From NCBI GenBank assembly GCA_003117195.1, contig BDSI01000226.1, forward strand, positions 44,070-108,069: a DNA stretch of 64,000 bases, given 5' to 3'. Numbering within the stretch: position 1 is the first letter of the stretch; each line of letters starts with the position of its first letter. Source of the stretch: Eudorina sp. 2006-703-Eu-15 (lineage: Eukaryota; Chlorophyta; Chlorophyceae; Chlamydomonadales; Volvocaceae). Positions 1-64,000 of the stretch are shown here, piece by piece. Both the position numbers and the translations under genes were made by a program. The notes under the pieces were generated by a model. The model ran no database searches. It was not told where the DNA came from and was given only the letters and a program-made list of their open reading frames with translations.

Positions 1-2708
1 CAGTGACAGATAAGAGGCTCCGAGGGCCATGCAGCAGTGATCGTGCACGAAATACGGCATCTGTACATTGTACGGGCACACACGGTGCAAGACTGTAGTT
101 GGATCGTCAGCCATCCGGCCGCCCGCGGTGTGCGCCTTGGTGGTTGGTGCCCCCCGGCTAGCCGCCGAGCCCTCATGTCGGCTAACAACGACGTGCTAGC
201 GTCACCTCCTGACACCTTCTGACACCTTCTGACACCTTCTGGCGACACGGACTACAAATGCCCCTTCCAGTGACCGAGGATCGACCCGTGGGTCAGACGG
301 GCGAGGGCCGCGCCGCCCACCAAGGTTCTTGAGTCCTGGGGTCCCGGGAGGGCGAGTGCGAAACCCATCGGGACCGCAGGACGGCTCAACGGCACAGCTG
401 GCCGGCCCGACATGTTCCGACGTCGAGAATAGCGGAGAGCATCAGCGGTAGCGGCAGAGCAGATATCAGGTCGCCGTAATAACCTCGTCTGCGCCAGGAG
501 CACTCTTCCAGCGTGGTCTTCCACGCGGGTCCGGCGCGGTCCGGTCGGGTCCGACGGCCCGAGTACGACGGCCCGACCCGTCGTACTTGCGACCATCAGA
601 CCATATGCCATCCACGCCATCGCCGTTCGCATGCCACCGACCTGCCGAATGTACGGGTGTGCGAGACAGGACGCGCCAAGTCACTACACACGGCTCATAT
701 GCGGGGAAAATTGAGCCGTACAAGTCGTACTTGCGTTCAGTAAACGTCGTACTAATCACCACAGCGGAAAATTGCACCTCGTGGGCCCCCTCTGGAGGAG
801 CGGAGCGGAGGGGCGTCGAAAATGGGCATGCAGGTCCTCAGGGCCGCAGTCTTTTGACCGCCACATGCCGTACACGCAAACACACAGACACACAGACACG
901 CCTGGGCGGTTATGGGTGTGGCTCCTCATTGGACACACAGACACACAGACACGCGCGCGACCGATTCGCCCATCCCTCCCAACCACGCGCGCGGCAGAGC
1001 GGATCGGTCCTTCGCTTCTTCATCGGCACCCGCCCCCACCGCCTCACGGCATCTAGCGTGTACGGCAGTGCGCCCGACAGAGCATCTCGCACATCTCTCA
1101 AAAGAGCAAACACCCCTGTCTTTCGTCGTAGCTGCCGCACGGACGGACGTTACAGACACACGGGTCGACACGGGCCGGGCCCGACACCGTAAGTTCATGG
1201 TAGGTCATAGATTACACGTCCGCCTTGTACCGGTTACCATGACGTGCAGAAGTCCAGGGAGCTCACCCACCCGCACGAAAGCGCCGAAATGCGGATGATG
1301 GTGGTGGTGGTGGTGGTGGTGGTGATGCCAAAAATGTGTTCCGGTGCTACGGAGGCAGTGAGGTGTTCGCGGGTGCAGAGACGCGGCACGCGACGCGGGA
1401 TGCCGCCGCGGCTTTTGGCCCGCCATCCTCCGACTCACACCGTCCTAATCATCCTCACCGTTCCACCAATTAAGTCCAGAAATGTACAACAATGAGCTTG
1501 GTTGGGCGGTTTTTTTTTGAAATAGACCCCACGGACTGAAATCTCCCTTCACCGCCCCCCGACACAAGCAACCACCCGCAACCAATGCATCCTGGTCTCC
1601 GCCGCCCATTTCCCGCAACACAATGAAATTCAAATTCAAATTCAATTCGAAAGCGCATCCATCTTGGTGGTCGATGACAGCCAACCAACGTACCAAAGGC
1701 ATCCATCCCAGCCAACCCGAACCCAACCAACTAACGAACCCACCAACCAAAACCCAGAACGATCCAGGGAGCCAGGACCCCGTCCCAACCACCTCAACCA
1801 ACCCAACCAACCGAGCGACGGCTCGTGTACGAAGCAAACAAACCCAACCAAAGGGCACCCGAAGACGCCACCCCATGCAACCGAACGATGGCCTTTTTCA
1901 TCATATAATGAGGCGCGCACTCACCCAAGGAATTCTATCATTTAAATTTTTTAGTTCACGAAAAATATGCGTCGGCTGATTTGCGAGAAATACCTGTCTC
2001 GCGCGGCGCGGGTACCTGCTTTGCGAGAAATACCTGTCTCGCCACCGCCGCGTTTCAACCGTTGAACGGGGGTTACCTCCACCTCGTCTTTTCCCGACCG
2101 TCAGGAACGCAGCCGTCCGTCCTCCCAACCAATTGCAAGGTGCCGGGATGGCACGTCCGTCAACGGCGGCGTCGGATGATGCCCTGGCCCCGCAGCCGCT
2201 CTGGCCAACCCTGGCCCACAGATCCCCACCCTGACCCACTCCCGAGTCGACACCGCCGCGACCATGCACCCCTGGGGGGCGCAGCGCCGCAGCCATGCCC
2301 CTTGCATGAATGACATGCACTCCCGCTGCCTGGCCGCCGACAAATACCCATATCCATACTCACAAAAGCCCCCCCGGTGACTTCGCTCAACACACACGTC
2401 CCCCCCGCCCTGGCCCAGCTGCAGATCCAGGTCGCCGAAGGTCGCAAAACTGGTGGCTGGATGCTGCGGCGCCGTGCGTTGCACATCTCGAGATGGGGCC
2501 TTTCGAACGTTTAGAAGGCTGCCCTGCACGATGACCGCGCTCACCGCACGCATTGGGATGTTGGTCACCGCGTACACGTGCACGTGATCAGCACCCCATG
2601 CCATCGAACTCAGCCCCCCCTGCAATCTCAGTCAGCACCCCCTGCTGTCACCAGCGGCCCGCCATCGGGGGCCTCAGTGCGCGGCACCGCAGTACCGTAC
2701 GGCTGTGC
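1..2708. other. Region with no gene recognised; short repeats
   Basis: No stretch here reads like a conserved protein on either strand, and open frames are short and overlapping. It holds three tandem copies of a 10-base unit (gacaccttct, 211-240), CA/ACAG-type repeats at about 878-957, a GGT run at about 1296-1324, and a CAACC-rich stretch at about 1680-1860. Two copies of a small hairpin lie at 1981-2042. Part of the right end is probably the 3' untranslated region of the minus-strand DUF506 gene that stops at 2709. I saw no clear TGTAA-type polyadenylation signal there. Confidence 0.5.
1981..2042. repeat. Two direct copies of a hairpin-forming 21-mer
   Basis: The sequence ttgcgagaaatacctgtctc followed by gc occurs twice with a 40-base period. 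Each copy contains GCGAGA and TCTCGC, which are reverse complements, so each can fold into a 6-bp stem with an 8-base loop. The function is unknown. Confidence 0.6.
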
Positions 2709-4641
2709 CTACTGCTGCCGCCGAGGTCGCGACGGGATGGCGACGGCGGCGGCGGTGGCGGTGGCGGCCGGCGAGATCGCATCCACCTGTTTTACCGCTG
2801 GGGTCATGCTGCGTGAGGCTGTAGCAGCAGATGCTCGTACAGGAGTTTCACCTGGCGAAGCTTTTACTACAGCCTCCTCTGGAGTGGCCTGCCCTACGGG
2901 CTCCTGGGTGTACGGCGTACGGCTGCGGCTGCGACGACGCCGTGACGCCGCCGCCTCCAGCAGCTTGCGCGTCAGGCCCGACACTCGACAGCTCTGGTGC
3001 GCTGCAGCAGTGCGGTCCGACCCATGGGTCTCGGGCGGCGTGGCGCCGGCGGCCGTGGCGCCCCTGCAGGTCTCCCATGAGTCACCGGTTCCGGTCCCCG
3101 AGGGGGCGTCGCACGTGCAACCGTGACGGTTGTGTTGGTTGCAGTAGCCGCCGGCGCTGCAACCGCTGTTGCCGCCACTGCCGCTCTTGTCGCGGCCACT
3201 GCTGCTACTGCAGTTGCTGCTGCCATTGCTGCTGCTAGTTGTGATAATGTTGTCACCCGACGGGATGCCGCCGGCCGCGGCTCGTGCGCCGGCTCCGGTG
3301 TGCGAGGGGGTCTCCTCCAAAGCCTCCATGCGGGATCTGCCATGACCGCAGCCGGGGTCGCCGCCACTGCTGCTGCTGCCGCTCCTGCTGCTGCTACTGC
3401 TGCCACTGCCACTGCTGGCGCTGGTGCTTCTGTCGCCGCCGCGGACGACCCCCTCCGAGTTTGCGGCGCCCGGGTCCGACCGCGAGGGTACGGACGTGAG
3501 CGAGCTGGGGGCCGACAGCCCGCCCAGCCCGCCCGCCGGCTCGGAAGCCGCAGCGCAGCGGCCGGGTCCCGTGCTGCTGTCGGCCCGCTGCGGTGGGGCC
3601 TCATCGCCCCTGCGGGAAGTGGCACGCGCAGCCGGGGATGCGGACAGCGCCGCAAGCTGCCCCGCCGCGCGACCGTGGCTCTTCGCCGGCGAGCAGCCGG
3701 CGGCGGCCGCCTCCGCCTTCCGTTTGAACCCTTGTATCTTGTACGGGCTGCTGGCGGCGCGGTTTGCGGCAGCATCCGCGGCCCTATCAGAGGCGATAGC
3801 GGGCAGGGGATCTAATGGGCCGGGTTTGCCGAACAAGCCCGCGGGGTAGGCGGGCTGGGAATGCGAGGTGTGGAGGAGGACCGGGTGCAGGGAGGTGCGC
3901 GGCGGGACACACACGTCGTCCGTGAACCGCTCGGGGAACCAGTTGGAGAAGAAGGCGCGCCGGCTGCGCCAGGGAGGGAGATCGTGGCCCTGGGTTGCGG
4001 CCTCACGCTCCAGGGTGTCCGACATCAGGTTGACCAGCGCGGTGACCGATGCCATCGTGCCCACAAGCAATTGCGGCAGCGCATGTACGCAGGCCGCGTA
4101 GGTGCCCCCCGAAAGGCCCATGTAAAAGAAACAATCCCTAAAGTTTACATCCACAATGATCGCCGCGCCTGCGCGTGCGAACGGGAGGAGCCATTAGCGC
4201 TGCGAACTAATCGAACAGCCGGTGAAACGCACAAGCGCACAAAGCCATTTGCTAACATTGTGGCTACGAATCCAGTCTCGTTATTGACGAGTTCGTCAGG
4301 TGTGCGAGGCGGTGAACCAGGGTTCCGACGTGGCAATTTGACGACAAATTGCCGGGGCGCAGAATGCAAGCCTACATACCTCCAAGATGAGTCTGAACGA
4401 GAAGGTATTGATGTCTCAAGCTGTGGAAACCCTGGGGCAAGCTGGTTCGGACTGTGACGAGAAGTTGTTTTTTCGCGAGCGCCCGACCAAACTCCAGCGC
4501 TGACCCGTAAGTTGCGGGGTCGAAGATTTGATTTGCAATCGACCTTACGATATTCAAGGCAGAATGCTCAGAGGGGGTCAAGAGAACACTGTGGCGCGCA
4601 CGGTGCCCTGCAACGGCAGGCTCGGCAGCACCGTTCTGCAT
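2709..4641 (-). CDS. DUF506 (PDDEXK-like) family protein with low-complexity tail
   Basis: Proposed exons are 4641-4380 and 4168-2709 (573 residues). The donor is G|gtatgt and the acceptor gcgcag|GC, in phase 1, so the frame is kept. Across the junction the protein reads QTHLG-G-AAIIVDVNFRDCF, then GGTYAACVHALPQLLVGT and LPPWRSRRAFFSNWFP. This matches the plant DUF506 pattern as I know it: I+D+FR..F, a Tyr-containing helix, LP..fVG, and a PPWR..y...kW ending. The family's function is not established; a nuclease-like fold has been proposed. From about residue 190 onward the protein is low-complexity: Ser/Gly/Ala-rich, with a FKRK basic patch and an Arg/Ser-rich segment (RRRRSRSRTP) that could act in nuclear targeting. 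The ATG at 4641 is a true ATG, but the first exon is the least certain part, because the usual Cys/Trp motif of the N-terminal half is not obvious. Confidence 0.7.
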
Positions 4642-5641
4642 TTCAAGTGGCGGCCGTATTGACCCCTTCTAAGTTTATGACGCGCAACATCTAAAATTTA
4701 ACTTCAGAGGAAGTTGACACCCTTGCAAATTCTTTGAGGACGCCAGGCCTGCTGGCGAAGAATTGTCACGTGGCCGCGCATGGCGGCTGAATCTTCTTAA
4801 TCGTTGCAGGGCCAGAGCGCAGCGTTGAAACAACCATGCAATCATCAGGATAAATTTTGGTGCTCGTTATATGCTCTTTATCTGCAGTGTAAGCATGCAT
4901 CGACTGCGGGTTGGCAGGGTTTATTTGTGCTAGAACCCTCGGTCACATACATTCAGGCCTTGGTATTTTCTAATTAAAAGAAATACTAAAACATTTACGA
5001 GTATCCTTTCATGTCCTTGCTACCGTTCAATTCATGCCCTGAAGACTTTGCCGTGGCTTGACCTGCAACCCGGTGCCGGATTCCGGGGTTCCGAAAGGAA
5101 TACTGCCCTATTGATTGTCATTGCACAAGCAAACGAAAAGCACATATGATGACATGCAATCACAAATATTTATCAATTAAGGATGATGTGTTGTAAACTT
5201 CAGCGAGCCCCGTCCAGACGACTTCAGAAGGTTCATGGACAGCTCTTCTGAAACAAATAAAAGTTCATTGAAATAGCTTAAGCTTTAGTATTCGAAATAA
5301 AACTATAGTTCTGTCTTTTTTTTGACGTGTTTGATGTTATGATGACTCATTGGCTCGTCGCATGCACCGCGCATCACCGCGTTACATGAGCACGGTAAGC
5401 CGACTCAAAGTGCTTCACAAAATTACAATTTTTATTACCTATTAATAACAGTATGGTCGCAGACTAGCACAGTAAAGATGCGGTGGACCAGCGACCCGAG
5501 TTCCGGGTTACGGTAGGCCTGAAGCCAGCTGCCAGCATTGACCTCAATAAGGTCAACAGATTGAAAAGTTAAAGACAATTGCTTCCGGCCGTCTTTTCAA
5601 ATCCATGCGCTCTAGGCCCTTCTCAGCTGGCAACGCCGCAA

Positions 5642-5664
5642 CACGGTTAACGTGATTAACCGTG
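5642..5664. repeat. Perfect 9-bp inverted repeat
   Basis: cacggttaa (5642-5650) and ttaaccgtg (5656-5664) are exact reverse complements separated by five bases. It could form a short hairpin or be a palindromic binding site. It lies inside the AT-richer island. Confidence 0.6.
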
Positions 5665-8406
5665 GCTTGCGCGCCGGAACCACAACACCAGAAACGCAGC
5701 AGTCCAGGTGCACTCCTCTGAAAGCGCAGCTGAAAGCATGGTAATGACATTCGTGACCATAATAGTCATCATATCCGGGCTAAATGAGAAGCTGTTGTAG
5801 GTGGGATGCCATGCAGGCTTGGTCAAGAACACGTGTCCCGGGCTCGAACTCCTGCAACGCTTTGTCCTGCTACACGCGAAGTAGTCAACGCAGAGCTTTC
5901 CAGCTTTTAGCAAAAGAGTTTCTTGCTCACACTGCCGTAACTCTGACGCAGCGCGCGTACATAACATCTGGCAGCAACTCTCCGCCTCCGGATTAGAAAC
6001 TCCCCTCCCAACAGCGAGCAAGCCAGTTGTGAAGTTGACACAGTGGCCGAATATCATATGTATACATATTTATGTAGCTAGTACGTTGCCTTAGTAAGCG
6101 CCGCACACCTCCGGGGACGTGCCTGCTGCAAATGCAATTTCCGGTAAACCTGCATCTGGGTTTCATCAGTGTTGCTCTTAAAGCTACGCGTCCTGATCCG
6201 GCCGCCTGGGCGCATATTGTGTGGATACGCTTAGGCCTGCTCAGGGCTTCAGATGTTCAGAAGCCCGACCAGGGTGGGAGAGGAAGAGGTCATGCATGCC
6301 TCACGGCACGGCGGAGTCGACCTGGCCGCTGTCCGCTGCCCTGTCCGCTGCCCTGTCCGCTGCCTGTCCGCGCAGAGTGCTCTTGCATGCGAAATAAACC
6401 GCTCCCGACTTGACCACCACCACCAAAACCACTGCTCCCCCCACCGCACCTACGCCACCGGGCCAATGCCGGCACGCCACTCCCCCTGGACGACCTAGCT
6501 CGGCTCTGCCTGGCGCTGGGAGCTGATGCCTTCCCGGCTGCATCCTCGTCCTAACCTCGTCTCCCCTCCCCTCCCCTCACCTCACCTCACCTTCCCTGCC
6601 CTCCCCTCCTGTACACAGCCAATAGGAGGCGAATGCGTGTCATGCAGCTGCCGAAAACGGCATCGAACCTTCGTGGCAGAGAAACATAAGAAACGAAATT
6701 AGGGGAGGTCGCGAAGGGCTCAATTGCAGCCCAGCGGCAGGGCATCCGGGCGCCGGGAGACACCGCCAGCCCACCGAAAAAATCCCTCCGGCAATCCGAT
6801 TCTGTTCCGTGGACCCGCAAGCCGCAAACCCAACAACAAATGAACTAGGTAGGCCACCTGCTGGTTCCGGTTCTACAATACAACACCTGCTGGTTCCGGT
6901 TCAACTCCACCTGCTGATTCCGGTTCTACGATACCCACAGAAGCCCCAAGATTACCACCTGCGGCAACGCCGCCCTGCCTGCTCGCTCACCCCGGCGCCC
7001 TCCACGTTGGGGAGGTACACCGAGAGATCCCCTGCGCCGCACTCCACCGCACTCCACCGTACTCCGCGTGGTTGCACGTGGGCGAGCTCTGAGACGACAG
7101 CGCGCGAACGCGACCGGCGCATAAACGCACAGGGCCCCTGGCTCCGCCCTGACGGTGCCCTGGCGAGGTCCAGACGACCCGCGACGCGCGGGCCATCGTC
7201 GACGACATCATCAATCGCCCAACAACCCCCGCCGCCACCCTAACTACGGCCCGTTGTGCCCTACCGCGAACGACCTTTGAACAGGTAAGGCTGCAACCAT
7301 CTCCGGGACAAGCTGCCCCAAGGGCAGAGTCCGGCCCGGGGACCGGAGGTTACGTGTACCCGACATGCAACGGCCGCCCGCACCGGCTTCGCGGCGTGCA
7401 GACGTGCAGCCGGGGGCATGCGATCGCCGCATGCGTGGCGCCCGGAGGCGGACACGCCCAGGCCACGCAAAATAGGCGCCCTTCAACCGGGTCGATCCAG
7501 CCGCTCCGCAGCGTAAAACAACGCAAACCTCCATCCGCCGCCCCTCCTGACCGCAGCGATGCCGAGTCATCCCCGACGCTGCTGCTCGACATGGGCCATT
7601 CTGCGTAGTGTCAGGTCGGCCGGGAATCAAATCGATTGCCGACCCGTCCCTCCAGCCGGAACAGTACTCGACCGGACTTGAGGGGGTACTACCGAGCCGC
7701 CGAGCGCGCCGCGCCGCGCCAGCCTCCTTATTCGTTCTCCTTCATCACCCCGCCCCCCGCCGGCAAATAATACTTTCATCATTTGACGACGGCGCTGCCC
7801 GCCGTTTAAATGGAAAATTCTCGCGGGGCGCACAGCCACAAGTAAAGCGTGCGCGTCAGTGCTGCGAGCAAGTGCATTTCCACTACTTGGCGGAGGCGAT
7901 GGCCGAAGCCGCCATTAACCACGCGGGGACATTCGGTGAAGTGCATGCATGTCATCAAGTGCAGCGAAAAAAAATAAATAACGGGGACGCGTGTGGTCCT
8001 GGTCGGTCCTGCGTACCCCGCGCATCTGTGCGCATTGTGCGTGCCGTAGCCGCGGCCAGGACTGACCGCCTGGGCCCCTGCAGTCCCCATCCCGCCAGTC
8101 CTTCGATTATAGCTCTCTGTAAGCGTTTCAGCCGATCGGCAGTTGTCCTGTTGTGCTGTGCAAGCGATCGGGGCCCCTTATGTCAATCAACACAGCGTAA
8201 CCGAAACCGACACCGAAACCGCAAAGAATCCCCAAAGCGAGGTGTCGACCGATGCCGACCGGCCCGCCACCCCGGCTCCTAGCGACCGACTGCGTGCGGG
8301 GTTTAGCGAGGAAGCCCGCCCGAACCATCCAGGTCGGCCGCGGGTGTACAAGAGAACTGAGCCGCGAGATGAGAATCCGATGGCAGTGACGTGAGGAACC
8401 AGTAAA

Positions 8407-8411
8407 TTACA
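8407..8411 (-). promoter_or_regulatory. Possible TGTAA polyadenylation signal
   Basis: The plus strand reads ttaca, so the minus strand reads TGTAA, the usual poly(A) signal of volvocine algae. It lies about 27 bases past the stop codon of the minus-strand kinase gene, which would give a very short 3' untranslated region. A five-base motif can arise by chance. Confidence 0.35.
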
Positions 8412-8437
8412 GCGGGTGTACGTCGTGTGCACCGAAT

Positions 8438-11400
8438 CTACTCAATCTCCAGCTCCAGGCCCTCCAATTGCCGGGCCAAGGCGCCGTACGACATCGTACA
8501 AGCCGAGGACGGCGATGCAGGGCACTCACAGGCGCCGGTCGGGGGCCCCGTCTGCGGCACGGCGACGGCGAGGGAGTTCCTCGCCATGGCGGCGCAGCTT
8601 GGCAAACTGACGTCCACCGAATCGTCCGGGAGGCCCCCGAACGGCTGGAAGAGCTCATTCCCGGTCACCATGAGAGGTGGTGTCCACCCAAGTACGGCGC
8701 CTGTACGGAGATATACGCCGTCTGCGCCGTCGCCGCGGGTTGCATCAGCGTCAGGCGTGCGGATTAGGCCCTCTGGGGAAAGGACGGCATGGACGCCGCC
8801 TTCCGGCTCCAGCACCAACCGTCGCCTCGACTTGACCCCGTTCCCGGCCGTGTAGGCATTTCGACCACCTCCACTGCTCGAGCGAGCCGCCGCCGCCGCC
8901 GCCGCCGCCCCCGCCGCCGCCGCCGCCCCCGCCGCCGCCGCCGCCGCCGCAGCAGCAGTAGCAACCCCCGCCGCCGCAGCAGCAGTAGCAGCCCCCGCCG
9001 CCGCAGCAGTAGCATGATATGCTGGCAAGGCTGCAGCGGCCATGCCGCAGTACGGCGTCGCTCCAGATGCACCCGACACACCACCACCACCACCACCTGC
9101 TGCTGTGGGACCGACAGCGTCGGACGCGGCGGTGCCGGTGGCGGCGACGGTGGCGGTGACGGTGGCGGTGCCAGTCGTCGCCTTGCTTGTTGGCGGCAGC
9201 GGAGGAGCCTTCTTGGGTGGCGTCATGGCCAGCGGCGCGCCGCCGCCAGCACTGCCGCCGTTGCCGCCGCCACTGCCGCCGCCGCTGGCAGCTGTCGCGC
9301 TGCCGTTGCCGCCGACGGAGGTCGTCAGGGCCTGGCGCGAGAGTGTCCGCAGCAGCAGTTGATGGTCAGGGTTCAACAGCGGCGCCAGCGAGGGATGGCG
9401 CTGCAACAGGGGCGGATACTCCGGCACCTGCGCCAGCAGCCGACCTCCGTTGCCCGTCGCCATGCCGCCGGACCAGGCCCGGGAGGTCTCCAAGGGTTCC
9501 CGCAGCATGAGCCGCAGCTCTTTCGCCGCCTCCGCAGCCGCGGGGCGACGAAGCGGATCCGCTTCCCAGCACTGCCGCACCAACTGCTGCAGGCGCGGCG
9601 GGCAGCGCCGCTTGCTGAGCTGCTCCAGGGGCGGCCGCTCCCCCAGCACCGCCACCTTGTAAGCGACCGCGGCGATGGAGCAGGCCTGCGGTTCAGGAGG
9701 GGCGGACCCGGAGGCCAGCCGATAGGAAGACCCGGAGGCCAGCCGACAGGAGGACCCGTAGGCCAGCCGACAGGAGACCCGGAGGCCAGCCGACAGGAGA
9801 CCCGGAGGCCAGCCGACAATAAGCAGCGCGCGGGAGCAGAGGGCACGCATGCCATGATGGGCACCTTTGCCGTACCTCGCGCACTGTACTTGGTGTCCAG
9901 ACAGCATCGGTAAGGTGGGGCAGGGCAGGTCATGGCACAGCGTCGACCGCTGCCCTGCCCTGTCTGTCGGCGTCGCAGGCGCAGGGCCGCGTACACGAAT
10001 CGCCGGGAGCAACACGCCAGGAGCTCAACGACGCCCTCCTAACTAGGAAACCATTTCCCCGCACTCTTCGCTTCTTCCACCGCTCAACATGTGAGCATGT
10101 GTGAGTATAAAGGCGCCCACGTGGTCACGGCATGCGGCCCGCCGCCTGTTCCCACCTTCCAGGGCCTTATGCCCGTCAGCATGGCCCAGATCAGCACCCC
10201 GAGGCTGTACATGTCCTGCGCAGTAGTTTGGAAACGGCCGCATGCGGGCAGGCGGCAGGCGGCAGCGCGGTTGAGTGGGGAGAAACGCCCTGGGATGGAG
10301 AGAGGACGTCACAGACCGAGGTGCTGCCTGCACGTCAAGCAGGCCGCAGCTGTCGGCGGAAGCGGGTCACCATCGGCCGCCGAGCGGGTCGCGCATCCGG
10401 GGGCGAACATCTCCGGTGCACGCACTCAGATGGGCGACTGCAAGCAAGTACGCAAACCGCGGGAGCCCGCTAGTGGTGCCCAGAAAACAACACCACGCCC
10501 CAACAAACAGCGGCCCCGGGAAGGGAAGGCAGCGCCCGATTCCCGCGGTGGCGCGATGCAGGGCAGCCCCCTTCCCGATTCCCGCGGTGGCGCGATGCAG
10601 GGCAGCCCCCTTCCCGATTCCCGCGGTGGCGCGATGCAGGGCTCCCTGGCGCCCATATGCCTCACCGACTGATGCATGATGGTGTTCCGCGTTGTGTCGT
10701 AGCATTCTGCGGGATGAGGACGTTGGGTAGAGGGGCAGCGGGGGATGAGGGCGGGGTTGAGGGCATCCCTGCATGCAGCACCTCTGGTGCTGAGCATTCT
10801 TGGCATGGGCATGCCCGGTGGCAGGCCGTGTGGCCGTAGGGACTGTGGAGTAGGGGAGCGGCCGCGGCGAGCACGGCTGCGTACATTGAAGGAAACACAG
10901 ACACACCCATATTGGGGGGTATCTCCAGAACGTCAGACATACCGTACACCTGCCGTACACAGCCCACTCACGGACACAGGCGGGCCTGCCAGCAACTCTG
11001 GGTCCTGACCTGCTCAGTTATGCTACGATACGACACAGCTGGGTTTATGCTACGATACTAGCTGGAGTCGAACCAATTGCTGGGGCCGGGGCCCAGGCCG
11101 GGGTGCTGACGGACTGGACACCCGACCGCTCGCACCCTTCACCCGCCAGCCTCCTTGACAGCATACCGTTGCCTCAACGCGTTGCAGGCCCTCAACTCAA
11201 TTGCGTCCATTCATTCTGCTAGGCTAAAGCTCCTATATCTTCCCCTTGGACCCAACCTTTCGTTCTCTAGGTATAATCCACTTCCCCTTGGTCCACTTCC
11301 CCCTTGGTCCACTTCCCCCTTGGTCCACTTCCCCCTTGGTCCACTTCCCCCAAGTCCACTTCACGCCCTGCTGGCCCGACCTGGCGCCAAGTAGTTGGGT

Positions 11401-14400
11401 GTACCGGCCTCCGGATGGAGGGTGGCCATGGTGGTGGCGGCATGCAGCCGGGACAGGCCAAAATCCTGCTCGGGTCGGAAGGGGGATTGGGGCGGAGAGG
11501 TCTGGTGCCATAGACTGTCCAGCGGATACGGTAGTCCAGGGAGGATACAGGGCGACGCCGCGTAACATGCTGTAAGTAGAAGATGCATGGAGCATGTGTT
11601 ATTTCTCATCTTGCCTGCAAGTCGCCACGCCTCAAGTGATAACCCGTCGGCCTGCATCACAACCCCCTGCCGGCGTGCGGCCACCTGTAGCCCACCCCTG
11701 CCAACGAACCCCTGCCAACGCAACGAACCCCTGCCAGCGAACCCCAACCAACGCAACGAACCCCTGCCAACGAACCCCAGCCAACGCAACGAACCCCTGC
11801 CAACGAACCCCAGCCAACGCAACGAACCCCTGCCAACGAACCCCAGCCAACGCAACGAACTCCCGTCAACGAGCCCCTGCCAAGGGTCCCCTGCAAACGA
11901 ACCCCAGACAACGAACCCAAGCAAATGAAACCCAACCGACACATCTTCAGATCTCAAATCCACGCCACCCACCGTAAGCTTGACGACGGGAAAGTCCTCG
12001 TCCGGCGCGTTGATCAGCACGTTGGCGGGCTGTGCGGGTGAGGGGGTGGCGGTGAGCGTTTCAGCGGGGGGGAAGGGGGCCAGGCGGTGCAGGCGGCGGA
12101 CAGGGGGGAGACGGTCGGCCACCGACGTACCGGCAGCACCGGAGCAGCGCCACAGGAGGCACTGACTGACGCAGCAGCGGGGGACCGGTCAGGATCGCCG
12201 AGAGCCACACCCGAGGGACTCGCACATCGCGGCCGGCATGCACAACTCGACACACCCCACGGGGGGCCACATCACCGGCTTGGACGGGATTCCCGTGGGA
12301 CATCGCCGTCTGGTGGACCGCCGGTCGGGCTGGCAGCTAGCAGGTAGCAGGTAGCAGCTCACCGAATCGGTGGTCATGAGCTCCGGGGGATCGATCGACA
12401 CATGCGACTTGATGCGGTACCGTAGCCCATATGACCACACACACACAGTTGGTAACTCTGGTCTCGGTCTCAGTCGTCGGTTGCATTACTGGACACGGGT
12501 CTGTTTTTTCGCGGCTCAGCTTTTCTCTTTGATAACACACAGTTGCTCGCCCTGTACTTGTACCGGCCAGTTTTCGTTTCAGGGGGACCACTGCTTCTCC
12601 GTAGCGGCACCTACTAACACCGTTGCAAGTGGTGGGACCCCTGGCCCCACCCTCGAGTGCGCGCCAACAGGCTCCCACAACCTCCCAACATCCTGGCTGA
12701 CGATCGCACTACTTCATAGTTACGGAACATGTGGAGGCGAGTGAGGATTGGTGGTGACGTCAGGTGGTGGGCGCACCCTAGAGATCTACCGTACATGTTT
12801 CATATCGGAGTACGGCAGTGCACGAGGGTGGGGCGGCCTGCGGGTATACCGTATGTCATGTACACGTGGTGGTGGTGGTGGTGGTGGTGATGACGTCGGA
12901 GGTGCCGTACCTTGAGATCGCGGTGCACGATGGTGGGGTGCAGGTACTCCAGGGCTGCAGCGATCTGACTGCCGATGTGGAGCACCTGCATGGGCAGGGG
13001 TCATGGAGGTGGGGACTGCCGGTAGCCACGTGTCGGGGGCCCCCGACCCATGGGACCGCCATCCCACCTTGGAGAGGGGCAGCAGCGGCCGCCGGTCCGC
13101 CTCGCTGGCCGCCTCGCTGCCATTTTCCCGCTTGCCGTACAGCAGCCTGTCCAGGGAGGTGTCCATGAGCTCCATCACGAGGCACAGCCGCGGCGGCGTC
13201 AGACACGCCGCCAGCAGGCGCACCACGTTGGGGTGGGTGCAGCGGCCCAGCACCGCCACCTCCTGCTCCAGGCTCGAGGCCACAAGCTGCGCGGTGTCGC
13301 GGACGGCCGCGGCCGCGTCCCGGCCTGGTGCCGCCACGTCAGGCGGCGGCGGTGCCGCCGCCGCCGCCGCCTCCACCGCCACCGTGCCGTGCCCGTCCGT
13401 GCCAGCCCCGGTCACCTTACCACTGCCGTCAACCGCAGCCGCGGCGCCGGTCGGCTCAGCACAGGTCGCCGCAACCACCTCACCCGGGGCCCTTGGCCCC
13501 TCAGCGCCTGCCGCGGCCTCTCCCGTACTTCCGTCGCCGTCCAGCACCGTCGAAACTGTCGCCTGCGCAGCCTCCGCCTCCACCTCCACCGCCTCCGCCT
13601 GCACCGCCTCCGCCTCCACCGCCTCCGCCTCCACCGCCTCCGCCGCCGCGGGCTCGCTCGGTGGCCCCAGGAGGCTGCCCCCACGCCAGGCGCTGGCTTC
13701 CGCTCGGGTCGGGGCGGTTGCCTGGCCTGACGCCCGGCGGACCCCCTCCACCACCTGGATCACCTTGACCGCCACCCTCTCCCCCCGCCACAGCCCCTCG
13801 TACACGCGCCCAAACATGCCGCGACCCAGGAGCGTCGGCAGCAGCGTGACGGCCTCGTCAGCCTCGGCCACGACGCCGCCGCAACCTCCTGCAGCCGCGT
13901 CGCCCCCCGCGCCGTCAGATGAAAACAGACCCATGGGTCCGTGCGCCAGACCCTCAGGTTGCTGAGCACCGGCACCGGTGTCCCGGGGCATGGGCGCAGT
14001 GCCGCATTGCGCCGGCCGGTGGTGCGGCCCCGACCCGTCGGCGGACCCGCTGGCTTCAGGGGGCGACGACGACGGCTGGTGGTGGTCTTGCAGGTCAGAG
14101 TGGGTGCGGGAGGGCGCAGGCGGTGCGAGCGCGTCGCCGACGCCGCCACATGCCGCATCCCGGTCGGCCCCGCCGCCAGCGATGCCTGCAGCGGCGGTCG
14201 CCGCGGCACCGCCACCGCCACCACCACTGCCACTGTCACCGCCACCGCGTCGCGCCTGCAGGAGCCCCCCGGCCGCCCCGACAGCCGCACCGGGTCCCAT
14301 CGGCGGATGCGGAGATGGCGGCGCGCAACAGGCCGCGGCAGCGTCGTCCGGTCCCTCCGTCCCGTGGGTCTGTTGTCCGGCCACCAGGACCCTGACACCC

Positions 14401-17400
14401 AGCACCAGATCTGGGCGGGTGGGTGTGAACTGTGTGATGATCGCCTCGGGGCCGACGGGGGGCAGTCCTGCGGGCAGGCAGCACAGCGGGAGGGCACAAG
14501 AGGAGCACGAGGCTGGGCACCCGACGAGGTGGGCCTGCACTGCATGGGGTGTGCTTGGGGGCATCTATGCCTAGGGCAGGGCGAAGAGGATTGTGTGTGG
14601 AAGTTGACAGGGGGCGTTGCCAGCTGGTTGCTTCGAGTCTTCGACGTCCAGTCGGCTCTTCGACGTCGTCACCCATTCCCAACATCGGCGCTCATTGATT
14701 TGGAGGTTGTCTCTTTCGCTGCTCTACCAACTCGATCCGCAGGCGCTGCGGGGCCAAGAGCCCGGGGTGCGGTGGTTGCGGCGACCTGTGCTGAGCGGAC
14801 CGGCGCCGCGGCTGCGGTTGACGGCAGTGGTAAGGTGACCGGGGCTGGCACGGACGGCACCAGGCCGGGAGGTGGCCGCGGCCGTCCGCGACACCGCGCA
14901 GCGTGTGGCCTCGCGCCTGGAGCAGGAGGTTGCGGTGCTGGGCCGCTGCACCTACTCTATGGACTGAAGGAAGGGCACGCGGCATCAGGACCGGATGCCC
15001 TTGGGCTGCGCGGGTGGGTCCGTGAGCGGATGAAGTCAACGGGTCGAGCAGGCGAGGGTCGGGCCCCGGGACCCGCACAAGATGACTTAGGACCCCATCG
15101 TACCGTACCGTACCGTTCACCGTACGGTGCACCGTACAGCAGGCAGCGCCCAGCTGCTCCACAACCCCCTGTCCACTCACCCGCCAGTCCCCAGCCAGGT
15201 CCCGCCCCCGGCGCGCCGAAGGGGGTGCCTTCTCCTCCCCCAGCTGCGGGTGCCGCCAGGCTGCTGACGGCGCTGCAGCATCCGCCCTCCATGTTGACGA
15301 AATGGCTGGTCTCCAGGTCCGGATACGGATCCCCGCGTGTGTCGCCTGTCCTGCCGCGCGCAGCTGCGGCGCCTCCTCCGAGGTGAACGCCCGGCATGCC
15401 CAGACGGAGGTCGCACCCGCGGCCGGCGGTGAGGTCCTTGGGCTGTTGCTTTGACTCCGGGTCTGGCGGGGGACGGCGGTGAACCGGCAGGACTCCTGTT
15501 CCGCAGGAGGCTGTTCCGCTTCGTTGCAAGGAGGACGGCCCCAGCCACCAGCGCGACCACCGTAGCTGCGGCGGGCAGCCGGGTCAGGTCGGGGCGGGGC
15601 GGGGGCGGCAGCAGCGGCGGGCAGCCGGGCGAAACGGTCCCACTGTCACTGTGGTGGCATTGCAGCGGTGCACCGTTCTTCGGGTGACGGCCGCCCTTGG
15701 CGCGGCGACGACGGTACCTCCCGCCCGTATGCGGAAGCAGCAGCTGCTGCTGCGGAAGCTGCGGAAGTAACACACGACACCCTTTGCAGCGCCCCACTCA
15801 GGCCATCTTTCCTGGCCGGAACCCGAGGGTTGCTGATTTCTCAAGTCGCTTGTTTCCATCAAGGGCCGCAAGCGCGCATCTGGTCCAATCCACATCTGAT
15901 CCAGTCCACGACGCCCGGCCCCATACCGCACCGCACCGCACCTCCGGCCACCGAGCCGAACACCGCGCCCACCACCGCCCCAGCGGACAGGCCGGTCGGC
16001 CCCGCCGCGGGCAGCGCAGCAGCCGGCGGCGGCGACTCCGGCACCGGAGCCGCAGGCGGCGGCTGTCGCCAGTACAAGCCCGACAACAGCAGCGACTCGC
16101 AGCCGGCCTCGCCATAGGTTTCCTGGCAGCCAGGCGGCGCCATGTTAAAGCAAATCGAGTAGGTCTGAATGAGCAGTACCTGGCGACGGGTAAGTTGGTT
16201 GCAGGGCAACGAGAAAGGCACCGGGAAGTGTGCGGTTCGTGTGTTGGTGTGTGGTAAATGATAGTGTGTTTGACAAGAAGCCCACCCATAACCACCCAAA
16301 CCTGCGATTTACTTACCAATGACAACACAACAAGATGAAGATGATACGAGTGTGCGTGTGTGTGTGTTTTGTTCTGCAGGCAGGGCAGGAGTGCGTGTCA
16401 TGCAGTAACGCGGGCGCGTCAGCGGCAGGCAAGGGGAACGTGTAGGGGTTGTGATGAGATGCGCATCGGCCAAGAAGGGGAATCCCGACACGCTCCGGCT
16501 GTGGGCTCTAGGCCCCAGCGAGTGCAGCTGCGTGTAAGGGGAGCCTCTCATGTACAGCGCTGCAGATCACGTGGAGAGCAACTGTAACTGCAACTGCCGC
16601 CCACCGCTTGCGTACCGCTACGTCTCCTGCACCCAACGAGGCGCCCACCCACCAACCACGCCCGGTTGATACTGCTTCTTCGCTTCAACGCATCCACCCA
16701 CCCACCCACCCACAAGCTCGCAGCTCAGCTTTCTTCTGCCCACAGGACCGGTGCTGGTTGCGGGAACCTACCCACCATATAGCCACTAAAGATCGGGGTG
16801 GTGTTGGTCGCGTCCAGGTCTCTGGCGGCGACCCCAAAGTCGATGAACCGGGAGACACGCGGCCAGCAGCGCTCCAGGGGGGCCGCGGCGCTGTCGTTGC
16901 GACACTGCGCGGGCAGGCCCGGCAAGGCGGGTGGCCAGGGCACCGCCGGCGACTCGTACAGGTTGGGCCCAGCCGGCAGCCCCGGCGGGCGCGGCACTGT
17001 GTTGGCGGCCGCCCTGTGCATGCGGGGAGGCGACATCGACCTCGTTTTAGGGAGGGTGACGTTCGCTGCATCGGGGGACATCTCCTGTTCGGTGCGCTTT
17101 GAGCCGTGGGCATTCAGACAGGCCATGAATGTGTTTGATGAGGAACCCGCCGTGTGTTTAGAGAAGAGACCCGCTCGACCCAAACCAAGGACAACAACAC
17201 CCCGTGTGTATGTCAGTAGGTGGCGAGCCCGGCCGAACCTCTGAACCAAGACCGAACGGCTCGGGCTGGGTGCGGATGGCTGCTGCACTGAGTGCTGCGA
17301 GACTGGCGGGCTGTCCTTCGAAGCAGCCCTCCGGGTTGAATTCACATACCGTATCTGTGTTTCGCGAGAAACCCGCCCGACCAGTATGTGTGTGTACATG

Positions 17401-19205
17401 AATGTGTTTATCGCGATGAAACCCGTTTGTGTTTGCGTGTAAAAGGAGTTGTAGGACAACCGCGCCGCCAGCGGTGACCCTGTTGACCTCGGACGGGGTA
17501 CTAGGGACACCCAGGGTCAGCTCCAGGGAGACAGCAGGGCGACCAACGGAGAGCGGAGAAAGCCACCGCACACAGCTGACTGTCCCTCGGTGGTCTGACA
17601 GCGCGCGTCAGCATGCCGGGAGGAGTGGGAGTGGATACAGATCTGGCCCCCCGCGCGCACTTCCACGTTGCCTGTCATAGCGTTTAGAGAAGAGACCCGC
17701 CTATCATAGTGGTTCCTGACATGTGCGTACTTGCTGTACACAGCACTGCCACCGGCACGCCGTGGAGCGGATACATGCGCGCATCGCCGCAGCACCTATC
17801 TATCTGGGACCGTTGGAACACCCGGTCGGGACTCGGGTCCACCTTGTCACGACTACCACTACCTGGCCCCCCGCTCCCGCGGCCTCTCCGGGCTGCGCGG
17901 GGCCACCGGTTCGGCCCCACGGTGGTGTGAACCCGTGTACTGGCAGCGCCCTGGTACGCCATGTACTGGCAGAGCCCTCCGCTGCTCCCTCCCCTGCTCC
18001 CTCCGCTGCTCCCTCCCTCCGCTGCTTCCTCCCTCCGCCCGAGAGAGTGACGGGACACCCACCGGCCGGTCACGGGTGGCGCACAATACCGATTAGTGAT
18101 AATCGTGCCTCGGAGAATCAGTTGGGCCGGCGCCACCGCCGGGGCCGCGTAGCCGCCAACCGCGCTGACACGACTGCTGTTTCCGTCGCCGCTGCCGCCG
18201 CCGCCGCTGGTCGCTTGTGCCACACCGCTGGGTGACGGCGGTCGCTGCGGGCTCGGGGGGGCTGCGGACGCGGTCGCTGCGCCGGACACAGCTGTGGCTG
18301 CGCCGGCCGCGGCCGCTGCAGTGGGGTTGGGGGAGATGATGTCCAGGCCGGGGAGCCGGACGGTGGAGACGCTTCTCCAGTCCAGGAGCATCACCGCCGA
18401 GAGCGTCAGGACCACCGAATCAGGAATGCGGATCTGCAACAGTGAGCGGGTCCCGGGAGGTGCACAGGTGGACTGACGGTCAGGCTGCGCACCAGCGACA
18501 CTTCGAGGGTTGACACTGGAACTGCGCGTTGAGGTGGAGGAAGGAGGAGATACGCCGGACGGTGGAAGTTTAAAGATGTCGAAGGCATCACGTGCGATAG
18601 CACTAGCGACTCGAAAGGGGTGGTGGTGGGCTAGGTTGTGGGTGAGGTGCATGGGCGCAAGGGCGGACCCGTCGCAGGCGCCAAGAGGATTTGAACACTG
18701 GGAAGGATGGATGAAGAAGGCCGTGTGGTTGAGCAGCCATCGGCCGCCCAGTGGTTCGATGCCCTGGAATGACCGTATTGAGGGCCCGTGGTGTGGTTGC
18801 CAAGCAAACGGTCCAATGCACTTGCGGTTGTAGTTGGTGGAGAAGCGTCAGTCACGCCATAGGTGGTTCGACACTTACATAAGATTTCAGGAAGCCCAGA
18901 TTTAGGGTGACTGGATGCCCGACATCGTATCCGGTGATGGTCAGGTTCCGGCCCAAAGTAACGGGGCGCCGGTGCTCAGTTGGCCAGTCAGCAGCTACGA
19001 GCGCGACGTCGTTCTCAAGGAGGACTGTACGAACGGTTTCGTTGCACACGGCTGTGGCAAGGCATGCGCCGCTGCTGCACTTCACCACTCTATTCAGCAT
19101 GACGCTGGGTGTCGCAGGTGAATTAATACCAGGCTCTTGACTCAGCTGGCAGCTGGCTTGGGTGAGAAGCCACGCCACTATCAGAAGACGCGGGCGGAGT
19201 CCCAT
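8438..19205 (-). CDS. Receptor-like protein kinase (signal peptide, ectodomain, TM, TKL-like kinase)
   Basis: Exons read: 19205-18879, 18433-18094, 17065-16776, 16179-15942, 15565-(end unresolved), (start unresolved, at or below about 14564)-13068, 12985-12911, 12029-11973, 11465-11381, 10997-10972, 10215-10156, 9685-8438. Resolved junctions keep frame. The start (ATG at 19205) gives a signal peptide, MGLRPRLLIVAWLLTQASC. The ectodomain of about 360 residues has several Cys and N-glycosylation sites (NET, NLT). The membrane helix (GAVVGAVFGSVAG|ATVVALVAGAVLL) is rebuilt exactly across an intron. The kinase has Gly loop GRGMFGRV, VAVKVI lysine, LEQE, HRDLK, DFG, GTPNYLAPE, DMYSLGVLIW and a final Arg (RRP), so it should be active. 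A 162-residue Ala/Glu-rich insert lies between beta-3 and helix C. The tail from about 9480 is poly-Ala, Gly and Thr rich. The 26-base exon carrying APE is short but fits phase. Ligand and pathway are unknown. Main uncertainty: the exon 5/6 junction. Confidence 0.8.
8869..9010 (-). repeat. CCG/CAG triplet tract coding for poly-Ala in kinase tail
   Basis: An impure run of ccg with cagcagtag interruptions on the plus strand. On the coding (minus) strand it gives long Ala runs broken by Gly in the C-terminal tail of the receptor kinase. The length is probably polymorphic. Confidence 0.7.
9698..9820. repeat. Tandem repeat, about 24-bp unit, in kinase intron
   Basis: About five imperfect copies of a unit containing cccggaggccagccgacagg. 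It lies in the intron between kinase exons 10215-10156 and 9685-8438. Confidence 0.75.
10538..10640. repeat. 39-bp tandem repeat, nearly three copies
   Basis: Units begin at 10538, 10577 and 10616 with gattcccgcggtggcgcgat and are nearly identical, which suggests recent duplication. It lies in an intron of the minus-strand kinase gene. Confidence 0.85.
11278..11358. repeat. 16-bp tandem repeat (ccacttcccccttggt)
   Basis: About five copies just downstream (minus strand) of the kinase exon that ends at 11381, within the following intron. It is pyrimidine-rich on the plus strand. Confidence 0.8.
11692..11880. repeat. About 33-bp tandem repeat in kinase intron
   Basis: About five copies of a unit containing cctgccaacgaaccccagcc plus aacgcaacgaac, in the intron between kinase exons 12029-11973 and 11465-11381. 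The copies become imperfect on the right. Confidence 0.8.
12866..12890. repeat. GGT triplet run in kinase intron
   Basis: Pure (GGT)n on the plus strand, about 20 bases past the donor of the HRDLK exon (ends 12911). On the minus strand it forms part of the pyrimidine-rich intron. Confidence 0.8.
13236..13510 (-). repeat. Inverted duplication, source arm (kinase exon)
   Basis: This part of the kinase exon, coding for the end of the Ala/Glu-rich insert and helix C (LEQEVAVLGRC), has a second copy in opposite orientation at 14740-14955. This arm is intact and in the reading frame of the kinase. Confidence 0.8.
14740..14955 (+). pseudogene. Inverted, internally deleted copy of the kinase exon segment
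   Basis: The plus strand here closely matches the minus strand of 13236-13510: the blocks around ggttgcggcgacctgtgctg, gacggcagtggtaaggtgac and ctggagcaggaggt are shared. About 60 bases that code for the Ala-rich insert are missing here, after the block ggggctggcacggacgg, and the match stops just after ctgggccgctgcacc. It lies in the unresolved intron between kinase exons 5 and 6, so it is a dead fragment within its own parent gene. The two arms could pair in the transcript. Confidence 0.8.
17940..18045. repeat. GCTCCCTCC-type repeats in kinase intron
   Basis: Several short copies of gctccctccgct and similar, in the intron between kinase exons 18433-18094 and 17065-16776. It is strongly purine-biased on the transcribed RNA (minus sense). 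Confidence 0.65.
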
Positions 19206-20932
19206 TCTCAGCTTCACATGGAACGTATATCAATTCAAACAAAGGGATATTCCTAATGGTGCCGCGATTGCCCTTGCCGCGGTCATGCCGCTTGGAGACA
19301 GGGCAGGAAAGCTGTTGGTCTCACATTGTTGGTATTGTAGCTACGGTCGATAAACACGTAATCATGCCGTTTAGTTTGGCTAACGGTCAGAAAATCGTGA
19401 CGCACCGGGTCACGCCCACGGATAGGACTTGTTCGTACATAGTATATTAAGCTTGCATTATACTTGCAAAGGCTATCAGTCCTAGCCAAGGTCTTTGGGG
19501 AGCTTGTGTCGCACACGCACGGATCGGTGTCACGGGACGAGCAACTTGCAGTTATTGCTGAAATGTTCACATTCGTCAGCCGTAGGGGGGTCGCAAAATA
19601 TGCCTGCTTACTAAAAAAATATAAATTTGCCACACCCTCTAGCACTTTGCGTTTCGTGGTGTGTGGTCCACACAAAGACTATGCATCGTGACGCTAAAAT
19701 AATAGCGTGACCTGAGTGTATGGTATGTTATCAAGTATTTAAAATATCTCCAGTGAGCCAGTGTACTTTCTGATGTACGGCGGTTCATACGGTACGCACC
19801 TGTACTTTTTGTCGTACGCCGGATAAATGAGAAGGCAAGGCACATGAAAGATAAAAATCAGCAGGCGGGAACCATATCGCCAGCAAGATGGCAGGGGCCC
19901 GCTTTTCTGGGCTGCCATGGCAGCCTTCCTAATTGTGTTCAGCCGGGTTCAGCTAACCAACAAACCGTTATGTAGGCTGGCGTGTGACACTTGCAGAGCC
20001 AGAAGCTTGGCAGGCAGTCGTGACCCTGAACATATGCATGGGGTACTCTCCTTCCGCCAAAAGCATTACTGCTGGAGGTCTGGGAGGTTCGGAGGGAGCA
20101 CTTGGTTGTCGAATGTCCGGAACTTTGCTGGAGGTCCGGAGGGAGGGCATAATTGACGGCCTAATAGGTACAGCAGTAATACAATATGAAAAGGCCGAAC
20201 AGGCCGAATATGCAAGAATATCCAGGTAGCCTCCGCTGCTCTCTTCAGCTGCATGGCTGGTGATCTGGAGTGTTTCATCCCAAGCGAAAAATGACGACAC
20301 AAGACGGCACTGTTAGGCACAGGTTTGGTGATTTGGTCAGAGAGTGTGTGTGTGTGTGTGCCTGGTAGGACCCCGTAGTACACGCTCGCCTGTGTCGGCG
20401 TATGACGCGAAACGGCCCGCGTGGAGTTTGGCTGTTGCATAAGGGCTTTCGATGGGACCGGCACTTGATATCGGATGTATGGTCGGTGCACGTCGGTGCA
20501 CTTCATTAATGCTCAGGCTGGGACCGCTAGCCTACACCAGTACGGTCGTTTTGTGACCCACGTTGGGCGTGGCAGCTAAGCAACGACCCATTCCAGGACT
20601 CCTAAGCAGAGAGATTACCTGCTTGCGTCCATGTGCAACCAAACCACTTCCACGAATGAGAGTGCACAGACAACAGCGACCTTGCAGCAACAATTCCTTT
20701 TAAAAACACCTCATAAATGCTTTGTCCAAAACGTCAGTGCACCCAGCGACCCAGGGTTTGTAATGAGGCGTACGGCACGCGCTCAACCATGGCAAAAGCC
20801 AAAGCCTGGACGATGCCGATAATCTTTCCTGAATACAAGTCAGGACATTTGATTCAATTGGAGTTTTGCACGGAACATCCTGCTTGGTCCTCCGGCCGCA
20901 AACTTCCGGCGGCGTGGAGATCTTTCTGAAAA
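19206..20932. other. Divergent intergenic region, kinase (-) / eIF3c (+)
   Basis: About 1.7 kb lies between the start codons of the divergent receptor kinase and eIF3c genes, so promoters and 5' untranslated sequence of both must be here. It is less GC-rich than the genes. It holds a (GT)n run at about 20344-20361. No TATA box, uORF or further gene can be supported. The 300 bases before 20933 are most likely eIF3c leader. Confidence 0.5.
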
Positions 20933-23900
20933 ATGGTGGGAATCGGCTGGCCTTCAGCGTTTATAGGTGCAACTTGCAGAACTTCGAAATGATATCTAAT
21001 TTTTGCAATTGCAGTCCAAGTTCTGGGGCCGTGATAGCAGCGATGAGGAGGAGCAGTCGACCGAGGAGGAGGAGTCCAGCGAGGAGGAGAGCAGCTCGGA
21101 GGAGGGCAGCTCTTCCGAGGATGACTCAAGCTCTGGCTCTGATTCAGACTCCGATTCGGACTCGGACTCGGACGAGGATGGGCCCAACAAGTGAGCGGCC
21201 GCCGTGTTGCAGGCAAAGTTGTGTTGCAGCTGGTTGAGACGTGTGCACTGTACGTGCTGCAGGTTCTTGGCAGGGTCGAGCGACTCAGATTCAGACGATG
21301 ACCGTCGCGTCGTTAAAAGCGAGAAGGACAAGCGCATGGGCGAGCTTGCGCAGACGGCCGAGGACATTCGGGTGGGGATAGTTGCGTTTGGAGTATCTTG
21401 ATGTTCTCAGCCCAGAGGATACGTCGTTTGGTGCTCTAGATGCGGTTGGCGGGAGCCGGGGCGGCGCTACATGGTCCTTCTCGTTTACCCTCTTCGCGCA
21501 GAACAAAATCAAGATCAACGACTGGAGCACTATCCAGGAGCTTTTCGATGTCCTGAATCAGCGCTTGGAGAAGACGCGGAAGTTCCTGGTCGGCCCGACC
21601 GTTCCGCGCGTTTACCTCAAGTGTCTTATTGAGCTGGAGGATTATCTCAATGAGACCCTAGGCAATAAGGATCTTAAGAAGAAAATGTCTCAGACGAACG
21701 CGAAGGCGTTCAATACTATGCGCCAGCGCCTGAAGAAGCACAACGTAAACTTCGCGGAGCAGATGACCAAGGTGCGGGGCCTTTCAACCTGCTTGTACGC
21801 AGCTTGCAAGCGTTGGCTATGAGGCGGGAGCGGACGCGGGGGCAGTGAAAACGAGGTGGAGGGCTGATGGGGACAGCAGGGGAATGTGGGTGTGTGGGCC
21901 GGTTTGCAGCCGCCGGGTTCTGACAATTCTTGGTACCTTTTAGCGAACGACGGCACGGTGCTCCGAACTTTCTATGTGACTGAAGCCCCACACGTTGACC
22001 GTCGCCTGTTCAAATCAGGTCCGCGAAAACCCGGATGAGGACGATGAGGATGATGCCGCTGAGTCAGCCAGTGAGAGCAGCGAGAGCGGGGACGAGCGTG
22101 AGCAGGAGGATCGCAAGCAGCAGCAACAGCAGAAGGCAAAGGACAAACTGCTTACTATGGACCCTAAGGAGATTACGTACGAGATGGTGTCCAGGAAGCT
22201 GCGGGAGATTGTGGTGTCCAGGTGCGTGGGGATGTTGAGGTCACATATCAGGACCCCAAATGGTGAATTATGCTGCTTTGGTGTATGGCATTTCAGAAGC
22301 AACGTTGGTTGCGCCCCCCTATATGGCAGTTCATTGTCACAGCTTGTCTGTCTTCCCAATGTGTAGAAGAGTCCTCGGCTGGGCTTAATGTCTGCAAAGG
22401 TGGATGCGGGGAACAGCATTTCCGGCATAAGCTTTATCACAACAGAAACCAACGACCAGTAGGCATCCGGTAATTTCGGCGCTGTCCCGGGGGAGCTGTC
22501 ATCAGCTCACCGACCTCCCGGCGGTTGGTTGTGCGGCCCGTTTATTTGCCTACTCGCACTGCCCTGCACTACTATAGACGGGGTGGAGCATCTCCCTTGG
22601 AGCTTGTCCTCACGCCTATACGGTGTCTGCACGGTGCGCCAACTTCAACGTTGCAATGGCTAGACTGCGGGAGGCTTGGCGCGCAATCGAATCGATATCG
22701 ACCCTTGGACATTAGCTCCATTAAACTCGGTCGTCGCGTGTCTTCCGACACGTTGTCCATTCAACTCACCCCTTGCGAACTCACATCTTGTGAATTCAAT
22801 CCCCTGTGGCTAACCAGGGGTCGCCGGAGCACTGACAAGCAGGAGCAGGTGGAGATGCTCACCTACTTGGTGCAGGTGGCGCGCGGCCCAGCTCAGCGCT
22901 TCGAGGTGCTGGCGCAGCTGACCAGCAGCCTGTTTGACCTCAACCCAGGCGTGACGGGCCACCTGCAGACCGGGCTCTGGAAGAAGTGCGTCATGAACCT
23001 CTTCGAGATGCTGCGCATTCTGCAGGTTCGAGGGCTGGAGCGAGGCATGGTTAGAATCCCCCAGCTGCGGGTGTGGGGCTGGGTGTGGGCGGTGTGCGGG
23101 TTAGCTGAATGCGTGCTAAAGTGCACTGACATCGGCCTGTGTATGGTTAATGTTATGCCTGAGGCCACGATGCCCGTGTCGAATGGCCACGTTGCAGCTC
23201 GTCGCCGTTTTTTGAGTTGGTTCCCGGCGGGCTATGGCAATGGACGGCTGAGCCTATGCATGGCGCCGTTGCTGCGATACCATTCGCAGGATAACCCGAA
23301 CGTCAAGGTGGATGAGAACGCTGACGCGCTGGAGGAGCGCACGGAGCAGCCCGCGGATGGCGCCGAGGTGAAGGTCTGGGGGAACGTCGTGGCGTTCGTG
23401 GAGCGTCTGGACGATGAGCTCTTCAAGAGCCTCCAGGTGTGGAATTGCGGGGACCTCGTCAGCGTCTGCTTGTCGTGGATGCGTACTCTTTTTTGAGTTA
23501 ATATCTATGGCAGTTGCATGCGGAGAGGGACGCTCGGTTTGGGGTGCATTTGGCCTGAACTGATGGGTTGGTCCGGACATGCGAGGACCGTGAAATGTCC
23601 TCGCGATGGATCAGGCGTTTGAGCGGGGCCGCGACGTTATTGACTTGCTTGGGATGGCGTTGCAATCGTGCTTTCCCCCCTGCCAGGTCATTGACCCACA
23701 CACCCACGAGTACATGGCGCGGCTGCGGGATGAGCCTGTGTACATGGCTCTGGGCTCCAAGGTGCTGGAGTACCTCACCAGGTGCGTGAGGTGAAGTTTG
23801 TCCGGCAATGATCTGGGTGGGTTGTTTTAGCAGCGGTGGAGCGGAATGCTGGGTGGAACACTGAACGGTAAGATGCGTCGGGAGCTGCAGCGCATCGGCA

Positions 23901-26900
23901 GCCTTCTGTTCAGGCCGGCCGTGATTGTACAGCTGGACGTGCGCCGGTTTCCTCTTGCCTCCGCACGACGGTGTTCGCGGGCTCGCGGGCTGAGGCTGAT
24001 GCTCATCCTACTATTGTGGCTACAAGCAGCATTGACACCCAATCACCTCGCAAGAGCTGCGAGATTCTAGCGGACTGAGCGCGCTGGTACGCCGCAGTAG
24101 ACGCCGCAGTAGAGTACGCGCGGTGGACTCGGCTTGTGACGGTGTACGTTACGTGATGCAATCCACCGGCAGGGTCGGGGACATGGCTGGCAGCGCGAAG
24201 GTCGCCCTGCGCTTGGTCGAGCACCTGTACTACAAGACCGACGCGGTGTACGACGCCATGCGCAAGCTGACGATGGCGCAGCAGCATAGCGCCGCCGTGC
24301 CCGCACCGTTGGCGGACGACGGCGGCGATGAGGAGGAGTCGGGCCCCAAGGTGGAGGTGCTGGTGCCGGCGGATTACGTCATGGCGGAGAACTGCCACGA
24401 GCTGATGCGCTCCCTGGTGGGCCTCATCTTCAGGCACGGCGACGAGCGCACCAAGGCGCGCGCCATGATGTGCTACATCTATCACAAGGTGGGTCCACAA
24501 GACAACATCTACATGTCGGTCGTATCCGGGTTGTCCTTGCTGGTTTCCCGGACAGCTTTCCATGAAAGAAAATGCCCGTTGGAATAGGTGGAACGCCTCA
24601 CATTGCCCCTTGCCGTGTCTCCCTCCGCAGGCTATCCACGACGACTTCCACGGCGCCCGTGATCTGCTGCTGATGAGCCACCTGCAAGTGAGTTTGAAAG
24701 GAAAGGAGGGACGTACCCACGCGTCGCACATGCTCGTGCACTTGGTTTCGAAATCCAGACTAATTACGCTGGGAATGCCTTTTTGCAAGGCAGGCTCGCA
24801 GATCAGGTGCAGTCCGCAGCCGCGTCATAATCGAGGGGACACTGGTCCGCAGCACGCGGGACCCATTAGCTTCTGTAATGCTTTCAGTAGAGGCAACAAT
24901 CGCAACTGTCTGTAGCACAGGAGCGATCCGGACGCCGTGTCCGTCATAACACACCACCTGGGGACGTGCTCGAAACCTCGAGACGAAAACCTGGGGCAGA
25001 GAGTCCAGAATTGCACAAGAGCAAGACTGTGTTCATATCTTGCTACAGCTGCTTATCCAGCGCGCTTTCGGGTGCCACGCTTCTTTCCGTTACCAACTAC
25101 AGGACTCGATCCAGCACATGGATGTGTCGACTATGATCCTGTACAACCGCGCTATGGCGCAGCTGGGTCTCGCGGCCTTCAGGGCGGGTCTGATCCAGGA
25201 GGCGCACGCGTGCCTTAACGAGCTGTACGGCAGCGGGCACATCAAGGAGCTGTTGGCGCAGGGTACGTGCGGCTTTGCCGCCGGGTTGGGATGTGGGTTG
25301 TGATGTTGGGAGGATCTTTTGACTACCTCGCCTTCGGACGTGGCTGCCCATTCGACGACGCGGCGTCCAGGTGCCGTTTGAAGAATGTTTAAGGACATGA
25401 AAGTTTTCATGTAAGATGTCAAGTTGAGCGGGCTCCTTTGCCGCTCTGTGTTCGTGTTCTTTTGTTAGGCATGTCGATGGGCAAGTACCACGAGAAGACG
25501 CCTGAGCAGGAGCTGGCTGAGAAGAGGCGCCAGATGCCGTTCCACATGCACATCACCCTGGAGCTGCTGGAGAGCGCGTACCTCACGTGTGCCATGCTGC
25601 TGGAGGTGCGTTGCAGGGGCTGGGGGCAGGGGCCGGTGGCCGTGTTGACCCGGTGGTGGATTTTCCTGCCTGCCACGGGTCACGCGAGCGCCGCGGCCTC
25701 ATACCTCGTGTGTGGACGTCATGCGGCTCAAACCCGGTCTGCCAGCAGAATGCCATCGTGCGAGGGGGGGGAGTTGCGGGAGATGCAGAAGGTGCGGGGA
25801 GTTCTATTCGTCGTGAACAGGCGGTCCGCCGTTGTCGTACTAATGTTACCAGCAGTTGGAGCCTCCTGGCTTGTGGTGATCTTCCTTTCCTGTTCTCCCT
25901 CCCTGTCCGTCCCCTGCTCGCCCGCACTTGTCGCAGGTGCCCAACATGGCCGCCAACCCGCTGAACCCCAAGAAGAAGATGATCTCCAAGTCGTTCCACC
26001 GCATCTGGGACACGTACGCGCGCCAGGCCTTCACCGGCCCGCCCGAGAACGTCCGTGACCACATCATGGCCGCGTCCCGAGCACTGGCGACGGTGCGTGG
26101 CGGCGACGGTGCATGTGGGAGAATCGGGAATGCACATGGTGCATGCGGAGTGCACATAAGTGTCGTTGTCGATTGCGCTGAATGTGCCGAGCAGAGCGTG
26201 TGCACCGTGAACCAGCAAGGTCTGAAGACCTAGGCTCCGAAGCCCGCTTCTCAGAGAAATTCAAGATTGACTTTTCTCTGCCTTGGCAATTTTATGAGAA
26301 GCGGGCTTCGGAGCCCAGTATGTTGTCGTCTCTGTAACGGTACTCTCTACGCACTGCACGCACTGTGCTTAACCGCATGGTTCCCATCGCGCCTGCCCAA
26401 CGCGCTGTCACAGGGTGACTGGTCCAAGTCGTTCAACTACCTGAAGGCGCTCAACGCCTGGAACCTGCTGCCAAGGAAGGACCAGGTCCTGGCGATGCTC
26501 AAGGTCAAGGTGCAAGAGGAGGCCGTTCGCACGTACCTGCTCACGTACAGCAGCCAATACGCCTCGCTCTCCCTGGACCAGCTGGCCAACATGTTCGAGC
26601 TGCCGGACAAGCAGGTGTGTCGAGCGCCTTGAGGTTTTTTTATCTGCAAGGCTCCATGCTTGGGGACCCCGTCCATCTGTCTAATCACACGAGGACCCAC
26701 CTCTCAGCTATTTGTAAGCCGATTGTTAAGTTTGTATTGTGTAGAATGCAACTGTCGCGACGTGGATGTACCCTAGCTTCTCATACCTTCATCAAGGTTT
26801 TTGATAGGTGCCCCCCGTGTGTGCGCCTCGCGCCTCCCCTGACCTCTGAAAGATCTACTCGATCGCCAGCAAGATGATGATTGCGGAGGAGCTGCCGGGC

Positions 26901-27995
26901 TCGTGGGACCAGCCGACCCGCACCATCGTGATGCACGCCTCGGAAGCCTCCCGCGTGCAGCGCGTCGCCCTTCAACTGGCGGATAAGGTGCGGGCCGGCG
27001 GCACTGGGAGGGAGGGAGGGAACGGTTCGAGGGTCGAAGAGCGACGCATGGAGTTATATCGGCTAGGAAGGGAGTGCTTGCCATTGGATACGGCACAAGC
27101 GGCTTCACGGCGTGACAGCGAAGTTGTTTGTCAGGACCACTATCGGGGTTCTCATTGCGGGTCCCCGTGTCCCCGTGTTTCGATTGCGCACCCGCACTGT
27201 CCTTCCGTTAGGTCTGCATGGGATCTCAGTGCATGGGCATTTGTCCGCACTGCCGCGGTTGCAATCACACGCTTCCGCTCTCATGCACATGCAGGCGGCG
27301 GTTATCGTTGATCTCAACGAGCGCGCGCTCGCCTACCGCACCGGCGGGCTGCGGGATGCCGATGACGAGGGTGGCGGCGGTGCCGGTGCCTCGCGACGCC
27401 GCGGAGGCCAATGGGACGACGAGGGTGGAGCAGGCGGACGCAGCCGTGGAGGTGAGTTGCGCGGATCTCGCGGTCTCGACGGATATAATGACCAATCAAA
27501 TTAACTCATCGAATCAACTCGTTTACTGAACGATCTACTTCTTGTCGTGAGATCATTTGGTCGAACCAGTGAAATCACGCGGCATCAGTACAGAATTAAT
27601 CAGAATTTTGTGACAGCTTTCACGTGGCGTCATGGGAACAGCGCTTTCTGTGTCTTGACCCACCCACCCACCCTCCTTGCCTTCTTCGCCATTGCACTGC
27701 AGGTGTCAAGCTGGGCCTGGTCCGCAACCTGGGCCCCCGGGGCGACCGCGGGGATCGCGGAAGCATCCGGTCGGGGCCGCGTTCTGGCGGCATGGGCCCC
27801 CGCGGGGGCTCCTACCGCCGGGAAGGCGGTATGGGAGGCAGCTACGGGGACCGCGTGGGCGGGGGGCCGCGTGGCTTTGGCCGACCGGGTATGGGCGGCG
27901 GCAGCATGAGCTCCATGTCGGCACTCGGAAGCTTGCGAGCCGGGAGCGGGCTTGGGATGGGGTCACGCGACCTCCGCGACTCTCAGAGGCCGTAA
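20933..27995 (+). CDS. EIF3C: Translation initiation factor eIF3 subunit c
   Basis: A scaffold of eIF3, which binds the 40S subunit with eIF1, eIF2 and eIF5 in the cytosol. Exons: 20933-20935, 21015-21190, 21263-21371, 21502-21771, 22019-22221, 22818-23025, 23290-23436, 23687-23781, 24173-24488, 24631-24687, 25103-25262, 25469-25605, 25937-26092, 26414-26614, 26853-26987, 27295-27451, 27703-27995. All phases agree; total 940 residues, normal for the family. The first coding exon is only the ATG, followed by [14 protein letters not shown]. Family landmarks in order: an acidic Ser/Asp/Glu tract (about residues 9-57), [33 protein letters not shown], and a C-terminal PCI/winged-helix region (about 620-800) with [20 protein letters not shown] and [15 protein letters not shown]. 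The last 130 residues are Arg/Gly-rich (RGG-like), as in plant eIF3c. Most donors are gtgcgt/gtgagt types. One intron contains a perfect hairpin (26233-26315). Confidence 0.95.
26233..26315. repeat. Perfect 21-bp inverted repeat in an eIF3c intron
   Basis: Arm 26233-26253 (ggctccgaagcccgcttctc plus a) and arm 26295-26315 are exact reverse complements, separated by 41 bases. Both arms lie inside the intron 26093-26413. The RNA would fold into a stem-loop of about 83 bases. It could be a small-RNA precursor, a short MITE-like insertion or a structure that affects splicing. Confidence 0.85.
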
Positions 27996-30832
27996 AGACT
28001 GTAGTTAGGTCGGTTGAAGACGTGCAGGGGGTGGGGAAAGGGCCTGGGCCGCGCGCGTGTGCTTGAGGCGTGGAAGTCTGCCTTGTTGAATCAGTAGGTT
28101 TAGGTTTAAGCAACCGGGCGTTACAAAGCAGGAACAGGCGGACGCGCCTGGCATGGATGATTACTGAACTTGACCAGTGAGTGCTAAGTGTGGCTGGGCA
28201 GCAGGGCAGGGGCAGCGTTTGGTTAACTCTTTTTTGAGTCGAGATATCAGCGACCCGTGTTGATTGAGGGCTGTGGTCGCTCCCCCGTTCGTCTGCTGAA
28301 CGCGGACGCGGGTCGGCTGACGTTGTGGTTTGCTTGCACCACGAATGGGTTGAGCGGCCTTGTCCTACCCGGCATGCAGGATGCGGTGAGCATGGGTTTT
28401 AATTTCGTCTGAGTCCCGATCCAGGTTGCCTCGGGCTGACTTGCCTCACGTGCCCCGAGCGTGCGCGCACAAGGTCGAGCGGCTTGGTTCTGACGCTGTG
28501 TGCGGAGTAGGAGTTGACGCCGGGTGGATGCAGCGCTGGATCACGACACCGAAACATTCGCGGGAGCATAAGTTGTCGCGGGTTCAGAACTTGCGGCTCA
28601 AGTTGCAAATTACGTACACGCATTTGTGAAACGCGTGCATGGCTTTGATGCCCCGAGGCAGCCACGAGTCGGGGTCCCTACCACCGGCGCGATGTGCGCC
28701 ACCGGACGTCCACTGTTACGCGTTTAGATAAGCAGGGCTCTTCGAAGCGGCGAGCCTCGTCGCTTTGAGGCTATATGCAGCAACCTTCCTCGCAGATGCA
28801 GCTCATATCGACAGGTTTCAATGACTGCAGCTGCGGGTACATGCCACGGAGAGCCGCAGCATGGCGTGTGGCTGTTTTTGCTCTGCAGCGCGGGGGCAGC
28901 GGCACCGACCCTTAGCCACTGGCCGTACCGTAAGAGCATCTCTACAGTGAACGGGGTCGCCCGGGTGCGCTGGAGCTGGGTGACTGGGTACAGAGTTACC
29001 AACGGTTTGGTGGGCGCGAGCAGAGATCGAGTCAAAATTGGCACGCAAGTGACCCTGTAGAGCGTTCGGAAGGTGTCGGATGACTGGATGCGCGGAGCTA
29101 CACCTGTGCTGTGAACGGGCACCGCCCCGTAACTGCCGCGGCAGTGCAACATGGCTTGCCCTGGAGGTCGCGGCCTATCCGTCTCCACAGGAGCATGACC
29201 GCCCTTCGAAGAACAGCTGTTGCAGGCAGGGAATGCGACGGATGTTTGCCCACGCTGGCAATTGTGATGACAAGAAGTCCATGCCGGTAGCGGTCACGCC
29301 AACGCTGTGGATACAGCGCTTCCACGTTCGTGTGGTCTTGCGCGCCGGCTTGCCGGTGCAACATGATTTGATCCAGGAGGGGATTGGGGTCAAGGGCGTG
29401 ATAGGGAGCTGTCATGCAGTGCATGCAATCGCACGGGTACCGTAGTTTGCTAGTTTCAGTGGCGTCTGCCTCGGCGTCATGAATGAATGAACGTTACAGC
29501 GGACCCCCTAAGGGATCAACGGTGTATACCAGGGCAAGCCCCAGCAGTCATGTGAGAGCAAATAGAATCCAAGCTATGTATGGGGATGTACCCGATACAT
29601 TGCAGGGGGGGACTGCATGGCGGGGGGTGTATTGGCAAGCCACACGCCGTCTGCTTCAGCCTCCGACTTGCGACCCGGTCATCAGAATGGAGCTGTTCGT
29701 ACATTTGATTTCAGGCAATACGCTGTAGGTACAACGAAACAATGGAGGCCCTCGGGGGCACAGTCAGCTGCCTCAAGACCGAAGCTGGGTTCCTTCCCGT
29801 TTCCCACCGATATTGATGGGTTAGTTGTGGCTGATGATCATTCATACATGGCGTTGGGCATATATGATGTGGCGGAGAGTACGGGAGGGTTCGGGGCACC
29901 GGCAACACACGAGATTACATGGTGGTCTGATCGCACCTATTGGAAGCGGGGTCCCTCCTTTTCAAACTCACGCTCAACTTTGAAAGATGTTCTCCCGTTG
30001 CACTTCGCCGCAGATTCGATGAAATTGAGTCCGAAACCAATGCATGACGCGCGCTGCACCAATGAGGAGCACAGCACAGCCTAGCACAGCACAGCACAGC
30101 ACGCCACGCAACAAGTTCTGGACATATTGCCTGGTAGACAGCTTTGACAAAAGATTGAAGACAAATTGCACTGCCATGGGTCAACCACAGAGCAGCATGC
30201 TGTAACGGCATGTACGCGCACACAGAACAGAAATCCTGGCTGTTCCTTCTGTGTCGTACAACTGCACGACTGATGTAGGCTGCCATGCAGATGACACAAA
30301 TGCCTGCAACAGTTCTTGAGACCGAGCGCATCAATTGTGCGCGAACATCTAACACGAAACGAAAGACACCATACGGAAGAGTCCACGCACGGGCGCACAG
30401 AGAAAAGATTGGAATGCCGGATCCCCACACACAAAACCGGGGAGCGCGAGTCAACCCGCGAACACACTCAACTGTCGGGAACACGAACGGTTACCCGCTT
30501 CGGACGACGCGCACACACATATTCGTATGTGCACTCGCACAGATGGCACGATGACGCACGTTATCATTGGTTTGGGTCGGGCGGGTTCTTCCACTGAACA
30601 CTCACACATATACACACACCTACACACACACATGGCTCAGCGCATGTCTATTTCTTGCCGTGTGATGTCTTCACAGGCATGGGCCACGCTGTGTACGAAC
30701 AATCGCAGGGCCATGACAACACGGCAGTACGGTATGTCTCGATGCACACCGAAGCAGGATGCAGACAAGCACCAACAGTCCCCAGCACAGCACAGCACAG
30801 CAGTCTGAATTGCACGCACACAGCGACCGTGG

Positions 30833-30970
30833 CCTCGAACCACGAGGCGGGGCCGTGACCTCGAACCACGAGGCGGGGCCGTGACCTCGAACCACGAGGC
30901 GGGGCCGTGACCTCGAACCACGAGGCGGGGCCGTGACCTCGAACCACGAGGCGGGGCCGTGACCTCGAGC
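30833..30970. repeat. 26-bp tandem repeat, about five copies
   Basis: The unit contains cctcgaaccacgaggcgggg then ccgtga. Within it cctcg and cgagg pair, so each copy is a small palindrome. Copies are almost identical. Confidence 0.85.
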
Positions 30971-31462
30971 CACGCCAACGTCCAAGCACATCTATGTACA
31001 TAGTACTACCGTTCTCCAGGCTCTGTACACCTGCCGTACTGTCGGTGAAACGCACAATCTGATGTCTTAGATGGACGCCAAGGACATCCACGCACGGGAG
31101 ATCTCCGCCCCCCCCACCCCGCGGACCTGAGTACACGGTTGTTGCCGCTGCGCTTTCGACCGATTCTAAAACCAGTTAACCAGTTCCCTCCCTCCCCGGA
31201 CGCGGACATCGACGCATGCGCACACAGTACACACACAACACACCCACACAATACACCTCTTCCCCCCCCCACACACCCTACACACAACCCTGTTCTGCCT
31301 GCCTAAGAAACACACATACACACACAATATACACACACCTGTTCTGCCTGCCTAAGAAACACACAATACACACACGCAAAACACGTTAATACTTCGCACA
31401 CGTAACCCCCACAACCCACGAAGACGTATCACTTTGAGACGTTCTCCCCATAAGGAGCCACA

Positions 31463-31499
<37 letters not shown>

Positions 31500-31881
31500 T
31501 GTTCTGCTACCGTACTACATTCGTTTTGTCGGGCGACCTTTCAAACCTTGACGCGGATGCCTTGGCACAGAAACAGCATCAGGTGAGCGACAACACCAGC
31601 GCCTGCTGCTGCTGCTGCTGCTGGTGCGGCTGTCAGCGCGGGGTGGCTGGCCCAAAGCAAGCAGTGCGGTAAACGTCGTCGCGGTTTGGGCTGATTGGGT
31701 TGGGTTGGGTTGGGTCCTCCCCCTCCCCCTCAATCGGCGAGGAGGATCTTACGATACCCGCCAAAACAAATTCACCCCACGGGACATTACTGCACGGCGC
31801 AGCCTCGCCGCTATCGCGGGCGCACAGCCACCGCCGCGCACCTCATCGCGTCCATCACCCACCGAGCGGCGGACGCTTCCG

Positions 31882-31883
<2 letters not shown>

Positions 31884-31931
<48 letters not shown>
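31884..31931. repeat. CT dinucleotide microsatellite
   Basis: About 48 bases of alternating CT on the plus strand, beginning just past the stop codon of the minus-strand pherophorin gene. It would be a GA run in the 3' untranslated region. Confidence 0.9.
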
Positions 31932-31934
<3 letters not shown>

Positions 31935-31952
31935 TCCGACCCGGCCGGGCGG

Positions 31953-34900
31953 CTACACCGGCGCCGCGGCGAGCAGACGACGGCCCACGTCCACCTCATC
32001 TGCCCCCGGATCGATGATTTCGATGGTGCCGGCGCCGTTGCTACTGCCGCCGCTGCTTCCGCCGCTGTCGCCGCCGCCGCCGCTGACGCCGCTGCCGGGT
32101 GCGGGTAGCGCCGGCAGCGCCGTGGTGGGGCAGCAGTCCTCGGTCTTGGACAGGAGGGCGTAGCGGCACCAGTCGCCGTCGCCGAAGCAGAAGCGGCGCA
32201 TGGTTTGGCACGGTTCCGTGAGGATGAGGCAGAATGGCATTCCGTCGTACACCTCGTCGAAGGCGTAGTCCAGGCTGGTGAGCTTGAAGGCGGTGTAGGT
32301 GCGGCCCCTGGTCGTGCGTGTGTTGGGATTGGGGTTGAGGTTGGAGTTGGGGTTGGGGTTCGAGGTTGGGGGGCCGCGGTTGGGGGTGCGGCTCCTGCGA
32401 TGTGTGTGGTTGTGGTTGTGGTTGTGGTTGTGGTTGTGGTTGTGGTTGTGGTTGTGGTTGTGGTTGTGGTTGTGGTTGTGGTTGTGGTTGTGTGTTTGTG
32501 TATGTGTGTGTGTGTGTGTGTGTTGGGGGGTTATCGGGGTTGGGGTTGTGGTTGGGGATAGATGCGGCTCCTGGCGTGTGTGGGTGTGTAGGGCTTGTGG
32601 TTCGGGTGTGGTGGGGGAGGCGGGCGAAGGGGCGAGGCGGCCGGGAGGACTTCTAACTGATAAGCCTTGTACGGAACCCGTACATGAGAGCTTTATATCC
32701 GTACTCACTCGTAGACAGACTGCGCGAAGGTCCAGGGATAGCTCCCGCCGTCGAACATCGCGAGTCGTACCGCCGAGCGGCACGTGTTCTCGACGTGCAT
32801 CTCGATCTTGTTCAGGCTCATGTTGCAGCAGCCGTTGACTGCGGGGTTGCAGTCCCGGGCCACGCGAACGTTGAAGCAGTGCATCATGCGGTCCTTGCCG
32901 TCCGCGAGGACAGCCAGGGGGCGGCTGCTGTTGAACTCGAGCCGGAAGGGCGCGCCCCGCGGAGAGCGCTTCGTGCAGGCACACCAGGGGAACCCGTTGG
33001 CCTGCGGCAGCGGCGGCTGCGGCGGCCACATCGGCTGTATCCGGCCGCCCATGGAGGGCGACGACTGCGGCGGCGACGGCGCGGCGGTCTGGTAGTCGTC
33101 CGGGGGGAACTGGAAGTTGAGCGGCGGCACGAGCCGCTTCGGCGCGTTGGGGAAGGGCGGCGTGGGAGGGCTGGGCGGCGGCGGCGGCGGGTTGGGCCGG
33201 CGGCGGAGGCTGGGGGAGGGTGGCGAGCGCGGCTCGGCGGGGACGCAGGCCGATGGGTCGCAGCCGTCGCCGTCGATCCAGCCGGGTCCGCCGGGGCGAG
33301 GGATCTGAGCGGGGGGCCCGAGGGGACAGTTGTGAGGAAGGGCGCGGGGAGAAGCGGCGGTAGGGCGTGTGTGCGGGGTGATGGTGTATTTTATCTTCTG
33401 TGATTCGTGTTTTGGATACGGCAGCTGAGCCGCGAGGCAGGAACGGACAGGACAGCGGTGGGAAGCGTGCACACGCGCGTGTATGCAAGAGATTGTGTGT
33501 GTGCAAATGTGTTATCGTACTATTGCCGATTTGCCGTATGTGTGTGGCCGTGTTGTCGTACCATGACCGCACGCACCTGCAGCGTCCACAGGCACTCGTC
33601 CATCTCGTCAGCCGCGCCGCCCTGGCAGCCCGCCGCAGTGCCGTACTCATCCACGCGCGGCGCCGAACACGTGGCCGCCACGCCCCGCAGCACCATGCTC
33701 ACGTTGCCGGGCCGCCGAGTGCACCTGCCGTACTCTGCCGTAGCTACGGAGAACAGCACCTCCTTGGGCGCCCAGTCGTCGGACGCCCATCGAATCGTCT
33801 GGCAGTACGGCACGTCGCGGTACCAGGGCGCCGTGATGGGCGATCCACCCGCCACGTAAAAGTCCCGCCGTACATCGAGTACGGGCGACAGTTGGTCGCC
33901 CGCGCATACCTCGTCGATCGGCTGGCTAGGGCCCAGTGAGCAGGCGGAACCGTCCCGCGGCCATTTGAGGCAAATGGAGCAGTACAGGAAGCCGCGGCGC
34001 CAGACGCACAGGTTCGCGTCGTAATCAAGGTCCAGGCAGGATCCTGACGGTTGGAAAGGTTGGTTTGAGGGCGTTGGTTGGTTAGCAGCGATTCGCGGAA
34101 GGCTTTGAGCAGGAAGGCTTTGAAACGGCCCCACACGCGCCCATACTTCCTCAGGGCACGTCTCCTCAAGATTGGACCTTCGCCCGGCCATCCCCCACGG
34201 GTCCCGGCCCTGTCCCCTCCGTCCGACCCGTGGGTCCCGGCCCCGTCCCCAACCTTCCGACCCGTGGGTCAAAGCCCAGTCCCCTCCGTCCGACCCGTGG
34301 GTCCTGCCCCACCTACCTTGCACGCCACATCCCATGCCCGTCGCGCCCATCGACTCCGTGCTGGGGCCCTGCTGCTTGCAGCACACATCCACAGGCCGCG
34401 GCGAAGACGGCCAGCTGGGCATCGGCGGGTTACTGGCGCGCTTTGGCGCGAGGGGCGGGGGAAGGGCCGGCGGGGGGCTCCGCTGCGGCGGCGGTGGCGG
34501 CGGCGGCGGCGGCGGCGAAGTAAGGGTGGTCCGCTTCGGCGGCGGCGGCGGAGACGGAGGAGTTGGATCCGGCGGCGGCGGTGGCGGCGGAGGCGCCGCT
34601 GCCGGCGGAGGCGGCGGCGGCGGGCGCTTCTTGCTGGGGGGCGGCGGCGCCAGCGGCGGTGGTGCGCTGTTGATACACACGCGGCCGCCGCGATACTCGG
34701 GCCCGTCTGCAGCGGTCCCGAAACCAGGGGTGAAGCACAATGTCCGAGGTAGTGCGAGAATGGACACGGACAAAGCAACGAATGACCAAGGAGGTCGGGT
34801 GAGGTTTCGGAGCACGGGCGTGCGGTGCGGGGGGACGGGGGATGAGGCCGGGGTGGCCTGGGAAAGTTGGGATCCGGGGTGGCGGAGAGGCTGTTGAAGC

Positions 34901-36478
34901 GCTGGGAAGGTCAGCGGCCGGGCCCCTCGGCAGGTGGTATTGACGTTCTAGCTCCTCTGGTTACATTCGTTCGACAACAACACGCCCTGCAACGCCAACC
35001 ACTCTGCTACGACCTGCAAGGGACACCCGTTAGCATTTTGTTCGACGCTGGACCAGTGGCCGGTTGTTGCTGCAATGTCCAAACCGATACCCGCTATCTG
35101 ATACCCGCTATCCGATACCCGCTATCCGATACCCGCTATCTGATACCCGCTATCTGATACCCGCTATCCGATACCCGCTATCCGATACCCGCTATCTGAT
35201 ACCCGCTATCTGATACCCGCTATCCGATACCCGCTATCCGATACCCGCTATCTGATACCCGCTATCCGATACCCGCTATCTGATACCCGCTATCCGATAC
35301 CCGCTATCCGATACCCGCTATCTGATACCCGCTATCTGATACCCGCTATCCGATACCCGCTATCTGATATCGGTGCACACCTGGCCGAGGCACGGAGACG
35401 TTCCAGAGGCACTCATTGTACACCGTGCCTGCGTGGGTGGGTGGGTGGGTGGGTGGAGATGCGGGCAGGCGGTGAGGGGTGTGGTTGTGGGTTTTGGGAA
35501 AGCCAGGGTGGCAGGCGGTGGATGTCCTTCGCAACCGCCGACGGCGTGCACCGGCACGCGATGTGTGTTTGGAACAGCCCCCACCCCACTCCAACCCGGC
35601 CGACCCAACCCAACCCAACCTGCCCTACCCTTAACCAAACCAAACCAAACCAAACCAAACCAAACCAAACCAAACCAAACCAAACCAAACCAAACGAAAT
35701 TCAAACCCAGCCCAAACGCACCGTCGTTCGAAGCGCACCCCGCCACATCACCCGTCGGGCCGAAGCGGGGGTTGCCACAGGTGAGCTGCAGGCCGCGCAC
35801 CAGGATGCCCAGGGACTTATCCGGAGCGCTGCAGACCTGTGCGGGGGGTGTGGGGATGGGACGGCGCATTTTGTGTGTGGGAGGGGCCCGGTGGGCGGAG
35901 GTGAGGTTGGGATGAGGGAGGGTGTACGGTGTGAACGAGAGCTACGTGTGTGAATGTGTCTGGGTTGGCGGCCTGGTGGGCGGGACGGTGAATCAGAGCA
36001 GGACGGGGTCGGATCCATTCCAGCCCTCCCTGGACGCACCTGTGTCAACATAGGGCCCCTTGAAGACCCAAGCTTGCTCCGCACCCGCACCCGCACCCGC
36101 ACCCGCACCCGCACCCGCACCCGCACCCGCACCCGCACCCGCACCCGCACCCGCACCCGCACCCGCACCCGCACCCGCACCCGCACCCGCACGCACCCGC
36201 ACCCGCACCCGCACCCGCACCCGCACCCGCACCCGCACCCGCACCGCACCCGCACCCGCACCCGCACCCGCACCCGCACCCGCACCCGCACCCGCACCCG
36301 CACCGCACCGCACCGCGCACCCGCACCCGCACCCGCACCCGCACCCGCACCCGCACCCGCACCGCACCCGCACCCGCACCCGCACCCGCACCCGCACCGC
36401 ACCCGCACCCGCACCCGCACCCGCACCCGCACCCCGCACCCGCACCCGCACCCGCACCCGCACCCGCACCCGCACCCG

Positions 36479-36519
<41 letters not shown>

Positions 36520-39500
36520 CACCCGCACCCGCACCCGCACCCGCACCCGCACCCGCACCCGCACCCGCACCCGCACCCGCACCCGCACCCGCACCCGCAC
36601 CCGCACCCGCACCCGCACCCGCACCCGCACCCGCACCCGCACCCGCACCCGCACCCGCACCCGCACCCGCACCCGCACCCGCACCTGCACCGGGCAGTTT
36701 CCCTCACCCCTACCACGTCGCCAGCATCGCTCACCTCACCCCCCATCACCCCAGCCCACCCCACACCACCTGTACCCCGGGGTCTCGACCCCCCGTTCGC
36801 TCACCTTGCTGCCCGAACGGACACTGAACAGTGCGGTTGCGTTCGCGACGTCACCGTCCGCCCACCGCACCCACTGGCAGTAGGCCGAGCTGTTGCCGGA
36901 GGCCCAGGGCGCTACCTGGTTGCCGCCGCCCGGCCCAAGCGCACCGCCCGCGTCTGGTCCCTCCACCACGCTGCTCAGCCGGTCGGCGGCGCAGACGGAA
37001 TCGATGAACGAGGCGGCGGGCGCGGCGGGCGGCGGCGAGGGCGCGGTGCGGCCGCGGCTGCGGGGCGGCGGCGCCGAGTTGCTACCGAGCAGCAGGGCGC
37101 ACAGGCTGCAGCGCCAGGGATGGGAGGGGAAGGGGGAGGGCAGAAGAGAGGGAGGACAGGGGAGGGGTTTATGGGTAAGGCGCGAGAGCAAGCTGGCGAG
37201 CAGAGCGGCGGGGAGGGGGAGGAGCGTTGTTTTACATCACAGTCGCAATATACAACATCCACATCAAACAATACCGACGCAATACACGACGCAAACCAGC
37301 ACCTCTTGTATGTGACCCATGGGGATCGAACACCGTACCTGCCGGGTCGGGGCCACTGAAGACACGCCCTGCAGTACAGGAAGCGCGCCCCCATGGATAC
37401 CCGATAGGCGCAAGTCTCTGTGTCCAAGATCACATCGACGCACGAGGCCTGATCGCCGCATGCCCGTGAGTTCGGTGGTGGGGTGTCGATGTTGGTGGTG
37501 CCGCCCTCGTGCCAGCAACTCGCAGGCGGCGGCGGCGGAGGGGGCGGCGGCGGCGGCGGCGGCGCAGGGGGCGGCGGCGGCGGCGGAGACGGCGGGTTGG
37601 GCGGCGGTGGCGGTCTCGGCGGCCGTGGCGGCGGCGGTGGCGCAGGAGGCAGAGGTGCGTCGGGTAAGAATGGTGGGAAAGGTGGGGCTTTAGGCGCCAC
37701 CCTCCTAGGTGCCAGCGGCTCCGGCGGAAGCGGCGACGGTGGGGGCGGAAACGGCGATGGTGGGGGCGGGGGCGGCGGCGGCGGCGGCGGCGAAGGAGGT
37801 GGCGGCGAAGGTGGGGGCGGAGACGGCGGCGGTGGTGAAACGTCGGGCGGGGGCGGAGGAGGCGGAGGTGGGGGTAGTGATATAGGCGGCGGGGGTGGTG
37901 GAGGCGGTGGCGGGAGGGATTGAGCTGGGTTGCGGGGAGCGCTGGGCGACTGCGGGGAAGGCGGAGCGGGGCTGGGGGGCGGAGGTGGGTCTCCTGGTGG
38001 TGGGCTCATGGCCTCCGGAAACGGTGGATTGGGGTTCGGAGGTGAGGTCGGGAGAAGGGGGGCAGGGCTTGGAGGCGGCGTCAAGGGAGGCTGCGGGGAG
38101 GGCGGTGGAGGCTCTAATGGTGCGGTCGGACTGCCGGGTGGACTGCCGGGTGGGGATGGGCTTAGGAGTATGGCGGGCGACCCGGGCGGCGGGCTCGGCG
38201 GCTCCGGCGACGGCGGCTCAGGGCTGGGCGGCGCAGGCGACGGCGGCGCTGGGCTGAGAGGTGCGGCGGGCGACCCGGGCGGCGGGCTCGGCGGCTCCGG
38301 CGACGGCGGCTCAGGGCTGGGCGGCGCAGGCGACGGCGGCGCTGGGCTGAGAGGTGCGGCGGGCGACCCGGGCGGCGGGCTCGGCGGCTCCGGCGACGGC
38401 GGCTCAGGGCTGGGCGGCGCAGGCGACGGCGGCGCTGGGCTGAGAGGTGCGGCGGGCGACCCGGGCGGCGGGCTCGGCGGCTCCGGCGACGGCGGCTCAG
38501 GGCTGGGCGGCGCAGGCGACGGCGGCGCTGGGCTGAGAGGTGCGGCGGGCGACCCGGGCGGCGGGCTCGGCGGTTCCGGCGACGGCGGCTCAGGGCTGGG
38601 CGGCGCAGGCGACGGCAGCGCTGGCTGAGAGGTGCGGCGGGCGACCCGGGCGGCGGGCTCGGCGGTTCCGGCGACGGCGGCTCAGGGCTGGGCGGCGCAG
38701 GCGACGGCGGCGCTGGGCTGAGAGGTGCGGCGGTGACCCGGGCGGCGGGCTCGGCGGCTCCGGCGACGGCGGCTCAGGCTGGGCGGCGCAGGCGACGGCG
38801 GCGCTGGGCTGAGAGGTGCGGCGGGCGACCCGGGCGGCGGGCTCGGCGGTTCCGGCGACGGCGGCTCAGGGCTGGGCGGCGCAGGCGACGGCGGCGCTGG
38901 GCTGAGAGGTGCGGCGGGCGACCCGGGCGGCGGGCTCGGCGGTTCCGGCGACGGCGGCTCAGGGCTGGGCGGCGCAGGCGACGGCGGCGCTGGGCTGAGA
39001 GGTGCGGCGGGCGACCCGGGCGGCGGCTCGGCGGTTCCGGCGACGGCGGCTCAGGGCTGGGCGGCGCAGGCGACGGCGGCGCTGGGCTGAGAGGTGCGGC
39101 GGGTGACCCGGGCGGCGGCTCGGCGGCTCCGGCGACGGCGGCTCAGGGCTGGGCGGCGCAGGCGACGGCGGCGCTGGGCTGAGAGGTGCGGCGGGCGACC
39201 CGGGCGGCGGCTCGGCGGCTCCGGCGACGGCGGCGCAGGGCTGGGCGGCGCAGGCGACGGCGGCGCTGGGCTGAGAGGTGCGGCGGGCGACCCGGGCGGC
39301 GGGCTCGGCGGCTCCGGCGACGGCGGCTCAGGGCTGGGCGGCGCAGGCGACGGCGGGGCTGGGCTGAGAGGTGCGGCGGGCGACCCGGGCGGCGGGCTCG
39401 GCGGTTCCGGCGACGGCGGCGCAGGGCTGGGCGGCGCAGGCGACGGCGGGGCTGGGCTGAGAGGTGCGGCGGGCGACCCGGGCGGCGGGCTCGGCGGCTC

Positions 39501-42500
39501 CGGCGACGGCGCGCTCAGGGCTGGGCGGCGCAGGCGACGGCAGGCGCTGGGCTGAGAGGTGCGGCGGGCGACCCGGGCGGGCTCGGCGGCTCGGCGACGG
39601 CCGGCTCAGGGCTGGGCGGCGCAGGCGACGGCGGCGCTGGGTGAGAGGTGCGCGGGCGACCCGGGCGGCGGGCTCGCGGGTTCCGGCGACGGCGGCTCAG
39701 GGCTGGGCGCGCAGGCACGCGGCGCTGGGCTGAGAGGTGCGGCGGGCGACCCGGGCGGCGCGGCTCGGCGGTTCCGGCGACGGCGGCCAGGGCTGGCGGC
39801 GCAGGCGACGGCGGCGGGCTGAGAGGTGCGGCGGGCGACCCGGGCGGCGGGCTCGGCGTTCCGGCGACGGCGGCTCAGGGCTGGCGCGCAGGCGACGGCG
39901 GCGCTGGGCTGAGAGGTGCGGCGGGCGACCCGGGCGGCGGGCTCGGCGGCTCCGGCGAGCGGGGCTGGGCGGCGCAGGCGACGGCGGCGCTGGCTGAGAG
40001 GTGCGGCGGGCGACCCGGGCGGCGGGCTCGGCGGCTCCGGCGACGGCGGCTCAGGGCTGGGCGGCGCAGGCGACGGCGGCGCTGGGCTGAGAGGTGCGGC
40101 GGGCGACGCGGGCGGGGGGGCGGGCGACGGCGGCTCAGGCTGGGCGGCGCGGCGGGGGGGGCTGAGAGGTGCGGCGGGCGACCCGGGCGGCGGGCTCGGC
40201 GGTTCCGGCGACGGCGGCGCAGGGCTGGGCGGCGCAGGCGACGGCGGGGCTGGGCTGAGAGGTGCGGCGGGCGACCCGGGCGGCGGCTCGGCGGCTCCGG
40301 CGACGGCGGCTCAGGGCTGGGCGGCGCAGGCGACGGCGGCGCTGGGCTGAGAGGTGCGGCGGGCGACCCGGGCGGCGGGCTCGGCGGCTCCGGCGACGGC
40401 GGCTCAGGGCTGGGCGGCGCAGGCGACGGCGGCGCTGGGCTGAGAGGTGCGGCGGCGACCCGCGGGCGGCGGGCTCGGCGGCTCCGGCGACGGCGGCTCA
40501 GGGCTGGGCGGCGCAGGCGACGGCGGCGCTGGGCTGAGAGGTGCGGCGGGCGACCCGGGCGGCGGGCTCGGCGGTTCCGGCGACGGCGGCTCAGGGCTGG
40601 GCGGCGCAGGCGACGGCGGCGCTGGGCTGAGAGGTGGCGGCGGGTGACCCGGGCGGCGGCTCGGCGGCTCCGGCGACGGCGGCGCAGGGCTGGGCGGCGC
40701 AGGCGACGGCGGCGCTGGGCTGAGAGGTGCGGCGGGCGACCCGGGCGGCGGGCTCGGCGGCTCCGGCGACGGCGGCGCAGGGCTGGGCGGCGCAGGCGAC
40801 GGCGGCGCTGGGCTGAGAGGTGCGGCGGGCGACCCGGGCGGCGGGCTCGGCGGCTCCGGCGACGGCGGCTCAGGGCTGGGCGGCGCAGGCGACGGCGGGG
40901 CTGGGCTGAGAGGTGCGGCGGGCGACCCGGGCGGCGGCTCGCGGCTCCGGCGACGGCGGCTCAGGGCTGGGCGGCGCAGGCGACGGCGGGCTGGGCTGAG
41001 AGGTGCGGCGGGCGACCCGGGCGGCGGGCTCGGCGGCTCCGGCGACGGCGGCTCAGGGCTGGGCGGCGCAGGCGACGGCGGCGCTGGGCTGAGAGGTGCG
41101 GCGGGCGACCGCGGGCGGCGGGCTCGGCGGTTCCGGCGACGGCGGCTCAGGGCTGGGCGGCGCAGGCGACGGCGGCGCTGGGCTGAGAGGTGCGGCGGGT
41201 GACCCGGGCGGCGGGCTCGGCGGCTCCGGCGACGGGCGGCTCAGGGCTGGGCGGCGCAGGCGACGGCGGCGCTGGCTGAGAGGTGCGGCGGGCGACCCGG
41301 GCGGCGGCTCGGCGGTTCCGGCGACGGCGGCTCAGGGCTGGGCGGCGCAGGCGACGGGCGGCGCTGGGCTGAGAGGTGCGGGGGGGGGCGGGGGGCGGGG
41401 CGGCGAGGCGGCGGGCTGGGCGGCGCAGGCGCGGCGGGTGGGAGGTGCGGCGGGCGACCCGGGCGGCGGGCTCGGCGGTGCGGCGAGGCGGCTGCAGGGC
41501 TGGGCGGCGCAGGCGACGGCGGCGCTGGGCTGAGAGGTGCGGCGGGCGACCCGGGCGGCGGGCTCGGCGGTTCCGGCGACGGCGGCTCAGGGCTGGGCGC
41601 GCAGGCGACGGCGGCGCTGGGCTGAGAGGTGCGGCGGCGACCCGGGCGGCGGGCTCGGCGGCTCCGGCGACGGCGGCTCAGGGCTGGGCGGCGCAGGCGA
41701 CGGCGGCGCTGGGCTGAGAGGTGCGGCGGGCGACCCGGGCGGCGGGCTCGGCGGCTCCGGCGACGGCGGCTGCAGGGCTGGGCGGCGCAGGCGACGGCGG
41801 CGCTGGGCTGAGAGGTGCGGCGGGCGACCCGGGCGGCGGGCTCGGCGGCTCCGGCGACGGCGGCTCAGGGCTGGGCGGCGCAGGCGACGGCGGCGCTGGG
41901 CTGAGAGGTGCGGCGGGCGACCCGGGCGGCGGGCTCGGCGGCTCCGGCGACGGCGGCTCAGGGCTGGGCGGCGCAGGCGACGGCGGCGCTGGGCTGAGAG
42001 GTGCGGCGGGCGACCCGGGCGGCGGGCTCGGCGGCTTCCGGCGACGGCGGCTGCAGGGCTGGGCGGCGGGAGGGGCGGCGGCGGCTGGGCTGAGAGGTGC
42101 GGCGGGTGACCGGGGGGGGGGCTCGCGGCTCCGGCGACGGCGGCTCAGGGCTGGGCGCGCAGGCGACGGCGGCGCTGGGCTGAGAGGTGCGGCGGGCGAC
42201 CCGGGCGGCGGGCTCGGCGGCTCCGGCGACGGCGGCTCAGGGCTGGGCGGCGCAGGCGACGGCGGCGCTGGGCTGAGAGGTGCGGCGGGCGACCCGGGCG
42301 GCGGGCTCGGCGGCTCCGGCGACGGCGGCTCAGGGCTGGGCGGCGCAGGCGACGGCGGGGCTGGGCTGAGAGGTGCGGCGGGCGACCCGGGCGGCGGCTC
42401 GCGGCTCCGGCGACGGCGGCTCAGGGCTGGGCGGCGCAGGCGACGGCGGGCTGGGCTGAGAGGTGCGGCGGGCGACCCGGGCGGCGGGCTCGGCGGCTCC

Positions 42501-45500
42501 GGCGACGGCGGCTCAGGGCTGGGCGGCGCAGGCGACGGCGGACGCTGGCTGAGAGGTGCGGCGGCGGGCGACGCTCGCGGCGCGCGGCGGGCTCGGGCGC
42601 GGCTTCCGGGCGACGGCGCCGCTGCAGCGGCTGGGCGGCGCAGGCGACGGCGGCGCTGGGCTGAGAGGTGGCGGCGGGCGACCCGGGCGGCGGGCTCGGC
42701 GCTCCGGCGACGGCGGCTCAGGGCTGGGCGGCGCAGGCGACGGCGGCGCTGGGCTGAGAGGTGCGGCGGGCGACCGGGCGGCGGGCTCGGCGGCTCCGGC
42801 GACGGCGGCAGGGCTGGGCGCGCAGGCGACGGCGGCGCTGGCTGAGAGGTGCGGCGGGCGACCCGGGCGCGGCTCGGCGGCTCCGGCGACGGCGGCTCAG
42901 GGCTGGGCGGCGCAGGCGACGGCGGCGCTGGCTGAGAGGTGCGGCGGGACCGGGCGGCGGCTCGGCGGCTCCGGCGACGGCGCTCAGGCTGGGCGGCGCA
43001 GGCGACGGCGGCGCTGGGCTGAGAGGTGCGGCGGCGACCGGGGCGGCGGCTCGGCGGCCGGCGACGGCGGCTCAGGGCTGGGCGGCGCAGGCGACGGCGG
43101 CGCTGGGCTGAGAGGTGCGGCGGGCGACCCGGGCGGCGGGCTCGGCGGTTCCGGCGACGGCGGCTCAGGGCTGGGCGGCGCAGGGCGACGGCGGCGCTGG
43201 GCTGAGAGGTGCGGCGGGCGACCCGGGCGGCGGGCTCGCGGCTTCCGGCGACGGCGGCTCAGGGCTGGGCGGCGCAGGCGACGGCGGCGCTGGGCTGAGA
43301 GGTCGGCGGGGCGACCCGGGCGGCGGGCTCGGCGCTCCGGCGACGGCGGCTCAGGGCTGGGCGGCGCAGGCGACGGCGGCGCTGGGCTGAGAGGTGCGGC
43401 GGGCGACCCGGGCGGCGGCTCGGCGGCTCCGAGCGACGGCGGCTCAAGGGCTGGGCGGCGCAGGCGACGGCGGCGGCTGGGCTGAGAGGTGCGGCGGGCG
43501 ACCCGGGCGGCGGGCTCGGCGGTTCCGGCGACGGGCGCTCAGGGCTGGGCGGCGCAGGCGACGGCGGGGCTGGGCTGAGAGGTGCGGCGGGCGACCCGGG
43601 CGGCGGGCTCGCGGCTCCGGCGACGGCGGCTCAGGGCTGGGCGGCGCAGGCGACGGCGGCGGCTGGGCTGAGAGGTGCGGCGGGCGACCCGGGCGGCGGG
43701 CTCGGCGGCTCCGGCGACGGCGGCTCAGGGCTGGGCGGCGCAGGCGACGGCGGCGCTGGGCTGAGAGGTGCGGCGGGCGACCCGGGCGGCGGCTCGGCGG
43801 CTCCGGCGACGGCGGCTCAGGGCTGGGCGGCGCAGGCGACGGCGGCGCTGGGCTGAGAGGTGCGCGGGCGACCCGGGCGGCGGCTCGGCGGTCCGGCGAC
43901 GGCGGCTCAGGGCTGGGCGGCGGCAGGCGACGGCGGCGCTGGCTGAGAGGTGCGGCGGTGACCGGGCGGCGGGCTCGGCGCTCCGGCGACGGCGGCTCAG
44001 GGCTGGGCGGCGCAGGCGACGGCGGCGCTGGGCTGAGAGGTGCGGCGGGCGACCGGGCGGCGGGCTCGGCGGCTCCGGCGACGGCGGCTAGGGCTGGGCG
44101 GCGCAGGCGACGGCGGCGCTGGCTGAGAGGTGCGGCGGGCGACCCGGGCGGGTCGGCGCTCGGGCGGCTATCCGGCGACGGCGGCGCAGGGCTGGTGCGG
44201 CGCAGGCGATCGGCGGGCGGGGGCTGGGCTGAGAGGTGCGGCGGGCGACCCGGGCGGCGGCTCGGCGGCTCCGGCGACGGCGGCTCAGGGCTGGGCGGCG
44301 CAGGCGACGGCGGGGCTGGGCTGAGAGGTGCGGCGGGCGACCCGGGCGGCGGGGCTCGGCGGCTCCGGCGACGGCGGCTCAGGGCTGGGCGGCGGCAGGC
44401 GACGGCGGCGCTGGGCTGAGAGGTGGCGGCGGGCGACCCGGGCGGCGGCTCGCGCTCCGGCGACGGCGGCTCAGGGCTGGGCGGCGCAGGCGACCGGCGA
44501 GCGCTGGCTGAGAGTGCGGCGGCGGGCGACCGCGGGCGGCGGGCTCGGCGCTCCGGGCGACGGCGGCTCAGGCTGGGCGGCGCAGGCGACGGCGGCGCTG
44601 GGCTGAGAGGTGGCGGCGGGCGACCCCGGGCGGGCGGGCTCGGCGCTCCGGCGACGGCGGCTCAGGGCTGGCGGCGCAGGCGACGGCGGCGCTGGGCTGA
44701 GAGGTGCGGCGGGCGACCCGGGCGGCGGGCTCGGCGGCTCCGGCGACGGCGGCTCAGGGCTGGGCGGCGCAGGCGACGCGGCGCTGGGCTGAGAGGTGCG
44801 GCGGGGACCCGGGCGGCGGGCTCGGCGGCTCCGGCGACGGCGGCGCAGGGCTGGGCGGCGCAGGCGACGGGCGGCGCTGGCTGAGAGGTGCGGCGGGCGA
44901 CCCGGGCGGCGGGCTCGGCGGCTCCGGCGACGGCGGCTCAGGGCTGGGCGGCGCAGGCGACGCGGCGCTGGCTGAGAGGTGCGGCGGGCGACCCGGGCGG
45001 CGGGCTCGGCGGCTCCGGCGACGGCGGCTCAGGGCTGGGCGGCGCAGGCGACGGCGGCGCTGGGCTGAGAGGTGCGGCGGGCGACCGCGGGCGGCGGGCT
45101 CGGCGGCTCCGGCGACGGCGCTCAGGGCTGGGCGGCGGCAGGCGACGGCGGCGCTGGGCTGAGAGGTGCGGCGGGCGACGCCGGGCGGCGGGCTCGGCGG
45201 CTCCGGCGACGGGCGGCTCAGGCTGGGCGGCGCAGGCGACGGCGGCGCTGGCTGAGAGGTGCGGCGGGCGACCCGGCGGCGGGCTCGGCGGTTCCGGCGA
45301 CGGCGGCTCAGGGCTTGGGCGGCGCAGGCGACGGCGGGGCTGGGCTGAGAGTGCGGCGGGCGACCCGGGCGGCGGGCTCGGCGGCTCCGGCGACGGCGGC
45401 TCAGGGCTGGGCGGCGCAGGCGACGGCGGCGCTGGGCTGAGAGGTGCGGCGGGCGACCGGGCGGCGGGCTCGGCGGCTCCGGCGACGGCGGCTCAGGGCT

Positions 45501-48500
45501 GGGCGGCGCAGGCGACGCGGCGCTGGCTGAGAGGTGCGGCGGCGACCCGGGCGGCGGGCTCGGCGGCTCCGGCGACGAGGGCTGGGCGGCGCAGGCGACG
45601 GCGGCGCTGGCTGAGAGGTGCGGCGGGCGACCGGGCGGCTCGGGGCTCCGGCGACGGGGCTCAGGGCTGGGCGGCGCAGGCGACGGCGCGCTGGGCTGAG
45701 AGGTGCGGTCGGCGGCTCAGGCTGGGCGGCGCAGGCGAGAGGTGCGGCGGGGACCCGGGCGGCGGCTCGGCGGCTCCGGCGACGGCGGCTCAGGGCTGGC
45801 GCGCAGGCGACGGCGGCGCTGGGCTGAGAGGTGCGGCGGGCGACCCGGGCGGCGGCTCGGCGGCTCCGGCGACGGCGGCTCAGGGCTGGGCGGCGCAGGC
45901 GACGGCGGCGCTGGGCTGAGAGGTGCGGCGGGCGACCCGGGCGGCGGGCTCGGCGGCTCCGGCGACGGCGGCTCAGGGCTGGGCGGCGCAGGCGACGGCG
46001 GGCTGGGCTGAGAGGTGCGGCGGGCGACCGGGCGGCGGGCTCGCGGCTCCGGCGACGGCGGCTCAGGGCTGGGCGGCGCAGGCGACGGCGGCGCTGGGCT
46101 GAGAGGTGCGGCGGGCGACCCGGGCGCGGCTCGGCGGCTCCGGCGACGGCGGCTCAGGCTGGGCGGCGCAGGCGACGGCGGCGCTGGGCTGAGAGGTGCG
46201 GCGGGCGACCCGGGCGGCGGGCTCGCGGCTCCGGCGACGGCGGCTCAGGGCTGGCGGCGCAGGCGACGGCGGCGCTGGGCTGAGAGGTGCGGCGGGCGAC
46301 CCGGGCGGCGGGCTCGGCGGCTCCGGCGACGGCGGCTCAGGGCTGGCGGCGCAGGCGACGGCGGCGCTGGGCTGAGAGGTGCGGCGGGCGACCCGGGCGA
46401 CGGCGCTCAGGCTGGGCGGCGCAGGCGACGCGGCGCTGGGCTGAGAGGGTGGCGGGCGCGGCGACGCGGCCGGGCGGGCGGCGGGCTCGGCGGCTGGTCC
46501 GGCGACGGCGGGGGCGGCTCAGGGGCTGGGCGGCGCAGGCGACGCGCGGGGCGCTGGGCTGAGAGGTGCGGCGGGCGACCCGGGCGGCGGGCTCGGCGGC
46601 TCCGGCGACGGCGGCTCAGGGCTGGCGGCGCAGGCGACGGCGGCGCTGGGCTGAGAGGTGCGGCGGGGACCGGGGGGGCTCGGCGGTCCGGCGACGGCGG
46701 CTCAGGGCTGGGCGGCGCAGGCGACGGCGGCGCTGGGCTGAGAGGTGGCGGCGGGCGACCCGGGCGGCGGCTCGGCGGCTCCGGCGACGGCGGCTCAGGG
46801 CTGGGCGGCGCAGGCGACGGCGGCGCTGGGCTGAGAGGTGGCGGCGGGCGACCCGGGCGGCGGGCTCGGCGGCTCCGGCGACGGCGGCTCAGGGCTGGGC
46901 GGCGCAGGCGACGGCGGCGGCTGGGCTGAGAGGTGCGGCGGGCGACCCGGGCGGCGGGCTCGGCGGCTCCGGCGACGGCGGCTCAGGGCTGGGCGCGCAG
47001 GCGACGGCGGCGCTGGGCTGAGAGGTGCGGCGGGCGACCCGGGCGGCGGGCTCGGCGGCTCCGGCGACGGCGGCTCAGGGCTGGGCGGCGGCAGGCGACG
47101 GCGGCGCTGGCTGAGAGGTGCGGCGGCTCGGCGGGGCGACGGCGGCTCAGGGCTGGGCGGCGCAGGCGACGGCGGCGCTGGCTGAGAGCGGCGGGCGACG
47201 GGGCGGCTCGGCGGCTCCGGCGACGGCGGCTCAGGGCTGGGCGCGCAGGCGACGGCGGCGCTGGGCTGAGAGGTGCGGCGGGCGACCCGGCGGCGGGCTC
47301 GGCGGCTCCGGCGACGGCGGCTCAGGGCTGGGCGGCGCAGGCGACGGCGGCGCTGGCGAGAGGTGCGCGGGCGACCCGGGCGCGGGCTCGGCGGCTCGGC
47401 GACGGCGGCTCAGGGCTGGCGGCGCAGGCGACGGCGGCGCTGGGCTGAGAGGTGCGGCGGGCGACCCGGGCGGCGGGCTCGGCGCCGCGACGGCGGCTCA
47501 GGGCTGGGCGGCGCAGGCGACGCGGGGCTGAGAGGTGCGGCGGGCGACCCGGGCGGCGGCTCGGCGGCTCCGGCGACGGCGGCTCAGGGCTGGGCGGCGC
47601 AGGCGACGGCGGCGCTGGGCTGAGAGGTGCGGCGGGCGACCCGGGCGGCGGCTCGGCGCTCCGGCGACGGCGGCTCAGGGCTGGGCGGCGCAGGCGACGG
47701 CGGCGCTGGGCTGAGAGGTGCGGCGGGCGACCCGGGCGGCGGGCTCGGCGGCTCCGGCGACGGCGGCTGGGCGGTGGCTGAGAGGTGTCGGCGGCTCCGG
47801 CGACGGCGCTCAGGCTGGGCGGCGCTGGGCTGCGGCTCGCGGCTCGGCGACGGCGGCTCAGGAGGCGACGGGGGCTGGCGGCGGCGGGCGACCCGGGCGG
47901 GGCTCGGCGGCTCCGGCGACGGCGGCTCAGGGCTGGGCGGCGCAGGCGACGGCGGCGCTGGGCTGAGAGGTGCGGCGGGCGACCCGGGCGGCGGGCTCGG
48001 CGGCTCCGGCGACGGCGGCTCAGGGCTGGGCGGCGCAGGCGACGGCGGCGCTGGGCTGAGAGGTGCGGCGGGCGACCGGGCGGCGGGCTCGGCGGCTCCG
48101 GCGACGGCGGCTCAGGGCTGGGCGGCGCAGGCGACGGCGGCGCTGGGCTGAGAGGTGCGGCGGGCGACCCGGGCGGCGGGCTCGGCGGCTCCGGCGACGG
48201 CGCTCAGGGCTGGGCGGCGCAGGCGACGGCGGCGCTGGCTGAGAGGTGCGGCGGGCGACCCGGGCGGCGGGCTCGCGCTCCGGCGACGGCGGCTCAGGGC
48301 TGGGCGGCGCAGGCGACGGCGGCGCTGGCTGAGAGGTGCGGCGGGCGACCCGGCGGCGGGCTCGGCGGCTCCGGCGACGGCGGCTCAGGGCTGGGCGGCG
48401 CAGGCGACGGCGCGCTGGCTGAGAGGTGCGGCGGGCGACCCGGGCGGCGGCTCGGCGGCTCCGGCGACGGCGCAGGTGGGCGAGGCGACGGCGGGCTGGG

Positions 48501-51500
48501 CTGAGCGGCGGGCGACCGGGCGGCGGCTCGCGGCTCCGGCGACGGCGGCTCAGGGCTGGGCGCGCAGGCGACGGCGGGCTGGCTGAGAGGTGCGGCGGGC
48601 GACCCGGGCGGCGGGCTCGGCGGCTCCGGCGACGGCGGCTCAGGGCTGGGCGGCGCAGGCGACGGCGGCGCTGGGCTGAGAGGTGCGGCGGGCGACCGGG
48701 CGGCGGGCTCGGCGGTCCGGCGACGGCGGCTCAGGGCTGGGCGCGCAGGCGACGGCGGCGCTGGGCTGAGAGGTGCGGCGGGCGACCGGGCGGCGGGCTC
48801 GGCGGCTCCGGCGACGGCTCAGGGCTGGCGGCGCAGGCGACGGCGGCGCTGGGCTGAGAGGTGCGGCGGGCGACCCGGGCGCGCTCGGCGGCTCCGGCGA
48901 CGGCGCTCAGGCTGGGCGGCGCAGGCGACGGCGGCGCTGGCTGAGAGGTGCGGCGGGCGACCCGGGCGGCGGGCTCGGCGGCTCCGGCGACGGCGGCTCA
49001 GGGCTGGCGGCGCAGGCGACGGCGGCGCTGGGCTGAGAGGTGCGGCGGGCGACCCGGCGGCGGGCGGGGCGACGGCGGCTGGGCGGCGCAGGCGACGCGG
49101 CGCTGGGCCGGCGGCGACGGCGGCGGCACAGGCGGCGCAGGCGACGGCGGCGCTGGGCTGAGAGGTGCGGCGGCGACCCGGGCGGCGGCTCGGCGGCCGG
49201 CGACGGCGGCTCAGGCTGGGCGGCAGGCGACGGCGGCGCTGGGCTGAGAGGTGCGGCGGGCGACCCGGGCGGCGACGGCGGCTCGGGCTGGGCGCGCAGG
49301 CGAGAGGTGCGGCGGTCGGCGCCGGCGACGGCGGCGCAGGGCTGGGCGGCGCAGGCGACGCGGCGCTGCTGAGAGGTGCGCGGGCGACCGGGCGGCGGCT
49401 CGGCGGCTCCGGCGACGGCGGCTCAGGGCTGGGCGGGCAGGCGACGGCGGCGCTGGGCTGAGAGGTGCGGCGGGCGACCCGGGCGGCGGCTCGGCGGCTC
49501 CGGCGACGGCGGCTCAGGGCTGGGCGGCGCAGGCGACGGCGCGCTGGCTGAGAGGTGCGGCGGGCGACCCGGGCGGCGGGCTCGGCGGCTCCGGCGACGG
49601 CGGCTCAGGGCTGGGCGGCGCAGGCGACGGCGGGCGCTGGGCTGAGAGGTGCGGCGGGCGACCCGGGCGGCGGGCTCGGCGGCTCCGGCGACGGCGGCTC
49701 AGGGCTGGGCGGCGCAGGCGACGGCGGCGCTGGGCTGAGAGGTGCGGCGGGCGACCCGGGCGGCGGGCTCGGCGGCTCCGGCGACGGCGGCTCAGGGCTG
49801 GGCGGCGCAGGCGACGGCGGCGCTGGGCTGAGAGGTGCGGCGGGCGACCCGGGCGGCGGGCTCGGCGGCTCCGGCGACGGCGGCTCAGGGCTGGCGGCGC
49901 AGGCGACGGCGGCGCTGGGCTGAGGTGCTCGGCGGGGCGACGGCGCTCAGGGCTGGGCGGCGCTGGGCTGCGGCGGCGAGACGGCGGCTCAGGGCTGGGC
50001 GGCGCAGCGACGGCGGCGCTGGCTGAGAGGTGCGGCGGGCGACCCGGGCGGGCTCGGCGGCTCCGGCGACGGCGGCTCAGGCTGGGCGGCGCAGGCGACG
50101 GCGGCGCTGGGCTGAGAGGTGCGGCGGGCGACCCGGGCGGCGGCTCGGCGGCTCCGGCGACGGCGGCTCAGGGCTGGGCGGCGCAGGCGACGGCGGCGCT
50201 GGGCTGAGAGGTGCGGCGGGCGACCCGGGCGGCGGGCTCGGCGGCTCCGGCGACGGCGGCTCAGGGCTGGGCGGCGCAGGCGACGGCGGCGCTGGCTGAG
50301 AGGTGCGGCGGGCGACTCGGCGGCTCCGGCGACGGCGGCTCAGGCTGGGCGGCGCAGGCGACGGCGGCGCTGGGCTGAGAGGTGCGGCGGGCGACCCGGG
50401 CGGCGGGCTCGGCGGCTCCGGCGACGGCGGCTCAGGGCTGGGCGGCGCAGGCGACGGCGGCGCTGGCTGAGAGGTGCGGCGGGCGACCCGGGCGGCGGGC
50501 TCGGCGGCTCCGGCGACGGCGGCTCAGGGCTGGGCGGCGCAGGCGACGGCGGCGCTGGCTGAGAGGCGGCGGGCGACCGGGCGCGGGCTCGGCGGCTCCG
50601 GCGACGGCGGCTCAGGGCTGGGCGGCGCAGGCGACGGCGGCGCTGGCTGAGAGGTGCGGCGGGCGACGGCCGGGCGGGGCTCGGCGGCTCCGGCGACGGC
50701 GGCTCAGGGCTGGGCGGCGCAGGCGACGGCGGCGCTGGCTGAGAGGTGCGGCGGGCGACCCGGGCGGCGGCTCGGGGCTCCGGCGACGGCGGCTCAGGCT
50801 GGGCGGCGCAGGCGACGGCGGCGCTGGGCTGAGAGGTGCGGCGGGCGACCCGGCGGCGGGCTCGGCGCCGGCGACGGCGGCTCAGGGCTGGGCGGCGCAG
50901 GCGACGGCGGCGCTGGGCTGAGAGGTGCGGCGGCGACCCGGGCGGCGGGCTCGGCGGCTCCGGCGACGGCGGCTCAGGGCTGGGCGGCGCAGCGACGGCG
51001 GGCTGGGCTGAGAGGTGCGGCGGCGGACGGCTCAGGGCAGGCGACGCGGCGCTGGCTGAGAGGTGCGGCGGGCGACCCGGGCGGCGGGCTCGGCGGGCGA
51101 CGGCGGCTCAGGGCGGGCGGCGCAGGCGACGGCGCGCTGGGTGAGAGGTGCGGCGGGCGACCCGGGCGGCGGGCTCGACGGCGGCTCAGGGCTGGGCGGC
51201 GCAGGCGACGGCGGCGCTGGCTGAGAGGTGGCGCGGCGACCGGGCGGCGGGCTCGGCGGCTCCGGCGACGGCGGCTCAGGCTGGGCGGCGCAGGCGACGG
51301 CGGCGCTGGGCTGAGAGGTGCGGCGGGCGACCCGGGCGGCGGCTCGGCGGCTCCGGCGACGGCGGCTCAGGGCTGGGCGGCGCAGGCGACGGCGGCGCTG
51401 GCTGAGAGGTGCGGCGGGCGACCCGGGCGGCGGGCTCGGCGGCTCCGGCGACGGCGGCTCAGGGCTGGGCGGCGCAGGCGACGGCGGCGCTGGGCTGAGA

Positions 51501-54500
51501 GGTGCGGCGGGCGACCCGGGCGGCGGGCTCGGCGGCTCGGCGACGGCGGCTCAGGGCTGGGCGGCGCAGGCGACGTGGGCTGAGAGCGGGCGACGGCGGC
51601 GGGCTCGGCGAGGCGGCTCAGGCTGGGCGGCAGGCGACGGCGGCGCTGGGCTGAGAGGTGCGGCGGGCGACCGGGCGGCGGGCTCGGCGGCTCCGGCGAC
51701 GGCGGCTCAGGGCTGGGCGGCGCAGGCGACGGCGGCGCTGGGCTGAGAGGTGCGGCGGGCGACCCGGGCGGCGGCTCGGCGGCTCCGGCGACGGCGGCTC
51801 AGGGCTGGGCGGCGCAGGCGACGGCGGCGCTGGCTGAGAGGTGCGGCTCGGCGGCTCCGGCGACGGCGGCTCAGGGCTGGCGTGGGCTGAGAGGTGCGGC
51901 GGGCGACCGGGCGGCGGGCTCGGCGGCCGGCGACGGCGGCTCAGGGCTGGGCGGCGCAGGCGACGGCGGCGCTGGGCTGAGAGGTGCGGCGGGCGACCCG
52001 GGCGGCGGGCTCGGCGCCGGCGACGGCGGCTCAGGGCTGGGCGGCGCAGGCGACGGCGGCGCTGGCTGAGAGGTGCGGCGGGCGACCCGGCGGCGGCTCG
52101 GCGGCTCCGGCGACGGCGGCTCAGGGCTGGGCGGCGCAGGCGACGGCGGCGCTGGCTGAGAGGTGCGGCGGCGACCCGGGCGGCGGGCTCGGCGGCTCCG
52201 CGACGCGGCTCAGGCTGGGCGAGGCGACGGCGGCGCTGGGCTGAGAGGTGCGGCGGCGACCCGGGCGGCGGGCTCGCGGCTCCGGCGACGGCGGCTCAGG
52301 GCTGGGCGGCGCAGGCGACGGCGGCGCTGGCTGAGAGGTGCGGCGGGCGACCGGGCGGCGGGCTCGGCGGCTCCGGCGACGGCGGCTCAGGGCTGGGCGG
52401 CGCAGGCGACGGCGGCGCTGGGCTGAGAGGTGCGGCGGGCGACCCGGGCGGCGGGCTCGGCGGCTCCGGCGACGGCGGCTCAGGGCTGGGCGGCGCAGGC
52501 GACGGCGGCGCTGGCTGAGAGGTGCGGCGGGCGACACGGCGGCTCAGAGGCGACGGCGGCGCTGGGCTGAGAGGTGCGGCGGGCGACCCGGGCGGCGGGC
52601 TCGGCGGCCGGCGACGGCGGCTCAGGCTGGGCGGCGCAGGCGACGCGGCGCTGGGCTGAGAGGTGCGGCGGCGACCCGGGCGGCGGGCTCGGCGGCTCCG
52701 GCGACGGCGGCTCAGGGCTGGGCGGCGCAGGCGACGGCGGCGCTGGGCTGAGAGGTGCGGCGGGCGACCCGGGCGCGGGCTCGGCGCTCCGGCGACGGCG
52801 CTCAGGGCTGGGCGGCAGGCGACGGCGGCGCTGGGCTGAGAGGTGCGGCGGGCGACCCGGGCGGCGGGCTCGGCGGCTCCGGCGACGGCGGCTCAGGCTG
52901 GGCGGCGCAGGCGACGGCGGCGCTGGGCTGAGAGGTGCGGCGGGCGACCCGGGCGGCGGGCTCGGCGGCTCCGGCGACGGCGGCTCAGGGCTGGGCGGCG
53001 CAGGCGACGGCGGCGCTGGGCTGAGAGTGCGGCGGGCGACCCGGCGGCGGGCTCGGCGGCTCCGGCGACGGCGGCTCAGGCTGGGCGGCGCAGGCGACGG
53101 CGGGCTGGCTGAGAGGTGCGGGGGCGACCCGGGCGGCGGCTCGCGGTTCCGGCGACGGCGGCTCAGGGCTGGGCGGCGCAGGCGACGGCGGCGCTGGGCT
53201 GAGAGGTGCGGCGGCGACCCGGCGGCGGGCTCGGCGGCTCCGGCGACGGCGGCTCAGGGCTGGGCGGCGCAGGCGACGGCGCGCTGGGCTGAGAGGTGCG
53301 GCGGGCGACCGGGCGCGGGCTCGGCGGCTCCGGCGACGGCGGCTCAGGGCTGGGCGGCGCAGGCGACGGCGGCGCTGGCTGAGAGGTGGCGGCGGGCGAC
53401 CCGGGCGGCGGGCTCGGCGGCTCCGGCGACGGCGGCTCAGGCTGGCGGCGCAGGCGACGGCGGCGCTGGGCTGAGAGGTGCGGCGGGCGACCCGGGCGGC
53501 GGGCTCGGCGGCTCCGGCGACGGCGGCTCAGGGCTGGGCGGCGCAGGCGACGGCGGCGGCTGGGCTGAGAGGTGCGGCGGGCGACCCGGGCGCGGGCTCG
53601 GCGGCTCCGGCGACGGCGGCTCAGGGCTGGGCGGCGCAGGCGACGGCGGCGCTGGGCTGAGAGGTGCGGCGGGCGACCCGGGCGGCGGGCTCGGCGGCTC
53701 CGGCGACGGCGGCTCAGGGCTGGGCGGCGCAGGCGACGGCGGCGCTGGGCTGAGAGGTGCGGCGGGCGACCCGGGCGGCGGGCTCGGCGGTTCCGGCGAC
53801 GGCGCTCAGGGCTGGGCGGCGCAGGCGACGGCGGCGCTGGGCTGAGAGGTGCGGCGGGCGACCCGGGCGGCGGGCTCGGCGCTCCGGCGACGGCGGCTCA
53901 GGGCTGGGCGGCGCAGGCGACGGCGGCGCTGGGCTGAGAGGTGCGGCGGGCGACCCGGGCGGCGGGCTCGGCGGCTCCGGCGACGGCGGCTCAGGGCTGG
54001 GCGGCGCAGGCGACGGCGGCGCTGGGCTGAGAGGTGCGGCGGGCGACCCGGGCGGCGGGCTCGGCGGCTCCGGCGACGGCGGCTCAGGGCTGGGCGGCGC
54101 AGGCGACGGCGGCGCTGGCTGAGAGGTGCGGCGGGCGACCCGGGCGGCGGGCTCGCGGCTCCGGCGACGGCGGCTCAGGGCTGGGCGGCGCTGGGCTGAG
54201 AGGTGCGGCGGGCGACCCGGCGGCGGGCTCGGCGGCCGGCGACGGCGGTCAGGGCTGGGCGGCGCAGGCGACGCGGCGCTGGGCTGAGAGGTGCGGCGGG
54301 CGACCGGGCGGCGGGCTCGGCGGCTCCGGCGACGGCGGCTCAGGGCTGGGCGCGCAGGCGACGGCGGCGCTGGGCTGAGAGGTGCGGCGGCGACCCGGCG
54401 GCGGGCTCGGCGGCTCCGGCGACGGCGGCTCAGGCTGGGCGGCGCAGGCGACGGCGGCGCTGGGCTGAGAGGTGCGGCGGGCGACCCGGGCGGCGGGCTC

Positions 54501-57500
54501 GGCGGCTCCGGCGACGGCGGCTCAGGGCTGGGCGGCGCAGGCGACGGCGGCGCTGGGCTGAGAGGTGCGGCGGGCGACCCGGGCGGCGGGCTCGGCGGCT
54601 CCGGCGACGGCGGCTCAGGGCTGGGCGGCGCAGGCGACGGCGGCGCTGGGCTGAGAGGTGCGGCGGGCGACCCGGGCGGCGGGCTCGGCGGCTCCGGCGA
54701 CGGCGGCTCAGGGCTGGGCGGCGCAGGCGACGGCGGGCTGGGCTGAGAGGTGCGGCGGGCGACCGGGGCGCGGCTCGGCGGCTCCGGCGACGGCGGCTCA
54801 GGGCTGGGCGGCGCAGGCGACGGCGGCGCTGGCTGAGAGGTGCGGCGGGCGACCCGGGCGCGGGCTCGGCGGCTCGGCGACGGCGGCTCAGGGCTGGGCG
54901 GCGCAGGCGACGGGCGCTGGCTGAGAGGTGCGGCGGGCGACCCGGGCGGCGGGCTCCGGCGACGGCGCTCAGGGCTGGGCGCAGGCGACGGCGGCGCTGG
55001 GCTGAGAGGTGCGGCGGGCGACCCGGGCGGCGGGCTCGGCGGCTCCGGCGACGGCGGCTCAGGGCTGGGCGGCGCAGGCGACGGCGGCGCTGGGCTGAGA
55101 GGTGCGGCGGGCGACCCGGGCGGCGGGCTCGGCGGCCGGCGACGGGCGCTCAGGGCTGGCGGCGCAGGCGACGGCGGCGCTGGGCTGAGAGGTGCGGCGG
55201 CGACCGGGCGGCGGGCTCGGCGACGGCGGCTCAGGCTGGGCGGCGCAGGCGACGGCGGCGCTGGCTGAGAGGTGCGGCGGGCGACCGGGCGGCGGGCTCG
55301 GCGGCTCCGGCGACGGCGGCTCAGGGCTGGGCGGCAGGCGACGGGCGCTGGGCTGAGAGGTGCGGCGGGCGACCCGGGCGCGGGCTCGGCGGCTCCGGCG
55401 ACGGCGCTCAGGCTGGGCGGCGCAGGCGACGGCGGCGCTGGGCTGAGAGGTGCGGCGGCTCGGCGGGGCGACGGCGGCTCAGGGCTGGGCGGCGCAGGCG
55501 ACGGCGGCGCTGGGCTGAGAGGTGCGGCGGGCGACCGGGCGGCGGCTCGGCGGCTCCGGCGACGGCGGCTCAGGGCTGGGCGGCGCAGGCGACGGCGGCG
55601 CTGGGCTGAGAGGTGCGGCGGGCGACCCGGGCGGCGGGCTCGGCGGCCGGCGACGGCGGCTCAGGGCTGGGCGGCGCAGGCGACGGCGGCGCTGGGCTGA
55701 GAGGTGCGGCGGGCGACCCGGGCGGCGGGCTCGGCGGCTCCGGCGACGGCGGCTCAGGGCTGGGCGGCGCAGGCGACGGCGGCGCTGGGCTGAGAGGTGC
55801 GGCGGGCGACCGGGCGGCGGCTCGGCGGCTCCGGCGACGGCGGCTCAGGGCTGGGCGGCGCAGGCGACGGCGGCGCTGGCTGAGAGGTGCGGCGGGCGAC
55901 CCGGGCGGCGGGCTCGGCGGCTCCGGCGACGGCGGCTCAGGGCTGGGCGGCGCAGGCGACGGCGGCGCTGGGCTGAGAGGTGCGGCGGGCGACCCGGGCG
56001 GCGGCTCGGCGGCTCCGGCGTCAGGCTGGGCGGCGCAGGCGACGGCGGCGCTGGGCTGAGAGGTGCGGCGGGCGACCCGGGCGGCGGGCTCGGCGGCTCC
56101 GGCGACGGCGGCTCAGGGCTGGGCGGCGCAGGCGACGGCGGCGCTGGCTGAGAGGTGCGGCGGGCGACCCGGGCGGCGGGCTCGGCGGCTCCGGCGACGG
56201 CGGCTCAGGGCTGGGCGGCGCAGGCGACGGCGGCGCTGGGCTGAGAGGTGCGGCGGGCGACCCGGCGCGGGGCTCGGCGGCTCCGGCGACGGCGGCTCAG
56301 GGCTGGGCGGCGCAGGCGACGGCGGCGCTGGCTGAGAGGTGCGGCGGCGACCCGGGCGGCGGCTCGGCGGGGCGACGGCGCTCAGGGCTGGGCGCGCAGG
56401 CGACGGCGGCGCTGCTGAGAGGTGCGGCGGGCGACCGGGCGGCGGGCTCGGCGGTTCCGGCGACGGCGGCTCAGGGCTGGGCGGCGCAGGCGACGGCGGC
56501 GCTGGGCTGAGAGGTGCGGCGGGCGACCCGGGCGGCGGGCTCGGCGGGCGACGGCGGCTCAGGGCTGGGCGCGCAGGCGACGGCGGCTGGCGGCGGCGAC
56601 CCGGCGGCGGGCTCGGCGGCTCCGGCGACGGCGGCTCAGGGCTGGGCGGCGCAGGCGACGGCGGCGCTGGGCTGAGAGGTGCGGCGGGCGACCCGGGCGG
56701 CGGGCTCGGCGGCTCCGGCGACGGCGGCTCAGGGCTGGGCGGCGCAGGCGACGGCGGCGCTGGCTGAGAGGTGCGGCGGGCGACCCGGGCGGCGGGCTCG
56801 GCGGCTCGGCGACGGCGGCTCAGGGCTGGGCGGCGCAGGCGACGGCGGCGCTGGCTGAGAGGTGCGGCGGCGACCCGGGCGGCGGCTCGGCGGCTCCGGC
56901 GACGGCGGCTCAGGGCTGGGCGGCAGGCGACGGCGGCGCTGGGCTGAGAGGTGCGGCGGGCGACCCGGCGGCGGGCTCGGCGGCTCCGGCGACGGCGGCT
57001 CAGGGCTGGGCGGCGCAGGCGACGGCGGCGCTGGGCTGAGAGGTGCGGCGGGACCCGGGCGGCGGGCTCGGCGCTCCGGCGACGGCGGCTCAGGGCTGGG
57101 CGGCGCAGGCGACGGCGGCGCTGGCTGAGAGGTGCGCGGGCGACCCGGGCGCGGGCTCGGCGCTCCGGCGACGGCGGCTCAGGGCTGGGCGGCGCAGGCG
57201 ACGGCGGCGCTGGGCTGAGAGGTGCGGGGGCGACCCGGGCGGCGGGCTCGGCGGCTCCGGCGACGGCGCTCAGGCTGGGCGGCGCAGGCGACGGCGGCGC
57301 TGGGCTGAGAGGTGCGGCGGCGACCCGGGCGGCGGGCTCGGCGGCTCCGGCGACGGCGGCTCAGGGCTGGGCGGCGCAGGCGACGGCGGCGCTGGCTGAG
57401 GTGCGGCGGGCGACCGGCGGCGGCTCGGCGGCGGCGACGGCGGCTCAGGGCTGGCGGCGCAGGCGACGGCGGGGCTGGGCTGAGAGGTGCGGCGGGCGAC

Positions 57501-60500
57501 CGGGCGGCGGGCTCGGCGGCTCCGGCGACGGCGGCTCAGGCTGGGCGGCGCAGGCGACGGCGGCGCTGGGCTGAGAGGTGCGGCGGGCGACCCGGGCGCG
57601 GCTCGGCGGCTCCGGCGACGGCGGCTCAGGGCTGGGCGGCGCAGGCGACGGCGGCGCTGGGCTGAGAGGTGCGGCGGGCGACCCGGGCGGCGGGCTCGGC
57701 GCTCCGGCGACGGCGGCTCAGGGCTGGGCGGCGCAGGCGACGGCGGCGCTGGCTGAGAGGTGCGGCGGGCGACCCGGGCGGCGGGCTCGGCGGCTCCGGC
57801 GACGGCGCTCAGGCTGGGCGGCGCAGGCGACGGCGGCGCTGGCTGAGAGGTGCGGCGGGCGACCCGGGCGGCGGGCTCGGCGACGGCGGCTCAGGGCTGG
57901 GCGGCGCAGGCGACGGCGGCGCTGGCTGAGAGGTGCGGCGGGCGACCCGGGCGGCGGGCTCGCGGGGCGACGGCGGCTCAGGGCTGGGCGGCGCAGGCGA
58001 CGGCGGCGCTGGCTGAGAGGTGCGGCGGGCGACCCGGGCGGCGGGCTCGGCGGGCGACGGCGGCTCAGGGCTGGGCGGCGCAGGCGACGGCGGCGCTGGG
58101 CTGAGAGGTGCGGCGGGCGACCCGGGCGCGGCTCGGCGGCTCCGGCGACGCGGCTCAGGGCTGGGCGGCGCAGGCGACGGCGGCGCTGGCTGAGAGGTGC
58201 GGCGGCGACCCGGGCGGCGGTCGGCGGTCCGGCGACGGCGGCTCAGGGCTGGGCGCGCAGGCGACGGCGGCGCTGGGCTGAGAGGTGCGGCGGGCGACCC
58301 GGGCGGCGGCTCGGCGGCTCGGCGACGGCGGCTCAGGGCTGGGCGGCGCAGGCGACGGCGGCGCTGGGCTGAGAGGTGCGGGGGCGACCCGGGCGGCGGG
58401 CTCGGCGCTCCGGCGACGGCGGCTCAGGGCTGGGCGGCGCAGGCGACGGCGGCGCTGGCTGAGAGGTGCGGCGGGCGACCCGGGCGGGCTCGGCGGCCGG
58501 CGACGGCGGCTCAGGGCTGGGCGGCAGGCGACGGCGGCGCTGGCTGAGAGGTGCGGCGGGCGACCCGGGCGGCGGGCTCGGCGGCTCCGGCGACGGCGGC
58601 TCAGGGCTGGGCGCGCAGGCGACGGCGGCGCTGGGCTGAGAGGTGCGGCGGGCGACCGGGCGGCGGCTCGGCGGCTCCGGCGACGGCGGCTCAGGGCTGG
58701 GCGGCGCAGGCGACGGCGGCGCTGGCTGAGAGGTGCGGCGGGCGACCCGGGCGGCGGGCTCGGCGGCTCCGGCGACGGCGGCTCAGGGCTGGCGGCGCAG
58801 GCGACGGCGGCGCTGGGGAGAGGTGCGGCGGCGACCGGCGGCGGGCTCGGCGGCGGCGACGGCGGCTCAGGCTGGGCGGCGCAGGCGACGGCGGCGCTGG
58901 GCTGAGAGGTGCGGGCGACCGGCGGCGGGCTCGGCGGCTCGGCGACGGCGGCTCAGGCTGGGCGGCGCAGGCGACGGCGAGCGTCGGCGGGCGACGGCGC
59001 TCAGGGCTGGGCGGCGCAGGCGACGGCGGCGCTGGCTGAGAGGTGCGGCGGGCGACCCGGGCGGCGGGCTCGGCGCTCGGCGACGGCGGCTCAGGGCTGG
59101 GCGGCGCAGGCGACGGCGGCGCTGGGCTGAGAGGTGCGCGGGCGACCCGGCGGCGGGCTCGGCGGGCGACGGCGGCTCAGGGCTGGCGGCGCAGGCGACG
59201 GCGGCGCTGGCTGAGAGGTGCGGCGGGCGACCCGGGCGGCGGGCTCGGCGCTCCGGCGACGGCGGCTTGGCGGCGCCGAAGAGGCTCACGGCGGCTCAGG
59301 GCTGGGCGAGGCGACGCGGCGCTGGGCTGAGAGTGCGGCGGCTCGGCGGCTCCGGCGACGGCGGCTCAGGGCTGGGCGCGCAGGCGACGGCGGCGCTGGG
59401 CTGAGAGGTGCGGCGGGCGACCCGGGCGGCGGCTCGGCGGCTCCGGCGACGGCGGCTCAGGGCTGGGCGGCGCAGGCGACGGCGGCGCTGGGCTGAGAGG
59501 TGCGGCGGGCGACCGGGCGGCGGGCTCGGCGGGGCGACGGCGGCTCAGGCTGGGCGGCGCAGGCGACGGCGGCGCTGGGCTGAGAGGTGCGGCGGCGACC
59601 CGGGCGGCGGCTCGGCGGCTCCGGCGACGGCGGCTCAGGCTGGGCGCGCAGGCGACGGCGGCGCTGGGCTGAGAGGTGCGGCGGGCGACCCGGGCGGCGG
59701 GCTCGGCGGCTCGGCGACGGCGGCTCAGGGCTGGGCGGCGCAGGCGACGGCGGCGCTGGGCTGAGAGGTGCGGCGGGCGACCCGGGCGGCGGGCTCGGCG
59801 GCTCCGGCGACGGCGGCTCAGGGCTGGGCGGCAGGCGACGGCGGCGCTGGCTGAGAGGTGCGGCGGGCGACCCGGGCGGCGGGCTCGGCGGCTCCGGCGA
59901 CGGCGGCTCAGGGCTGGGCGGCGCAGGCGACGGCGGCGCTGGGCTGAGAGGTGCGGCGGCGACCGGGCGGCGGCTCGGCGGCTCCGGCGACGGCGGCTCA
60001 GGGCTGGCGGCGCAGGCGACGGCGGCGCTGGGCTGAGAGGTGCGGCGGGCGACCGGGCGCGGGCTCGGCGGCCGGCGACGGCGCTCAGGCTGGGCGGCGC
60101 AGGCGACGGCGGCGCTGGCTGAGAGGTGCGGCGGGCGACCCGGGCGGCGGGCTCGGCGGCGGCGACGCGCTCAGGCTGGGCGGCGCAGGCGACGGCGGCG
60201 CTGGGCTGAGAGGTGCGGCGGCGTCGGCGCGGCGACGGCGGCTCAGGGCTGGGCGGCGCAGGCGACGGCGGCGCTGGCTGAGAGGTGCGGCGGGCGACCC
60301 GGCGGCGGGCTCGGCGGCTCCGGCGACGGCGGCTCAGGGCTGGGCGGCGCAGGCGACGGCTGGCTGAGCGGCGGGCGACCCGGCGGCGGGCTCGGCGGCT
60401 CGGCGACGGCGGCTCAGGTGGGCGGCGCAGGCGACGGCGCTGGGCTGAGAGGTGCGGCGGGCGACCCGGGCGGCGGGCTCGGCGGCTCCGGCGACGGCGG

Positions 60501-63500
60501 CTCAGGGCTGGGCGGGCAGGCGACGGCGGCGCTGGCTGAGAGGTGCGGCGGCGCGACCCGGGCGGCGGGCTCGGCGGCTCCGGCGACGGCGGCTCAGGGC
60601 TGGGCGCGCAGGCGACGGCGGCGCTGGCTGAGAGGTGCGGCGGGCGACCCGGGCGGCGGGCTCGGCGGCTCCGGCGACGGCGGCTCAGGGCTGGGCGGCG
60701 CAGGCGACGGCGCTGGGCTGAGAGGTGCGGCGGGCGACCCGGGCGGCGGCTCGGCGGTTCCGGCGACGGCGGCTCAGGCTGGGCGCGCAGGCGACGGCGG
60801 GCCTGGCTGAGAGTGCGGCGGGCGACCCGGGCGGCGGCTCGGCGGCCGGCGACGGCGGCTCAGGGCTGGGCGGCGCAGGCGACGGCGGCGCTGGGCTGAG
60901 AGGTGCGGCGGGCGACCCGGGCGGCGGGCTCGCGGCTCCGGCGACGGCGGCTCAGGGCTGGGCGGCGCAGGCGACGGCGGCGCTGGGCTGAGAGGTGCGG
61001 CGGGCGACCCGGGCGGCGGGCTCGGGGCGACGGGGCGGCGCGACGGCGACGGACGGCGGCTCAGGGCTGGGCGGCGCAGGCGACGGCGGCGCTGGGCTGA
61101 GAGGTGCGGCGGGCGACCCGGGCGGCGGGCTCGGCGGCTCCGGCGACGGCGGCTCAGGCTGGGCGGCGCAGGCGACGGCGGCGCTGGGCTGAGAGGTGCG
61201 GCGGGCGACCGGGCGGCGGCTCGGCGGCTCCGGCGACGGCGGCTCAGGGCTGGGCGGCGCAGGCGACGGGCGCTGGCTGAGAGGTGCGGCGGGCGACCCG
61301 GGCGGCGGGCTCGCGGCCGGCTCAGGGCTGGGCGGCGCAGGCGACGGCGGCGCTGGGCTGAGAGGTGCGGCGGGCGACCCGGGCGGCGGGCTCGGCGGCT
61401 CCGGCGACGGCGGCTCAGGGCTGGGCGGCGCAGGCGACGGCGGCGCTGGGCTGAGAGGTGCGGCGGGCGACCCGGGCGCGGGCTCGGCGGCTCCGGCGAC
61501 GGAGGGCTGGGCGGCGCAGGCGACGGCGGCGCTGGGCTGAGAGGTGCGGCGGCGACCCGGGCGGCGGCTCGGCGGCTCCGGCGACGGCGCTCAGGGCTGG
61601 GCGGCGCAGGCGACGGCGGCGCTGGGCTGAGAGGTGCGGCGGGCGACCCGGGCGGCGGGCTCGGCGGCTCCGGCGACGGCGGCTCAGGGCTGGCGGCGCA
61701 GGCGACGGCGGGCTGGGCTGAGAGGTGCGGCGGCGACCCGGGCGGCGGGCTCGGCGGCCGGCGACGGCGGCTCAGGGCTGGGCGGCGCAGGCGACGGCGG
61801 CGCTGGCTGAGAGGTGCGGCGGGCGACCCGGGCGGCGGGCTCGGCGGCTCCGGCGACGGCGGCTCAGGGCTGGGCGGCGCAGGCGACGGCGGCGCTGGGC
61901 TGAGAGGTGCGGCGGGCGACCCGGGCGGCGGGCTCGGCGGCTCGGCGACGGCGGCTCAGGGCTGGGCGGCGCAGGCGACGGCGGCGCTGGCTGAGAGGTG
62001 CGGCGGGCGACCCGGGCGGCGGGCTCGCGGCTCCGGCGACGGCGGCTCAGGGCTGGGCGGCGCAGGCGACGGCGGCGCTGGGCTGAGAGGTGCGGCGGGC
62101 GACCCGGGCGGCGGCTCGGCGGCTCCGGCGACGGCGGCTCAGGGCTGGGCGGCGCAGGCGACGGCGGCGCTGGCTGAGAGGTGCGGCGGGCGACCCGGGC
62201 GGCGGGCTCGGCGGCTCCGGCGACGGCGCTCAGGGCTGGGCGGCGCAGGCGACGGCGGCGCTGGGCTGAGAGGTGCGGCGGGCGACCGGGCGGCGGGCTC
62301 GGCGGCTCCGGCGACGGCGGCTCAGGCTGGGCGGCGCAGGCGACGGCGGCGCTGGGCTGAGAGGTGCGGCGGGCGACCCGGGCTCGGCGGGGCGACGGCG
62401 CTCAGGGCTGGGCGGCGCAGGCGACGGCGGCGCTGGCTGAGAGGTGCGGCGGGCGACCCGGCGGCGGGCTCGACGGCGCTCAGGGCTGGCGGCGCAGGCG
62501 ACGCGGGCTGGCTGAGAGGTGCGGCGGGCTCGGCGGCTCCGGCGACGGCGGCTCAGGGCTGGGCGGCGGCGACGGCGGCGCTGGGCTGAGAGGTGCGGCG
62601 GGCGACCCGGGCGGCGGCTCGGCGGCTCCGGCGACGGCGGCTCAGGGCTGGGCGGCGCAGGCGACGGCGGCGCTGGGCTGAGAGGTGCGGCGGGCGACCC
62701 GGGCGGCGGCTCGGCGGTCCGGCGACGGCGGCTCAGGCTGGGCGGCGCAGGCGACGGCGGCGCTGGGCTGAGAGGTGCGGCGGGCGACCGGCGGCGGCTC
62801 GGCGGCTCCGGCGACGGCGGCTCAGGGCTGGGCGGCGCAGGCGACGGCGGCGCTGGGCTGAGAGCGGGCGACCGGCGGCGGGCTCGGCGCTCCGGCGACG
62901 GCGGCTCAGGGCTGGCGGGCAGGCGACGGCGGCGCTGGCTGAGAGGTGCGGCGGGCGACCCGGGCGGCGGCTCGGCGGCTCCGGCGACGGCGGCTCAGGC
63001 TGGGCGGCGCAGGCGACGGCGGGCTGGGCTGAGAGGTGCGGCGGGCGACCCGGGCGCGGGCTCGGCGGCTCGGCGACGGCGGCTCAGGGCTGGCGGCGCA
63101 GGCGACGGCGGCGCTGGCTGAGAGGTGCGGCGGGCGACCCGGGCGGCGGGCTCGGCGGCTCCGGCGACGGCGGCTCAGGCTGGGCGGCGCAGGCGACGGC
63201 GGCGCTGGCTGAGAGGTGCGGCGGGCGACCGGGCGGCGGCTCGGCGGGGCGACGGCGGCTCAGGCTGGGCGCGCAGGCGACGGCGGCGCTGGCTGAGAGG
63301 TGCGGCGGCGACCTCGGCGGGCGACGGCGGCTCAGGCTGGGCGGCAGGCGACGGCGGCGCTGGGCTGAGAGGTGCGGCGGGCGACCGGGCGGCGGGCTCG
63401 GCGGCTCCGGCGACGGCGCTCAGGCTGGGCGGCGCAGGCGACGGCGGCGCTGGCTGAGAGGTGCGGCGGGCGACCGGGCGGCGGCTCGGCGTCCGGCGAC

Positions 63501-64000
63501 GGCGGCTCAGGGCTGGGCGGCGCAGGCGACGGCGGCGCTGGGCTGAGAGGTGCGGCGGGCGACCCGGCGACTCAGGCTGGGCTCTGAGCGCGCGACCCGG
63601 GCGACGGCGGCTCAGGGCTGGGCGGCGCAGGCGACGGCGGCGCTGGGCTGAGAGGTGCGGCGGGCGACCCGGGCGGCGGCTCGGCGGGCGACGGCGGCTC
63701 AGGGCTGGGCGGCAGGCGACGGCGCGCTGGCTGAGAGTGCGCGGGCGACCGGGCGTCGGCGGCTCCGGCGACGGCGCTCAGGGCTGGGCGGCGCAGGCGA
63801 CGGCGGCTGGGCTGAGAGGTGCGGCGGCGACCCGGGCGCGGGCTCGGCGGCTCCGGCGACGGCGGCTCAGGGCTGGGCGCGCAGGCGACGGCGGCGCTGG
63901 CTGAGAGGTGCGGCGGGCGACCGGGCGGGGCTCGGCGGCTCCGGCGACGGCGGCTCAGGGCTGGGCGGCGCAGGCGACGGCGGCGCTGGGCTGAGAGGTG
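31953..64000 (-). CDS. Giant pherophorin-like matrix glycoprotein, 5' end outside window
   Basis: Secreted hydroxyproline-rich matrix protein, by family. Exons in the 3' part: (beyond 64000?)-37339, 37105-36805, 35836-35722, 35428-35381, 34706-34317, 34043-33577, 33304-32709, 32307-31953; all phases agree. Order of parts: 31-residue Ser-Pro-rich repeats (38172 and above), a Pro-rich linker, Cys-rich domain 1 ([17 protein letters not shown] ... [13 protein letters not shown]), a second Pro-rich linker, Cys-rich domain 2 ([17 protein letters not shown] ... [12 protein letters not shown]), a short Pro-rich linker, and a C-terminal pherophorin domain ([20 protein letters not shown] ... [14 protein letters not shown]). 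Stop at 31953-31955. Domains 1 and 2 align closely, so they are internal duplicates. The N-terminus and signal peptide are not visible. The frame through the array is broken by many single-base indels as given. The downstream exons are firm; inclusion of the array in the coding exon is inferred. Confidence 0.8.
32404..32493. repeat. TGTGGT hexamer array in pherophorin intron
   Basis: About 15 copies of a six-base unit (ggttgt in plus sense), followed by a GT run. It lies wholly within the 401-base intron 32308-32708, so it does not encode protein. Confidence 0.9.
35086..35365. repeat. 14-bp minisatellite, exactly 20 copies, in pherophorin intron
   Basis: The unit is gatacccgctatc followed by t or c. 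The only difference between copies is that last base, giving the order TCCTTCCTTCCTCTCCTTCT along the 20 units. Much of it follows a four-unit (56-bp) higher-order pattern. GATA and TATC inside each unit are reverse complements. It sits in the intron 34707-35380. Confidence 0.9.
35636..35695. repeat. ACCAA pentamer run in pherophorin intron
   Basis: About 11 copies of the five-base unit aacca on the plus strand, within the intron 35429-35721. Several long open frames reported over it in various frames come from the repeat itself. Confidence 0.9.
36077..36684. repeat. Hexanucleotide array (CCGCAC)n with a 40-base C run
   Basis: About 600 bases of ccgcac units, with several one- to three-base slips (for example near 36193, 36244, 36302 and 36430) and a homopolymer C run at about 36479-36518. 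It lies in the intron 35837-36804 between a gtgagc donor and a cacag acceptor. The minus strand (transcript sense) has regularly spaced GGG runs, so it could form G-quadruplexes. The length of the C run is unlikely to be exact. Confidence 0.9.
37510..38171 (-). other. Pro-rich (hydroxyproline) linker of the pherophorin gene
   Basis: The minus strand codes for long runs of Pro with [12 protein letters not shown] and PNPPSPP motifs, the typical pherophorin linker. It runs without a stop from the end of the 93-bp array to the Cys-rich domain that starts with SCWHEGG. The codons are irregular here, so this is the older, non-arrayed part of the linker. Confidence 0.85.
38172..64000. repeat. Giant 93-bp minisatellite, about 280 copies, runs off the window
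   Basis: The unit is 93 bases (boundaries at 38261, 38354, 38447 and 38540) and can be followed by the block gctgggctgagaggtgcggc. On the minus strand, in phase with the pherophorin exon, each unit codes for 31 residues, 17 of them Pro, built of APPSP and EPPSP blocks, then PPPGSP and AAPLS. Recurrent base changes: ggctcc/ggttcc, ggctca/ggcgca, gcgggcgac/gcgggtgac, and ggcgct/ggggct. From about 38620 on, a large share of copies lack one base, nearly always in a G run, and some copies are badly truncated (for example near 40120, 42580, 47800 and 63580). No spacer or unrelated sequence interrupts the array. Confidence 0.95.

What the first reader, a model, noticed from the sequence alone, without database searches (positions are those of the whole stretch)
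38172..64000. A >25.8-kb array that appears to be an expanded coding linker of a pherophorin
Seen: about 280 copies of a 93-base unit (3 x 31) run without interruption into a pherophorin exon. Read on the minus strand from 38270 down to 37339, I find no stop and the frame stays the same as the Cys-rich domain. In that frame the unit is 31 residues with 17 Pro, in [10 protein letters not shown] blocks, the same style as the adjoining linker. If translated, the linker alone would exceed 8,000 residues and be one of the longest hydroxyproline-rich stretches known to me. This would suggest a matrix protein whose reach is set by repeat number. An intron or a purely structural satellite remains possible.
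Basis: partly seen in the sequence, partly recalled or inferred. Interest (0 to 1): 0.88.

Follow-up and report, generated by a model that had tools for sequence, protein, structure and literature searches.

The report
Giant proline-rich linker of matrix protein
The end of this algal contig is a very long run of near-identical 93-base units that most likely encodes an enormously stretched proline-rich rod inside a secreted matrix protein, but its true length and its translation still need long reads and RNA to prove.

Summary
Confirmed: 93-bp units fill 38172-64000 (TRF 282 copies, wrap-around alignment 289). The array ends only because contig C226 ends. From 38.6 kb on, hundreds of small deletions break the frame. 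They look like sequencing errors: a second, unpolished contig of the locus (C2425) shares substitution variants with C226 in register over 21 units (0 of 300 shuffles), yet 43 and 109 deleted positions share only 2; before the hexamer repeat their flanks differ by 0 substitutions and 22 gaps, all in C2425. The 31-residue PPSPX-type unit is in frame with a 217-residue proline-rich linker and a Cys-rich module; seven GT-AG introns later come a PF12499 pherophorin domain and a stop. Relatives in Chlamydomonas incerta and C. schloesseri have a 111-residue linker at that place. Best reading: an expanded coding hydroxyproline-rich linker, thousands of residues if the assembled length is right. Not shown: transcription, the N-terminal end (no contig found), true copy number. 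By the published two-domain rule it is not a classical pherophorin: one PF12499 domain was found. A second gene (C196) also starts its contig inside such an array.

The parts
38172..64000 (-). Array of about 289 units of 93 bp (31 residues, [31 protein letters not shown]), cut by the contig end
   Evidence: contig end
38241..40154 (-). Units 2-22 of the array counted from the gene, matched in register by the second contig C2425
37339..38171 (-). Non-array proline-rich linker (651 bp, 217 residues, 38171-37521) followed by the first exon piece of Cys-rich module 1 (37520-37339); GT donor at 37338
36805..37105 (-). Exon, Cys-rich module 1 continued
   Evidence: GT-AG; module 1 is 53% identical to P0003 (Tetrabaena) and 51% to P0006 (Edaphochlamys)
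35722..35836 (-). Exon, Cys-rich module 1 continued
35381..35428 (-). Exon, end of Cys-rich module 1 ([12 protein letters not shown])
34317..34706 (-). Exon, second proline-rich linker; acceptor 34706 chosen among four frame-open ones by likeness to P0001
33577..34043 (-). Exon, Cys-rich module 2
   Evidence: no Pfam match
32709..33304 (-). Exon, third linker and first half of pherophorin domain PF12499
   Evidence: (E 3.6e-14)
31953..32307 (-). Last exon, second half of PF12499 and stop codon
   Evidence: (E 1.5e-07; joined halves 1.8e-25)

Best explanation
The array is part of an exon: an expanded, hydroxyproline-rich (HR) linker of a secreted multi-module matrix protein, lying between an unassembled N-terminal part and the Cys-rich module at 37.5 kb. 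Each 93-bp unit adds 31 residues built largely of PPSPX motifs. After prolyl hydroxylation and glycosylation such a stretch would form a stiff polyproline-II rod, so that repeat number sets the distance between the protein's globular ends. The array grows and is kept uniform by in-frame unequal exchange. Shown: the array, its register with the gene, unshared deletions in the two contigs, a GT-AG gene model, relatives with a linker at this place. Inferred: translation, secretion, rod structure, length control, thousands of residues.
For: (1) One frame joins unit, linker and Cys-rich exon; 93 = 3 x 31. (2) The indels that spoil the frame look like errors: in the first 45 units of each contig, C226 units 2-22 match C2425 units 1-21 by three substitution sites (score 31.75; best of 300 shuffles 18.25), while 43 and 109 deleted positions share only 2. 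In the flank before the hexamer repeat C2425 lacks bases at 22 places and shows 0 substitutions against C226. Of 1-bp deletions 51% fall in CCC or GGG runs in both contigs, 23% expected. (3) Relatives P0010 and P0013 have a 111-aa linker, 56 and 57% Pro, with [14 protein letters not shown] blocks, directly before the homologous module. (4) Paralogue C72:326000-330500: an open frame with a 905-residue Pro-rich linker (66% Pro), its first part 33 units of 30 bp without indels. (5) Of 55 isolated substitutions in the array 44 are synonymous (29 of 37 in C226, 15 of 18 in C2425) against 83 of 279 possible changes.
Against: No RNA or peptide data. No contig was found that joins the far side: 104 of 104 exact matches of a 68-base piece of the unit lie in C226, C1176 and C2425 (one search lists 100; accounts for the rest), and C1176 is array at both ends. 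The relatives' N-terminal part finds only six weak matches in this genome (best 34% over 83 residues, E 3e-5). Point 4 is weakened because a second forward frame is also open there. Point 5 is pseudo-replicated (few kinds, copied), and 174 of 229 mismatches lying near other differences were left out. Only 21 units are corroborated by two contigs, probably from one data set. In the C72 units codon positions 1, 2, 3 vary 31, 27 and 40 times, no clear coding signal. V. carteri HR domains average 89 residues and long ones are weakly expressed (PMC9818292, section 3.2 read).
Confidence: 0.68

Rival explanations
1. It is a coding linker, but the assembly inflated it: overlaps between near-identical units were chained out of register, and the real linker has tens of units, not hundreds.
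For: Units are almost identical, so overlaps are ambiguous; the best register alignment of C226 and C2425 stops after unit 22; the error texture changes along C226 (deletions, insertions and mismatches mixed to about 50 kb, then mostly deletions), as if several reads were chained.
Against: Three contigs carry 25.8, 9.1 and up to 16.75 kb of array; C1176 is array at both ends with 20 exact matches of the 68-base piece between. Losing the far flank in all three is easier to understand if the array exceeds typical read length (20-kb libraries if this is the Eudorina assembly; PMC6123790 passages).
Confidence: 0.18
2. The array is not translated: an intron, or an upstream satellite, with the coding sequence starting at or after about 38.17 kb.
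For: Every unit holds CAG, so an acceptor is possible; 4 of 6 frames are open anyway; no upstream exon has been found.
Against: The unit has the same kind of Pro-rich blocks and the same frame as the 651-bp linker that follows it; two related protein models have a linker there and an N-terminal part before it (P0010, P0013); the C72 paralogue keeps one frame open through its array. Three introns of this gene hold repeats of other kinds (hexamers and a 14-bp unit).
Confidence: 0.12
3. A decayed, frame-shifted array of a pseudogene.
For: As assembled, 38 of 290 units are free of indels.
Against: Deletions are not shared between the two contigs of the locus beyond 2 positions, about what chance would give; the downstream exons keep open frames, GT-AG introns and conserved cysteines.
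Confidence: 0.02

Closest known systems
Multi-module 'pherophorin domain-containing' proteins of Chlamydomonas incerta (P0010) and C. schloesseri (P0013), and 'Sulfated surface glycoprotein' of Tetrabaena socialis (P0001)
   Same: Two Cys-rich modules, then one PF12499 domain, in the same order with Pro-rich linkers between; a linker directly before module 1
   Different: That linker is 111 residues in P0010 and P0013; here it is an array of near-identical 31-residue units, about 9,000 residues as assembled. P0001's model starts just before a 32-residue linker, so its full length is unknown.
Classical pherophorins of Volvox and Chlamydomonas
   Same: HRGP design with globular ends and a Pro-rich rod of variable length; PF12499 domain
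   Different: They have two PF12499 domains (PMC10066295 passage); here one was found. Mean HR domain 89 (V. carteri) or 181 residues (C. reinhardtii) (PMC9818292 section 3.2)
GP1 and sexual agglutinins (PPSPX shafts)
   Same: PPSPX motifs taken to form polyproline-II shafts (PMC11785195, preprint, passages)
   Different: Common globular domains were not tested; here the motifs lie in near-identical 31-residue units, in far greater number if the assembly is right
Paralogous arrays in the same genome (C72, C196)
   Same: SPxPP-block arrays, in one open frame (C72) or running from a contig start into a Cys-rich module (C196)
   Different: Units of 30, 60 or 108 bp; C72 linker 905 residues to the end of its ORF

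Membership tests
Pherophorin (two or more PF12499 domains joined by an HR region; rule in PMC10066295) | At least one PF12499 domain | tested here: met
   Joined exons hit PF12499, E 1.8e-25, profile positions 1-148 of 148
Pherophorin (two or more PF12499 domains joined by an HR region; rule in PMC10066295) | Two or more PF12499 domains | tested here: not met
   In the assembled part Cys-rich modules 1 and 2 give 0 Pfam families at E<=1. The N-terminal part is not assembled; relative P0010, whose model includes one, has a single PF12499 stretch
Pherophorin (two or more PF12499 domains joined by an HR region; rule in PMC10066295) | HR linker of variable length | tested here: met
   Pro-rich linker plus array in one frame; hydroxylation itself not testable
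Multi-module pherophorin-domain protein (P0001/P0010 type) | Cys module, linker, Cys module, linker, PF12499 in this order | tested here: met
   Alignment A1, 52, 45 and 40% identity to P0001, P0004, P0010, with one doubtful exon still in my sequence; BLASTP without it
Multi-module pherophorin-domain protein (P0001/P0010 type) | N-terminal part before the linker | tested here: inconclusive
   Present in the models P0010 and P0013; six weak matches elsewhere in this genome; contig ends first
Hydroxyproline-rich glycoprotein with PPSPX shaft | PPSPX motifs in long runs | tested here: met
   Unit translation
Hydroxyproline-rich glycoprotein with PPSPX shaft | Hydroxylated, glycosylated, secreted | not testable with these tools
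   Needs protein; any signal peptide would lie in the unassembled part

The most novel reading that the evidence does not exclude
A matrix protein of about 10,000 residues whose single rod of near-identical 31-residue units (about 9,000 residues, near 2.8 micrometres if fully extended at a recalled 0.31 nm per residue) acts as a ruler in the colony matrix; copy number differs between strains and tunes matrix spacing, and it is one of at least two such genes, each broken by the assembly at its array.
Probability: 0.42. Interest if true: 0.78.

Novelty: new variant of a known kind. Interest (0 to 1): 0.56.

Why it matters
Volvocine matrix is a model for how multicellularity evolved. Reported mean HR linkers are 89 and 181 residues in Volvox carteri and Chlamydomonas reinhardtii (PMC9818292). 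A linker of thousands of residues that changes by whole 31-residue steps would be a simple genetic dial on matrix spacing, testable by comparing strains. It would also suggest that such genes are missed because contigs end inside them.

Tried and rejected
Real frameshifts in the units: judged unlikely from units 2-22. A higher-order 185-bp repeat in C2425 (TRF): rejected; one-base deletions fall at varying places. A candidate exon at about 36.03-36.08 kb, in my first joined protein: dropped, because relatives lack it. RNA families: 0 matches in 30000-45000 at gathering thresholds. RNA folding: the sense strand of 38172-38300 folds less well than 200 of 200 shuffles (z +4.0), the other strand than 194 of 200 (z +1.8); no structural reading follows. 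Papers on giant HRGP or repeat-linker genes: the listings (titles and starts of abstracts) showed none that describes this array; only open-licence papers are held. The third protein search, residues 205-345 of P0010, found only P0010 and P0013.

Full report
What is there. From 38172 to the last base of the window lies an array of 93-bp units: TRF reports 282.0 copies with 79% matches and 10% indels, and a wrap-around alignment gives 289 copies. The genome resembles the published Eudorina sp. female assembly (184.0 Mb, 3180 contigs, PacBio with 20-kb libraries, HGAP3, Illumina correction; PMC6123790, passages seen), but the numbers are not equal and the identity is my inference. The named protein relatives are from Tetrabaena, Astrephomene, Edaphochlamys and Chlamydomonas (12 distinct proteins).

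Frame as assembled. On the minus strand one ORF (38681..36975, 568 aa) covers the first units, a Pro-rich linker of 217 residues and the Cys-rich exon. Four of six frames of the unit have no stop, so openness is weak evidence. The first indel lies at 38624; farther out C226 has 730 deletion runs, 605 of them of one base, and 38 of 290 units are free of indels.

The deletions look like errors. They rise from 0.3% in the part next to the gene to 1.7-14.8% per kb farther out, while mismatches are 0.3% or less in 13 of the 14 outermost 1-kb bins. A second contig, C2425 (11969 bp), holds the same locus: in the flank before the hexamer repeat it lacks bases at 22 places, mostly in homopolymers, with 0 substitutions; over the whole flank, simple repeats included, identity is 96.6% with 12 mismatches and 87 gap positions. 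Its array of 9.1 kb runs off its start. Scoring three variable sites per unit in the first 45 units of each contig, the best local alignment pairs C226 units 2-22 with C2425 units 1-21 without a gap (score 31.75; 300 shuffles of unit order, mean 12.5, maximum 18.25, none as high). Two of the 21 pairs disagree at one site (C226 units 8 and 14), and in eight pairs at least one site is deleted in one contig. In these pairs 43 positions are deleted in C226 and 109 in C2425, with 2 in common. So variants are shared and deletions are not. Beyond unit 22 the best alignment ends, so order and number farther out are uncorroborated.

Other copies. A 38-base piece of the unit matches 52 times forward, equal to C2425's own count, and 184 times reverse, 114 of them in the window. 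A 68-base piece matches 104 times: 51 in C226, 20 in C1176, and 33 forward; 29 of these 33 are listed, in C2425, and C2425 holds 33 copies even of the 70-base piece. C1176 (16752 bp) is array at both ends; its middle was not read. No contig was found that joins the far side of the array.

The gene. Exons on the minus strand are 38540 (an arbitrary start inside the array) to 37339, 37105-36805, 35836-35722, 35428-35381, 34706-34317, 34043-33577, 33304-32709 and 32307-31953. All seven introns begin with GT and end with AG, and the exons join into 1157 residues with one terminal stop. The acceptor at 34706 is one of four that keep the frame; I chose it by likeness to P0001. The last two exons encode PF12499 (1.8e-25 when joined). 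The two Cys-rich modules match no Pfam family at E<=1 but are conserved: 52% identity to the Tetrabaena protein P0001 over an alignment that still held one doubtful exon, and 53% over module 1 to P0003 with that exon removed.

Why coding. The models P0010 and P0013 have an N-terminal part, then 111 residues of linker with 56 and 57% Pro and blocks such as [14 protein letters not shown], then the homologous module. The array therefore sits where relatives have a linker. In the same genome C72:326000-330500 has an open frame of 992 codons whose last 905 are a Pro-rich linker (66% Pro); its first part is 33 units of 30 bp without indels. A second, arginine-rich forward frame of 1006 codons is open there too, so this is support and not proof, and codon positions in those units show no clear coding pattern (31, 27 and 40 minority letters). 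Of 229 mismatches in the two arrays, 55 are isolated (eight matching bases on either side); 44 of the 55 are synonymous against 83 of 279 possible changes. They are few kinds copied many times, so I give this little weight.

How it probably works. PPSPX motifs are held to form polyproline-II shafts in GP1 and the sexual agglutinins, and constructs with more of them were better anchored in the wall in a fusion test (PMC11785195, preprint, passages). I infer a rod whose length follows repeat number. In C226 the A variant at unit position 38 is denser in the 40 units next to the gene (13 of 37 readable) than in the rest (7 of 222; Fisher p 5e-8), as expected if exchange homogenises the interior. 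The split at 40 was chosen after seeing the data, only this site was tested, and in C2425 the trend is the same but not significant (8 of 38 v 5 of 53, p 0.14).

Membership. The published rule for pherophorins asks for two PF12499 domains (PMC10066295 passage). One was found in the assembled part, and the relative P0010 also has one stretch. I therefore file it as a multi-module pherophorin-domain HRGP, not as a classical pherophorin; it probably works like one.

How sure. Linker rather than non-coding: about 0.85. Thousands of residues: about 0.68. The assembled length of about 8,959 residues (289 units) is a property of the assembly until reads are checked.

Noticed in passing
L074 (C196:1-7000), 1-5399: A second gene begins its contig inside a noisy 30/60-bp [10 protein letters not shown] array of 5.4 kb that runs into a Cys-rich module, with weak module matches at C196:5780 and 7936. 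Contig C187 also begins inside a [18 protein letters not shown] stretch (first 80 bases read), and C2499 (11696 bp) has matches to the unit at 673-3238 and 7450-11682 (not read).
   Followed up: partly
G000 contig C72, about 299.8-328.2 kb: At least five groups of matches to the unit suggest a tandem cluster of related Pro-rich linker genes; only the last group was read (L073).
   Followed up: partly
window 33577-34043 and 35381-37520: The Cys-rich module (CGDQA..C, LYC..C..WPR, YCQ.VRW, ECLW..VPRPGG) occurs two or more times in several volvocine and Chlamydomonas proteins and matched no Pfam family in the two copies scanned here.
   Followed up: partly
window 36079-36691: Intron filled with about 103 copies of CCGCAC and a run of about 44 C; at the edge of that run C2425 reads hexamers, so the run may be an error.
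   Followed up: partly
window 35084-35369: 20 copies of a 14-bp minisatellite in another intron of the gene, in two variants (variants seen).
   Followed up: no
window 32322-32523: GTTGGG and TGTGGT repeats in the last intron of the gene.
   Followed up: no
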